From Oligoflexia bacterium (GTDB lineage: Bacteria > Bdellovibrionota_G > JANQFH01): a DNA stretch of 50,777 nucleotides. This document shows positions 1 to 50,777 of the stretch, piece after piece. Location: contig JANQFH010000048.1 in NCBI GenBank assembly GCA_028277945.1, forward strand, positions 1 to 50,777, given 5' to 3'. A program made the position numbers and the translations under genes. Position 1 is the stretch's first letter. The number at the start of each line of letters is the position of its first letter. Under the pieces are notes generated by a model. That model saw only the letters and a list, made by a program, of their open reading frames with translations, searched no databases and was not told the origin of the DNA.

Positions 1-32
1 CGATAGAGCCATCCTTCAGGATGGCTCTATCG
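1..32 (-). terminator. Perfect 14-bp hairpin, probable displaced terminator of the tRNA-Pro unit
   Basis: Two 14-base arms are perfectly complementary around a TTCA loop. On the minus strand the hairpin comes directly after the 3' fragment of tRNA-Pro, so I infer it is the original terminator of the rph-rdgB-tRNA transcript, pushed about 6 kb away by the island. A following T-run cannot be checked because the window ends here. Confidence 0.6.
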
Positions 33-71
33 GGGCGAAAGGATTTGAACCTTCGACCCCCTGCTCCCAAA
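28..71 (-). repeat. Distal attachment-site copy: displaced tRNA-Pro 3' fragment
   Basis: This 44-base segment matches 6203-6246 at 39 positions and covers the anticodon loop to the 3' end of tRNA-Pro. All five differences lie in the T arm. The stem changes come on both strands and keep the pairing (GGTGG with CCACT becomes GAAGG with CCTTT), and the loop changes from TTCGAAT to TTCAAAT. It is therefore a pairing-competent allele, not a decayed copy. Confidence 0.85.
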
Positions 72-195
72 TTGGAAAAACCCAGAAATGACGACGATAA
101 CTAACCGAAATCATTAAACGCCACACCGCACCAATCCAACCCCTTGAGATGTTTTTATCCCCGCACCTCTTAAATATCAGTCCGATTGATTTTGG

Positions 196-879
196 CTAAT
201 CGCCTCTTATTAGCTTCTTGACTTGCAGGCCCCACATAAAACCCAGAAGCATGGTCAGAATCCACTCATAGTGTTTGCGGCTAAATTCTCCCTCGGAAAT
301 TCCAAGTATCCCACCAATTACTCTAGTGTACCTGCCAATTAGACCGTCTTTATTGATGACGTCATCAGGGAGTTCCTGAATCTTGCTAGCACCTTCTGCA
401 TCATCTAAAAGAAGGGACTCTTCATATTCGAAATCTTTACTACCACAGTAATTTGACACCTCAGCATAGCGCTTTCCAAAATCTTCGCATGCGTCGTTGT
501 AATCCCCCTCATCAAACAACGCTCTACAATATTCATCCATAACAGCCTCTAAAAGGGATGCTGAAAAGACTTTACTCTCATCTTCACTCAGATGAATCAT
601 CCCAATCTTTGTGGACCAATGAATTGATACACAAAATAAATAAAAACCGAGTTCAAATTTTTGCTCGTCATCGATTGTCCACGATCGTCCTAAAAACAGG
701 CGAGCATTATTTTCAAGCAATTCAATCGCTGTAAAATGAAGCTTGATCATGAAGCTCGATAGGTTCTTAGCCTTCTCTTCCAATAAATGAGGCGAATTTG
801 CCATCCCCTGATATTGGGACCAAACTCGGCTAGCTGCCTCTTGTGGATTTGGCTTATTTTTAAACATTTTGCGAAACAT
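196..879 (-). CDS. Hypothetical protein, last gene of the defence operon (227 aa)
   Basis: I do not recognise this protein. It is rich in acidic and aromatic residues and looks mostly alpha-helical. There is no signal peptide, nucleotide-binding loop or obvious catalytic motif. A moderately hydrophobic segment lies near residues 77-95, and another near the C-terminus is followed by a basic tail, so membrane association is possible but weakly supported. It starts 17 bases after the SLATT-like gene stops and on the same strand, so it is probably co-transcribed with it. The N-terminus has two candidate ATGs (residues 1 and 5) and neither has a strong ribosome binding site. Its position suggests an accessory factor of the CD-NTase/SLATT unit, but that is inference from context. 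Confidence 0.75.
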   Translation of the reverse strand: MFRKMFKNKPNPQEAASRVWSQYQGMANSPHLLEEKAKNLSSFMIKLHFTAIELLENNARLFLGRSWTIDDEQKFELGFYLFCVSIHWSTKIGMIHLSEDESKVFSASLLEAVMDEYCRALFDEGDYNDACEDFGKRYAEVSNYCGSKDFEYEESLLLDDAEGASKIQELPDDVINKDGLIGRYTRVIGGILGISEGEFSRKHYEWILTMLLGFMWGLQVKKLIRGD

Positions 880-896
880 GATCTTTCAATTTTACA

Positions 897-1424
897 TTAG
901 GTATGTGTTGGGCTCTTGCCGTCTGTCACAGTTAAATATTCCTTTTCGATCTTTCTTTGAGCCTTTTTATAGGCACGACTGCTTGTCAGGACAGTTTCTT
1001 CCCCCAGCTTGTCGTATCGCTTCGTTAAATTGCTCACCCTTTCCTTGAATGCTTCATAATGTTCATCGTGAACCCACACTTCATATGCTCTGCGGGCTTC
1101 ATTTTCAAGTGTCTTGTACCTCGTCCCGGCCTTGTTATGGTCGACATAAACACGATCTAGGTTCCAGAGTGAGATCAAACTCCCAACAATTCCTGCTAAC
1201 AAGGCGGCAAAGCCGGCAAGGAGAATTGTTCCTTCACTTGCTAATGACGGATCCGTTAACGGTTTCCAGCCGCCTAATGCTCCAAGCAATATAGGTATCG
1301 AGCTCATCCCGTAGTGAGCTTTTCGATAACACGACGCGGCTTCAAAATAAGTCGTAGCATTCCAAAGGGAGTACTTTTCAATCTTCTTACATTCACTTAT
1401 TAGGGGTTCAAAGCGTCTATCCAT
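897..1424 (-). CDS. SLATT-like two-TM protein, probable CBASS membrane effector
   Basis: The protein has an N-terminal amphipathic stretch ending around 'FEAASCYRKAHY' and two closely spaced hydrophobic segments (ISSIPILLGALGG-type and TILLAGFAALLAGIVGSLIS-type). A long cytoplasmic helical region contains 'LENEARRAYE'. This is the layout of SLATT domains (SMODS- and SLOG-associating two-TM effectors), which are thought to form pores or disrupt the membrane when a nucleotide signal is made. I chose the ATG at 1424 (MDRRFEPL) because it overlaps the upstream nucleotidyltransferase gene by 25 bases, suggesting translational coupling. An in-frame ATG at 1472 would add 16 residues that lie inside that gene. 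The assignment rests on topology and gene context. Confidence 0.75.
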   Translation of the reverse strand: MDRRFEPLISECKKIEKYSLWNATTYFEAASCYRKAHYGMSSIPILLGALGGWKPLTDPSLASEGTILLAGFAALLAGIVGSLISLWNLDRVYVDHNKAGTRYKTLENEARRAYEVWVHDEHYEAFKERVSNLTKRYDKLGEETVLTSSRAYKKAQRKIEKEYLTVTDGKSPTHT

Positions 1425-2338
1425 GACGACACCGCAGGTTTTGGGAAAGGTGACCGGAAAATATTGTGCCAAGCTTTTAGGCTATGAGGTGGGGAGTTAT
1501 TTAACGCATGTTTTGCCGCCAGACTATGAAATTTCATCACTCGTTTAATTTTGTTTCGTTGATCTGAAGACAAATAATTACCTACAGGTTCGCTCAAGCT
1601 TCCAGGTAATCGTACTGGAATATTCAGCTTGTTTTGAGCATGTTGGAAAAAAAATGAAATAAGATAGGGCTCTGTTGCTTGAAATTGATGTTCTTTACAT
1701 GCTTCGACGACTGCCGGAATGATAAGTGCAGCCAAAATCTCCAGGTGAAATGATCGAAAATCTGGAACCCAATTCCTTCGCCATCCCTTAAGCATTTTAA
1801 TACAAGGAATAAGAAGTCCATCACACCGTTTATTTTGCGTGGAAATATAGTCAGCATCGTAATCATAGTCTGCTAAATGCCAGTTGTTTGATAAGGGCAC
1901 CCAGAAGGCTCTACCAACCGGAGACTCATTTCCAGTTTCGTCCCTATAGGCGGGTACCAGTTCTATGCTACTACCGTCACTGTAAGGAACAATAAGCGCC
2001 GGACTGTCGGTTTCTGTCCCACGTTTTTTATATCGTCCACCATTTTTGATAACTCTTTCCAGTGCAAGAAGACTTGAAACAGGTGTAATTCCTCCATGAA
2101 CAAATCGTTTGCAGACACCCACCTCAACCAAAATATCGATGTCAAATTGTTGCAATTCCTTGGGGGGATCAATTCTTGTTCGTCTCTGAAGGGATCCTAT
2201 AAGCTGCGTTCGGATACCAGGTATTCTATTTTCAAGAAAAGCTCTAATCGCTTTATGCCGGCTTTGAACTATTTTGTCATAGGAAGGATCAAGTTCCAGA
2301 CGGGTCTTGAATATGTTAAAAGCCTCAATTACAGTCAT
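1400..2338 (-). CDS. CD-NTase-like (SMODS-type) nucleotidyltransferase
   Basis: The 312-residue protein has the nucleotidyltransferase core: 'LIGSLQRRTRI' (GS motif), then 'FDIDILVEV' giving the metal-binding DxD pair, and 'SIELVPAY' as the third acidic strand. In most CD-NTases the third acidic residue is Asp; here it appears to be Glu. A helical OAS1/cGAS-like C-terminal half follows ('IPCIKMLKGWRRNW...SFHLEILAAL'). Enzymes of this family make cyclic di- or oligonucleotides on phage infection, and the second messenger opens or activates a linked effector. The overlapping downstream SLATT-like gene fits that role. The product nucleotide cannot be told from the sequence. Confidence 0.82.
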   Translation of the reverse strand: MTVIEAFNIFKTRLELDPSYDKIVQSRHKAIRAFLENRIPGIRTQLIGSLQRRTRIDPPKELQQFDIDILVEVGVCKRFVHGGITPVSSLLALERVIKNGGRYKKRGTETDSPALIVPYSDGSSIELVPAYRDETGNESPVGRAFWVPLSNNWHLADYDYDADYISTQNKRCDGLLIPCIKMLKGWRRNWVPDFRSFHLEILAALIIPAVVEACKEHQFQATEPYLISFFFQHAQNKLNIPVRLPGSLSEPVGNYLSSDQRNKIKRVMKFHSLAAKHALNNSPPHSLKAWHNIFRSPFPKPAVSSWIDALNP

Positions 2339-2404
2339 TTAAAACCTAGCCCTACGAATTACAACCGTAAGCCGCTAAAACCCGATTTAGGTAATGGCAA
2401 CCGG

Positions 2405-2578
2405 TTACTTTTCTCTGCGAACTCCTTTAAATGGCTTATTATCAAATTTTTGATCCATAAATTGTCCGTTTTCGGTATTCCGTTTTACAAAACGCTGGTT
2501 TTTTGGATTAAAAACCTGAGATCGTTTTTTAACGGCGCCTTGTCTTCGGTTGTCGCCTTTTGGTGGATTAGTAGCCAT
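2405..2578 (-). CDS. Small basic protein upstream of the nucleotidyltransferase
   Basis: This predicted protein of about 57 residues is rich in Lys, Arg, Asn and Gln, with few hydrophobic residues. It contains 'NPPKGDNRRQGAVKKRSQ' near the start and 'KPFKGVRREK' at the end. I set the start at the ATG at 2578 because a GGAG ribosome binding site lies 7 bases upstream; the two earlier in-frame ATGs are too close to it. The gene sits 27 bases after the Panacea antitoxin gene and 66 bases before the nucleotidyltransferase gene, all on one strand. The strong ribosome binding site and clean spacing argue that it is real. Possible roles are nucleic-acid binding or regulation of the enzyme; neither is shown. 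Confidence 0.65.
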   Translation of the reverse strand: MATNPPKGDNRRQGAVKKRSQVFNPKNQRFVKRNTENGQFMDQKFDNKPFKGVRREK

Positions 2579-2605
2579 TTGCATTCTCCTCAAATAACCA
2601 TGCTA

Positions 2606-3628
2606 TTAAGAATCAAAATTAAGATACTGAGCATATTCGTAGCTTATAATTTCGCCGGTTCCCGTTAATTGGTAGCCTTTTTCTGCATGAGACAATTCTG
2701 ACAGTTCGACTGCGGTTTTGGCACTCAAAGTCTCGCATACATTGTCAATAATCTCTTTGTCCTCGTCAGACAAAATATCATCAAAATATGAGCAGTTTGC
2801 CGAACTGACATTCTCTGCCACTATGTTATTTGGAAAATACTCTTCCTCTAAAACAATGTATTGCCTTGTTTCCATAATCCCAAGCAGTTCTTGAAAATCG
2901 TCAGGGCAGGGCCCATATGGTAGATGGGCGTAATGGGAACCAGTAATTGATCGTTGATTATATTTAAAACTAACGAAGTCCGCATAGAACAATAGCTTAT
3001 TTAGCTTCGTCTTAGGGACTCTATTGTTGTTATTCGGGCATTTTGAGAGAATTCTGTAAATTGTTGCAATGTACCTATCAAAGCTAAATGTAACGAACCC
3101 GCTATTTATATCTGGCTCTCTTAACTCCAGTGATTTAATCAAATAACTGCCGGGGTTAGAAAAAACCTTGGACAGCGCCGCCTGTTGCAGAGCCTTTGCC
3201 CTTGCTTCCGGCAAGGCATCCTGTTTACGTTCAAGAAGCTCAAGCACATTTACCGGATCTTTTAAAGTTTGCAGAATGCTATCGTGAGACTTTTCTTGCA
3301 CCCCTCCATTTTCATAGCGGCTTAGTGTCGCCGGACTTATCCCGAGGAGGTTCGCAAGTTCTACTTGTGTTAAACTGAGGTTTTGCCGAATTTCGCGGAT
3401 CTCTTCGGGTTGCAATAAGCCATGCCGCTTTCGATAAGCACGGTAGGCAAGATCCAGCTCATCGACCGGAGTATTCGGATCTTCAAATTCTTCCTTGCAA
3501 TCAAGGCAACGCCACAACGTGACGTCTACAGGGTATTCCTCTCCTTTGAATTCAATCAGCCGTTGTTCATTGATTGGTTCAACAAGTCTTTTCTTTTCGC
3601 AATTTGGACAAATAAGCTTTCTAGACAT
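2606..3628 (-). CDS. MqsA-type zinc finger, HTH and Panacea (SocA-like/DUF4065) antitoxin
   Basis: Three parts can be read in the 340 residues. Residues 1-55 hold two CxxC pairs (CPNC, CLDC), as in the YgiT/MqsA zinc finger. Residues 75-115 form an XRE-type helix-turn-helix ('LTQVELANLLGISPATLSRYENG'). Residues 180-320 match the Panacea domain ('KLNKLLFYADF', 'GSHYAHLPYGPCPDDF', 'EKGYQLT'). Panacea proteins neutralise varied toxins (PanA antitoxins), and MqsA both binds MqsR and represses its own promoter. The gene starts 6 bases after the toxin stops, the toxin-first order of mqsRA. An AAGGTG element lies 7 bases before the ATG. It probably neutralises the adjacent toxin and represses the shared promoter. 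Confidence 0.85.
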   Translation of the reverse strand: MSRKLICPNCEKKRLVEPINEQRLIEFKGEEYPVDVTLWRCLDCKEEFEDPNTPVDELDLAYRAYRKRHGLLQPEEIREIRQNLSLTQVELANLLGISPATLSRYENGGVQEKSHDSILQTLKDPVNVLELLERKQDALPEARAKALQQAALSKVFSNPGSYLIKSLELREPDINSGFVTFSFDRYIATIYRILSKCPNNNNRVPKTKLNKLLFYADFVSFKYNQRSITGSHYAHLPYGPCPDDFQELLGIMETRQYIVLEEEYFPNNIVAENVSSANCSYFDDILSDEDKEIIDNVCETLSAKTAVELSELSHAEKGYQLTGTGEIISYEYAQYLNFDS

Positions 3629-3634
3629 TTTAAA

Positions 3635-3988
3635 TCACCTTCTCCTTAAAGGAAATTGGAGTGGCCATTCTGCCGGATGAAAGCCAAAGCACTTGGCGTA
3701 TGACACGCCTTGTACTTCGTAAACCTTGATCTTGATGTAGACCTCATGCTCGTTAACCTTCTTGCCAAAGAACCAAACCAGATCTCCTCGGCCGTCGTGG
3801 TCCGGTTCCGGCCCTTTTACGTATTCTGCGACCGTCAGTGAGAGCAGCATTTGTTTCGCCATTGTCACTGTGATGCCCAGTTGTTTGCATCCGTCGATAT
3901 TCTTCTGCCTGGGTACGAAATTTAACCTTCTTCGTGCCGCGGCTTTCCATTCAAATAAAAACTCAGCTACCTCATCTCTGCTAGCCAT
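3635..3988 (-). CDS. MqsR-family toxin (probable mRNA interferase)
   Basis: The 117-residue protein matches the MqsR layout: an N-terminal helix, a central 'LGITVTMAKQMLLSLTVAEYVKGPEPDHDG' region and a C-terminal 'EVYIKIKVYEVQGVSYAKCFGFHP'. This resembles the MqsR segments around 'DELGLDFDGMCNVIIGLSESDFYKS' in pattern, and the 'GQVYLKITV...VSF' end. MqsR is a RelE-fold ribonuclease that cuts mRNA at GCU. Here the toxin is the first gene of the block and is followed at once by its antitoxin. It is slightly longer than E. coli MqsR (98 aa), with extra residues at both ends. Activity is inferred from family and context. Confidence 0.75.
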   Translation of the reverse strand: MASRDEVAEFLFEWKAAARRRLNFVPRQKNIDGCKQLGITVTMAKQMLLSLTVAEYVKGPEPDHDGRGDLVWFFGKKVNEHEVYIKIKVYEVQGVSYAKCFGFHPAEWPLQFPLRRR

Positions 3989-4030
3989 GGGCGTTTCCCA
4001 AACTACAGGTACTTACTCGATTCATGTCAT

Positions 4031-4088
4031 GGGTAATTTCTATCATATGATATATTCAGAGTCAAATTATATTTTATAGGTAATTACC
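4031..4088 (-). promoter_or_regulatory. Promoter and palindromic operators of the toxin-antitoxin/CBASS-like operon
   Basis: On the minus strand TTGACT (4065-4060), a 17-base spacer and TAGAAA (4042-4037) make a good sigma-70 promoter. It points to the MqsR-like gene 49 bases downstream. Two perfect palindromes overlap or flank it: TATCATATGATA at 4041-4052, overlapping the -10, and GGTAATTACC at 4079-4088, just upstream of the -35. A half copy (GGGTAATT) lies at 4031-4038. This is the expected layout for autorepression by an MqsA/HTH antitoxin. I see no other convincing promoter before the downstream genes. Confidence 0.6.
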
Positions 4089-4224
4089 CTATGTCGCCCC
4101 TCTATCGCGATAACTACCAAATATTACAAATTTTTTTAAATAAGGGGAAAAGTGATCGGTTTGAAGGAGCAACGAAATACTGACTCAAGAGATTAATATG
4201 GCTTCAGCGCTGAAAAGGACGATG

Positions 4225-4419
4225 CTACCAGTAGCCCTGATCCTTGAGGTCTTTGATGATAAGACGACGGAGGTAAGTGGAGGCGCTGTCGCCTGTCTCT
4301 AAGAGCAGCTCTTCGAGCTTCTTGCGCATATCCGCTGGAATACGAGCTTCAATGCGTTCGGTAACCCTTCTTGGCTTAGGGCGACGTTTGGTTTTTCTCT
4401 TGGTTCTTGCTTTGGGCAT
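4225..4419 (-). CDS. Small ribbon-helix-helix DNA-binding protein
   Basis: The C-terminal 45 residues show a ribbon-helix-helix pattern: a beta-strand 'ERIEARIPADMRKKL', a first helix with 'EELLLETG', and 'SASTYLRRLIIKDL' as the second helix. The N-terminal 20 residues are almost all Lys, Arg, Pro and Thr. I prefer the ATG at 4419 (MPKARTKRK), which has an AGAGGAAA leader; an ATG at 4461 would add 14 residues. It is the only gene between the defence operon promoter and the integrase, on the minus strand. A likely role is regulation of the island or help in excision, as small RHH proteins often do. The exact target is unknown. Confidence 0.65.
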   Translation of the reverse strand: MPKARTKRKTKRRPKPRRVTERIEARIPADMRKKLEELLLETGDSASTYLRRLIIKDLKDQGYW

Positions 4420-4526
4420 TTTCCTCTTCCGACAGGGTTCGTCTTTTGTCCGACAACTCACGATATCACAGTTAAGCCCTGTTCATCGAGCTTAATTCAG
4501 TAAAGTGTTGATTCTGGTTCCCCTAA

Positions 4527-4607
4527 GGCGCGGCCCACGCCCCGACCCCTGCCCACCATCAAAACCATTCATGGAAGGGGGGTAGGGGTCGGGGCGTGGA
4601 AAGCGCC
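4527..4607 (+). terminator. Large GC-rich hairpin in the island, terminator-like
   Basis: Perfect 16-base arms at 4535-4550 and 4584-4599 are extended by an outer GGCGC/GCGCC pair. An AATTTTTG tract follows on the plus strand. No plus-strand gene ends here. It may insulate the integrase from read-through or act as a structural site of the element. The rest of the 570-base gap between the RHH gene and the integrase (4420-4990) shows no convincing gene. Confidence 0.5.
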
Positions 4608-6202
4608 AATTTTTGCTTTGTAACAGGTATGGATGTTCTTAGAATCTAAAGGCGAACTTTGTGTTAGTTCCCACTTTTGAAAGTGGGGCATCATCCCCAC
4701 TTTTTTCCCACCCTGCCGCGCGTTATTTTTGCTGTTTCGAGTGGGAATTTCTTGTCCAAAAAAGAGAAATGGTAACTTCGGTAGCCGTGTTTTGCTGAAA
4801 CGTCGAACAGCAAAAATGCTTTTGTTGACAGATAACGTTTTTTGTCGTACAAATCGCGTAATGCTATTTTAGGCGTAAAACATACAAGGTTCAAACGGCC
4901 GATCCATACCCAGGCCATTCACCAACTTTGAACACTTAATTTGAGAGGTTACGTAAGCAGCTTCTCAAAGCACTTCATCTGAGGTATAGCTTGAACCTTC
5001 TTGAACTCCATAACCTCTACGTGGGACTTTCATCGTTGCATCTCTATAGGCGTAAAGATCGTCCGAGCTGGCTTGTCACCTTTACGTTCGAAGGTAAGCA
5101 GTACCGCAAAACATTTCCTGTCGGTCAGTATCCAACCAAAAAGGAAGTCACGCCGGTGGCCTTGGAGTGGCAGCACGCCATTCTCAAAGAGGATGGGGAC
5201 AAGACCAGTGATCGCATTTCGTTTAAACGTTTTGCCACCTGGTGGCTCAAGCACGTCGATATCTCCGGCGGTACTATGACGGCCTACTCACCGGCGGTAA
5301 AACGCCTGGTGGCTTTCTTTGAAACCGGCGCGATTCCATCAAAGAGTTTTTGTTGCATGTAAGAAATACGACCAATTTGAGCGTGACGACGATTAACTAC
5401 AACCTGGGCGTCTTAAGAATGATCCTCAATGAAGCGAGAAAGCAGGGGTGGATCGTCGTTAACCGGGCTGCAGATGTCGCCAAACTGAGAGACGACCGGC
5501 CGGAAATGGAGCGGCCCATTTTGAGTGTGGAAGAAAAGAGGCGGCTGCTGGTTGGTTGCTATGAGGTTTCGCCCATGCTCGGCTGCATGGTGGATTTGAT
5601 GCTCAAGACCGGCATGCGCATTGGTGAAGTGTGCGGACTGAAATGGAATGACATTGATTTTTTTCGCAAGTGCATTTTGATTCGCAGGACCTTCAGCCAC
5701 GGCAAAATCGGTGCAGTTAAAAACCGCAAGCGCGGTCAGAACGTGATTCCCATGAGTGAGGGGTGTGTCGCCCTACTCCAGAACCACCGGGCGCTCACGC
5801 AACTGCGCTCCGAATACGTCTTTTGCAACCAGGTAGGCAAACCCATCGACTACAAGAATCTATTCAAGCGTGAGTGGAAACGGGCGCTTTTAAGGGCAGG
5901 TTTGACGAGACTTCTGGAAACACGCGGTATGGGCTTTCATACGTTGCGCCACACGATGATTTCGACGCTGATTCAACGTGGAGCCAACCCCAAAGAGATT
6001 CAAGAGCTGGCACGTCACTCAGACATTCGCTTGACCATGGATACCTATGGACATCTCTTCCCGAATCGACTCAAGACGACAATTCAACTGGTGGATGGGG
6101 AGGATGACGATAAAATTTTAACCCCGTTTTATCCCCGCGAGGGTTCTGAAAAAACAAAGGCCTTTGTCGAGCAGCTAACCACTCGGAACAAAGGCCAAAA
6201 TA

Positions 6203-6246
6203 TATCGGGGCGAGTGGATTCGAACCACCGACCCCCTGCTCCCAAA
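6203..6246 (-). repeat. Integrase-proximal attachment site inside tRNA-Pro
   Basis: This is the second copy of the 44-base direct repeat that bounds the island. It runs from two bases beyond the tRNA 3' end to the anticodon loop and lies inside the integrase reading frame. It preserves a complete tRNA after integration. Confidence 0.85.
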
Positions 6247-6278
6247 GCAGGTGCGCTACCAGGCTGCGCTACGCCCCG
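6205..6278 (-). tRNA. tRNA-Pro, anticodon TGG
   Basis: The 74-base gene folds as a standard tRNA. The seven-base acceptor arms (CGGGGCG with CGCCCCG) have discriminator A, and the anticodon stem CCTGC/GCAGG encloses loop TTTGGGA, giving anticodon TGG. The T loop is TTCGAAT. CCA is not encoded. Its 5' end is one base after the rdgB stop codon, so it is likely released from the rph-rdgB transcript. Its 3' half serves as the island attachment site. Confidence 0.95.
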
Positions 6279-6279
6279 A

Positions 6280-6891
6280 TTAAGTCAGTAACCCCTCTTG
6301 TTTTAGCACGCCAACCATTGCGACAATCGCCTTGGCACGATGGGAGATGCGATTCTTCTCTGCTGCTGGAAGTTCTGCCAAGGTGCACTCTCTTTCCGGA
6401 AGCCAAAAAACCGGATCATAACCAAAGCCAGCTGCGCCACGTGGCTGCTGAGTAATCTCTCCGACAATAGACTCTTCTACATCGAAACGCCTACCGTCGG
6501 GAAGTAAAAGCGTTATGTGGCAGACAAAACGGGCGCTGCGGCGAGCACTTTCACACGCCTGCAGCTCACGGAGCAGCTTATCGACATTTTCCTGGTAAGT
6601 TGCCTGCTCTCCCGCATAGCGCGCACTGTGCAGACCCGGCGCACCATCAAGGGCATCGACCATGAGACCGCTATCATCTGCGAGCACGGGCTCGTTACAC
6701 ACCTCAAGCGCTGCGGCTGCCTTGATGGCGGCATTCTCAGCAAGCGTCGAGCCAGACTCTTGCGGCGCAAAATCTGGCGCCCACTGCCTGATTGACACCA
6801 CCTCAACAGGATGAGCCAACGCTGCTAGCGCCGCGCTGATCTCCTTGAGTTTGTCGCTATTACCGGTAGCTACCACCAGTTTTGTGATCAA
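6280..6891 (-). CDS. rdgB: XTP/dITP diphosphatase (RdgB/HAM1)
   Basis: This enzyme hydrolyses non-canonical purine triphosphates (dITP, XTP) to monophosphates and keeps them out of DNA and RNA. The 203 residues carry the family motifs: 'ATGNSDKLKEI' at the N-terminus, 'LADDSGL' with the catalytic acidic pair, 'GFGYDPVF', and 'NRISHRAKA' near the end. The length is normal. It follows rph with a 15-base gap, a common pairing. The stop codon lies one base before tRNA-Pro, so the mRNA 3' end is presumably made by tRNA processing. Confidence 0.95.
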   Translation of the reverse strand: MITKLVVATGNSDKLKEISAALAALAHPVEVVSIRQWAPDFAPQESGSTLAENAAIKAAAALEVCNEPVLADDSGLMVDALDGAPGLHSARYAGEQATYQENVDKLLRELQACESARRSARFVCHITLLLPDGRRFDVEESIVGEITQQPRGAAGFGYDPVFWLPERECTLAELPAAEKNRISHRAKAIVAMVGVLKQEGLLT

Positions 6892-6906
6892 TCGTGCACT
6901 CCGATA

Positions 6907-7629
6907 TTAGAGCTCTGCTTTTTGCAGTGCCTCTGCTTGCTGACGCACCAACGCTTGGATGCCTTCGGCAGCAGCTTCGAGCATTTGCTTTTGTTCATCA
7001 ACACTAAAGGGAGATTGCTCTGCAGTGCCCTGAATCTCAACAAAACGGCCGCTGCCGGTCATCACCACGTTCATATCGACATCGCAGCTGGAGTCTTCTT
7101 CATAGTCGAGATCCACCATACAAGTACCCTTTTGTATGCCAACGCTGATAGCTGCCACAGGATCCATCACTGGGTTGGCAATAAGCTCGCCGCGTCCGAC
7201 CAAACGGCTACAGGCGAGCATCAAGGCAATGTAGCCGCCGGTGATGGCAGCCGTGCGAGTACCACCATCTGCCTGGAGCACATCACAGTCAAGGTAGACG
7301 CTCTTGCCTTTGAGCTTCTTCAGATCGCAGATGGCTCGCAACGAGCGACCGATCAAGCGCTGGATCTCATGCGTACGACCACTGACACGACCATAGGACT
7401 CACGGGATTTACGGGTATGGGTTGCACGCGGCAGCATGGAGTACTCTCCCGTTACCCAACCGCGGTCGCTGCCTTCCAAAAACGTTGGCACGGAGTTAAC
7501 GATGCTGGCGTTGCAGAGAACCCGTGTGTTGCCAATCTCAAACAGCACCGAGCCTTCAGGGTATTTGATGTAGTCGAGCGTGATGCGGACAGGGCGCAAC
7601 TCTATAGGGCTACGGCCATTCAAACGCAT
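6907..7629 (-). CDS. rph: Ribonuclease PH
   Basis: Rph is a phosphate-dependent 3'-5' exoribonuclease that trims tRNA precursors. The sequence shows the N-terminal 'GRSPIELRPVRI', 'SRESYGRVSGRTHEIQRLIGRSLRA' (Arg-rich RNA and phosphate binding), 'DCDVLQADGGTRTAAITGGYIAL' and 'VEIQGTAEQSPFS'. Length, about 240 residues, is typical. Two in-frame ATGs lie six bases apart. I chose the second (7629) because AGGAG sits six bases before it but directly abuts the first (7635). It heads the rph-rdgB-tRNA-Pro unit; the enzyme could mature the co-transcribed tRNA. Confidence 0.95.
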   Translation of the reverse strand: MRLNGRSPIELRPVRITLDYIKYPEGSVLFEIGNTRVLCNASIVNSVPTFLEGSDRGWVTGEYSMLPRATHTRKSRESYGRVSGRTHEIQRLIGRSLRAICDLKKLKGKSVYLDCDVLQADGGTRTAAITGGYIALMLACSRLVGRGELIANPVMDPVAAISVGIQKGTCMVDLDYEEDSSCDVDMNVVMTGSGRFVEIQGTAEQSPFSVDEQKQMLEAAAEGIQALVRQQAEALQKAEL

Positions 7630-7792
7630 GCGCATCTCCTATAGATAAAGATGAGTTACGACTAACGATAACGCGGGGGTTCTACCTGGAAGCTGCAAGA
7701 GCGTCAACTACCGTCCAGTTTCTGGTCTCCGCGCCTGCCAGCACAAATTCATTTTAAGTCAACCCATTGATATCAAACACAAAAGAAATGGT

Positions 7793-9220
7793 ATGGGACT
7801 TGCTCTTGCACCACTGCAGATGGCATCGCGAGGCTCGCTAGTTCTCATTTATATGCTGCTGCTTGTTGGTGGTGTGGCGAGCAGCAAAGAGGAGTTCATC
7901 TTGAGCGTCGGTCAACAACAGCTCATCTCACAGTCGCAGAAGATCCATCGTATTGCCCTTGGCAATGCCGCCATCGTCGCTTTGAAGTCTTTGAAGAAAG
8001 GTAAAGAGCTGCTCATCACCGGTAAGTCTCCGGGCACGACTGATCTCATCATCTGGTACGGACGCGGCAAAAAGGTCTTCTCCCTGCATGTTCTGGCTAA
8101 GGACAGTGCGCTGCTGCTGCCAACGGTCAAACAGTTTCTTGCCGAGCTTGAGGGTGTGCAGGTACGGCAGATGGGTAAGGATTTGCTCATCGAAGGTAAG
8201 TTGTTGCGTCCCAACGACCGTCATACCATCCATAGGCTGAGCAAAAACCATCCGCGCATCAAAGACATGACTGAGATGCATCCCAAGGCAATGCAGATCA
8301 CCATGAACTATGTCAAGAGACGGCTTGCTGAGGAGGGGTATTCCGCTCTGAATGTTTCGCTTGGCGGTGACAAGATGTTTATTGTTGGCAGTGTTCACTC
8401 GGAAACCGATCGCAAACGAGCCAGCGAAATCGCCAAAAAAATCTATCCCGATGTCGAGCTTCTTCTCGATACGGAGTTTGGCTCGGGTGAGATGATCTTT
8501 GTGGACGTAAAGATGGTTGAGATACGCAAAAAGGCGCTACTCGCACTGGGCATCCAATGGCAACAGGCCATCCACGCCGACATCAATGCCCAGCTCAGCT
8601 CTAGTGGCTCATCTGCAACCCTTGGCCTGAGCGAAGCCATACCGATCACCATCCACACCTTGCAAGCCAAAGGTCTTGCCAGAATTCTCGCCAACCCCAA
8701 ACTCACCTGCCGCTTTGAGAACGCCTGTACTTTTCACGCCGGCGGTGAGATCCCCATCCCACTCATTGGTGAGAGGCGAGTCAACGTCATCTTCAAAAAC
8801 TATGGTATCCAACTCTCCCTGACACCTCATCTTGTAGCCGGTGATCGGCTCATCATTGAAATCGACATTGAGTTTAGCGATATTGACTTTGCCACCGCCA
8901 TCAACGGCATACCCGGACTGCTTAAAAACAACCTCAAAACCACTGCTAAAGTACGCTTCAACCAAAGCGTTGTGCTCTCTGGTTTGGTGCACCAACACCA
9001 CAGCAAGAACAGCGATAAACTACCACTGTTTGGCAGCCTACCGCTCATTGGTGAGCTGTTTAAGAGTCGTAGCTTTAAACGCGCTGAGAGCGAGTTTCTA
9101 CTCTTTCTCACACCTCTACCCATGATCGCTGGAGACAGACGCACACAGCAGCAGATCGATGCCATGTTAAACCGCTATCGCAAGAGCGGTCAGAAACTCC
9201 GCTATCACCTAAACGATTGA
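7793..9220 (+). CDS. Tad/Flp-type outer-membrane secretin (CpaC/RcpA-like)
   Basis: After a signal-like hydrophobic segment ('LVLIYMLLLVGGVAS'), residues 35-110 form the pilus-assembly N-terminal domain ('LSVGQQQLISQSQKIHRIALGNAAIVAL'). A central BON-like ring region follows. From about residue 230 comes the secretin core, with 'ARILANPKLTC', 'FHAGGEIPIPL' and 'GIQLSLTPHL'. Secretins of this type form the outer-membrane channel for Flp pili or related secretion machines. The gene ends three bases into the first possible start of the ATPase gene, so the two are tightly coupled. No pilin, prepilin peptidase or CpaB/CpaE gene is seen next to it. The start could also be the internal ATG at 7820. 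Confidence 0.88.
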   Translation: MGLALAPLQMASRGSLVLIYMLLLVGGVASSKEEFILSVGQQQLISQSQKIHRIALGNAAIVALKSLKKGKELLITGKSPGTTDLIIWYGRGKKVFSLHVLAKDSALLLPTVKQFLAELEGVQVRQMGKDLLIEGKLLRPNDRHTIHRLSKNHPRIKDMTEMHPKAMQITMNYVKRRLAEEGYSALNVSLGGDKMFIVGSVHSETDRKRASEIAKKIYPDVELLLDTEFGSGEMIFVDVKMVEIRKKALLALGIQWQQAIHADINAQLSSSGSSATLGLSEAIPITIHTLQAKGLARILANPKLTCRFENACTFHAGGEIPIPLIGERRVNVIFKNYGIQLSLTPHLVAGDRLIIEIDIEFSDIDFATAINGIPGLLKNNLKTTAKVRFNQSVVLSGLVHQHHSKNSDKLPLFGSLPLIGELFKSRSFKRAESEFLLFLTPLPMIAGDRRTQQQIDAMLNRYRKSGQKLRYHLND

Positions 9221-9237
9221 GCTGGTTGAGGTGTCGT

Positions 9238-10749
9238 GTGCTTGTTGAAGTAACTACATCATCGCAACAAAAGATAGAGCATCTCCTACAAGAAAAGAGC
9301 GCACTCATTGGCAAATCAGAAGAGTGCAACATACAGCTACACGGCAACAGCATCAGTCGAGAGCACTGTCGATTAAGCACCGCCAACAGCGGTGTGTTGG
9401 TGGCAGACCTTGGCAGTACCAACGGTACTTACTTCAAAGGCCAGAGACAAGAGCGCTTTGAGCTGCAATACCCTAAAGATCGCTTTCAGATAGGAGATTA
9501 TACGCTACGCCTACGGCAAGCAGAGTGCTGTCAGCAGCCCTTTGCCGAGCAGCGAGGCCTGCAACTACTGCACCGCTTGCATCAGCAGTTCATCCAACAG
9601 AGTGATGCTGCCACCCTATCAGATGACAACAAGATCAAAACTGCACTTACAAGCATGATCACTGCGATCCAAGAGAGCATACCGTTGTGGTGCAATACCG
9701 AAATGTTGGCAACCAGGTTAATCGAAGAGATCAGCGGACTCGGGCCCATAGACAAGTACTTCACTGATCCAACCATCTCCGAGATTATGGTCAACGGCCC
9801 AAACCAAATCTATATTGAGCGAGCTGGCAAACTCCACAAAACCGCTGATCGCTTTCTCAACAATGCCAGCCTATTGCACTGTATTCAGAAGATCATCACC
9901 CCAGTAGGACGCAGTGTCGATGAACATCAGCCTATGGTCGATGCTCGCATTCCAGGGAGGGCGCGCGTTAATGCAATTATCCCACCGCTGTCGCTAAACG
10001 GTCCAGCTTTGACGATTCGTAAGTTCACCAGCCATAACCTCACCATCGAACATCTTGTCGAGCAGGGCGCTCTAAGTGAAACCGCCGCCGCCTGCTTACA
10101 ACGGGTGGTGAAAAAACGGCGTAATATGGTTGTTGTTGGTGGTACGGACAGCGGCAAGACAACACTGCTCAACCTGCTCTCTACCTATATCGATCCAGCC
10201 GAGCGCATCATTACCATAGAAGATACCGCCGAGCTTGATCTGCGTCAGCCGCATGTTCTCTCTCTAGAAGCAAGGCCAGCGAACCTCGAGGAGCGTGGTC
10301 GCATTAGTATTCGCGATCTGGTGCGCAATGCCTTGCGTATGCGCCCGGATCGTCTGCTCATTGGTGAGTGTCGCAGTGGCGAGGCGCTCGATATGTTGCA
10401 AGCCATGAACACCGGCCATGATGGTTGCATGACCACGCTCCACGCCAACTCAACGCGGGAAGCCCTCACACGCCTGGAAACCATGTGTTTGCTTGCCGAT
10501 GTCGACCTACCTATCCGAGCGATCCGCCAGCAAATCAGCGCCGCCATTGATCTCATTGTCTATTTGCAACGGCAACAAGATGGCCAGCGCATCATTACAA
10601 CCATCACAGAAGTGTGCGGCCTCGAAGAGGAGACCATCACCACACAAGATCTCTTTGTCCGTGGCAAACAGAAGCGCTTACAACCCACGGGGATTGTCCC
10701 CGACTTTTTAGCAGGAGAGATGGATGCGATCTCTTGTTTTAACTCTTAA
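9238..10749 (+). CDS. FHA domain fused to CpaF/TadA secretion ATPase
   Basis: Residues 1-95 form a forkhead-associated domain ('IGKSEECNIQLHGNSISREHCRL...DLGSTNGTY'), which binds phosphothreonine. The rest is a type II/IV secretion ATPase: 'DPTISEIMVNGP', the Walker A 'GGTDSGKTT' near residue 300, 'ITIEDTAEL' and 'LRMRPDRLLIGECR'. CpaF powers assembly of Tad pili. In Walker A the usual Gly before Ser is Asp here, still within GxxxxGKT. I chose GTG at 9238 because GAGG lies six bases upstream; TTG codons at 9217 and 9226 are possible. The FHA fusion suggests control by a Ser/Thr kinase. It overlaps tadB by 26 bases. Confidence 0.88.
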   Translation: MLVEVTTSSQQKIEHLLQEKSALIGKSEECNIQLHGNSISREHCRLSTANSGVLVADLGSTNGTYFKGQRQERFELQYPKDRFQIGDYTLRLRQAECCQQPFAEQRGLQLLHRLHQQFIQQSDAATLSDDNKIKTALTSMITAIQESIPLWCNTEMLATRLIEEISGLGPIDKYFTDPTISEIMVNGPNQIYIERAGKLHKTADRFLNNASLLHCIQKIITPVGRSVDEHQPMVDARIPGRARVNAIIPPLSLNGPALTIRKFTSHNLTIEHLVEQGALSETAAACLQRVVKKRRNMVVVGGTDSGKTTLLNLLSTYIDPAERIITIEDTAELDLRQPHVLSLEARPANLEERGRISIRDLVRNALRMRPDRLLIGECRSGEALDMLQAMNTGHDGCMTTLHANSTREALTRLETMCLLADVDLPIRAIRQQISAAIDLIVYLQRQQDGQRIITTITEVCGLEEETITTQDLFVRGKQKRLQPTGIVPDFLAGEMDAISCFNS

Positions 10750-11335
10750 AACCGGACTGTATCGTGGCCTCTCTTGGTTACGGCTCCGCCGCCAAAGAGT
10801 GCGGCTGCAGCAACAGCTGCCAGCTGCCATAGGTCTGTTAACGACAGCCATGGCGGCTGGACACAGTCTCAAGAGCAGCCTTCGAGAATTGGCCGAGACT
10901 ATGGATGAGCCATTGTCTTTGCTCTTTGCCAACACGCTGAGCCACCACGCTGCTGGAGAACCACTAGAGAAAGCCTTAGAGCCGCTATTACGCAATCACC
11001 CCTCGGAAGAGATGGAGCTCTTGGTCAGCGCCATCCTCTCAGCCATGGAGTCAGGTGGCAGTATCCGGCAAGTACTGAACCGAATTGAGTCCATGGCACT
11101 GAGCAAAAAAGCACTGCGCGAACGTCTTCAGGCAATGACCGCACAATCGCGGCTGCAGGGAATCATCATGGCCATGCTACCTTTGTTTGTCATGGCAGCA
11201 ATCTACATGATGGACCCAGAGTATCTGCAGCCGATCTTGCAAACCAACCATGGCAGGTGGGTGCTCATGGGTACGCTCATCATGAACGGTATAGGACTTT
11301 TATGGATCCGTCGTATCAGCCGTATCTCTATCTGA
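10724..11335 (+). CDS. TadB-like type II secretion F-domain protein
   Basis: The 203-residue protein has the GspF/TadB cytoplasmic helical domain ('LLTTAMAAGHSLKSSLRELAETM', 'LLVSAILSAMESGGSIRQVLNRI'). Two C-terminal membrane segments follow ('GIIMAMLPLFVMAAIYMM' and 'WVLMGTLIMNGIGLLWI'). It is shorter than typical TadB (about 300 aa) because it lacks the extra N-terminal membrane helices. The start overlaps cpaF by 26 bases and the end overlaps tadC, so the set is one operon. It should form the inner-membrane platform with TadC. Confidence 0.82.
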   Translation: MRSLVLTLKTGLYRGLSWLRLRRQRVRLQQQLPAAIGLLTTAMAAGHSLKSSLRELAETMDEPLSLLFANTLSHHAAGEPLEKALEPLLRNHPSEEMELLVSAILSAMESGGSIRQVLNRIESMALSKKALRERLQAMTAQSRLQGIIMAMLPLFVMAAIYMMDPEYLQPILQTNHGRWVLMGTLIMNGIGLLWIRRISRISI

Positions 11336-12090
11336 GCTTGCGACTGTTCCAAGTAATTGTGCTGTTGTTCGCCCTCGCGCTATTTCACCGCGAGTTGCTG
11401 CCAACCGTGGTAAAGCGAACAAGCCAATGGCTACAAAGGCTACCCGTCAGACAACGCTTGCTACCACAGCTTGATGACAAAAGCTGTGCTCTTGCCCTGC
11501 GCTATGGTGTCATGGTTGCCGTCACCCTCTGGTCGTTCAACCTCATCAGCGGGAGCCTATTGAGCGATCTACCACTCTGGGCGCTATTCCTCACAACAAC
11601 AGCGCTGATATTGTCACCTATCCGTAAACAACGACGTTATCGACAAAAAATCCATCGTGCCCTTCCCCACTGTTGTGATCTTGTGGCGCTGATGCTCCAA
11701 TCGGGGCAAGGCCTAACCATGGCACTGCTACGCACGAGTAAATTCCGTAGTATTGCGCCACTTGGTGCAGAGATTACCGGTGTACTCCAGAGAGCTGAGG
11801 CAGGAAAACCTTTAGGTGAAGCGTTGCATGAGATGGCTGTTAAGTTCAACCTGCCAGAGCTACGCACCATGGTGGATGCCATGGCGCTCAGCCACAGAAC
11901 CGGTGGTCAGTTGGCGAGCACCCTGCGTGAGTTGGCGCAGCGTTTTACTGCCGAACAGCTACGACTTGCAGATCTGCACGCTAATAAGGTACCGGTAAAA
12001 CTGCTGGCGCCACTGTTTCTCTGTATCTTTCCAGCAACTTTCCTACTGCTCTTTTATCCGCTGCTGTATCGGCTCTTTCACAGCTTTTAG
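11302..12090 (+). CDS. TadC-like type II secretion F-domain protein
   Basis: The protein has an N-terminal membrane segment ('LSLRLFQVIVLLFALALF') and a second hydrophobic pair. The F-domain follows ('HRALPHCCDLVALMLQSGQGLTMALL', 'LRTMVDAMALSHRTGGQLASTLRELAQRF'), then a final membrane helix ('LLAPLFLCIFPATFLLLFYPLLY'). The ATG at 11302 (MDPSYQPYL) is preceded by an AGGA element and overlaps tadB by 34 bases; an upstream in-frame start would add residues that lie inside tadB. It is the partner of TadB in the inner-membrane platform. Length of about 262 residues is close to family norm. Confidence 0.82.
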   Translation: MDPSYQPYLYLSLRLFQVIVLLFALALFHRELLPTVVKRTSQWLQRLPVRQRLLPQLDDKSCALALRYGVMVAVTLWSFNLISGSLLSDLPLWALFLTTTALILSPIRKQRRYRQKIHRALPHCCDLVALMLQSGQGLTMALLRTSKFRSIAPLGAEITGVLQRAEAGKPLGEALHEMAVKFNLPELRTMVDAMALSHRTGGQLASTLRELAQRFTAEQLRLADLHANKVPVKLLAPLFLCIFPATFLLLFYPLLYRLFHSF

Positions 12091-12091
12091 C

Positions 12092-12118
12092 GTTATCAAC
12101 CAGCCTTCAGTTGATAAC
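12092..12118. terminator. Hairpin between convergent tadC and esterase genes
   Basis: Nine-base perfect arms (GTTATCAAC and GTTGATAAC) surround a nine-base loop just after the tadC stop codon. There is no long T-run on either side. Its position between convergent genes suggests a bidirectional terminator or mRNA 3'-end stabiliser. Confidence 0.45.
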
Positions 12119-12146
12119 ACAGAAAGAGGTGGTAGAAGTTGACATC

Positions 12147-13142
12147 TTATGAACTCAGGGCGGCTACCACCTGAGGGATACTGCGCTTTTTTTGCTCTCG
12201 TCTTAGCAGACCGTGATCGGAGTCATACTCCTCATAGACGTGTTTGATGCCAAACTCATGCAGCTTCTCTGAGAGCTGCCTGGAACCGAGGTAGAGATTG
12301 TATTGATCCTGCTTGCCGCAGTCGACAAAGCAGAACTTTAACTTCTGTAGATTTTCCTTATAAGGCTCCACCATATGCACAGGGTCAAACTTGAGCCATT
12401 TCTGCCAAATCTCCATGTTTAGCTTGCCGCTGTACGGATCAAAGGGCAGCTCAAAGCCAAGCGGCTTGGCATTAGGATTAGGCGAGTAACAGGCTGCCAT
12501 GGCGGTAAGCATTAAAGTGGTCATAAACTGATCATCCTTGGGTTGGATCTCAGGAATCCTGCGTACAAAGTTCTCTAACTTGTAGTCATACTTTTCCATG
12601 GCTTGCACAAACTGAGGCACAAGATTCAGAAAGACATATTCAAAGCCACTATCACCACAGTGATTAGCAAACGCCTGAAAGATATCCGGATACCTTGCAG
12701 CCAACGAAAAAGAGCCAATGCCGCCGCTGGAGCCACCCACACAGCCTCTGTTGCCGTTGGTACGAAACTGGCTGTCGATAAAGGGCACTAACTCTTTAAC
12801 AATGTAGTCTTCATAATCGCCAACCGCTGATGAATTGACATACTGGCTGCCGCCTAAATAGGTAAGGCAGTCTGGCATGACATAGATAACCCCTTGCATG
12901 CCCTTTTCTTCAATAAGCTCATCAAGGATTTGATCCCAAGATTGAAAAAGAAACTTCTTGTTGAGATACATCTCCCCTGAGCCGGTAAATCCAGTAAGCC
13001 CGAAAATCACCGGATAGCGCTTCTCAGAACTAGCGTAACCCGGTGGCAGGTAGACGGGGAAACGCCTTACACAAGGATCCTTAAGGGGATTGTTCTTAAG
13101 CACTTCACTGTGATGTTCGACAAAGACAATTTCGCCAGGCAT
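12147..13142 (-). CDS. Esterase D-type alpha/beta hydrolase
   Basis: The 331-residue cytoplasmic protein (no signal peptide) matches the putative esterase family that includes S-formylglutathione hydrolase. Visible elements are 'FPVYLPPGY', 'YPVIFGLTGFTGSG', the nucleophile elbow 'GGSSGGIGS', a late acidic segment 'DCGKQDQYNLY' and the catalytic His in 'EYDSDHGLL'. The true substrate is not clear; carboxylesters or thioesters are likely. It lies 17 bases after the enolase gene in the same direction, so it may be expressed with it. Confidence 0.8.
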   Translation of the reverse strand: MPGEIVFVEHHSEVLKNNPLKDPCVRRFPVYLPPGYASSEKRYPVIFGLTGFTGSGEMYLNKKFLFQSWDQILDELIEEKGMQGVIYVMPDCLTYLGGSQYVNSSAVGDYEDYIVKELVPFIDSQFRTNGNRGCVGGSSGGIGSFSLAARYPDIFQAFANHCGDSGFEYVFLNLVPQFVQAMEKYDYKLENFVRRIPEIQPKDDQFMTTLMLTAMAACYSPNPNAKPLGFELPFDPYSGKLNMEIWQKWLKFDPVHMVEPYKENLQKLKFCFVDCGKQDQYNLYLGSRQLSEKLHEFGIKHVYEEYDSDHGLLRREQKKRSIPQVVAALSS

Positions 13143-13159
13143 GAAACCTCCCCATTACC

Positions 13160-14446
13160 CTATTGCCGCAATACCTTCGTGCCAGCATAACGCGCCCGCT
13201 CACCCAGCTGCTCATGGATGCGTAGCAGCTGATTGTACTTGGCTACCCGGTCACTGCGACAGAGCGAACCGGTTTTGATCTGTGCCGCCTCACTAGCGAC
13301 GGCTAGATCGGCAATAAAGGCGTCTGAAGTCTCACCACTACGATGTGAGATAACAGAGCTCCACCCGGCACCTCTTGCTAACTTCATCGTCTCCATGGTT
13401 TCGGTCAGCGTGCCAATCTGATTGAGCTTGAGTAGAATGCCGTTACTTGCAGCTTCTGCTATACCGCGCTCAAGAAGCTTTGGATGGGTCACATAGATAT
13501 CATCACCCACGAGCTGTAGCCGATCTCCAAGCTTGCGATTGAGCTGTTGCCAACCCTGCCAGTCCTCCTCATGCAAGGGGTCTTCAAGCGAGTAGATAGG
13601 AAAGCTGCGACAGAGCCTGTCGTAGTAGTCGATGAGCTCAGCGGTGGTTAACGCCTGACCACCGACGCGGTAACGACCCTCTACATGAAACTCGCTGGCA
13701 GCAGCGTCACAGGCGAGGTAGATCTGTTGGCCAAGGTTGTAGCCCGCGGCCTCTACAGCAGCAGCAATCAGCTCAAACGCCTCTTCGTTGCTCTTGAGGT
13801 CAGGAGCATAGCCGCCTTCATCACCCACGTTAGTCGCATAGCCTTTCTGTTTGAGGATCGCCTTGAGATGATGAAAGACTTCAACACCACTGCGTAGCGC
13901 TTCAGGAAAATCGCTAAAGCCTATGGGGGCAATCATAAACTCTTGGATGTCGAGATTGTTATCGGCGTGTGCACCGCCATTGAGGATGTTCATCATGGGT
14001 ACGGGTAGCAGCGTAGGTTTATCAACACCAAAGCACGATCCCAAATAGACAAATAGCGGTTGGCGTTTGTAGGCAGCAGCGGCTCTGGCCACGGCAAGCG
14101 AAACACCGAGCGTGGCATTAGCGCCAAGCTTTGTCTTAGCCGGAGTACCATCAAGCTCGACAAGCTGTCGATCAAGCTCTTGCTGCTGCAAAACCGATTG
14201 ACCCACGAATGCTGCAGCGATGATATCGCCGACGTTGGCCACCGCCTTACGTACACCTTTGCCCAAGTAACGCTGCCTATCGCCATCGCGCAGCTCCAAG
14301 GCCTCATGCGTGCCGGTAGAGGCGCCAGAGGGCACCATGGCCCGTCCACACACAGCCGAATCCAGATGCACCTCAACCTCAAGCGTTGGGTTGCCGCGTG
14401 AATCCAACACTTCTCTCGCTCTTAGCTCCTGGATTTCTGACATCAA
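13160..14446 (-). CDS. eno: Enolase
   Basis: Enolase converts 2-phosphoglycerate to phosphoenolpyruvate in glycolysis. The 428 residues are full length. Motifs include '[17 protein letters not shown]', '[19 protein letters not shown]', '[23 protein letters not shown]', '[11 protein letters not shown]', '[16 protein letters not shown]' with the catalytic Lys, and '[18 protein letters not shown]'. It lies nine bases after the deoxynucleoside kinase gene, on the same strand. Confidence 0.97.
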
Positions 14447-14455
14447 CGATCCAAA

Positions 14456-15082
14456 TTAAGTGGGAACAAAATGGTGCACACCACTCCTGACACGTTCCAT
14501 TTCTCTTGTTAGTTCATCCACGTGACGGTCATCAGAAAAAAAGTCTGCCTTTGACGTATTGATAACCAGAAGCGGCGAAAGATTGTAGCTAAAAAAGTAA
14601 TTATTAAAAGCCTCGCTCATGGCCTCAATGTAGTCCGGTGGTACATCACGACTATAAGGGTAGACGCTCTTTTGTAATCGTTCATAGAGGACTTCCGGTT
14701 GTGACTGCAAATAGATAACAAGATCAGGTACAGGCGCTTGCATATCAAGCGTGCGTAGTAGTTTATCGTATAGCATGAACTCATCCTGACTGAGATGTAG
14801 CTGTGCAAAAATGTGCTCACCAACAAAGAGATAATCAGACATTACCTGCTGCTGAAACAGATCAACCTGGAGAATCTCTTTCTGCTGGTTGTAGCGACTG
14901 AGCAGAGAAAAGATCTGGGTCTGGAAGGCGTGCTTTTCCATGTCCTGGAAAAAAGAGGGCAGAAAGGGGTTGTCGACCTCGAGAACGAGCTTGGCGTTGA
15001 GACGGCCGGCGAGAATCTTGGTGAGGCTGGTTTTTCCCGACCCGAGAGGACCTTCGATGACGATAAACCGCCGGTCTTGCAT
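14456..15082 (-). CDS. Deoxynucleoside kinase
   Basis: This salvage enzyme phosphorylates deoxynucleosides with ATP. The 208 residues contain a Walker A loop 'IEGPLGSGKTSL' at the N-terminus, 'LEVDNPFLPSFFQD' (the substrate Glu region), 'MSDYLFVGEHIFA' in the position of the DRS-like motif, and 'LVIYLQSQPEVLYERLQKS' with the lid 'YSRDVP'. This matches the dAK/dGK/dCK-like family found in deltaproteobacteria and Firmicutes. The preferred base cannot be told. It is the first gene of a kinase-enolase-esterase run. Confidence 0.88.
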   Translation of the reverse strand: MQDRRFIVIEGPLGSGKTSLTKILAGRLNAKLVLEVDNPFLPSFFQDMEKHAFQTQIFSLLSRYNQQKEILQVDLFQQQVMSDYLFVGEHIFAQLHLSQDEFMLYDKLLRTLDMQAPVPDLVIYLQSQPEVLYERLQKSVYPYSRDVPPDYIEAMSEAFNNYFFSYNLSPLLVINTSKADFFSDDRHVDELTREMERVRSGVHHFVPT

Positions 15083-15202
15083 CAGCGCGAGTTTATCAAA
15101 GGTTCTATTGCTGGCAACGATTTAGCCTCTAGCAGCGTATTATAAAAAGGGAACTAAAGTTAACAAAAAATGGAGTGGTATATAAATAATTTTTTTTAAT
15201 AT

Positions 15203-15232
15203 TTGATTATCGAATAGTTATACGTTTATAAT
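15203..15232 (+). promoter_or_regulatory. Sigma-70-like promoter for the secreted protein/matrixin unit
   Basis: TTGATT at 15203-15208, an 18-base spacer and a perfect TATAAT at 15227-15232 lie in an AT-rich stretch 44 bases before the next ATG. A GGAGGAG ribosome binding site follows near 15263. The T-rich flank could also act as an UP element. Confidence 0.55.
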
Positions 15233-15275
15233 ATAGTAATTAATGTTAGCATAAAAGCTCCGGGAGGAGAGCAAC

Positions 15276-15815
15276 ATGCTGAAGCGAACAACCCCGCAAC
15301 TTCTGCTGACCCTACTAGCACTCTGGCTACTGCCGCTTGGTGCCTACAGCACAACTATCCTTGAACTATCCTTCAACGAACTCACCAAACAGTCTACGGA
15401 TATCGTTCACGGTCATGTCATTAGCCAAAAACAGACCAAGAGCGACGATGGTCAGTATATTTTCACAACCAGCAAGGTATTGGTGGACACCGCTCTAAAG
15501 GGCGAAAAGACCACGGTCTCCGTCAGCCAACTGGGAGGGACCATCGGCGATACCTCGGTGCGGGCATTTGGTGTCGTGCTGCTACAACCTGAACAAGAGG
15601 TTGTACTCTTCCTTGAACAGCAGCCGAGCAGCCTACACAAAATCACCGGTATGCAGGGCCTCTACTTGGTCCACAACGGCATTGCCTACCCGGCAAAGGC
15701 TCCGCAAACCGAATACGTAACCAAAGACGCCTTGGGCAAACTGACTGAAAGCCCTGGGCTTAAGAAGGCACTTCCCCTGAAACAACTCTTTGATCAGGTG
15801 AAAGCTGCCAATTAG
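15276..15815 (+). CDS. Secreted hypothetical protein beside a matrixin protease (179 aa)
   Basis: A clear signal peptide ('LLLTLLALWLLPLGAYSTT', cleavage after about residue 25) is followed by a compact domain rich in beta-strand residues. It opens with 'LELSFNELTKQSTDIVHGHVISQ', a pattern I associate with small exported proteins found near matrixin-like proteases; I cannot name the family with certainty. Ribosome binding site GGAGGAG lies seven bases before the ATG. The gene is 97 bases upstream of the matrixin gene in the same direction. A role as inhibitor or chaperone of the protease is possible, but rests only on context. Confidence 0.8.
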   Translation: MLKRTTPQLLLTLLALWLLPLGAYSTTILELSFNELTKQSTDIVHGHVISQKQTKSDDGQYIFTTSKVLVDTALKGEKTTVSVSQLGGTIGDTSVRAFGVVLLQPEQEVVLFLEQQPSSLHKITGMQGLYLVHNGIAYPAKAPQTEYVTKDALGKLTESPGLKKALPLKQLFDQVKAAN

Positions 15816-15825
15816 ATCAACCAAC

Positions 15826-15869
15826 AGAGGACATCACAACGGAGGAAACACATGACCTAACGGTCCTCT
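15826..15869 (+). promoter_or_regulatory. Leader hairpin enclosing a two-codon ORF
   Basis: Seven-base arms AGAGGAC (15826-15832) and GTCCTCT (15863-15869) enclose a strong GGAGG site and the minimal frame ATG-ACC-TAA at 15852-15860; an A-rich stretch follows. It lies between the secreted protein gene and the matrixin gene, which has its own AAGGAG before 15913. It may be a translated leader or the relic of a lost gene start. Confidence 0.4.
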
Positions 15870-15912
15870 AAAAAATTGCCTGGCCAACTCTAAAAACCTA
15901 AAGGAGCCAAAC

Positions 15913-17151
15913 ATGCGAGTCTCTAGTGGTACGTTGGCGTTTATAACGCTTGCATGTTCTCTACAACTGGTTGGAAGTGAGGCCCTGGCATTCCGTGGCG
16001 TTTTTACTCGAGAGAATGCACATGTACGTTGGTCGCCTGAAGACGCCATAAGAGTGCGGGTACAACAACCAGTTACTGACAATCCAAATTGCCAAGTCGA
16101 AGTTTCCGATACGGAAGTTCGCGATGCTGTCTTAAATGCATTCAACACCTGGGAGAATGCCGCAAACGACCTCCAGGTCGATCACATCGGTAGCATCCAA
16201 CCTGCGGACGCTGGAAAGACAGGTTACAACGATACTATCTTTATCTGTGATGATTGGAGTCACCAACCCTTTGGCGGTTCTCAAGTCCTCGCGCTCACCA
16301 TAACCACCTTTAAAACCGGTAGCGGTGAGATCACCAAGGCAATTATCAACTTCAACGGCCAACACTATCGTTGGGGAGACGCCACGATAGACGAAACCGT
16401 TGTCGACATTCAAAATATTGCCACCCATGAAGTGGGACATTCACTGGGCCTGGATCACTCCTCGGACAGCCCCGGAGAAAACATCGAGAAACTGGCTGGT
16501 GCAGCCATGTACTATGCTTCTTCAGAGGGTGACCTCTCCGCACGTACGCTTAATGAAGACGATATCAATGGGTTACGCAATGTTTACGGCCACACCGTGG
16601 CAAGCCCTGTAATTAACGATTTCGAGCCAAAGGTTGCTGAGGGTACAGATTACAATTTTACCATGACACTCCATGGTGATTTTCACGAACAATCGCAAGT
16701 TCGCCTTTATAATGCTGCCTATGCACAAGTCGTTATTGGCAAGATTATTGATGGCGGTAACGACTTTCTAGTAGCGGAATTTAACCTTACACAACTAGGC
16801 CCAGGTGAGGCTGACCTCATTGTCAACAACTCCTACGAAAATGAAAACGCTATCGCCAATGCCCTGACGGTCACGGGTAGTGGTACGGGTTCTGTAGGAT
16901 CTGGGAGCGTTGAGCTTGCACAGAGTAGCGGCGGTTGTGGTGTTGTGGATGTTGCCGCAGATAGCCCCAGTCCATCGGTCTATCTGATCATGCTCATCTT
17001 TCCAATGACTCTGCTGCTTCTAAGAAATCGTAAACCCAGCGTAACCCACAACCTGGACAAAGTCTCCGGTACGCTCGCCACTGTTGCTGTAGGCAACCAA
17101 CACAGCCTCTTTGGCTCCCAACTTAGTGGCAGTCTCGATCGCCGCAGCTGA
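15913..17151 (+). CDS. Matrixin-type metalloprotease with TIG-like domain and sorting tail
   Basis: A signal peptide (residues 1-26) leads into a matrixin catalytic domain with the zinc site HEVGHSLGLDH near residue 172. After about residue 235 comes an Ig/TIG-like domain ('SPVINDFEPKVAEGTDYNFTM'). Around residues 335-380 lie a Ser/Gly-rich linker, a 'SGGCGVV' motif, a hydrophobic helix ('VYLIMLIFPMTLLLL') and 'RNRK'. This tripartite end resembles MYXO-CTERM/GlyGly-CTERM sorting signals, so the protease is probably processed and displayed on the surface. The frame runs 37 codons past the basic cluster and overlaps the convergent amrB gene by 132 bases, which is unusual for a sorted tail. Confidence 0.88.
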   Translation: MRVSSGTLAFITLACSLQLVGSEALAFRGVFTRENAHVRWSPEDAIRVRVQQPVTDNPNCQVEVSDTEVRDAVLNAFNTWENAANDLQVDHIGSIQPADAGKTGYNDTIFICDDWSHQPFGGSQVLALTITTFKTGSGEITKAIINFNGQHYRWGDATIDETVVDIQNIATHEVGHSLGLDHSSDSPGENIEKLAGAAMYYASSEGDLSARTLNEDDINGLRNVYGHTVASPVINDFEPKVAEGTDYNFTMTLHGDFHEQSQVRLYNAAYAQVVIGKIIDGGNDFLVAEFNLTQLGPGEADLIVNNSYENENAIANALTVTGSGTGSVGSGSVELAQSSGGCGVVDVAADSPSPSVYLIMLIFPMTLLLLRNRKPSVTHNLDKVSGTLATVAVGNQHSLFGSQLSGSLDRRS

Positions 17152-17823
17152 AGGAATCACACCACACATACTAATCTGGTTAGCGGCAACCGTCTGCAAT
17201 AGTCCGGCAGGATCGAGTGCTAAGACCTTAGCAATGGCTTTTTCGTCTTTTTGTTTGCCAACAACTGCCGACTCATAGTGGTTCATATCCGAGCTCGCAA
17301 GGATAAGCGTCTGTCCTTTTTCCTCACCGATAAGCTCGGCGACAACCCTGGCAAGGGTTTGGATCTCTCTGAGAGAGGGATGCTGCAGGGTGATCGGCAC
17401 AATTTTCGCCTGGGGATTGAGTAGCTGCAAAAAGGGTAGCTGTACCTCCAAACTGTGTTCCTGGGCGTGTGCACTATCATCCAACTCGGCAAAGGCGAGG
17501 CGATCTGCCAGCTGACGACAAAAGGCCTGATCCACCATCACCTTGCCTAAAGGAGTCTCCCAAGCCTCGCTGGCAAAGACAGCGACCCTTGCACCGAGGC
17601 CGGTGTGATTCGGAGACAGGAGCAGGATGCGTGGCGGCAATTGTAAACGGCTAAAGACAGCGCCTGCCACCTTTCCAGAATAGATGTAGCCAGCATGCGG
17701 GACAATAACCGCTAAAGCGTTGACCTTTTCACTGGCTGGGTCAAGACACTCTCTAACTACTCTCTCAAGTTCAGTAGGGTCGGCAGGATAAAAACTGCCA
17801 GAAAAACGTGCCGGCCGAACCAT
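17020..17823 (-). CDS. amrB: AmmeMemoRadiSam system protein B (MEMO1 family)
   Basis: The 267 residues match the MEMO1-like family: 'RPARFSGSFYPADPTELERVV' at the start, 'IVPHAGYIYSGKVAGAVF', 'LLLSPNHTGLG', 'HSLEVQLPFLQ', 'ILASSDMNHYE' and 'CGVIPSAAAIETA'. The His, Asp and Cys residues are those that line the extradiol-dioxygenase-like pocket. The family co-occurs with an AMMECR1 protein and a radical SAM enzyme, neither of which is seen in this window. Biological role is not settled. Its 3' end overlaps the matrixin gene on the other strand. Confidence 0.92.
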   Translation of the reverse strand: MVRPARFSGSFYPADPTELERVVRECLDPASEKVNALAVIVPHAGYIYSGKVAGAVFSRLQLPPRILLLSPNHTGLGARVAVFASEAWETPLGKVMVDQAFCRQLADRLAFAELDDSAHAQEHSLEVQLPFLQLLNPQAKIVPITLQHPSLREIQTLARVVAELIGEEKGQTLILASSDMNHYESAVVGKQKDEKAIAKVLALDPAGLLQTVAANQISMCGVIPSAAAIETATKLGAKEAVLVAYSNSGERTGDFVQVVGYAGFTIS

Positions 17824-17841
17824 TACTCACTCCAAGAAGGT

Positions 17842-18324
17842 TTATACCTTACCCTGTTTCTTTATCCTTTTGTATGTCCACTTGCCGATCATCTTGTTGA
17901 GAAAGTTACCACGCGGTAAAAAAGGAATTGCTGGATTTCTGCGAATACCGAGGTTGTTCTTCCACGCCTCATAGATCTTGGTGTTGGAACGATCAATCTG
18001 CAGCCCTTTTTTGAAGGCACCCACGGCCTCCCTCTTTTTACCAATCTTCACATAGAGCATAGCGATGTTGTGGTAAAACATGGGATCGATCTGATCTGTG
18101 TTAATTGCCTTCATACAGAGCTCTAAACCTCTATGGGGCTTGTTCTCAACAATGCCCATGGTGTAGCCGAAGTAGGAACAGGCGTGAGGATCGTCGGGAT
18201 TCTTTTCATAGGCCTCACGAAAGAGCATCAATGCGTCTCGTAGCTGATTTTGTTCTAGTGCGCTAATACCACTAGTGACAAGCTGATCTATCTGGTCATG
18301 CAGTTCAGTACGAATATCGACCAT
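17842..18324 (-). CDS. TPR-repeat protein
   Basis: The 160-residue protein has about three tetratricopeptide units: 'SGISALEQNQLRDALMLFREAYEKNPDDP', 'ACSYFGYTMGIVENKPHRGLELCMKAI', and 'MFYHNIAMLYVKIGKKREAVGAFKKGLQID'. A basic C-terminal tail follows. There is no signal peptide or membrane helix. It sits 24 bases after the PilV-like gene and 18 bases before amrB, all on the minus strand. It likely acts as an interaction scaffold; a link to type IV pilus assembly is possible but not shown. Confidence 0.85.
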   Translation of the reverse strand: MVDIRTELHDQIDQLVTSGISALEQNQLRDALMLFREAYEKNPDDPHACSYFGYTMGIVENKPHRGLELCMKAINTDQIDPMFYHNIAMLYVKIGKKREAVGAFKKGLQIDRSNTKIYEAWKNNLGIRRNPAIPFLPRGNFLNKMIGKWTYKRIKKQGKV

Positions 18325-18348
18325 GACAAAAACCCTCTTCGACTTCTC

Positions 18349-18936
18349 TTAAAAGCTCTGAACAACCACAGTGTCAAGACCAACATCAAGACAGCCACGC
18401 TGTGGATCACTGGTAGCCACGACGATACGTATCTGCTTTTCACCAACGTTAAGGCTCGAAGTGCAACCCAACTCAGCAGTAACATTGTCCACGCCCGCCT
18501 GAGCACTACTAAGATCAGCCATATTATTGCAGTGATCTAAAGCGCTCACAACAAATCCGCTATCATCGGAACTGGAGTCACAGACTCGTAGGTAGCGTTT
18601 GTAAGTAAAGGGGCCACTCGGTGCTGGCTGTCCTTGCGCATCAACCTCTTCGACACAGACGTAATCCGACCAACCAAAGACAATCGAACCACAGGCACCA
18701 TCGGAACCCAAGCTTGCAAAGGGCACATCCTTGAGTCGCTCCATCAGCTGCTGTGCTAAGTTGGTCGCATTGGTCTGCCTCACTGCCATGCGATTGCCAC
18801 GAATTACCATAATCGTCATGGCAGCCATGCCGAGTAAGCCGATTGCGAGGATGACCACCGCCACCATAATCTCCACCAGGGTGAAGCCATGGCGACCGCG
18901 TTGGAACCTTCGTCTGTTGTAACCCCTTCTCTTCAT
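18349..18936 (-). CDS. PilV-like type IV minor pilin with prepilin N-terminus
   Basis: A basic leader of about 16 residues ends in the prepilin peptidase site 'HGFTLVEIMVAVVILAIGLLGM', with Gly at -1 and Glu at +5. The hydrophobic helix is followed by a globular domain with several cysteines ('GACGS', 'YVCVEEV', 'LRVCDSS', 'DHCNNM', 'LGCTSS', 'RGCLDVG') that could form disulphides. The pattern fits minor pilins of the PilV type. The other pilus genes are not in the window, so this is an isolated pilin gene next to a TPR gene. Confidence 0.85.
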   Translation of the reverse strand: MKRRGYNRRRFQRGRHGFTLVEIMVAVVILAIGLLGMAAMTIMVIRGNRMAVRQTNATNLAQQLMERLKDVPFASLGSDGACGSIVFGWSDYVCVEEVDAQGQPAPSGPFTYKRYLRVCDSSSDDSGFVVSALDHCNNMADLSSAQAGVDNVTAELGCTSSLNVGEKQIRIVVATSDPQRGCLDVGLDTVVVQSF

Positions 18937-19015
18937 TGAACTTTACTGGCTAGAACAAATTATACCATGGGCTGGCAAATATATAACATCCGCCGTTAAA
19001 AAATCTACTATCGCC

Positions 19016-19612
19016 TTACTTGAGGAGGTCTAATCGAGTGATCAGACAGCTCTTTCCGGTCTTCTGCTTGAGATCGTCGGCTGCCTTCTGGGCGGCGCTC
19101 TTTGCAGCAAAACTGCCTACCTGGACGCGCCACCAAGATCCCTTCTCTTTAAGATCCACTTGTCGAATCTTTGCCACTACCTGCTGACGCGCCAACTCAC
19201 TCTGGAGTTGCTTGGCAGACTCTTGGCTGCGAAAAGAGCCCACCTGCAGCGTATAGCTGAACGCTCGATCCGGCGACGCTGGCTTTGCTGTTGTCCCCTT
19301 TGCTGCCTGCTTCTCGGCAGGAGCGGCTACCGTTGCTTTGGGCGACTCTTCCGGTGCCTGCTTGGTGAGCTTTTCATAAAACTCATACTCTCTTTTGCCT
19401 AAAGCGGAGTCTTCTTTTTCACTCAGTTCGCGCCGGAGGATATCTTCCACGGACTGCGGTCGCGCCAGTTTGTGCTCCAAACGACCACGCTGTTTACCAA
19501 TCATGTAACCAAGTAGAAAGGCCATACCGATCAGCACTAGGGTCACCACAGAGTGCAGTAGTATTCCGCCGGACGGGTCGGTACGCTGCCTTTGGCGAAG
19601 GCGTAATTTCAT
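19016..19612 (-). CDS. Membrane-anchored SPOR-domain protein
   Basis: One membrane helix ('ILLHSVVTLVLIGMAFLLGYMIG') lies near residues 18-40. A charged and Ala/Lys-rich linker follows, and a C-terminal SPOR domain starts around residue 120: 'YTLQVGSFRSQESAKQLQSEL', 'GSWWRVQVGSFAAKSAAQKAADDL'. SPOR domains bind denuded glycan strands at division sites, so the protein is likely inner-membrane anchored and periplasmic, with a role in septation or cell-wall turnover. It lies divergent to the HEAT-repeat gene with a short shared upstream region. Confidence 0.9.
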   Translation of the reverse strand: MKLRLRQRQRTDPSGGILLHSVVTLVLIGMAFLLGYMIGKQRGRLEHKLARPQSVEDILRRELSEKEDSALGKREYEFYEKLTKQAPEESPKATVAAPAEKQAAKGTTAKPASPDRAFSYTLQVGSFRSQESAKQLQSELARQQVVAKIRQVDLKEKGSWWRVQVGSFAAKSAAQKAADDLKQKTGKSCLITRLDLLK

Positions 19613-19670
19613 AATATTATCAACCCCCTGTACCTATTTTCGGTTGGAATAGCGCCCTGATTCTGCTACC

Positions 19671-21473
19671 ATGAACCTCGATGTCATACTCGCCTTTTTT
19701 CGGCAGGCATCCTCACCTACCCACTGGACCGGGATCATACCAAGAATGAACCATAATGCCCAACAGGATCTCACCCGCGAAGAGAAAACCCAGCTTGAGA
19801 GCGCTCAGCAACTCATCCGCTTGTTGGAAAAGGGATCCAAAGCACACCAACTCTACCTACCCAACAACAAAATCCTTTTGCAACACAAAGACCGGCTGCT
19901 GCAAGCCTTTTTGAACTATCTCAAGGAACATGGTGAGCTGGTTCTGTCAATTACCCCAGACGGTTTCCGGTTGTTTGGCGAACTGCTGGATTCTCACAGC
20001 GATAAAAATCAAAGTATAGCCTTTCACTTGCACAATGAAGGTGCTCGCAGGATCCGGTTCTTAGAAGGGCTCACGCACAAGGAGCTCGACAACTTTTTAG
20101 TCCTATTGAATACGATCAACAACGAAGACAATGCTCTCGAGGGCAGCTCTACCATGCTGTGGGAATGGGAATTTGAGCATATCAGCTATGACATTGCCGA
20201 ATACATCATCGATGACCCAGATAACAGCATGGAAGGCAAAATCGAAGAGGTTCTTGATCCGTCGATGCAACACCATATGGGGCCCAGCAAACCACTTGGT
20301 CCGCCTGAGGAAATTGAAGCGGGAATGGATACCTCAGTACTACTGCCAACCAACGAGTTCATCAAGGTGGCGCGGGAAGTCTGTGTTCTCGACCGTAAAG
20401 AGTTCGAGCAGATTCAAAGAGAGATCGCTCACGGAGAAAAACACGAACGGCTCATGATGGATCTCTTTGACATTCTCATGACCTTGATATTGGAAGAGAA
20501 GGATAACATTGAACTAAATCGGCTCTACCACATTCTTCTTGAGACCGTCGACAGTACCGTTTTGCACGGCGAGCTCTACATCACATCCCAATTTCTTTGG
20601 GCACTCCGCGGCCTGCTTGAAGGTGGCCAAGGTGATTTCTCGTTAAGGCAACCCGATCGTATCCTGCACATATTGACGCAAATCGGTACCCAGGAACGCA
20701 CCAGCCGCTATCTCACTAGTTTGAATATCGGTTTCTCAGGATCGGTAAAAGACATCGTCAACTTTTTTACTTCGCTGCCTAAAGATTCCTTTCCGGTGCT
20801 ATTGCGACAGATCCACGTAATCGCCAGCCCACAGTTGCGCAAAGAGATCGCTATTGCCATTGCCCAGCTCTACGACCACAATGTAAATCACTTTCGTCAA
20901 TTTTTTCAGAAGGCAAAGAGCCCAGACCACCTTCTCGATGGTCTTCTCATCCTCACACACACGCGCGATGCACGACTCATCGAATTCATGCAACCCGTGC
21001 TGCAGCACCCCAATCGTAGTGTACGCTTAGCTGCCATCAACGCACTAAAGGAGTTAGCGGCAAAGGAGAGCCGCAACTATCTGCTTGGTATGTTAGAAGA
21101 TCAAGACTCGGAAATTCGCCTTAACGCGGTACGCGCATTGGCCACCTGTGGCGACCATACGGTTGGCCGGCTTTTCCAGGAGAAGATCATCAGTCCCAAC
21201 CTTATTAATCTGGGTCTTCAGGAAAAGAGAAGCTATTTCTACAGCGCCGCCAAACTTCTCAAGGACGAGCTCGTAACCTCTTTGCAAAAAATTCTTCGAA
21301 CAAAAAAATTCTTCCAACGGCAACAGATGGATGAAGTGCATCAGTGTGCTGCCTATGCACTGGGTGTCATTGGTTCTGATGCCTCACTACAAGCCCTACG
21401 TATATTTGAAAAATCTGGCAGTAAATCAGTGCGTCAACACTGTAGCCGTGAACTTAAAAAGATCTCGGGATAA
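19671..21473 (+). CDS. HEAT-repeat protein upstream of an HD-GYP gene
   Basis: The 600-residue protein is soluble and helical. Residues 450-600 show HEAT-like units ('RSVRLAAINALKELAAKESRNYLLGMLEDQDSEIRLNAVRALATCGD', 'HQCAAYALGVIGSDASLQALRIFE'). The N-terminal 150 residues contain 'LIRLLEKGSKAHQLYLPNNKILLQHKDRLLQAFLNYL', which resembles the opening of related proteins paired with HD-GYP domains. The start at 19671 lacks a good ribosome binding site; the ATG at 19746 (MNHNAQQDL) is an alternative that leaves more promoter space. It ends three bases before the HD-GYP gene, so the two are surely co-expressed and may form one signalling unit. Confidence 0.85.
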   Translation: MNLDVILAFFRQASSPTHWTGIIPRMNHNAQQDLTREEKTQLESAQQLIRLLEKGSKAHQLYLPNNKILLQHKDRLLQAFLNYLKEHGELVLSITPDGFRLFGELLDSHSDKNQSIAFHLHNEGARRIRFLEGLTHKELDNFLVLLNTINNEDNALEGSSTMLWEWEFEHISYDIAEYIIDDPDNSMEGKIEEVLDPSMQHHMGPSKPLGPPEEIEAGMDTSVLLPTNEFIKVAREVCVLDRKEFEQIQREIAHGEKHERLMMDLFDILMTLILEEKDNIELNRLYHILLETVDSTVLHGELYITSQFLWALRGLLEGGQGDFSLRQPDRILHILTQIGTQERTSRYLTSLNIGFSGSVKDIVNFFTSLPKDSFPVLLRQIHVIASPQLRKEIAIAIAQLYDHNVNHFRQFFQKAKSPDHLLDGLLILTHTRDARLIEFMQPVLQHPNRSVRLAAINALKELAAKESRNYLLGMLEDQDSEIRLNAVRALATCGDHTVGRLFQEKIISPNLINLGLQEKRSYFYSAAKLLKDELVTSLQKILRTKKFFQRQQMDEVHQCAAYALGVIGSDASLQALRIFEKSGSKSVRQHCSRELKKISG

Positions 21474-21475
21474 AC

Positions 21476-22915
21476 ATGCCACAGATTCAAGAATCTCACT
21501 GGGACACCAAGCTCTACATCCTAGGAAAACGCGTCATAGCCCAGCTCTTCATGATGTACAAAACCGCCCTCATTTACGATGCAAACAACGAGGCTTTCCT
21601 AAACGCATTGAACAATCTGACTGAGGATCTAAAGGCACTCATGGCAAAAGCAACGCCGTTAACTCTAGAATCTATTGAGGCCAATTTTTTTCTTAATGAA
21701 GAAAAAATCAAAGGAGACATCTATACGCATTCAGCTTTTGACTACCTACAGAAAGAGTTCGAGAAGAAGAAGATTGGTGGTGTTCATTTTGAAACCTTAC
21801 CGTCAACAGAAGAGCTAAAAAAATTTATAACGATTTTTTCTCGCTACGAAGAAAGTGACAGCATTGCTTACGAAAAGATTAATGCCGCTCTTAGTAAAAC
21901 GGGGATCGATACCATCACCGTTCTTGAAAGGCGCCAGAAACAGCTTGTCGCAGTTGACGAAGATACTGTAGCAACCAATAAGGCAGCAGCCGTTAAAAAT
22001 TATGTCCGAGCCGTTGAGATAATAAAAGACTCTGTGGATCGTCTTGAAAACAACAAAGGCCTAGATATACGTCGCGCAAAACGCATTGTCTACAATTTGG
22101 TGAAGCATAGTTTTGATGAGGGGTATCCTTTCATTGGACTTGCGTCGATAAAAAACTATCATGCTTATACCTTTCATCACTCCGTCAACGTCTGTGTCAT
22201 AGCCATCGCCTTTGGGCAAAACTTAGGATTAACGAAAAGACAGTTGGCCGATCTTGGCATTGGCGCTCTGTATCACGACATTGGCAAACTCTATATTCCC
22301 AAGACCGTTCTCAATAAGGAAGGCGGATTTTCCGATGAAGAGTGGCACATTATGAAACAGCACCCGGTCTTAGCGATCCAACATCTTTTACCTCTGAAAG
22401 GACCGACCGACATGGACATTAAAAAGGTCGTACCTGCTTTTGAACACCATCGTGGTTATGACCTCTCTGGCTACCCACCCATGACCATTCGTAAGCCACT
22501 GAACTTCTACAGTAAAGTTGTCGCCATCTGTGACGCCTACGATGCCATGACCAGTAGCCGGGTTTATCAGCAAGGTATCCTACCAAGCGAAGCACTGCAG
22601 ATCATCCTCAAAGGCTCTAATAAAAAGTTTGATCCACTGCTGGTTAAGGCCTTCATTAACACAATGGGCATTTACCCTGTGGCTAGTGTTGTTGAGCTGA
22701 GTAGTGGCGATCTGGCAATCGTCAACGAAGTTCACCCCGATCCGGAAAAGAGCGAACGGCCTAAAGTGACCATTATCATGGACCGTGCACAGCGATTGAA
22801 AGAGCCGCAACAGCTTGATCTTGCCACTACTCAAGCAGACAATCTGGTTATCGTACGGTCTGTCAATCCAGAGGCCTATAAGATCAATGTTGCACACTAC
22901 CTTCTAGGCACGTAG
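21476..22915 (+). CDS. HD-GYP domain cyclic-di-GMP phosphodiesterase
   Basis: The N-terminal 160 residues are helical and charged, with no recognised sensor. The C-terminal half is an HD-GYP domain: 'YHAYTFHHSVNVCVIAIAFG', 'LYHDIGKLYIPKTVLNK' (HD near residue 266), 'QHPVLAIQHLL', 'EHHRGYDLSGYP' (GYP motif near residue 327) and 'VAICDAYDAMTSSRVY'. This domain breaks down cyclic-di-GMP to GMP. In the GYP loop the usual 'ExxDGxGYP' reads 'RGYDLSGYP', with Asp-Leu-Ser in place of Asp-Gly, so activity should not be assumed. No membrane segment is seen. Confidence 0.9.
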   Translation: MPQIQESHWDTKLYILGKRVIAQLFMMYKTALIYDANNEAFLNALNNLTEDLKALMAKATPLTLESIEANFFLNEEKIKGDIYTHSAFDYLQKEFEKKKIGGVHFETLPSTEELKKFITIFSRYEESDSIAYEKINAALSKTGIDTITVLERRQKQLVAVDEDTVATNKAAAVKNYVRAVEIIKDSVDRLENNKGLDIRRAKRIVYNLVKHSFDEGYPFIGLASIKNYHAYTFHHSVNVCVIAIAFGQNLGLTKRQLADLGIGALYHDIGKLYIPKTVLNKEGGFSDEEWHIMKQHPVLAIQHLLPLKGPTDMDIKKVVPAFEHHRGYDLSGYPPMTIRKPLNFYSKVVAICDAYDAMTSSRVYQQGILPSEALQIILKGSNKKFDPLLVKAFINTMGIYPVASVVELSSGDLAIVNEVHPDPEKSERPKVTIIMDRAQRLKEPQQLDLATTQADNLVIVRSVNPEAYKINVAHYLLGT

Positions 22916-22939
22916 AGTGGAAAGTATAAGGAGATTGGT

Positions 22940-23206
22940 ATGGCTGATGAACAAACAAAGACTGATATCGTCCGTACTGAGACTGTTTACTTGGGCAATG
23001 AACACGTCCGTTTTCTTGACGACGTCGTCAAAAAACTCGAAACCAAAAGCGCTTATAAAGCAACAAAATCGCAGCTCATTCGTCTGCTTATTGAGTGTGC
23101 CATGCGACGAACCCTCAACCTTGACGCGGTTACCAATGAAGATGAGCTAAGACAAAAACTAGATATGCCCTCAGAAGGAGAGCCTACCCGAATCCAGAAG
23201 AAGTGA
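22940..23206 (+). CDS. Small ribbon-helix-helix-like protein after the HD-GYP gene
   Basis: The 88-residue protein has a strand-helix-helix pattern: 'TETVYLGNEHVRFLDDVVKKLE' followed by 'ATKSQLIRLLIECAMRRTLNLD'. This could be a ribbon-helix-helix DNA-binding fold, but I am not sure. An AAGGAG element six bases before the ATG makes it a real gene. It follows the HD-GYP gene by 24 bases and closes the HEAT/HD-GYP unit. Confidence 0.75.
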   Translation: MADEQTKTDIVRTETVYLGNEHVRFLDDVVKKLETKSAYKATKSQLIRLLIECAMRRTLNLDAVTNEDELRQKLDMPSEGEPTRIQKK

Positions 23207-23234
23207 TACAATCACTACAATATCCTGCAGCAAC

Positions 23235-23520
23235 TTTGTAAATTCCTTCTGTCTTTAACGTCACCTCTATATGGCGTGTCCAACCAGTCTGAGGCGGAAT
23301 AAAGCGCAGGAGGCCGGAGGCCGACGAGCCATCCGCCGAAGGCTTGGTTGGACACGCCCGCAGAGGTGAGTTTAAATGAAATGACTTTTAAGTTTTGTTG
23401 CACACGCTCTGACATTAGCGATGGAACGACAACCTTCGAGAAATGGCTCGGCTCATTCCATTCGCCTGCGCTTTATTTTCTCTCAGGTTGTCGTTCCATC
23501 GCTAATGTAGGTGTGAGTGT
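23235..23520. repeat. Compound hairpin repeat, locus 1 (units A1 and B1)
   Basis: Unit A1 (23261-23369) has interrupted arms, TCACCTCT + GGCGTGTCCAACCA at 23261-23286 pairing with TGGTTGGACACGCC + AGAGGTGA at 23345-23369, around a 58-base loop. After exactly 42 bases comes unit B1, with perfect 24-base arms at 23412-23435 and 23485-23508 around a 49-base loop. The A1 and B1 loops are related to each other in opposite orientation (both contain AATAAAGCGCAGG and GAGCCAT). The unit fills most of the gap between the RHH-like gene and purM; no gene is seen in it. Confidence 0.9.
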
Positions 23521-23576
23521 CGCAAAAATAAAACCATTATCTTTAACTCTGGCAAAACTATGGGCGGTACACGACT

Positions 23577-24602
23577 CTAGAGGAGTATGCGCGCGCGCGG
23601 CTCTTTGCTACCTTTTGTGGCATCAACGACCGAACCGATAACAACTCCTTCACCGTCTAATAGCTCTAAAAGGCGCTGCTCATCCGCTGGATCACAGACA
23701 AAGACAAAGCCAACGCCCATATTGAAGACACGCAACATCTCCTGCAAATCAACGTTGCCCTGTTTCTGCAGCCAGGCAAACAACTCAGGAACCTGCCAAC
23801 TGCCAAAACGGATCTGCGCCTCAAGAGTATCAGGAATGATTCTGGAAATATTACCAGCAATGCCACCACCGGTAATGTGAGCCATGCCTCTAATCGCAAG
23901 CTGCCGACAAACCTTGGTAACGACCGGGGCATAGATTCGCGTTGGCCGCAACAGTGCCTCGCTGTAGGTTGCGACCTCTGCACTGCTACACGTCTTAACA
24001 ATAGCGCGAACTAGAGTATAGCCGTTGCTGTGAATACCATGAGACGGTAGGGCTACCACAGCGTCGCCTGCTCGAATGGCACTCCCATCGACCAGGCGTT
24101 GTCGTGGTACAGCACCAAGACAAAAGCCAGCTAGGTCAAACTCACCGGCTACATACATATCGGGCATTTGCGCGGTCTCGCCACCTACCAAGGCACAGCC
24201 ACTCTGACGACAACCATCGACCATACCGGCAACAAGACTATCAAGAACTTCATTTGGCAAGCTGGAAAAGGCGACGTAATCGAGAAAACAGAGCGGTTCG
24301 GCACCCACCGTGATGACATCATTGACATTCATCGCCACCAGATCTACTCCTAACCCCGCATATTTCTCATGTTCGATAGCGAGCTTGATCTTCGTACCAA
24401 CACCGTCGCTCGACATCACTAAAAGCGCATCTTCAAGGCCCTCGCGTTTGAGGTCAAACAGCCCGGCAAATCCACCGGGCAAGGGTACGCAGCCTTTGCG
24501 AAAGGTCTGCGGTAACAGCCGTTTAAAATCTTCCGTCAGCCTCTCAGCCCGCTGGAGCTGCACGCCCGCTTCAGTATAGGTATGTCGCTTGACTCCGCCC
24601 AT
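23577..24602 (-). CDS. purM: Phosphoribosylformylglycinamidine cyclo-ligase
   Basis: PurM closes the imidazole ring to give AIR in purine synthesis. Motifs are 'TYTEAGVQLQRAERLTEDFKRLLPQTFRKG', 'SSDGVGTKIKLAIEHEKYAGLGVDLVAMNVNDVITVGAEPLCFLDYVA', 'GGETAQMPDMY', 'GDAVVALPSHGIHSNGYTLVR' and 'HITGGGIAGNISRIIP'. I chose the ATG at 24602 (MGGVKRHTYTEAG), since homologs start close to this motif; the 17 codons upstream would read into the divergent gene's leader. Length of about 341 residues is typical. Confidence 0.93.
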   Translation of the reverse strand: MGGVKRHTYTEAGVQLQRAERLTEDFKRLLPQTFRKGCVPLPGGFAGLFDLKREGLEDALLVMSSDGVGTKIKLAIEHEKYAGLGVDLVAMNVNDVITVGAEPLCFLDYVAFSSLPNEVLDSLVAGMVDGCRQSGCALVGGETAQMPDMYVAGEFDLAGFCLGAVPRQRLVDGSAIRAGDAVVALPSHGIHSNGYTLVRAIVKTCSSAEVATYSEALLRPTRIYAPVVTKVCRQLAIRGMAHITGGGIAGNISRIIPDTLEAQIRFGSWQVPELFAWLQKQGNVDLQEMLRVFNMGVGFVFVCDPADEQRLLELLDGEGVVIGSVVDATKGSKEPRARILL

Positions 24603-24684
24603 TGCTGACGCACAGCTTATGCCATTCACAACGATTGTGGCAAGCCTTTCCAATGCGGTTGAGTTCGGCTATCATGCACTCCTG

Positions 24685-25359
24685 ATGAAAGCACTCAAAA
24701 ACGCTCTGCGCAAATACCTTGTCGCTGGGGTCCTTGTGCTCGCCCCTGTGGCTTTAACCGTCTGGCTGCTGCAAATCATGATCGGTGCAGCGGATGCGCT
24801 ACTAGAAATTAAGAACGGCCGTTTCTTTTATTTCGTGCCGGCTGACTATCACCCTGAGAGATTGCTCGGAGTGCGCATCCCAGGAATGGGCGTGGTCGCC
24901 TCTATCCTCCTGTTGCTCATGGTTGGAGTGGTGGCCCATAACTTCTTCGGTCGCAAGCTCATCCATCTCGGTGAGAGGATCGTCAAGCGCATACCCTTTG
25001 TACGTACCATTTACAATGCCGCCAAACAGCTATTGGAAACCGTGCTGCACCAAAATAGCCGTAACTTTAAAGATGTTGTCCTCTACGAATATCCAAGAAA
25101 GGGAATCTATACTATCGCCTTTATTTCTGGAGAGAGCATTGAGCTAAACAAGAATGGCGAGATACAACGTCTTGTCGGCCTGTTTTTGCCGACAACGCCC
25201 AATCCTACTTCAGGTTATTACATGTTAGTCCCAGAAAAGGATGTTAGCCGCCTCGATATCTCCCCAGAAGAGGCATTTAAATTGATCATCAGCTTTGGCA
25301 TTGTCGTTCCGGAAAAGCTACGCCATTTAGTTTTTCGCAGCAAAGCAGGCAATCCCTAA
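24685..25359 (+). CDS. DUF502 family membrane protein
   Basis: The 224-residue protein has two N-terminal membrane helices ('AGVLVLAPVALTVWLLQIMIGA' and 'MGVVASILLLLMVGVVAHNFFG') and a cytoplasmic domain with 'ERIVKRIPFVRTIYNAAKQLLETV' and 'FLPTTPNPTSGYYMLVPEKDV', the hallmarks of DUF502. Function is not established. The ATG at 24685 (MKALKNALRKY) is the natural start; 32 extra codons upstream would overlap purM. The 3' end overlaps the convergent maf gene by 33 bases. Confidence 0.9.
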   Translation: MKALKNALRKYLVAGVLVLAPVALTVWLLQIMIGAADALLEIKNGRFFYFVPADYHPERLLGVRIPGMGVVASILLLLMVGVVAHNFFGRKLIHLGERIVKRIPFVRTIYNAAKQLLETVLHQNSRNFKDVVLYEYPRKGIYTIAFISGESIELNKNGEIQRLVGLFLPTTPNPTSGYYMLVPEKDVSRLDISPEEAFKLIISFGIVVPEKLRHLVFRSKAGNP

Positions 25360-25929
25360 GCGAACCAGATCGAACGCGGTCGACAGCAACGGTAGACCGA
25401 TAACATTAGAATGCGAGCCGTCTACGCTTGCCACCAACCTGCCGCCCTGTTGTTGCAAGCCGTAGCCACCTGCCTTGTCCATGGGCTCACCGCTCTCCAC
25501 ATAGTCGGCAATCTGCACATCAGTGAGGCGATGAAAGGTGACATAGGAAGTGACATGCCGACGCAGACGAGGATTGGCTTCACCCCCATAACCGAGGCAG
25601 TAAGCAGTAATGACTTCGTGGGTGTGTCCACTTAAGAACCGCAACATCTCTTTGGCCTCATCAGCACTGACTGGTTTGCCTAAAACCCGACCCTGACAGC
25701 CCACCAACGTATCTGCGGTCAGCAGCCAGCCTGTAACCCGCCTGCTAGCGGCAGTAAACTTCGTATAGGCATTGGACTCAGCCAATTCTCGCAATCCGCC
25801 ACCTTGCAACCGCTCCTTCCCGTAACTCCTTGGGATTACTTGCGGTTCAATACCAATGGAGCGCAACAGCCAGAGCCGCCTTGGCGAGCGAGAAGCTAAG
25901 GTCAGCGGTTGGGTGCATTTCAACATCAT
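25327..25929 (-). CDS. maf: Maf-like nucleotide pyrophosphatase
   Basis: Maf proteins hydrolyse dTTP, UTP or modified nucleotides. The 200 residues show 'LASRSPRRLWLLRSIGIEP', 'LTADTLVGCQGRVLGKPVSADEAKEMLRFLSGHTHEVITAY', 'YVESGEPMDKAGGYGLQQQGG' and 'GSHSNVIGLPL'. The first motif with the SxR signature and the catalytic Asp region are intact. The ATG lies near 25929 with an in-frame alternative three bases in. It converges with the DUF502 gene. Confidence 0.92.
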   Translation of the reverse strand: MMLKCTQPLTLASRSPRRLWLLRSIGIEPQVIPRSYGKERLQGGGLRELAESNAYTKFTAASRRVTGWLLTADTLVGCQGRVLGKPVSADEAKEMLRFLSGHTHEVITAYCLGYGGEANPRLRRHVTSYVTFHRLTDVQIADYVESGEPMDKAGGYGLQQQGGRLVASVDGSHSNVIGLPLLSTAFDLVRLGIACFAAKN

Positions 25930-25997
25930 AACTTATTGAGATTACAAACAAATCATGTTAACTTGAAAACAGCTAGAGATAATATCAGGAAGCTGTG

Positions 25998-27041
25998 ATG
26001 GACGCACAAAATCTCATCAAAGAACTCAAAAAGACGGTGGATGAACTGCAGATCTTTAACGAGCTGGGTAAGACGCTTACCTCAACGCTTGAGATCAAGG
26101 AGGTGCTGAAGATCGTCATGCAGAAGGTCAGTGAATTGCTGCATCCAACCTCATGGGCACTCTTTCTGGTCGATGACATGGAAAAGGAGTTGATCGCCGA
26201 GATACTGGTTGGCGAACACTTTCCCTTTGTGAAAGACAACAAGGTCACTATGGGGCTTGGTTTTGTCGGCTGGGTTGCTCAGGAGAAAAAACCTATCTTG
26301 ATTCCCGATCCAACGGTAAGAAAGGTCTATTCGCCGGCCGTTGAAGTGCTCGCCTCAGAGCCACACCGTTCTTGTCTCTGTGTCCCACTGATATCGAAAG
26401 AAAAACTTCTTGGTGTGATGAAGCTAGTCAATGACCAAACCGAAGACACCCTGTTTACCGAAGAGGATTTGGCGATTCTTGCTACCTTTGCTGATTATGC
26501 TGCCATCGCCATAGAAAATGCTCGCAACTTCACACGTGTTCAGGAATTGACGATCACTGATGATCTTACCGGTCTCTACAACTCTCGCTATCTCCATAAG
26601 TTGATTCAAACGGAACTAAGACGGTCACACCGCTATCACAAAAATTTTTCACTCATCTTCATCGATTTGGATCATTTCAAATCAATCAATGATAACTATA
26701 ATCATTTGCGCGGCAGCAAACTGCTCGCAGAAATAGCTGCGGTAATCAAAAGCAAACTACGCACGGTCGACGTGGCAGCCAGATACGGTGGCGATGAGTT
26801 TGTCATCATCCTACCTGAGACCCCTAAAGAGATGGCTATTCAGGTTGCCGAGAGAATCCGCATGGCGATCTGTCAGCACGCCTTTCTCACCGCCGACAAC
26901 CTCAACGTAAAACTCACTGGAAGTTTTGGTGTCTCCTCTTTCCCTACAGACGCGGGCACCAAAGATGAGCTCATTCGTTTGGCTGACGAGGCTATGTATC
27001 GCGTCAAGCACTCTACTAGAAACAATGTCGCGGCTGCTTGA
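25998..27041 (+). CDS. GAF-GGDEF diguanylate cyclase
   Basis: A short coiled-coil start ('LIKELKKTVDELQIFNELGKTLTSTLEIKEVLKIVM') leads into a GAF sensory domain (about residues 30-175). A GGDEF domain follows after 'ELTITDDLTGLYNSRYL'. The active site reads 'ARYGGDEFVIILP' near residue 265, and an RTVD inhibitory I-site lies five residues before it. The substrate-binding stretch 'NDNYNHLRGSKLLAE' lacks the usual Gly-His/Gly-Asp pattern but keeps its spacing. It should make cyclic-di-GMP in response to a cytoplasmic signal. AGGA lies before the ATG at 25998; a GTG three bases upstream is also possible. Confidence 0.92.
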   Translation: MDAQNLIKELKKTVDELQIFNELGKTLTSTLEIKEVLKIVMQKVSELLHPTSWALFLVDDMEKELIAEILVGEHFPFVKDNKVTMGLGFVGWVAQEKKPILIPDPTVRKVYSPAVEVLASEPHRSCLCVPLISKEKLLGVMKLVNDQTEDTLFTEEDLAILATFADYAAIAIENARNFTRVQELTITDDLTGLYNSRYLHKLIQTELRRSHRYHKNFSLIFIDLDHFKSINDNYNHLRGSKLLAEIAAVIKSKLRTVDVAARYGGDEFVIILPETPKEMAIQVAERIRMAICQHAFLTADNLNVKLTGSFGVSSFPTDAGTKDELIRLADEAMYRVKHSTRNNVAAA

Positions 27042-27705
27042 GTTCTTTACTCCTGCTTCGGAAGTTCAGGTGATCATCTACGACATGGACGGACTCCTTG
27101 TGGATACCGAGCCGATTGCCGCTCAGGCAGCACGCGCAACACTAGCGCAATTTGACTTACAAATTACAGCAGAAGACGAGGAGCGCTTTATCGGCAAGGC
27201 ATGGCCAGCCATTCTGGCGATCATCCGTGAACGCAACCGTATACCCTTTGACAGTGACGTTTTACGAGAGACTATCAAGAAGCGTTATGAGGAATTGATT
27301 GAAAGAGATCTACCCGTTCTGCCAGGCGCCGTAGAGAGCGTGAAAACCATGGGCAATCACTATCCCCTTGGCCTGGTCTCTGGCAGCACTCGGGCGCAAA
27401 TTGACAGGGTGTTGACCAAACTGGGTATAGGCAATGCTTTCTCTGCCAAGTTCGGCATTGACGACTACGGAGTTAGTAAGCCAGCCCCTGATGGTTTTCT
27501 GCGCTGCGCGCAAAACCTCGGCGTCCTGCCGCAAGCCTGTCTGGTCCTCGAGGACTCCCAACCAGGGGTAGCCGCGGCTAAAGCAGCTGGTATGAAGGTC
27601 ATTGGCGTGGCAGCGGGAAATCACAGTGGTCAGGACCTCTCAGCAGCAGATGCTCAGATTGCCACACTGACTGAACTAATCGATCTGCTGACTGACCTAC
27701 AGTGA
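27025..27705 (+). CDS. HAD-superfamily phosphatase (beta-phosphoglucomutase-like)
   Basis: All four HAD motifs are present: 'IIYDMDGLLVDTEP' (nucleophile DxD), 'LVSGSTR', the Lys in 'VSKPAPDGF', and 'LVLEDSQPGVAAAKAAGMKVI'. The cap is of the small helical type seen in beta-phosphoglucomutase and sugar-phosphate phosphatases. The first ATG consistent with the family is at 27025 (MSRLLEFF), which overlaps the cyclase gene by 17 bases; longer frames upstream would only read antisense-like residues within it. The substrate is probably a phosphorylated sugar. Confidence 0.9.
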   Translation: MSRLLEFFTPASEVQVIIYDMDGLLVDTEPIAAQAARATLAQFDLQITAEDEERFIGKAWPAILAIIRERNRIPFDSDVLRETIKKRYEELIERDLPVLPGAVESVKTMGNHYPLGLVSGSTRAQIDRVLTKLGIGNAFSAKFGIDDYGVSKPAPDGFLRCAQNLGVLPQACLVLEDSQPGVAAAKAAGMKVIGVAAGNHSGQDLSAADAQIATLTELIDLLTDLQ

Positions 27706-27711
27706 CGACTC

Positions 27712-27834
27712 TAATGTGTCGTCAAACGCAGGGGAAAGAGGAAGTCACAGAGAACAAAGAACAACAACTGCAATAGTAACAGCAGTAGTAGACCGGCATG
27801 TCTTTTAAAAAATGCTGCAATCTCACTATACATA
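27712..27834 (-). CDS. Possible small membrane protein (40 aa)
   Basis: An open frame of 40 codons encodes one strong hydrophobic stretch ('AGLLLLLLLQLLFFVLCDFLF') behind a basic 'FFKRH' segment. It follows the single-TM 112-residue gene by 37 bases on the same strand. No clear ribosome binding site is present, so the call is tentative. Confidence 0.35.
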
Positions 27835-27871
27835 GCTGAGTGTTCGTTTACTTTACAAAAAGGCGGCGAAG

Positions 27872-28210
27872 TTAAAAAGAGTTTTTCAGTAGGAAGCTGT
27901 AGTCCTCTTCAAGGCGTCGCTGGAACTGTTGATCACGCCGTGCGTAGCGAAGATGATCAGTGGCAAAGAGAGCAAGTTCATCGATATCTTGGATACGCTC
28001 AGGAAGCGTATGAAACTGTGTGGCTGTAGCGCGCTGCCGACCCTGTAGATCCTCAAAACTGTAGGTAGCCTCCGGTAGTGGCATTTGCTTGAGACTCTCT
28101 TGCATCTGCAGGTAGGTACCAATGAGATAGCCCCACAGCAACACCGTTACCAACATCAAGCTGTAGGTAAGGCTGCGGCGCCAAAGCATGGTGTGTGGCC
28201 TCTGTTTCAT
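27872..28210 (-). CDS. Single-TM hypothetical protein (112 aa)
   Basis: An N-terminal membrane helix ('SLTYSLMLVTVLLWGYLIGTYL', near residues 13-34) is followed by a soluble, charged domain of about 75 residues ('LPERIQDIDELALFATDHLRYARRDQQFQRRLEEDYSFLL'). I do not recognise the family. It could be bitopic or a signal-anchored periplasmic protein. No ribosome binding site stands out; a second ATG lies at residue 8. It may be co-transcribed with a possible 40-residue membrane protein downstream. Confidence 0.65.
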   Translation of the reverse strand: MKQRPHTMLWRRSLTYSLMLVTVLLWGYLIGTYLQMQESLKQMPLPEATYSFEDLQGRQRATATQFHTLPERIQDIDELALFATDHLRYARRDQQFQRRLEEDYSFLLKNSF

Positions 28211-28394
28211 GCATGGCTAAATTGCATGCACTGTGCCAGAAGACTTCTAAAAATAGTAAAATAATTTCAAATAGTTATATTTCTATAGCAACCGCCCAGG
28301 ACAAACCAACGGGACCTGTGTACCCCAAAAGTGCGGCACCCTTGCCGATAGTACGCACGAACCAGCCTCGCTTTCCGCTGTAACGCTTTCGTGG

Positions 28395-28400
28395 TATAAG
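28395..28400 (+). promoter_or_regulatory. Probable -10 box of the tRNA-Ala gene
   Basis: TATAAG lies 18 bases before the tRNA 5' end and is followed by a GC-rich stretch (CGCCCGCC), as in stringently controlled tRNA promoters. The -35 region (about 28372-28377) is weak. Confidence 0.4.
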
Positions 28401-28418
28401 ACGCCCGCCAAAGCTTAC

Positions 28419-28491
28419 GGGGGCGTAGCTCAGATGGGAGAGCGCGGCGTTCGCAATGCCGAGGTCGAGGGTTCGATCCCCTTCGCCTCCA
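28419..28491 (+). tRNA. tRNA-Ala, anticodon CGC
   Basis: The 73-base gene has acceptor arms GGGGGCG and CGCCTCC (one G-U pair) with discriminator A. The D arm is GCTCAGATGGGAGAGC. Anticodon stem CGGCG/TGCCG holds loop TTCGCAA, giving anticodon CGC. The T loop is TTCGATC. CCA is not encoded. Its 3' end is duplicated 145 bases downstream. Confidence 0.95.
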
Positions 28492-28512
28492 TTTTATGTG
28501 CTCGCCCCACAT
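28472..28512 (+). repeat. Direct repeat copy 1 (tRNA-Ala 3' end plus downstream)
   Basis: Forty-one bases covering the last 20 bases of tRNA-Ala and 21 bases beyond recur at 28617-28657 with one mismatch. The layout looks like an attachment-site duplication or a short tandem duplication. Confidence 0.85.
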
Positions 28513-28544
28513 TGGCTGTTGTAACCTGATGGCCATTGTCGGGG

Positions 28545-28589
28545 CCTCGCTTTCGTGCTCCGGCGAAACAAGTTCGCCTGCGCACGAGG
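28545..28589. repeat. Nested hairpin between the tRNA-Ala repeats
   Basis: Paired segments CCTC/GAGG, GTGC/GCAC and GGCGAA/TTCGCC nest around an ACAAG loop. The 104-base segment between the two direct repeats holds this hairpin and no open frame of note. Confidence 0.5.
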
Positions 28590-28616
28590 TGGTTGATTGG
28601 AAATGTGGACGAATTC

Positions 28617-28657
28617 TTCGATCCCCTTCGCCTCCATTTTATGTGCTCACCCCACAT
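28617..28657 (+). repeat. Direct repeat copy 2 (duplicated tRNA-Ala 3' end)
   Basis: This second copy differs at one base from 28472-28512. It retains only the tRNA 3' part, so it cannot form a tRNA. It lies 18 bases before the promoter of the Phd/ParE-type pair. Confidence 0.85.
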
Positions 28658-28675
28658 CACTCAGAGAGAAAAGAC

Positions 28676-28704
28676 TTGACAATACGTACGCTATTACGTA
28701 CGCT
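28676..28704 (+). promoter_or_regulatory. Promoter and tandem operator of the Phd/ParE pair
   Basis: TTGACA (28676-28681), a 17-base spacer and TACGCT (28699-28704) form a strong promoter. Two direct copies of TACGTACGCT (28683-28692 and 28695-28704), each with a palindromic TACGTA, lie in the spacer and -10 and suit autorepression. The expected transcription start falls at the ATG, so the message is probably leaderless. Confidence 0.65.
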
Positions 28705-28710
28705 TAAGTT

Positions 28711-28983
28711 ATGGCCATTCCAAAAATAAAAACTGCTACGAGTTTTCGCCAGTCGCTTTACGAGACCCTGAAGGACGTCGCCAAGGGCAAGACTTACGTA
28801 GTCACTCAAAAACAGAGTGATCCTGTGGTGCTCATTTCACAAGAGAAATACAATAGAGTTTTGGAGGAACGGGAAGTTCTCAAATCTATCGCAGCAGGGG
28901 TTGCCGATTTAGAGGCAAGGAAGACGTTAACTCACGCTAACGCCCTCTCCCGCCTAAACAAACTGAAGAAAAAGTGGAAATAA
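28711..28983 (+). CDS. Phd/YefM-type antitoxin
   Basis: The 90-residue protein starts with a Phd/YefM DNA-binding domain: 'TATSFRQSLYETLKDVAKGKTYVVTQKQSDPVVLISQEKYNRVLEE'. A charged C-terminal tail follows that likely wraps the toxin. Such antitoxins neutralise a RelE/ParE toxin and repress their own promoter. No Shine-Dalgarno sequence precedes the ATG, consistent with a leaderless transcript. The gene overlaps the toxin gene by ten bases. Confidence 0.88.
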   Translation: MAIPKIKTATSFRQSLYETLKDVAKGKTYVVTQKQSDPVVLISQEKYNRVLEEREVLKSIAAGVADLEARKTLTHANALSRLNKLKKKWK

Positions 28984-29258
28984 TTTGGTCCAAGTGGGCG
29001 TTGGATCGCATTGAAGAAATTGTCCAATACATTGCTAACGACTCTCCTTCAAGAGCTACCAAATTTATTGATTCGCTCGTGGCTTCTGTTGATCGGCTTA
29101 GCGACTTTCCTCATTCGGGCTCCGTCGTTCCTGAAAACACCGCCTTCCGCCAAGTTGTTTTTCACCATTACCGCGTGATATATCGTGTAACAGACAAGTT
29201 CGTAGAGATAGTCACCGTAATCTCACCTGGTCTGTTATCCGAGAAAATACTTAAATAA
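28974..29258 (+). CDS. RelE/ParE-family toxin
   Basis: The 94-residue protein fits the ParE/RelE fold: 'WSKWALDRIEEIVQYIANDSPSRATKFIDSLVASVDRLSDFPHSGSVVPE', then 'FRQVVFHHYRVIYRVTDKFVEIVTVISP'. The 'YRVIYRV' strand and preceding basic residues match the family core. ParE-like members poison gyrase and RelE-like ones cut mRNA; this one looks nearer ParE but I cannot decide. It overlaps the antitoxin by ten bases, so translation is coupled. Confidence 0.88.
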   Translation: MEIIWSKWALDRIEEIVQYIANDSPSRATKFIDSLVASVDRLSDFPHSGSVVPENTAFRQVVFHHYRVIYRVTDKFVEIVTVISPGLLSEKILK

Positions 29259-29419
29259 GATGAACCGCCTTTGGCGAATTGAACCTTATCCAAATGAGTG
29301 CTTCAGAAGATAAACCTTGCATCATGGCACGGACTCGTTCCTTATGCTGAGGCTTCACTTGCCAGCGACCATCCAAGAGTCTTAGCATACTCACAGCCGT
29401 AGTCCTCAAGGTAACGAGT

Positions 29420-31711
29420 TCACTTTGCCGAGGACTTGCGCTCTTTCTCCAAAACCCTTCTCAAAGCCTCTTCTGCCTGTTCACTACCAAATAGAGAGGC
29501 GCCGGTTTTGATCAGGTCGGCAACCACTTCATTGATTGGGCGTCGAGATTTTCGCTGCCGGTGGTCGCTGATGTCACCAATAAAGGGCCACAACCTGGTA
29601 CGAATGTCATGTGGGAGAACGTGCTCTAGATACTCCAAGGAAAAGCTCTTTAACTTTTTTTCATCAAGAATGATGCCATGAAAGGCAGCACGCACCAAAT
29701 CTGGATCCAACACTAGAGTTAACAGACGAAAGGTGTGTTCTAAGCTGATCTCGCCGCGGAGTCCAACACGGTCGTGCAAGAGATCATCGCTCTCATCGGC
29801 ATCAAGAAGCCTTTGCAACTCCCACACAGGACGACCACGGTTGACTTCCGCACGCAGGGCCTCGTAAACAAGCTGATGCCAATCGCGCTGAGATAGAGGA
29901 CGGTTATCACGGCGCCGTCGTACCAGGGCAATGGCAGCGCGATAGCGTATCTCAAACCGTCTGGCATGAAGAGCGTCCAAGAGGGCATCATCGACCTCTG
30001 CGCCACCGATCTTGGCAAAAATTGCCGGGATCCTTCGACGAATGACAAAATCCGCCTCTTCGTTGATGAGCTGTTCTGTCAGTGGCGTCACCACCATGTC
30101 ACCGAGGTTCTCCAAAATTGCACGCACACGTGGGTAAAGCGCATCTCTTGTCAAAAACCGCACCAAACAGGGTATATGCTCGGGCTCCCAGTCAGTATAG
30201 CTCTCTAGCAGCCTGACAATAGCTGCCATATCGTTACCATGTAGTATGGCGATAACCTCCTGAACCGGAGGATTTTCAATGACTATGGTGGTTGGTTCCT
30301 GTTCTGCCCGCAGTCGCTCCATGTCAACACCGTGCGCTTTTAACTGTTCGGCAATGTCCAAATGAGTAAAGTTCAAACTCATGGTAACAAGACGCCCATC
30401 ACCCAACTTTGCTTTGGCAACAAGCTCTGCTGTGGCCTCCTTACCACGTTTCAACTGCTCACCAAGACTCAGAAAATACTGCTTGCCCATAAGTCGATTG
30501 AGGTAAAGAAAGACAACGGACAACACGCCGACAAAAAACGAGAGCCATCGCGAGGGCAACCCAGCCAAGGTCACCCATAACAAGATCATTACCGCCCCTA
30601 GTCCTTCAGAAAGAGTGTCGACAATGGCGTCAATAAAGGTTTTGGTCTTGCGCCGCAGTGATGACGATAAAGGCACATAACAAAACTCAATAACCGCAAT
30701 GTGTATAGAAGTGCGCAGACTACGATCAGCACCGCGCACCATGGTGGCAACGAGTAGTCCAGGAAGAACTAATAGTAAAGAAGAACCGAGCAGCAGCACC
30801 AGTGGCAATAGTGACAGGCTCACAGCAACTCCAGCAAAGGCTAGAAACCGTGAAGTAATCGTCAATTGCAAAACAAAGGCGATGACTCCAATCCAGCCGT
30901 AAAAGAGACCAAAGAAACTGGTTAATTGGGCTCTTGTTAATAGCGATGCTTGAACGAACTCTTTAAACTGGTAGTCTAAGATCGTGCTGGCAACCGTTGC
31001 TACCATAACAATGCCGGCAATGACACGCAGGTAGGGCTTCTGCCAGATAAGCGCGACACTCTCACGAAACTTCGCGCTACTGCTTGATCCACTACGACTA
31101 TAGTCTGCTGGGGATCGATCCTTGGTTGGTAAAGATCGATGACAGATCCAAGACAAGAACAAAAACAAGAGCAATCCTAGCACTAAGCGATCACTAGAAA
31201 AACGTCCGCTTAGCCACGGCAACGATGTCCCCGCAACTACGGCACCAAGAGCACCACCTGCGCCAATAAAACCAAAGAGCCTCTTGGCTTCGCGCAAGAC
31301 AAAGTAATCTGCCGTCACCAGCCAAAAACCAGAAGTGATGAGTAGCACACCTAGTGCGGTCCAAAGGTAAAAGAGAACAATGGCGACTTCAGAGTGTCTG
31401 ACAAATAACCCGAGCAACGTGATACCAACGGCAACGATGGGAAGGAGCCTATTGAGTACAACGCCAGCACTGTATCGCGACAACAAATAGATAAACTGCA
31501 TCACCGTAGGAATTGCTAAAGCGGCTACTGTTGTCGTCATATACGGCAAGGTTCTCACATCAAAACTGGCAAGGTAGAAGGCCTCACGCAAAGAACGCGA
31601 CAGCACAACAAAGGCAAGAATGCAAAAGGCGCTGGCAAACAAGAGTAAGCCTGGCCTGATTTCATCAGGCCGGATGTTGAGCCAAGCGGCTATTCGATGT
31701 AAAGGCTGCAT
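29420..31711 (-). CDS. NTT-family (ATP/ADP translocase-like) transporter with HEAT-like tail
   Basis: Residues 1-410 hold about 12 membrane segments in the pattern of the nucleotide transporter (NTT) family, including 'LREAFYLASFDVRTLPYMTTT', 'ALGVLLITSGFWLVTADYFVLREAKRLFGFIGAGGALGAV' and 'IRESVALIWQKPYLRVIAGIVM'-like parts. Residues 420-763 form a soluble helical region with HEAT-like units ('LVRFLTRDALYPRVRAILENLGDMVVTPLTEQL'). NTTs exchange ATP for ADP in intracellular parasites, but free-living members of unknown substrate exist. The HEAT tail suggests a regulatory or docking part. A second NTT-like gene lies 3 kb away. Substrate is not known. Confidence 0.8.
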   Translation of the reverse strand: MQPLHRIAAWLNIRPDEIRPGLLLFASAFCILAFVVLSRSLREAFYLASFDVRTLPYMTTTVAALAIPTVMQFIYLLSRYSAGVVLNRLLPIVAVGITLLGLFVRHSEVAIVLFYLWTALGVLLITSGFWLVTADYFVLREAKRLFGFIGAGGALGAVVAGTSLPWLSGRFSSDRLVLGLLLFLFLSWICHRSLPTKDRSPADYSRSGSSSSAKFRESVALIWQKPYLRVIAGIVMVATVASTILDYQFKEFVQASLLTRAQLTSFFGLFYGWIGVIAFVLQLTITSRFLAFAGVAVSLSLLPLVLLLGSSLLLVLPGLLVATMVRGADRSLRTSIHIAVIEFCYVPLSSSLRRKTKTFIDAIVDTLSEGLGAVMILLWVTLAGLPSRWLSFFVGVLSVVFLYLNRLMGKQYFLSLGEQLKRGKEATAELVAKAKLGDGRLVTMSLNFTHLDIAEQLKAHGVDMERLRAEQEPTTIVIENPPVQEVIAILHGNDMAAIVRLLESYTDWEPEHIPCLVRFLTRDALYPRVRAILENLGDMVVTPLTEQLINEEADFVIRRRIPAIFAKIGGAEVDDALLDALHARRFEIRYRAAIALVRRRRDNRPLSQRDWHQLVYEALRAEVNRGRPVWELQRLLDADESDDLLHDRVGLRGEISLEHTFRLLTLVLDPDLVRAAFHGIILDEKKLKSFSLEYLEHVLPHDIRTRLWPFIGDISDHRQRKSRRPINEVVADLIKTGASLFGSEQAEEALRRVLEKERKSSAK

Positions 31712-31741
31712 AGATCTGAGGTATCTTAATAGTCGCTGAAC

Positions 31742-33379
31742 TCAAGCTATGGCAGCAACGGACAACTTTTCCTCTGATTGTGAACTCATATCTTCCTCGG
31801 CCGGACCATGGAGTTCCCACCACTCTTTTGCACAGACTGCATCCCATGGCCTTTCAAAGTGAATAGCAGCAAGTGCTGCAGAGAGTTCCTCGGCTGATTG
31901 AAAGCGTTTGCTGGGATCTTTTTCCAGACAACGCATGACAATGTCATCGAGCAGCTGCGGCACCGGCAGTTCCGATAGCTCTGTGGGTCGGTTCGGTACG
32001 GTTTTAAGATGACCGACCAAGGCCTCTACGCTTGAGGTCGCGGGAAAGAGTGGCTGCGCAGTCAACATCCAGTGCGCCACCGCACCGAGGTTGTAAAGGT
32101 CAGCGCGCCGGTCAGCCCTCTGTTTGCTGTGGATGAGCTCAGGGGCAACAAAGTTAGGGGTGCCAAGAAAGCCGCCTTGCTTTGCTTGCAGCGTGGCTGT
32201 CTCGGTTTGCTTGATCTCCTTAGCAAGACCAAAGTCGAGCACCTTGACAAAATCGTAGATGTCGCCACGCACAGTCAGAAAAATATTTGAGGGCTTGATA
32301 TCACGATGAATGATCTTCCTACTGTGTGCTTCGGCAAGCGAGCCGCAAACCTGTTTTAAAATAAACACCACGCGACTCGAAGGTATTTGACCAAACTTAC
32401 TCACCAGGCGTTGCAGATCCATGCCTTCCAAGTATTCCATGGCATAGTAAAAGTTGGCATTGCGTGTGCGGCCATAATCAAAGATGGTGATGGTGTTCGG
32501 ATGGGTCAATTTGGAAGAGAGTGTTACCTCGCGCTCAAAGCGGCTGATGGCGAGCTCACGATCCGCCTCGGCTTCGACGCTTAGCACCTTAATGGCCGTA
32601 GGCCGACAGAGCAGAGCGTGGGAGGCATAGTAGACCTTGCCCATGCCACCAGAGCCGAGTTCTCTTTGGATAATGTAATTGCCAAAACGCTCTGCCCGGC
32701 GCAGATCTGAACGGATGCGATAAAGCACGCGGGTAACGAGGGTGGAGAGAATACCGATGACAACAATGTCTACGGTGCCGCTCAAGATGTGGGATTGAAA
32801 CAGCTCTCTGCCGCCCATGGCGATCCAAAACTGCTGGATCTCTACAAAGAGATGATAGTTGGCAAATTGGCATAGAGGATAGGCAATGACTGCTGTCAAC
32901 GCCAAACCAACCTGGATCGCAACCCGACAAGGAACAAAGGCCGCGTGGATGAACAACAACAGTGCAAGACCAAAGTCGGGTGTTTGAGCTGGGTGGAAGA
33001 GTGCCATGGCAACAATGGCCACGACTATGTTGAAGGTCATCATGATGTAGTCGATGCCCACCAGCTGCCGCCAGCTCCAACCACTCCACAGCAACATGAG
33101 GCTGACGATGGCAAAGGAGATCTTGTGTCCATGGAATAGCTGACGTCCCCAGTCAGAGAGTCCGGTGATGCTTTCGGTCGTCTCTGGCAGCGGCAGAAAG
33201 ACGATCTTGGTCAGGTACATGACAATGCAGATGAAAAAGCCAAGGATGGCAACCAAACGCAGTCGGCTTAGGAGCAGGCTGTGGGAGCTCCGCTCAAAGC
33301 CGGCATCGAGTGTGGAACCCGCTGTGGTGGTGGCCGTTGGCGCATGGACCTTGGATATGTGCTCGATAAACCTCGCCAT
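31742..33379 (-). CDS. Membrane Ser/Thr protein kinase
   Basis: About six membrane helices occupy residues 40-230, then a cytoplasmic Hanks-type kinase follows: 'YIIQRELGSGGMGKVYYA' (P-loop), 'TAIKVL' (Lys near 263), 'IIHRDIKPSNIF' (near 356), 'VLDFGLAKE' (near 381), 'GTPNFVAPELI' and a C-lobe with 'DRRADLYNLGAV'. All catalytic residues are present. The kinase is reversed from the usual layout, with the membrane part at the N-terminus. The multi-helix sensor is unrecognised. It sits between NTT transporters and diverges from the Ppx-like gene. Confidence 0.93.
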   Translation of the reverse strand: MARFIEHISKVHAPTATTTAGSTLDAGFERSSHSLLLSRLRLVAILGFFICIVMYLTKIVFLPLPETTESITGLSDWGRQLFHGHKISFAIVSLMLLWSGWSWRQLVGIDYIMMTFNIVVAIVAMALFHPAQTPDFGLALLLFIHAAFVPCRVAIQVGLALTAVIAYPLCQFANYHLFVEIQQFWIAMGGRELFQSHILSGTVDIVVIGILSTLVTRVLYRIRSDLRRAERFGNYIIQRELGSGGMGKVYYASHALLCRPTAIKVLSVEAEADRELAISRFEREVTLSSKLTHPNTITIFDYGRTRNANFYYAMEYLEGMDLQRLVSKFGQIPSSRVVFILKQVCGSLAEAHSRKIIHRDIKPSNIFLTVRGDIYDFVKVLDFGLAKEIKQTETATLQAKQGGFLGTPNFVAPELIHSKQRADRRADLYNLGAVAHWMLTAQPLFPATSSVEALVGHLKTVPNRPTELSELPVPQLLDDIVMRCLEKDPSKRFQSAEELSAALAAIHFERPWDAVCAKEWWELHGPAEEDMSSQSEEKLSVAAIA

Positions 33380-33467
33380 GGTTTAGTTTATTCATATTTC
33401 CAACAGCATGGAAAGGACTGCGATATAATATAAGGATGCGCCGTTGACAAAAAGGCACGAATTGATT

Positions 33468-34817
33468 ATGCATTGCGTTATAAACAAAAAAGGACCAAGA
33501 ACCGATTTACAAAGGCTCTGCCTGCAACTCGTGGCAATCGTACTGGTGTGGACCGTCCCAGGCCTGGCTATGGGCGCCGATCCATGCGTGGAACGACGCG
33601 CTGCTATAGACATGGGTTCGGGTATGACCAAGTTGAAGGTCAAGGATGTGCGCCTCGCCATCAAGGGGTGCGATACAGAGACTGAAACCATTGAGGTAGG
33701 GAGTTTCTCCATCACCCTACTGCCTGTTGTCACAGAGGTTCAACTCCCCGAGGGTGCTAAAGATGAGATTGCCGTAAATTACGCTGAGGCCCTGGCGCTG
33801 TCCACGAATAACCCAAAGTCCTTTTCTCCCAAGATCTTGATAAAAGGATGGCAAGCGCTACAGACCCTGAAAGCGATGGCTAAAACATTAGGCGCCGTGT
33901 CGTTGACAGCCGTGGCTACAGCAGCGTTTCGCAAGCTCAGAGATGAGGGAGACAACGCCCAGTCGGAAAAAATACTCGAGCTGATCAACCGACCAGAAGA
34001 GGAAGCCATCACAGCAGCAGATCTAAAGGAGCTGGGATTCAATAGCAAAGATACAGAGACCTTTACGGCAGCAAAAGCAACTATAAAGAGTGGTTTGGGA
34101 ATCACCGCTGAGATCATCGATCAGGAAACAGAGGCGCTCTTTGGTTTTACCCTAGCTGTTGCTAGAAAAAAGCGACAATTAGAAAGATTAGGAAAAGGCT
34201 TTGACCCAACGAACTATGTTGTTTGGGATATTGGCAACTTCGGCATTCAGATAGTTGGTAGCGATAAAGGACAAGAGCTTGGTTTTTTTCTGAGAGACTC
34301 TGGGTCGCAAGTCTTCAAGCAGCAAATTATTGGCCATCAGATTGATACAGGAACTAGGAGCGACGATCGTGGAACACCTAACCCGATGAGTGCTGCTGAC
34401 ATAAAATGGGCCGCCGAGCAGGCAGTAGAAATTGGCGAGGACATAGCAGATTCCGGTATAGACTTTACCAATAAAAGAGTCATTGGCATTGGCGGTGTCC
34501 ATTTTTGGAGTCTACGACTACAAATTGGTAAAAACTACCCTCAGGTTAAAGAAGACAAATACTACCTGCCAGAGTGGTTGGCAAAAACACTAAAGAATAA
34601 AACGAATTGGCAAGATAATCCCAGCAATGAACACTCCCCAACACAAGTCGCAAATCTAGCACTCGTTAACGGAATCCTCGAAGGTCTTAACGCAGCCCTA
34701 GTTCGAAGAAAACCACCAATCGATCCAGTCGAGCAGATTGAAGTCATGAACGTCAACATGGCGGATGCGCTGCTTGCCAACAACGACCTCTCCGCCTGGG
34801 GCGCCAATAACAACTAA
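33468..34817 (+). CDS. Exported Ppx/GppA-like phosphatase-fold protein
   Basis: A signal peptide ('LCLQLVAIVLVWTVPGLAMGA') is followed by a sugar-kinase/actin-like fold typical of Ppx/GppA: 'RRAAIDMGSGMTKLKVKDV', 'AVATAAFRKLRDE', 'LGITAEIIDQETEALFGF', 'YVVWDIGNFGIQIVG' and 'VIGIGGVHFW'. In cytoplasmic Ppx the nucleotide loops read DIGSNS and DIGGGS; here they are DMGSGM and DIGNFG, so binding may be altered or lost. Export is unusual for the family. Start codon choice is uncertain: ATG at 33468 or TTG at 33444. The stop overlaps the convergent NTT gene by four bases. Confidence 0.75.
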   Translation: MHCVINKKGPRTDLQRLCLQLVAIVLVWTVPGLAMGADPCVERRAAIDMGSGMTKLKVKDVRLAIKGCDTETETIEVGSFSITLLPVVTEVQLPEGAKDEIAVNYAEALALSTNNPKSFSPKILIKGWQALQTLKAMAKTLGAVSLTAVATAAFRKLRDEGDNAQSEKILELINRPEEEAITAADLKELGFNSKDTETFTAAKATIKSGLGITAEIIDQETEALFGFTLAVARKKRQLERLGKGFDPTNYVVWDIGNFGIQIVGSDKGQELGFFLRDSGSQVFKQQIIGHQIDTGTRSDDRGTPNPMSAADIKWAAEQAVEIGEDIADSGIDFTNKRVIGIGGVHFWSLRLQIGKNYPQVKEDKYYLPEWLAKTLKNKTNWQDNPSNEHSPTQVANLALVNGILEGLNAALVRRKPPIDPVEQIEVMNVNMADALLANNDLSAWGANNN

Positions 34818-36142
34818 GTCCCGAACTCAGCACTCTTACGCTGATACTGTCTACCTATAGCAACAGCGATCACCAACCAGATCAACACCAGCAGCGCATT
34901 GACCATAGCAAAGTGCATAGTCTGAAACGTAAAGATAGCTGTGCCTAAAGCTACGACACCGGCAGAGAAGACATCGCCAATACGCCAAAAGAGGCTGTCG
35001 GTTACCTGCTTGGCCTTGTACTTCTCTTCTTGGGTGGTTGGTAAAAAGAGCGCGTGTCGTACGGTATTCTGCAGAGAGTAATCTGTAGAGTTCTCAGCAG
35101 TCTTCACCCAACGGATAAAGCCAAGCACCGGAAAGAAGATCAGCAGGCTGTAACTACCGAGAGCGATCAGCGGCAAAAACAGTACGGCGTAACGAATGCC
35201 AATGTATTTGATGATACGCGAGACCAAAAAGAGTTGGATGAGCAGAGTCAGCACATTGACCACGGAAAAGAAGTCCGCATAGAACTTACCAATATACTGG
35301 CCAACATCGATACCCCCTGCGGTACCAGCAGCAACCGCATCTTTAGCGGTCTGGGTGATCAGCCGTCCTAAGATGTACTCGCCATTGGTATTGACCCAGT
35401 TGAGAAACAAAATCAGCAAGGCTATGAGTAAAAGGTAGCGATTGGACTGCAACAGGCGAAAGACACCGCCACCACCGATGGGAACCTCAGCTGCAGTGGA
35501 GCTCGCTGCCCTACCAGGTTGATGTTTGCGTGTATCGACAAACTTCACCACCCAGAGGGAGAGAGCTAGAAAAGCAGCGGCAACAAAGAGCAGCTGGTTG
35601 ACGCCCAGCGGAATAATCAACCAGCTGGTGATCACACTGCCAAAGATTGCTCCTAAGTTTGCGCCTAGCGCAATCAGTGGAAACAGACGCTCGCCCTCCT
35701 CAACGCTGTGGACGTCATTCACAAAGGCCCAGAACTGCGCTATCACCACGACGTTGAAGATGCCAATCCAAACAAAAAAGATAACACCTAAATAAGGGGT
35801 GTGTAGCTGTGCCAACAGATAGAACAGACCAAGACAGAGGATAAAGAAGCTGGTGACAACGTTGATCAGCTTACGCCGTGAATAGCGACTGGCCACTTTG
35901 GCATAAACCGACACACCTCCCAGAAGAATGACAAATTGCACGGCGGCGGCGTAACTTTTGACTTCCGCACCACTGCCGGCAAGAATCAAAGCCTCGCGGA
36001 CGGGTTTCATAATGTAATAAGAGGTGAGCAGCAGGAAAACGCCGATGCTCATCAACAGCGTTGGTGTGGCTTCACCTGCCTTGACTTCGGTAAACAGGCT
36101 AAGAAGGTGTTGCAGAGGCGTACGCGAACGCTCTGAATCCAT
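34814..36142 (-). CDS. NTT-family nucleotide transporter-like protein
   Basis: The 442-residue protein has 11-12 membrane segments. Its motifs fit the NTT family: 'YYIMKPVREALILAG', 'GEATPTLLMSIGVFLLLTS', 'IAQFWAFVNDVHSVEEGERLFPLIALGANLGAIFGS', 'YILGRLITQTAKD' and 'ENSTDYSLQNTVRHALFLPTTQEEKYKAKQVTDSLFWRIGD', the last being very typical. There is no soluble tail, unlike the sister gene. Exchange of nucleotides or phosphate compounds is likely; substrate and direction are not known. It shares the locus with a kinase and an exported Ppx-like protein. Confidence 0.88.
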   Translation of the reverse strand: MDSERSRTPLQHLLSLFTEVKAGEATPTLLMSIGVFLLLTSYYIMKPVREALILAGSGAEVKSYAAAVQFVILLGGVSVYAKVASRYSRRKLINVVTSFFILCLGLFYLLAQLHTPYLGVIFFVWIGIFNVVVIAQFWAFVNDVHSVEEGERLFPLIALGANLGAIFGSVITSWLIIPLGVNQLLFVAAAFLALSLWVVKFVDTRKHQPGRAASSTAAEVPIGGGGVFRLLQSNRYLLLIALLILFLNWVNTNGEYILGRLITQTAKDAVAAGTAGGIDVGQYIGKFYADFFSVVNVLTLLIQLFLVSRIIKYIGIRYAVLFLPLIALGSYSLLIFFPVLGFIRWVKTAENSTDYSLQNTVRHALFLPTTQEEKYKAKQVTDSLFWRIGDVFSAGVVALGTAIFTFQTMHFAMVNALLVLIWLVIAVAIGRQYQRKSAEFGT

Positions 36143-36203
36143 ACCTTAACTATTTATCTTATAAAGATGGGCGAGTAAACAAAAGGTATACAACAAGGAT
36201 TTT

Positions 36204-37013
36204 CTAAAAAGTCTTGAGCCAAGAAAGACCGTAGGTGCCATCTGCCACCAACGGTACAATCATCGTCTCCTTCGGGCCATGAGAGTCGGCATGATTGTGA
36301 CCATGGTGCCAGTGGATCGCGGTAGCAAAGAAGAGCCCAAGACCAGCACCAGCAATGACGTCTGAGGGAAAGTGCGCCTTGAGATCCACTCGTGAGAGGC
36401 CAACCAAACTGGCGGCTGCTATGCTTGGAATACCAACGTACCAGGGGTAGTGGTAGGCAAGCACACCGGCAACGGCAAAGACCGACGAGGTGTGACCTGA
36501 GGGAAAGGAGAGATGGTTGGCTTCGTTGGGACGCATGCGCGTGACCGTGCGTTTCAGTGCATAGGTGGTTATGGTCGTCAACCCAAACGCCTCGACGAGT
36601 TCGGTGGCCGTGTCTCGTGCTTTTTCACCAGCCAGACTCTGCGGCGAGAAAAAACGACTCAGCGTGAAAAAACTACCTACGGTTGCCAGGGGCAACCAAT
36701 TACCGACATCCGAGATCAGTTGCGAGCCGCTCTCGCTTAACGGCAGACGAAAAGAGCCGCTGACATTTTGGTCGCTGTATTCATGCGTCATGTAGGCATT
36801 GGCCGCTGACGTTAGAAGTAGTGACAGTCCTGTGCGATTGAGCTGTGAGGTGTGCGTGTCATAGACACCGCTGACAAAACCGGCTTGAAGATCCTTGAAG
36901 AGAGTGAGTAACGGACTGGAACCATGGGACAGATGTTCATCAGCGGCAGCTGGGCGCGCTAGCATGATGAGGCCGAGGCATAGCAGAAGAATGCTGTGAC
37001 TGTGTGTGCGCAT
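36204..37013 (-). CDS. Exported PAP2-family phosphatase
   Basis: After a signal peptide ('ILLLCLGLIMLARPAAA'), the protein carries the three PAP2 motifs: 'KRTVTRMRPN' (KxxxxxxRP), 'SFPSGHTS' (PSGH) and 'SRVDLKAHFPSDVIAG' (SRxxxxxHxxxD). Several hydrophobic helices place it in a membrane. These enzymes dephosphorylate phosphatidate, undecaprenyl pyrophosphate or related lipids at the envelope. Length of 269 is normal. An unusual His-rich segment ('HWHHGHNHADSHG') follows the last motif. Confidence 0.9.
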   Translation of the reverse strand: MRTHSHSILLLCLGLIMLARPAAADEHLSHGSSPLLTLFKDLQAGFVSGVYDTHTSQLNRTGLSLLLTSAANAYMTHEYSDQNVSGSFRLPLSESGSQLISDVGNWLPLATVGSFFTLSRFFSPQSLAGEKARDTATELVEAFGLTTITTYALKRTVTRMRPNEANHLSFPSGHTSSVFAVAGVLAYHYPWYVGIPSIAAASLVGLSRVDLKAHFPSDVIAGAGLGLFFATAIHWHHGHNHADSHGPKETMIVPLVADGTYGLSWLKTF

Positions 37014-37310
37014 GGAAGAGCTCTGTCTCTCTTGCTTGGGGCGTTTTGAACAAACGCAGGGCGGGAAGATAAGGTGGCTGTCACCGACCTCCGTCCCTAT
37101 TATTACTATACAGACCGTATCTTTGGATGTCTACTATATATAATATAACTATATGTTATTATTATATATTAATATAACAACTTTATAGTAAAACGAAAAC
37201 GGAAACTGAAATTGCGATATTGATGAGAGAGCTGGACCACGTTCAACAGCAAAATAACTTGAAAATTTAGACATTTAGCGGCACTCTGCAAAAGATTTGC
37301 ATCAAAGCCC
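37014..37310. promoter_or_regulatory. AT-rich intergenic region between divergent PAP2 and lipoprotein genes
   Basis: This gap of almost 300 bases has an AT-rich core at about 37131-37192 with the direct repeat TAATATAAC at 37141-37149 and 37170-37178. It likely carries the divergent promoters of the two genes. I cannot choose a single promoter, and see no small gene. Confidence 0.4.
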
Positions 37311-39050
37311 ATGCGCGCCCGCTACAAACAACCCATTGCCCTCATCACGCTTCTACTGCTGACGGCCTGCGCCCCCAGATATGAGCTACGCTATCCACCG
37401 CAACGCTGGCTCGTCGATCAGGACCGCGAACCCATCCAACCCCCTAAAGAGACGGAAGAGACGACAACCTGGGATGCCATCAACCGTCAGGTTGTCTACC
37501 AGGCCGAAAGGCTCGGCAACCTGCCTGAGAAAGCCATGGCGACCGGTGCGCTCGTTGGTTTAGGCAGCAAACAAGAGGCACTCAACGTCAACAACTTTGA
37601 TGAGGTGGCAGATTCCAGTTGGTTTGAAAACCGTGTCGGCCGTCGTCCACTTACGGATGCAGAATACGCTCGAGGTCCAAGAGAGGGACAAGGACCCGAT
37701 GTCGCTGGTACGTGGACGATCCTCAAAGCCAAAACGAGCGGCATCACGCCTGGATTTTTTATCAAGGACTCGCGTGGTGACCTCTACCTAATCAAGTTTG
37801 ACACTCCAGGCTTTTCCGAACTCGCAAGTGGTGTGGAAATTATCGGCACGCTCTTCTTCCACGCCTTTGGCTACCACGTTCCTGAAAACTACATCACCTA
37901 CTTTGACCCGAAAATTCTCACGGTCTCACCTAAAGCAAAGACAAAAGACCGTGTCGGCAGAAAGGTTCCCTTTACCGTCGACTATCTGCAACAGATCATG
38001 AAAAACGTCGAACGCAATGAAGATGGCACAGTCCGTGCTATGGCGAGTAAGTTTCTCGCTGGCAAACCGCTTGGTCCGTTTCCTCTGCGTGGTTTGCGCC
38101 GCGGTGATAGCAACGATCGCATTCCGCATGAACACCGCCGCGAGCTGCGTGGCTACCGCGTCTTCTCCGCCTTCTTAGATCACCGTGATTCGCGCGAGGC
38201 CAATACCCTAGATATGTTCATTGAAACCAGACCCGATGGCAGCGGTTATGTCAAACACCACCTTATTGACTTTGGCACGGTCATGGGCAGCGAAGGTGCC
38301 CGTGGCCCCCGACGCCAACAACACCTCTACAGCTACCTATTTAACTATCCAGAGGTACTTGCCGCCACCATCGCTCTCGGTTTTTATGAGCCCTTTTGGC
38401 AAGAGACCATCCCTATACACAGCAACGCTATTGGGCGGCTTGAGGCAGAGAAGTTTCAGCCGCTCTCCTGGCGACCGAGCTATCCAAACCCAGGTTTCCA
38501 AAACATGACCGATCGCGATGCCTTTTGGGCAACCAAGATTTTGATGAAGATACCGGCTGCAGCCTTTGACACCATCGTTGAGCAAGCGCAGTTTAGCCAC
38601 AGTGAAAACCGTGACTATGTCGTCAACATACTGCTACAGCGACGAGATAAGATAGCACGGTATTGGTTTGATCGGCTCAATCCACTGGATGACTTCAGGT
38701 TGTCGCAGGATGAAAACGGTTACTATCTCAATTTTAACGACTTGGCCATCGATGCGGGCTACTACCGTGCTGAGGATACCCAGTACCAATACGTCCTACG
38801 CACCTTGAAACGGCACCGTTATCCTAAGTCTCCGAAGACTGCTAACACAAAACGCATACCGCTCCATGCAAGCCTAATGGAGAAGGCCCATGAGCAACAA
38901 AAACTCGTGCTGACGTTGAGAACCCTACGTCGCGCAACAGGCAAGTTGAGCCCGGCTGTGGAGATTATTCTCCAAGGTGGCGAGAAACCAACGCTGTTGG
39001 GCATCAAACGGCTCGCCAAACCTGGAGCACAGAGGACGGTACAGAGATAG
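37311..39050 (+). CDS. Lipoprotein with kinase-like motifs upstream of an Omp85-type barrel
   Basis: A lipobox ('LLLLTACAP', Cys20) marks an outer-membrane or periplasmic lipoprotein. Residues 140-330 carry, in order, 'LYLIKFD' (Lys162), a Glu at 176, 'FLDHRDSREANTLDMF' (HRD at 291-293, Asn298) and 'HHLIDFGTVMG' (DFG at 320-322). This is the order of catalytic motifs in protein-kinase-like folds, including atypical HipA/CotH-type enzymes. The HRD-to-DFG distance (about 27 residues) is longer than in Hanks kinases. I cannot name the family, and ATP availability outside the cytoplasm is a problem. The stop codon overlaps the next start (TAGTG). Confidence 0.8.
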   Translation: MRARYKQPIALITLLLLTACAPRYELRYPPQRWLVDQDREPIQPPKETEETTTWDAINRQVVYQAERLGNLPEKAMATGALVGLGSKQEALNVNNFDEVADSSWFENRVGRRPLTDAEYARGPREGQGPDVAGTWTILKAKTSGITPGFFIKDSRGDLYLIKFDTPGFSELASGVEIIGTLFFHAFGYHVPENYITYFDPKILTVSPKAKTKDRVGRKVPFTVDYLQQIMKNVERNEDGTVRAMASKFLAGKPLGPFPLRGLRRGDSNDRIPHEHRRELRGYRVFSAFLDHRDSREANTLDMFIETRPDGSGYVKHHLIDFGTVMGSEGARGPRRQQHLYSYLFNYPEVLAATIALGFYEPFWQETIPIHSNAIGRLEAEKFQPLSWRPSYPNPGFQNMTDRDAFWATKILMKIPAAAFDTIVEQAQFSHSENRDYVVNILLQRRDKIARYWFDRLNPLDDFRLSQDENGYYLNFNDLAIDAGYYRAEDTQYQYVLRTLKRHRYPKSPKTANTKRIPLHASLMEKAHEQQKLVLTLRTLRRATGKLSPAVEIILQGGEKPTLLGIKRLAKPGAQRTVQR

Positions 39051-40342
39051 TGGCGTGTGCCAGCAAAAGAGCGCTTCTCCTGTTGAGCCTGCTGTGGATG
39101 TCGCCAGTCCTCGCCACAGCGCCGGCAGAAGAGGTAGCCAACAAAGAGCCCGAGGTGCAAATACGGCCATCGCCGGACTACCTCCTGAGAAAGAGGCTGT
39201 TGTGGCCGCTCGATCTTCCCGCCTATCTAGTTTACCTAGTAGCCGCGCCTATAGGTGTGACCGCAACCTATATCGAAACCAACGATGTCGTGCCCAAGGT
39301 CGTTGATCTACTTGCCAACGATGCGAGGACCTTTTTTGTTTATCCCAGTGTTCGTGGCGCCTCAGGCAATGGCCTTGGCTATGGCATTGGTCTAATCCAT
39401 AAAGATCTATTCCACCGTCGCTATCTTCTCAACGCCAATGGCTTTGTCTTTGGTTGGAGTGACTCTATGGCCAACCTTCTCTTGGCAAGTCCGCGAGTAC
39501 AGAAAGAAAATGACGTTGCTTTTACAATCAAGGCCAATTGGCTCAAAAATTCGGACGATGACTTTTATGGAATCGGCAATGATAGCCTGCAGAGTAACCT
39601 TGCCGAGTTCAGCATTTACACCATTAGAGCGGGCGGTGATGTGACCTATCGCTTCCTACCCCATCTTAGCATCTCACCACACCTTAACTTTTTGGCTGCT
39701 AAGACAGAACCAAAAACCGGCGGTGATGACCCGAGCGTCGAGGATCTCTTTGCCGCAAGTGATCTCGCTGGCTTTGAGGAAGAGCTTGCCCACCTCGATG
39801 TTGGCGCTACTCTAGCCCACGACACCAGAGACCAACGTGGTGCCCCAGAGAAGGGTGGCCTGCGTCGTTTTACCTACCGTCGCTTTCAAGGCCTTGACCA
39901 AGGAGGGTTTGATTTCAACCAGTATGAAGTGGAGTTACGTCAGTTTTTTCGTCTGTTTAAACCGCGGCGGGTATTGGCATTAAGGAATGCTTGGGTGTTT
40001 CAACACGCAGATGGAGCAGATGCTATTCCCTTCTACCGTTTGGCTCATCTCGATTTTAACCATGTGCTGCGAGGATTCAAACGGGGACGCTTTCGCGATC
40101 AAAACAGCGTTCTCTTCAACGCCGAGTATCGCTACATCATCTGGGACTACATCGATGCCACGCTTTTTGTTGATACCGGTAAGGTCTTTGCTGACATTGA
40201 TGAGTTTGATTTAGATGATTTGCAGTACTCTTATGGTGGTGGCTTGCGTTTTCGCACTAAGAACGACTTTCTTCTACGCTTCCAACTCGGTTATGGCGGC
40301 GAAGACATTGTTGTTTCCTTTAGTTTCACGCAAGCAATTTAG
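39050..40342 (+). CDS. Omp85/BamA-like outer-membrane beta-barrel
   Basis: A signal peptide ('LLLLSLLWMSPVLATAP') precedes a 430-residue protein ending in a beta-barrel of the surface-antigen type. Signatures are 'GYGIGLIHKDLFHRRYLLNANGFVF', 'RGGDVTYRFL'-like strands, 'LRGFKRGRFRDQNSVLFNAEYRYIIW' (the L/VRGF motif of Omp85), and 'FLLRFQLGYGGEDIVVSFSF' at the end. No POTRA repeats are visible; the N-terminus is short. It starts with GTG overlapping the previous stop codon by one base, so it is translated with the kinase-like lipoprotein. It probably inserts or exports that partner's substrate. Confidence 0.85.
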   Translation: MACASKRALLLLSLLWMSPVLATAPAEEVANKEPEVQIRPSPDYLLRKRLLWPLDLPAYLVYLVAAPIGVTATYIETNDVVPKVVDLLANDARTFFVYPSVRGASGNGLGYGIGLIHKDLFHRRYLLNANGFVFGWSDSMANLLLASPRVQKENDVAFTIKANWLKNSDDDFYGIGNDSLQSNLAEFSIYTIRAGGDVTYRFLPHLSISPHLNFLAAKTEPKTGGDDPSVEDLFAASDLAGFEEELAHLDVGATLAHDTRDQRGAPEKGGLRRFTYRRFQGLDQGGFDFNQYEVELRQFFRLFKPRRVLALRNAWVFQHADGADAIPFYRLAHLDFNHVLRGFKRGRFRDQNSVLFNAEYRYIIWDYIDATLFVDTGKVFADIDEFDLDDLQYSYGGGLRFRTKNDFLLRFQLGYGGEDIVVSFSFTQAI

Positions 40343-40360
40343 TACGCTGCCCAAAATTAT

Positions 40361-40560
40361 TTTGTAAATTCTTTCCACGTTTAACGTCACTTCTATAGGA
40401 CGTGCCCAACCAAGCCTTCGGCAAATGGCTCGTCGGCCTCCGGCCTCCTGCGCTTGATTTCGCCTCAGGTTGGTTGGGCACGCCTGCGGAGGTGAAGTTC
40501 AATGAAATGATTTTTAAAAACTGTTGCGCACGCTCTGCTATAGCGATGGCACGGCAACCT
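40361..40560. repeat. Compound hairpin repeat, locus 2 (unit A2 and start of B2)
   Basis: Unit A2 (40387-40495) has the same arms and 58-base loop as A1 at locus 1, but the loop is reversed and matches the reverse complement at 52 of 58 bases. The left flank (TTTGTAAATT, 26 bases before the arm) and the 42-base spacer keep the same orientation as locus 1. The left arm of B2 (40538-40560) then follows. Confidence 0.9.
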
Positions 40561-40720
40561 GAGAGAAAATAAAGCGCAGGCGAGCAGCGAGCGCCTGATG
40601 AACCGTAAGGTGAGGAGGGAAAGCTCGCTCAATGCAATCGCTAGCTAGCGTAGCGATTCTCTTCTATCGAGCCGAGCCATTCGTCGAAGGCTTGGTTGAA
40701 TACGCCTACAGAGGTGACGG
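40561..40720. repeat. Rearranged B2 loop and half unit A3
   Basis: The first 23 bases match the reverse complement of the B1 loop. The sequence then departs and has no right B arm. At 40675-40717 a right half of an A unit appears (GAGCCAT, then TGGTTGAATACGCC and AGAGGTGA), with its loop oriented as at locus 1. A short AATCGCTA/TAGCGATT hairpin lies at 40636-40657. The block is a mosaic. Confidence 0.75.
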
Positions 40721-40784
40721 TCAATGAATTGTAGAAATGTGGTGTGCTGTTCTCATCAACAGCTTTGAAAAGTCTTTGGATTAG

Positions 40785-40967
40785 AGAGGCAGCTGGGTTG
40801 TTTTGCAAGCGAGATGCGGAGCCAGCCGATTTGTTTGGGAGCTCCGTCAAGGGGAGGCCGCGATACCGACCGTAGGGAGGTTAAGCGGAGGGGCCCCCGA
40901 CGGAGCGACCGTTAACAAATCGAGCTGGTGGAGCGCACGAGCGTAGCAAAACAACCCAGCTGCCTCT
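40785..40967. repeat. Long nested hairpin C
   Basis: Perfect 22-base arms at 40785-40806 and 40946-40967 enclose further paired segments: CGATTTGTT/AACAAATCG (40827-40835 and 40914-40922) and GCTCCGTC/GACGGAGC (40841-40848 and 40899-40906). It has the same nested design as units A and B but unrelated sequence. No gene is seen here. Confidence 0.85.
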
Positions 40968-41010
40968 ACAAACCTAAAGATTTTGAAACACATTTATGGA
41001 GAAAACTACG

Positions 41011-41928
41011 CTAAAACGTATAGATGAAGAGGCCGCTGGTGAGTTTGGGAGAGAACCAGGTAGACTTCGGTGGTAGGATACCCTGTCCGTCGGCAACCTT
41101 GATGATATCATGCATCTGGTATTTCGAGAGCGGTCGTGCGGCTGGGTCACCCGACCAGTTGTACTCAAAAACCGTAACCTCATTCTCCGGAAAGACCACC
41201 GCAGGAAAGTAATTGTAAGCCTCATCACCTTGGTGGTTTGGATTGCGCTCTCGGCGGATTTCACGCAAACGCCTGGCAGCGGCACTACGATGATGCCCAT
41301 CGGCAATGTAGAGGGCGTCTAAGTTGGCAAAGGCCTGTTGCAAACGCTCGGTCTGCTGTACCGGCCACAACAGATGACGGACGCCAGCATGATCCTGCAG
41401 ATCAAAGAGCGGGGGCTGTTGTAGTTCACGTGCGGTTATCTCAGTAATGGCTTTGTGCTCACAGTGCACCAGCAACACCGGCTCGGCGTGCGCGCCCAAG
41501 GCATCGGCAAGCTTGACTCGATCGGTCTCCTTTTCCAAACGGGTCTGCTCATGCTGTTTGATGCGACCCTGTTCATAGTCATCTACAGAGGCCACACCAA
41601 CTACACCGGTTTGCACATGCTCTCCCTGACGGCGCTTCTCAACAAGGCGGTAGAGGTAGAACCCCGGCTTCTGACATTGCAACCAGCCCTGCTGCTGAAA
41701 GCGTTGCAAGTTCTGCATCGCTCGCTCGTAGACAGAGGCATCATAGGGATCGACACTCTCAGGCAAATCGATTTCCGCGCGCGTGATATGCAACAGCGAG
41801 TATGGGTTGTCCGCTGCCAACTGGCGCGCCTGCGGCACATCGATAACATCATAGGGAGGAGAGATCAGCGCAGCCGCGTGTTCCGCCTTGGGCAGCAGCG
41901 CAGCAAAGGGGGAAAGTTTTGACCTCAT
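41011..41928 (-). CDS. DUF1015 family protein, unusually short
   Basis: The sequence matches DUF1015 (often annotated next to serA/serC): 'RSKLSPFAALLPK', 'ISPPYDVIDVPQARQLAADNPYSLLHITRAEI', 'GVVGVASVDDYEQGRIKQHEQTRLEKETDRVKL', 'LYIADGHHRSAAARRL' and, at the end, 'DGQGILPPKSTWFSPKLTSGLFI'. The usual length is near 400; here it is 305, with about 100 residues missing between 'VFPENEVTVFEYN' and 'YQMHDIIKVADGQG'. The ATG at 41928 has AAGGAG seven bases upstream. Function is not established. Confidence 0.88.
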   Translation of the reverse strand: MRSKLSPFAALLPKAEHAAALISPPYDVIDVPQARQLAADNPYSLLHITRAEIDLPESVDPYDASVYERAMQNLQRFQQQGWLQCQKPGFYLYRLVEKRRQGEHVQTGVVGVASVDDYEQGRIKQHEQTRLEKETDRVKLADALGAHAEPVLLVHCEHKAITEITARELQQPPLFDLQDHAGVRHLLWPVQQTERLQQAFANLDALYIADGHHRSAAARRLREIRRERNPNHQGDEAYNYFPAVVFPENEVTVFEYNWSGDPAARPLSKYQMHDIIKVADGQGILPPKSTWFSPKLTSGLFIYTF

Positions 41929-41959
41929 AGCCAGCTCCTTTATAGTGAGCTGCAACGCT

Positions 41960-43033
41960 ATGTCAATGAAGACGATTTACAACTTTAATGCCGGACCAGC
42001 CACGATGCCCACAGCCGTGCTGCAGCAGCTACACGAAGAGTTGCAACCCACTGGCAAACCCTCCCTGTTGGAGATTAGCCATCGCTCCAAGGAGTTTGTG
42101 GCGATCAACGAAGAGACGCAGACGCGGCTACGACAGCTGCTGGCCATTCCCAAGAACTACAAGGTGCTGTTGCTTCCTGGAGGTGCCTCACAGCAGTTTG
42201 CCATGGTGCCGCTCAATCTTATGGATAAGAGCGCCGACTATGTTCTCACCGGTCACTGGTCGGAAAAGGCTGCTGCTGAGGCTGACTCTGTTGGCAAGGT
42301 CAACAGGATCGACTCGGCCACAGAAAACGGCTATCAAACGATACCAGCTATAGAAAAGCTAGCTGCAGACCCAACTGCGAGCTACTTGCACATCACCAGC
42401 AACAACACCATTTACGGTACGCAATACAAGGGCTTTCCAAAAACCGCCGATGTGCCTTTGGTTGCTGACATGTCTTCCGATATCTGTTCGCGTCCTGTGC
42501 CGATAACAGACTTTGGCTTGATCTATGCCTGTGCCCAAAAAAATCTCGGACCCGCTGGCATTACGGCGGTCATTGTACGCGATGATCTTGTCGAGAGAAA
42601 CTATCGCACGATGCCGAGTTTTTTTCGTTACGCCACCCATGTGGCCAAGGCGTCTATCTACAACACACCAGCGGTCTTTGCCATCTATGCCATGTGTTTG
42701 GTGCTACGTTGGATCGAGGTTGAGGGTGGCCTGAAGTCCATCAAAGAGCGCAATGAGGCCAAGGCGAAGCTACTCTACGATACCCTTGACGCCTCAGAAC
42801 TCTACTTGACCCATGCAAGCCGAGAGAGTCGCTCCATGATGAACGTCACCTGGAGGCTACCGACAACAGAACTCACCGATTCCTTTCTCAACCAAGCCAG
42901 TGCAGCAGGGTTGCAAGGGCTCAAGGGACATCGCGCCGTTGGCGGCATTCGCGCCTCTCTATACAACGCCATGCCGCTTGCAGGCGTACAGACCCTGATT
43001 GAATTCATACGGGAGTTTGAACGCCAGACATGA
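41960..43033 (+). CDS. serC: Phosphoserine aminotransferase
   Basis: SerC converts 3-phosphohydroxypyruvate to phosphoserine with PLP. Motifs include 'YNFNAGPATMPTAVLQQLHEEL', 'ISHRSKEFV', 'LLPGGASQQFAMVPLNL', 'HITSNNTIYGTQYKGFP', 'ADMSSDICSRP', and the PLP Lys in 'YACAQKNLGPAG'. The C-terminus 'GHRAVGGIRASLYNAMPLAGVQTLIEFI' is typical. Start is ATG at 41960 or 41966. It diverges from DUF1015 with only 31 bases between starts. It overlaps serA by four bases (ATGA). Confidence 0.95.
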   Translation: MSMKTIYNFNAGPATMPTAVLQQLHEELQPTGKPSLLEISHRSKEFVAINEETQTRLRQLLAIPKNYKVLLLPGGASQQFAMVPLNLMDKSADYVLTGHWSEKAAAEADSVGKVNRIDSATENGYQTIPAIEKLAADPTASYLHITSNNTIYGTQYKGFPKTADVPLVADMSSDICSRPVPITDFGLIYACAQKNLGPAGITAVIVRDDLVERNYRTMPSFFRYATHVAKASIYNTPAVFAIYAMCLVLRWIEVEGGLKSIKERNEAKAKLLYDTLDASELYLTHASRESRSMMNVTWRLPTTELTDSFLNQASAAGLQGLKGHRAVGGIRASLYNAMPLAGVQTLIEFIREFERQT

Positions 43034-44604
43034 AGCACAAGATCCTCTGCATGGATGGCTTTAGTGGTGCTGGACTCAAGGAGCTGGAGCAAAACTCACA
43101 ACTCGAGCTGACCTCTCTGAAGTCCCTACCCCACCAAGAGCTCATAAAAAAAATAGCGCCCTACAGTGGACTCATTGTCCGCAGCTCTACCCAAGTCGCT
43201 GCCGATGTCATTAGTGCGGCGAAAAACCTCAAGATCATTGCTCGTGCTGGCATTGGCACAGACAACATAGACATCGAGGCGGCAACTGCACAAGGCATCT
43301 TTGTGATCAACGCGCCTTTAGGCAATACCACATCTACTGCTGAGCTCGCCTTTACACTGCTGCTGTCACTGGCACGCCACATACCCCAGGCAGCCAAGTC
43401 CATGGACGCAGGCAAGTGGGAGAAACAGCGTTTTAAGGGCAATGAGGTCGCCCACAAGACATTGGCTATCATCGGCCTTGGCAGGATTGGCCAAGAGGTG
43501 GCAAAAAAAGCTTTGGCATTTAAGATGAAGGTCGTTGCGCACGACCCCTTTCTGAGTGAAGAGCAGTTCAAAGCCCTCAACATCCAACCGCTTTCACTTG
43601 AAGAGATCTACAAAAGCGCCGACTACATAACCGTTCACACCCCTCTAAACGCTGAAACGGAAAACCTCATTGGCAAAAATGAGTTTGCCATGATGCAACC
43701 AACAACCTGTATCATCAACTGTGCCCGTGGCGGTATCATCAACGAAGCCGAACTCGCTGCCGCATTAAAAAAGGGTCAGATCGCTGGTGCGGCGCTCGAC
43801 GTCTTTACTGAGGAGCCTTACGAAAAGTCGACCTTCCGTGATCTAGATAATTGCATCACCACACCGCATCTGGGAGCCTCCACGAGTGAGGCTCAAGAGG
43901 CCGTTGGTATTGAGATTGCTGGCGCCCTATCTCACTTCTTTGCCAAAGGCTTTACCACCAGTGCGGTCAACCTTCCGGCCATCGACAGCAAGAGCTTGCA
44001 AGAGCTGCAACCACAGCTGCTACTTGCAGAGAGGCTCGGCAGCTTAGCAGCACAACTGTGCGAGGGCGCGCTGGAGCAGATTGTCTTTTGTGCAGCTGCA
44101 CGCAAACCGCAGCTCTTAACCCGAGCCGCAGTCAAAGGTACTCTCACCAAGATATCGACCCAACCACCGACCTTTGTCAACGCACTCAAACTGGCGCAGG
44201 AGCGTAGTATCCAGGTTGGTGAAGAGTTTTTTACGTCGGCATCCCATGGTGACGACCCACTCGGCATCAAACTGAAAACCTCCCAAGGCCTCACCGAAGT
44301 ACGGGGCACAGCGCACGCCAATGGCTTGCTAAAGTTGACCCAGTTCAACGACTACAATCTGGAGATGGAGGCAAAACACCATCTGCTCTTCATTGAGAAT
44401 GCCGACCAGCCGGGCATCATTGGCTGCATCTGTACGATCCTTGGCAACCACAAAGTCAACATTGCGCAGATGCAAAACGTCCGTAAACATCGCGGTAGCG
44501 AAGCACTCACGGTTATCCGCATGGACGAAGCCCTACCCGAGAAGACTCTTGAGACCATCCGGGCAGAAAAGGGCGTGCACGTGGCCAAACAGGCCTCCCT
44601 CTGA
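43030..44604 (+). CDS. serA: D-3-phosphoglycerate dehydrogenase
   Basis: SerA oxidises 3-phosphoglycerate in the first step of serine synthesis. The 524-residue long form has the NAD loop 'IIGLGRIGQEVAKKA', catalytic regions 'INCARGGIINEAEL', 'ALDVFTEEPYE' and 'TTPHLGASTSEAQEAVG', an intervening domain and a C-terminal ACT domain ('HLLFIENADQPGIIGCICTILGNHKVNIAQMQNV'). The ACT domain suggests feedback by serine. ATGA overlap with serC couples the two. Confidence 0.96.
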   Translation: MKHKILCMDGFSGAGLKELEQNSQLELTSLKSLPHQELIKKIAPYSGLIVRSSTQVAADVISAAKNLKIIARAGIGTDNIDIEAATAQGIFVINAPLGNTTSTAELAFTLLLSLARHIPQAAKSMDAGKWEKQRFKGNEVAHKTLAIIGLGRIGQEVAKKALAFKMKVVAHDPFLSEEQFKALNIQPLSLEEIYKSADYITVHTPLNAETENLIGKNEFAMMQPTTCIINCARGGIINEAELAAALKKGQIAGAALDVFTEEPYEKSTFRDLDNCITTPHLGASTSEAQEAVGIEIAGALSHFFAKGFTTSAVNLPAIDSKSLQELQPQLLLAERLGSLAAQLCEGALEQIVFCAAARKPQLLTRAAVKGTLTKISTQPPTFVNALKLAQERSIQVGEEFFTSASHGDDPLGIKLKTSQGLTEVRGTAHANGLLKLTQFNDYNLEMEAKHHLLFIENADQPGIIGCICTILGNHKVNIAQMQNVRKHRGSEALTVIRMDEALPEKTLETIRAEKGVHVAKQASL

Positions 44605-44615
44605 CCTGCTAAAGG

Positions 44616-44645
44616 AACCGAGTAGCTTTTTACTCAGTTTTATTT
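44616..44645 (+). terminator. Weak terminator after serC-serA
   Basis: Short arms GAGTA and TACTC, extended by AAC/GTT with a bulge, enclose a GCTTTT loop and are followed by GTTTTATTT. It lies just after the serA stop codon. Confidence 0.5.
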
Positions 44646-44710
44646 GACACAGCGCTTCACCTGCGCTAAAGGAGCTGCTATGCCCAAAGGGGCATGGAGA
44701 TTCAGCAAAG

Positions 44711-46792
44711 ATGCGAACCTACTGCACCCCTCTCATTAGATCGCTCTGCCTAACGCTGATCCTAATCCAAAACGCAGCCGCGCAAGGAACCAGAGAGTCG
44801 GATCCGGTCTTAGAAAATAGAGTGCGCGAAATCGTCGAGAAAGCACTACCTAGTTACTACTTTTTTCAAGGCCCTTACTTTAAGATGCGCGGACTTGGCG
44901 AAGCTGAAGAGGTGGAAAAAAACAGAGCTAAGCGGCAGCCAGCTTACCCTGACAGTTTTCTCCTTGAGAATAATCAAGCAAAGTTGTTAGAACTGGCACA
45001 GGCTCTGCTTGCCGCAACCAATGCACAGCAACGACACAGTAGAGGCCAAAAACTCATCAGAGCCATCCATACAGCTTCCATAGCAATACGAGAGGGCCCA
45101 CAACCTCTACTGCCAATTATCTGGACTAGTGGTGCGGTTAAACGGTCAGGAACACCGACTGCAATCAAGGTCTCCCCAGGCTTGAATAGAGCGCATGAGC
45201 TTACGCTTCTGTACACTGTGATCATTGACATGGACCAAGTTGGTCGGACATGCAGCAGTGCTCTGGAGGTTCTCGTCTGGACACACGCCCTTATGCTCAA
45301 TAAGAAAGAAACCATTACATTGCAAGAGGCTATAAGAAGCCGGGTAAAGCAGTGGATTGAGGCAGAGAGCGACGTAGAAGTTAACGACCTTACATTTTTC
45401 AATCTACAGGTGTTTACAGATCTAGCAGCCCATGGAATGGTTCAGAGCTTAGAGAGGTTCTTTGTCTCTATTCTCCATGGCCGTCGTTTCGTTGAACTAG
45501 GGCTGCCTATGCACCAAAACAGTTGGGACTCTAGAGACGGCATCCAAGCCAATGCTGTTGACATGGGCTACTTTTTTGTCGAAAGCATGCGTGGCGAATT
45601 TAATAGCGGGTTGCTACCAGAACATGACTCTGCAGATAGTGCTGTAGACAGAGCCACAACCATTCTCGAAGAAGTAGCGGCGCTAGCACGAGAATATGCA
45701 GCTACCGATAATAGAGACCGGTTCGATGACTTTGCCACAACGGTAGTGAATAAAGTACCGCTGTTTCATAATCCGCATGAGCCGCTTTGGACCGACATGT
45801 ATATCCCGTTTGCGGAACTGCCAATGATCTTTGACCTGGATGAGCGTTTTGCTGCAGTGTTAGAAGCGACACATCAATGCGCGGCGCTAGCATCCCATGA
45901 CACTGCTCTGCAAACGGGAGTAGATAATCTGACTGACCCGCCAGACGGACTAACCCCAGAAATTTGTGTGGAAGAGCTGATAGTAGGGATTGACCGTAGC
46001 AGCCGACTGGGACTGTTTGAAGCGCCGATAAAAACAGAGATTATGTTTGCTGAAAGAGATAGAGAAAGCGGTGCGCCAAGTAATGCGCCCGCGGTCAAAT
46101 TTGCGTTCAAGGCTAGGTCGGTTGATGAGAGTCAGGGACTTTTACAGGTCGTGCCAACCATCAAGATTAACCTTGAAAAGTTGCTTCCAGCTCAAACCCA
46201 AGAAGAGACAGAAGAGACAATGGACAACAAACTCCTTATTACCCATATCCACAGTCAGCTGATGCACTTTGCCACCTCCCTTGTGCTCTACCAACAGACG
46301 TTCAAGATCGCGGCTGAAAAGATGGAGGAACCAGCAGATGGGTTCGTCGCCATGGATTTAACGAAACTCACGAATCTCCCCAAACCTCTGTTTAACGCGG
46401 TGCAGGTGCAACGCCAACATCCCGACGCCAAAAACTTGGAAAGGCTCTTTCTCCACACTGTGATGGTACGACATAGCAATTACACGGGCCTACCGCGTGT
46501 AGAGATGAAGACATCCCTAACAGTCTACCCCGTGCAATGGTTCATTTGGTCAGCAGAAAACCGCTATCGCGGGATGCTCCGTATACGCGGGGATTATCGC
46601 GTCGCCGAAAAGCGAAGAGGCTGGGCGCATAGAGCCATGCAGTTGGCCTGGCCAGCTGAAGCTGAGGGGGTTACCGCCGATTTCTTTAGAAAGGCTAACG
46701 ATGGGCCAACGCTCTACGAGAAACTCGCAGCTGATCCTAACATTGAAGAGCTGGCAAGGCTGCTATTTGAAGTTGCCAACTCAGAAGATTAG
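44711..46792 (+). CDS. Exported hypothetical protein (693 aa)
   Basis: A signal peptide ('LIRSLCLTLILIQNAAAQ') suggests a periplasmic or secreted protein. The rest is mixed helical with no recognised catalytic motif. One feature is a small Cys content ('GRTCSSALEVL', 'ATHQCAALAS', 'PEICVEEL'). A C-terminal region 'VEMKTSLTVYPVQWFIWSAENRYRGMLRIRGDYRV' resembles a beta-strand-rich segment. It is 106 bases after serA and likely has its own promoter. I cannot assign a family. Confidence 0.8.
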   Translation: MRTYCTPLIRSLCLTLILIQNAAAQGTRESDPVLENRVREIVEKALPSYYFFQGPYFKMRGLGEAEEVEKNRAKRQPAYPDSFLLENNQAKLLELAQALLAATNAQQRHSRGQKLIRAIHTASIAIREGPQPLLPIIWTSGAVKRSGTPTAIKVSPGLNRAHELTLLYTVIIDMDQVGRTCSSALEVLVWTHALMLNKKETITLQEAIRSRVKQWIEAESDVEVNDLTFFNLQVFTDLAAHGMVQSLERFFVSILHGRRFVELGLPMHQNSWDSRDGIQANAVDMGYFFVESMRGEFNSGLLPEHDSADSAVDRATTILEEVAALAREYAATDNRDRFDDFATTVVNKVPLFHNPHEPLWTDMYIPFAELPMIFDLDERFAAVLEATHQCAALASHDTALQTGVDNLTDPPDGLTPEICVEELIVGIDRSSRLGLFEAPIKTEIMFAERDRESGAPSNAPAVKFAFKARSVDESQGLLQVVPTIKINLEKLLPAQTQEETEETMDNKLLITHIHSQLMHFATSLVLYQQTFKIAAEKMEEPADGFVAMDLTKLTNLPKPLFNAVQVQRQHPDAKNLERLFLHTVMVRHSNYTGLPRVEMKTSLTVYPVQWFIWSAENRYRGMLRIRGDYRVAEKRRGWAHRAMQLAWPAEAEGVTADFFRKANDGPTLYEKLAADPNIEELARLLFEVANSED

Positions 46793-46796
46793 CCGA

Positions 46797-47399
46797 CTAA
46801 CGCCGAGGAAACCAACGCGGCAGATTGTTCCAGTCGTCACCTGAAACCTCTTCTTCAAAGAGCTTCTCTAGCTTCTCCATTTTGTAGCTGCCGTTTCTTT
46901 GAATCGATTCGCGCACCTTCCAGATGGAGCAGGTGAGCTGACCACTCTGATTATCAGCAATACCAAGCGTACGATCGATGGTAAAACCACCGTTGGCCTT
47001 TTGCACTTGCGCATGGTGGACCTTGCTATGTAATAGAGCGTCGAGCTGCTTGACCCGTCCCTCTTCTTCGTGGGCAGCTTCCTCAGCACGCAGATCCTTG
47101 CGAAAGGGGTGCAGCACCGCGCAGTACGGCAGATCACTGAAGTAGTTCTGCCAGCGTAAGATAAAATCGGAATAACCTAGCGCCTCGATCTCGCTGTTGA
47201 TCTCGCCATCGAGCAGGTTGATGAGATCGGCAGTCTGGTCGAGTTCAACCCCTTTGAGCACGGTTACCCGTGACTGCAGGGTGTAGCCAAGCTTGTTCTT
47301 AAAAGCCTGCTCCGTAGGAAGCCGCTTTTCTCGAAAGAGCTCAACACCCGGCTTGACTCGAAACAACAGTTTCAGAACTGTGGCAACTAAAGCAGCCAT
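46797..47399 (-). CDS. Hypothetical protein (200 aa)
   Basis: An N-terminal hydrophobic stretch ('AALVATVLKLLFRVKPGVELF') may be a membrane anchor or a short amphipathic helix. The rest is soluble and helical, with a Lys/Glu-rich middle ('DLRAEEAAHEEEGRVKQLD') and a Trp/Arg-containing end ('DDWNNLPRWFPRR'). No family was recognised. It converges with the 693-residue gene (4-base gap) and diverges from bioY. Confidence 0.75.
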   Translation of the reverse strand: MAALVATVLKLLFRVKPGVELFREKRLPTEQAFKNKLGYTLQSRVTVLKGVELDQTADLINLLDGEINSEIEALGYSDFILRWQNYFSDLPYCAVLHPFRKDLRAEEAAHEEEGRVKQLDALLHSKVHHAQVQKANGGFTIDRTLGIADNQSGQLTCSIWKVRESIQRNGSYKMEKLEKLFEEEVSGDDWNNLPRWFPRR

Positions 47400-47486
47400 A
47401 GGGCTTTCTCCTTAACACCAATCAGGCGAGGATACCATCCGTTTATCTTATCACCAAAGGCGTGATTTACCAGCTCCTCGTCACTG

Positions 47487-47515
47487 TTGACAGCGTGTAG
47501 GGGGCCGGCTAGTTT
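47487..47515 (+). promoter_or_regulatory. Possible bioY promoter
   Basis: TTGACA (47487-47492), a 17-base spacer and TAGTTT (47510-47515) lie directly before the likely start codon. The -10 box is weak, and the spacing implies a very short or absent leader. Confidence 0.35.
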
Positions 47516-47522
47516 TGTCAGG

Positions 47523-48125
47523 ATGGCAAGAACCTTAGAGAACCTGACTCCAGTTGGCAACGATGGTCATAGCATTGAAATGCCGCTCTCTACCTGGCTC
47601 ACTGCCACAGCTGTCCTCGCCACTGTGGTTGCCACCACGCTAGCTGCCTGGGTTCGCATTCCCTTACCCTTTACGCCGGTACCGGTAACCATGCAGAGCT
47701 TTGTGGTGCTGCTCAGTGCCGCCTGTTTAGGCAGAGCTCGCGGCGGTATGGCGCAGCTGCTTTACGTCGCTTTTGGCAGTTTTGGCCTACCCATCTTTGC
47801 TGGCGTGACGGTTGCTGGACCCTATCTGCTTGGACCTACTGGGGGTTACATCATTGGTTTTGTCGCTGCGGCCTTCTTTGTCGGTCACGCCGCCTCGAGA
47901 CGTTCTGACTACGGACCCATGGCAATCATGATGATGTTCGTCGCGGGCACGACGCTCATCTTCATTCCAGGATTGGTCTGGTTGGCGAGCTGGATGCAGA
48001 CATCACTGCAGCAGACCGTGGCGTTGGGACTACTGCCATTCCTACCAGGAGCGCTCCTTAAGATTGGCGTTGCTTCTTGGATATACACCCGTTTACAACG
48101 TCGGCTGCGTTATCTCTTTGCTTAG
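47523..48125 (+). CDS. bioY: Biotin transporter BioY (S component)
   Basis: The 200-residue membrane protein has six hydrophobic segments and the BioY motifs 'RIPLPFTPVPVTMQSFVVLLSAACLGRARGGMAQLLYVAFGSFGLPIFAG', 'GPYLLGPTGGYIIGFVAAAFFVG' and 'LPFLPGALLKIGVAS'. BioY binds biotin and works alone or with an ECF energising module, which is not in the window. I chose the ATG at 47523; a TTG at 47487 would add 12 residues, and the ATG at residue 21 is also possible. No BirA-type operator was recognised. Confidence 0.93.
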   Translation: MARTLENLTPVGNDGHSIEMPLSTWLTATAVLATVVATTLAAWVRIPLPFTPVPVTMQSFVVLLSAACLGRARGGMAQLLYVAFGSFGLPIFAGVTVAGPYLLGPTGGYIIGFVAAAFFVGHAASRRSDYGPMAIMMMFVAGTTLIFIPGLVWLASWMQTSLQQTVALGLLPFLPGALLKIGVASWIYTRLQRRLRYLFA

Positions 48126-48135
48126 TGCCACAAGG

Positions 48136-48588
48136 CTAGTTTGCAGCACCCGCTTCAATCCAGCAGAACAGCGTGATCAAGTCGAGATCGTCAAAATCCT
48201 CATAGATATCGCCACCGTCGTGTTCCAGCAGGCCTTTGAAGGGTTCTGCAATCAGCGGCGCATTGAGGGGGTCAGCAGGGTCGGTGGCAGGATCTACCGC
48301 ACCAGAGCTGATGAGATTGTTAAAGAGCGTTGCCGCACTACCGCTACCAACAAGATCGAGGCCACCTGCCGGAGCGACCGTAGCGTGGCAGCCCGAGCTG
48401 TCGCAGCTAGAGAAGACCGGCACAACATCAAGGGTAAAGTTAGGCGTGGCAACGCCGGTGCAGTCCACCGAGTTCTCCACACCGGTGACGGCCACCGTAC
48501 CACAGGCGGTGAGGAGCCATGCGGCCAGTGAAAACAGCAGACAGAATATCCATAATACAGGCGCGCTACGCCTCTGTTGCATGATCAT
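48136..48588 (-). CDS. Lipoprotein with cytochrome c-like CX4CH site
   Basis: A signal peptide with lipobox ('LAAWLLTACG') anchors the 150-residue protein in the envelope. The central 'DVVPVFSSCDSSGCHATVAPAGGLDLV' matches single-heme c-type-like proteins with the variant CX4CH binding site, common in deltaproteobacteria and planctomycetes. A later Met or His ligand is not obvious. The end is acidic ('DGGDIYEDFDDLDLITLFCWIEAGA'). It overlaps the PilZ gene by four bases. Heme attachment is inferred. Confidence 0.75.
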   Translation of the reverse strand: MIMQQRRSAPVLWIFCLLFSLAAWLLTACGTVAVTGVENSVDCTGVATPNFTLDVVPVFSSCDSSGCHATVAPAGGLDLVGSGSAATLFNNLISSGAVDPATDPADPLNAPLIAEPFKGLLEHDGGDIYEDFDDLDLITLFCWIEAGAAN

Positions 48589-48974
48589 GAACTGGATTGC
48601 CAGGGCTGGCCGGTGATCCTCTCCACATACTCACGCAGGCTGTTCTGCACTCGTTCAGAGATCTCGACAAACTCAATCCCCATACCACAGTGTTGCGCCA
48701 CCTTGCCGCGGGTCAGGTCTTGCCCGCTGCCAGCCTGGTCTTGCACCCAACGCACCTCACCAATGGCCTTGAGTACTTCATCACAGTCCGGAAGGACAAA
48801 CTCCATATCCACCCGCTCACCCTGGTGAAAGGGATCGCGGGTCTTCACAAAGATGCCGCGACGACTCAAATCCAAGGTGTAGGCAGCAATAAAACGCTTG
48901 GCATGCTCACAGTAGACCGTAACGAGCGCATTGACACGCTTTTCAGAACGCTTTTCATTGGGAACCGACTCCAC
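48585..48974 (-). CDS. PilZ-domain protein, Myxococcus-type
   Basis: The 129-residue protein has the c-di-GMP-binding signature: 'RSEKR' (RxxxR) near the N-terminus and 'DLSRRGIFV' (D/NxSxxG) after 25 residues. The rest matches the small PilZ subfamily found in many paralogs in Myxococcus: 'DPFHQGERVDMEFVLPDCDEVLKAIGEVRWVQD', 'HCGMGIEFVEISERVQNSLREYVE'. It overlaps the downstream lipoprotein gene by four bases, which suggests coupled expression and perhaps c-di-GMP control. Confidence 0.9.
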   Translation of the reverse strand: MESVPNEKRSEKRVNALVTVYCEHAKRFIAAYTLDLSRRGIFVKTRDPFHQGERVDMEFVLPDCDEVLKAIGEVRWVQDQAGSGQDLTRGKVAQHCGMGIEFVEISERVQNSLREYVERITGQPWQSSS

Positions 48975-49060
48975 GCTGGCGTCTCCTTAATAGGTCCTAT
49001 CTCTTAACCCATGCGCGCTAAAATGACAAGCACCCCCAATCCGAGAACCCCTTGAAAAAT

Positions 49061-49093
49061 CTGCTTGATACCTCTAGTTAGAGGGATAAGCAG
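49061..49093 (+). promoter_or_regulatory. Hairpin covering the thiN ribosome binding site
   Basis: CTGCTT (49061-49066) pairs with AAGCAG (49088-49093) and CCTCT (49071-49075) with AGAGG (49080-49084). A small internal loop and an AGTT loop separate them. The AGAGGG that should serve as ribosome binding site lies in the right arm, ten bases before the ATG at 49096, so translation could be controlled by folding. No TPP riboswitch signature was seen. Confidence 0.5.
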
Positions 49094-49095
49094 TT

Positions 49096-49749
49096 ATGTT
49101 GGCAAAAACAAATAAGCTCTGGGCTGTCATTGCAGCCGGGGAGATGCGCTGTCGGCCCTTTTGGCAGAGGCTGCTACGGCAGGCAGAGAGCATCCTCTGT
49201 GCCGACGCTGGGCTGCGACACTGTCGTGAGCTTGGTGTGCAGCCCGACCTTCTGGTCGGGGATCTCGATTCTCTAGGCGAGGTGCCGCAAGAGATACCCT
49301 GCCTGTGCTTTGATTCCGACAAGGAGGCTTCAGACAGCCAACTGGCCATCGAGGCTGCCTTTGACCGGGGTGCGGAACGAGTCTTTCTTCTGGGTGGACA
49401 CGGTAGCCGTCTCGACCATAGCTTTGCCAACCTCAGCCTCCTGAGACGCTACCCAGGGCGGCTCTTCATGGTCGACGGTGATTACGAACTCGTCGTCATT
49501 ACCAACAGTTACGAATTCCAGGCAGAGCTTGGCCATACCTGCTCGCTCATGCCTGTCGCCGGCCCGGGCGCTCAAGTCACCACCAAAGGGCTGCGCTTTG
49601 GTTTGCAGGATGAGGAGCTACGGACGGACTCTCATGGGCTTAGCAATGAGGTCACCGAGCCGGTGGTGCGCATCCAGGTTCATCGCGGCGCGGTTGTGCT
49701 GTTTCAGACTTGGGAACCCTTCAGCGATCGTAGCATCCTGCGCTCCTAA
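49096..49749 (+). CDS. thiN: Thiamine pyrophosphokinase
   Basis: This enzyme transfers pyrophosphate from ATP to thiamine to make thiamine diphosphate. The 217 residues show 'LWAVIAAGEM', 'SILCADAGLRHCRELGVQPDLLVGDLDSLGEVP', 'CFDSDKEASDSQLAIEAAFDRGAERVFLLGGHGSRLDHSFANLSLL', and 'LMPVAGPGAQVTTKGLRF'. These include the GDLDS and SRLDH motifs of the family. The length is normal. It is followed 134 bases later by the FHA/sigma-54 regulator gene. Confidence 0.93.
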   Translation: MLAKTNKLWAVIAAGEMRCRPFWQRLLRQAESILCADAGLRHCRELGVQPDLLVGDLDSLGEVPQEIPCLCFDSDKEASDSQLAIEAAFDRGAERVFLLGGHGSRLDHSFANLSLLRRYPGRLFMVDGDYELVVITNSYEFQAELGHTCSLMPVAGPGAQVTTKGLRFGLQDEELRTDSHGLSNEVTEPVVRIQVHRGAVVLFQTWEPFSDRSILRS

Positions 49750-49883
49750 CTTGCTGCTTTGAAATGCCAAGCAGAATAATGAGGCATTTATGCCCGTTTG
49801 ACAGCTGCTCGATAACTGCGGTAAAATTGTCGCATACAAAGCAGCGATAGCGGCCTCCTACCCAAACCCATACGGCACGATAA

Positions 49884-50777
49884 ATGGTGAAAAAGAGCGG
49901 TACCAAAGTCATCAAGGTTGGCGAGCAGCCAACAACACTGATCCTGTCAAAGTGCAAGCTCGTGGTCTTGGAAGGCGATGACACCGGCAAGGAACTCACG
50001 GTCGATCGTGGTACCGTCACCATCGGCAACCACAAGGACAGCGACCTCGCTCTGCAAGACGAGACCGTCTCGCGCAACCATGCCGAAATAAAAAAGACAA
50101 AAGAGGGCTATCTGCTCAAAGATCTCGGATCTACCAACGGTACTTTTGCCGATAGCCTGCGCGTGCGCGAGATCTTTCTGCAACCGGGTGCTGTGATTCG
50201 CTTTGGTAAGACCAAGGTGAAATTTATTCCGCAAGATGAAAAGATCGAAATCTATCCAAGCAAACGCGAGAGCTTTGGCGACATTGTTGGCAAGAGCCTC
50301 GAGCTTAGAAAGACTTACGGCATCATGGAAAAGGTGGCACCGACGAACGTCACGGTGATCATCTCTGGAGATACCGGCACTGGCAAAGAATTGGTAGCTA
50401 AAGCGATTCACGCTAGCAGTAAGCGCGTCAACAGACCCTTTGTCGTGTTTGACTGCTCGGCCGTGCAAGAAAATCTCATAGAGAGTGAGCTCTTTGGTCA
50501 TGAAAAGGGCTCGTTTACTGGTGCCACTTCTACCCGCCAAGGGGCGTTTGAGATGGCCAATGGCGGCACTATATTTTTGGATGAGCTTGGTGAGCTCAGC
50601 ATGGATATGCAACCAAAGCTGTTGCGCGCTTTGGAACAAGGCGAGATAAAACGGGTTGGCGCGGATGTACCACGCAAAGTCGACGTACGCGTCCTGGCTG
50701 CAACCAACCGCAATCTCAAAAAACAGGTTAAAGAGGGGCTCTTTCGCGAAGATCTCTACTTTCGCATCTCGGTTGTG
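49884..50777 (+). CDS. FHA-domain sigma-54 activator, 3' end beyond the window
   Basis: Residues 30-115 form an FHA domain ('VTIGNHKDSDLALQDETVSRNHAEI...DLGSTNGTF'), then an AAA+ sigma-54 activator domain starts near residue 130: 'IISGDTGTGKELVAKAIH' (Walker A near 161), 'ESELFGHEKGSFTGATSTRQGAFEMANGGTIFLDELGELSMDMQPKLL'. In the sigma-54 contact loop the usual GAFTGA reads GSFTGA, a tolerated variant in some members. FHA activators respond to Ser/Thr kinase phosphorylation, typical in Myxococcota. Translation starts at ATG 49884, and the frame is open to the end of the window, so the gene is cut. Confidence 0.93.
   Translation, partial: MVKKSGTKVIKVGEQPTTLILSKCKLVVLEGDDTGKELTVDRGTVTIGNHKDSDLALQDETVSRNHAEIKKTKEGYLLKDLGSTNGTFADSLRVREIFLQPGAVIRFGKTKVKFIPQDEKIEIYPSKRESFGDIVGKSLELRKTYGIMEKVAPTNVTVIISGDTGTGKELVAKAIHASSKRVNRPFVVFDCSAVQENLIESELFGHEKGSFTGATSTRQGAFEMANGGTIFLDELGELSMDMQPKLLRALEQGEIKRVGADVPRKVDVRVLAATNRNLKKQVKEGLFREDLYFRISVV

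Follow-up and report, generated by a model that had tools for sequence, protein, structure and literature searches.

ERIC, YPAL/RU-2 and NEMIS, non-coding repeats that measure one to a few hundred bases and form long hairpins, are classed as MITE-like. Such folding is described for enterobacterial units (PMC2229807, PMC2759123). REP, BIME and REPIN repeats, known together with Y1 transposases (RAYTs), are intergenic and palindromic, occur paired in opposite directions and keep conserved mismatches in their stems (PMC3733652, PMC8266576). REPs measure 20-50 nt, carry a GTAG tag 5′ of the hairpin and, like REPINs, lie mostly downstream of genes that are convergent or co-directional. In TIRtrons a transposase gene sits between terminal inverted repeats (TIRs), and in the species that harbour them the TIRs can form dispersed families (PMC3733652). 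Inverted repeats are also reshaped by replication template switching, which homogenises their arms and inverts their spacers (PMC8604942, PMC8794818). The published spacer inversions are short, involving 2-5 substitutions in yeast coding genes (PMC8604942), and so are the hairpin loops inverted in this way in bacterial rRNA (PMC8794818).

The window analysed here, a stretch of 50,777 nt, is contig 47 of an Oligoflexia genome of 2.86 Mb in 92 contigs, and contains two loci of a repeat family that we regard as a novel variant within the known REP/TIR/MITE class. Its elements are non-coding, REP/MITE-like and intergenic, and each has inverted motifs at its termini that enclose two or three large nested hairpins. 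They share with REPs and REPINs the palindromic units paired in opposite directions, the conserved stem mismatches, the location behind genes (see below) and the presence of a Y1 transposase in the genome, but their nested hairpins measure 100-250 nt and their ends read CTAGT-N4-TGTCCCACAA. Like ERIC, YPAL/RU-2 and NEMIS they form long hairpins, and they differ from these repeats in that each element contains two or three separate nested hairpins, that loops invert and that apical parts are swapped between units. The combination of arm homogenisation and loop inversion is that of quasipalindromes mutated by template switching (PMC8604942, PMC8794818), whereas the loops are about ten times longer here and strongly structured.

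Locus 1 (W1) carries element 1 (23215..23580, + strand, bounded by aligned ends), an A-B doublet between degenerate terminal motifs. Its A unit comprises a left arm of the AL type (CTCTATATGGCGTG, 23260..23285), A loop 1 (23286..23345), in which the conserved core has the minority, reversed orientation, and a right arm of the AR type (CGCCCGCAGAGGTGA, 23346..23369), all annotated on the + strand. The A-to-B spacer (23370..23391, +), which runs in the same direction as at locus 2, leads to the left arm of the B unit (23392..23432, +), the inner part of which (...ACATTAGCGATGG) is the complement of the right arm by conversion, giving a perfect run of 24 bp. The core of B loop 1 follows (23433..23488, − strand), reversed with respect to standard B units, and the unit is closed by a right arm of the BR type (23489..23530, +). 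Element 2, at locus 2 (W2; 40339..40988, +), is made of an A unit, a second unit and a C hairpin. A loop 2 (40412..40471, +) has its core on the minus strand, that is, in the standard orientation. The second unit, taken for a B unit in the first-pass annotation, does have a B left arm, but its right arm is of the A type, and it is hence a B/A chimera, with a core (40557..40690, +) that bears a longer apical insert. The C hairpin (40764..40988) has 43-nt arms and is a dispersed repeat in its own right, found at 8 places and frequently forming a pair with a D hairpin or an A unit.

The first-pass annotation had proposed that the A loop is inverted between the two loci while everything around it keeps its direction. 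Our alignments bear this out. A loop 1 agrees with the reverse complement of A loop 2 at 54/60 positions, versus 37 identities in a direct gapped alignment, and the shuffle control for this match (n=2000) gave a mean of 31 and a maximum of 38. The left flank and arm, on the other hand, match directly (43/52, against 31 in reverse), as does the segment comprising the right arm, the spacer and the B left arm (53/65, against 33 in reverse). A single large inversion can therefore be rejected, and since flanks, arms and spacer are direct and the A loop is reversed, it is the loop alone that was inverted. The start of the B loop is reversed too, as had been noted, its core lying on the minus strand at 23433-23488 and on the plus strand at 40557-40690.

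To place these two loci within the family, element 1 was compared with its own genome by BLAST, which yielded 68 matches, grouped into about 27 fetched loci. The repeat is scattered through the genome in about 30 copies. The family comprises about 27 A/B-type elements together with related C and D hairpins, and about 40 related hairpin units occur in the genome. Loop orientation was scored by comparing the flanks of each core with the consensus arms. The core is reversed relative to AL-AR in the 13 standard A units and has the opposite orientation in three, W1-A, L031-A and L038-A (one further unit is ambiguous). It is forward in the standard B units (about 13) and reversed only in W1-B. Copies elsewhere thus do not share a single orientation: both are found for A as well as for B loops, one of them strongly dominating. 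The inversion is real, but by comparison with about 26 other units the odd copy, in the orientation of both its loops, is locus 1 and not locus 2, as had been supposed. The relatedness of A and B loops is confirmed by the one conserved core common to both, whereas the idea that they always point in opposite directions is false, both loops pointing alike in L031 and L038. Rearranged units are also found, with two right-type arms in each of L033 and L050, loss of the right half in L040, and A/B chimeras in L042, L052 and the second unit of locus 2. C and D hairpins are paired in compound elements of 420-470 bases (L193, L194, L195 and L196), which are a sister family to the A-B elements. An apical insert that contains a nested hairpin of its own (GCGACCGAGCGA...CTCGAGAGC...) lies inside the loops of L039, L040 and L052, and the same insert stands alone beside L033 and L051, which suggests that hairpins have been inserted within hairpins.

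The core shared by A and B units reads CTGAG-N6-ATAAAGCGCAG-apical-CGAGCCAT-N6-CGAAGG, and apical subtypes are common to both kinds of unit. Its stems vary in a compensatory fashion around fixed internal loops, with 96.9% of the cells of the alignment able to pair and double changes in 48 core-stem cells, versus 15 in shuffles. The B arms also co-vary within copies, 17 of their 19 double changes being complementary where 4.2 are expected. Template switching itself generates paired changes (PMC8794818), and covariation alone is therefore no proof that these hairpins work as RNA; more generally, our observations suggest that covariation in repeats can arise by copying. The fixed positions would correspond to tandem G.A mismatches and C(GGA)G triloops, and the fact that nearly every unit has kept these mismatches points either to a recent spread or to selection acting on the folded strand. 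When folded as DNA, the core strand is more stable than its complement (-9.0 vs -7.8 and -13.1 vs -9.2 kcal/mol), but its energies are unexceptional when compared with shuffles and we do not rely on this as a strand preference. A covariance-model search with the core recovered 33 copies in its own genome and 0 in 4 other genomes of the phylum, and our searches of plasmids and of other genomes of the phylum found no copy of the repeat. Membership of a known RNA family was rejected: there was no Rfam match at the gathering score, and the matches obtained with lax thresholds are sub-threshold and due to chance. In viral contigs, a single exact match to the core pattern, in a long phage-type ORF (L219), is not surrounded by a hairpin and was likewise discarded as fortuitous.

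The arms of the reversed units have themselves been altered. In L038-A a reversed loop lies between an unchanged left stem, CCTTCG, and a right stem that is now CGAAGG, the complement of the left one; the outer arm has been converted too. In L031-A it is the left arm that is now the complement of the right one (CTCTGCAG), and in W1-B the left arm (ACATTAG) copies the opposite arm. Judged by eye from the arm alignments at the diagnostic mismatch, conversion has affected 3/4 reversed units and 0/24 standard ones (Fisher p 0.001), a test whose independence is limited by the identical 53-base loops of W1-A and L031-A, which probably derive from one shared flip; the flips that are independent number at least three. 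We propose, with a probability of roughly 60%, that template switching during replication, acting inside each hairpin, inverts the loops in place, and that no genetic switch is involved. In such a process the nascent strand would jump onto the other arm or the other strand of the hairpin, copy the loop backwards, at times rewriting an arm too, and then jump back. The length of DNA turned, about 55-60 bases, counts against this proposal when compared with published template-switch inversions, and so does the longest perfect arm run, in which reversed or palindromised units exceed the others only marginally (p 0.055).

Reciprocal inversion by homologous recombination between the arms, rare and neutral, would give the same reversed loops. 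The case that fits it best is W1-A, a clean inversion in which the AL and AR outer arms are still distinct, and which ordinary recombination explains as well as template switching does; perfect arm runs of 13-24 bp are also present. Yet the arms of A and B units are short for RecA-dependent exchange, and in L038-A, L031-A and W1-B one arm equals the complement of the other, an outcome that a single reciprocal crossover does not yield, while one template switch suffices for each of the three. We consequently regard reciprocal inversion as rather unlikely. The first-pass annotation had gone further and likened the loops to a tiny invertible switch. That they have inverted in place relative to their arms, with the arms as the likely substrate, is supported; the role as a switch is unsupported. 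A phase-variation system, in which an enzyme flips the loops and so alters the expression of neighbouring genes, could account for the occurrence of both orientations in otherwise collinear elements, but one orientation greatly outnumbers the other (13:3 among A units, about 13:1 among B units), only 2/34 elements lie between divergent genes, most being located behind genes, and the arm conversion of three reversed units out of four is not expected from a reciprocal switch. Moreover, element 1 was found to contain neither a promoter-like site, in a scan with a sigma-70-type consensus only, nor a terminator-like one, and no dedicated invertase was identified. Phase variation is hence highly improbable.

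Two further readings start from the core. The same core is found within unrelated A and B arms, and this, together with the shared apical subtypes, the chimeras L042, L052 and the second unit of locus 2, and the two REP-type Y1 transposases of the genome, would fit a mobile single-stranded-DNA cassette put into, and exchanged between, A and B hairpins in either orientation by such a transposase. We hold this to be quite improbable: the stems adjoining the core retain their A or B character, conversion over short homologies accounts for the shuffling, and the inverted repeats around both transposase genes are unlike the core. It is likewise improbable that the core is a conserved single-stranded-DNA structure, with its tandem G.A mismatches and its C(GGA)G triloops, exchanged and inverted as a cassette among the hairpins of a host without SbcCD. 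Were this second reading true, a dedicated process, for example one driven by tyrosine transposases, would be at work, and the elements would represent a new class of nested, ‘hairpin within hairpin’ mobile element. If template switching is responsible, one genome with about 40 units offers a natural record of this process in long hairpins, in which converted arms, inverted loops, chimeras and swapped apical parts are preserved together, and suggests that inversion can affect loops of some 55 bases, far longer than those of the published cases compared.

The ends of the elements are formed by an inverted motif, with consensus CTAGT-N4-TGTCCCACAA followed by ATTTTG, so that the family has the terminal inverted repeats expected of MITEs. 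The motif is decayed in many copies, among them locus 1, and is present in recognisable form at both termini of L037, L047 and L052. Ends carry mostly CTAG or TTAG and in two or three cases GTAG, and a REP-type GTAG tag 5′ of the hairpin is hence not a feature of the family; the CTAG found at both ends may be a target duplication or may belong to the repeat itself. With flanking ORFs picked mechanically, the 34 elements divide into 16 with convergent neighbouring genes, 16 with co-directional ones and 2 with divergent ones. At least one gene is upstream of 32/34 elements, which sit mostly just behind stop codons. Element-facing stop codons at a distance of ≤60 nt are TAG in 23/40 cases, versus 26/85 elsewhere in the same loci (p 0.004), and these TAG codons often lie within CTAGT or TTAGT. 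This excess indicates that genes often take their stop codon from an element end, an example being purM (ORF 23577-24653, minus strand), whose stop codon is inside the right-end CTAG of element 1. The left-end TTAG of element 2 holds the stop codon of an Omp85-family gene.

The genome encodes two Y1 transposases of 216 aa each, both matching PF01797 above the cut-off, for which the best NCBIfam match, REP-associated tyrosine transposase, is below the cut-off of the model. As in TIRtrons (TIRYT), both genes (L191:1414-2135 and L192:1181-1924) are bounded by perfect inverted repeats, which measure 22 and 31 bp; unlike in those systems, the one TIR tested recurs at only a few other places, and both TIRs are unlike the A, B, C and D hairpins. 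The genes are thus flanked by TIRs unrelated to the A/B repeat. One of the inverted repeats of L192 contains the end of an ABC-transporter ATPase-type gene. A scan for the terminal inverted motif of the hairpin elements themselves gave 8 places, with no transposase recognised at the subset inspected. To judge from the structure of the elements, they may possibly have been spread by these two REP-type tyrosine transposases.

In E. coli, long hairpins are cut by a nuclease that includes SbcD. This protein was found in 13/14 control genomes but not in the five genomes of this phylum that were searched, namely the host and 4 relatives, and SbcC gave a single match, to 51 positions at the N-terminus of a protein of 1201 aa that is probably an SMC-type ATPase. 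The minimum stem for SbcCD cleavage is 8-16 bp (PMC3733652), and such long hairpins may be able to persist where SbcCD is lacking, although relatives free of the repeat are also without SbcD. The family adds to the repeats of a phylum that has been sparsely sampled and has yielded no SbcD.

The window also contains a near-perfect direct repeat of 41 bases (28472-28512 and 28617-28657), formed by the 3′ end of a tRNA gene (28419-28491) and its downstream flank, which recur 145 bases on, and this duplication is like that of an attachment site.
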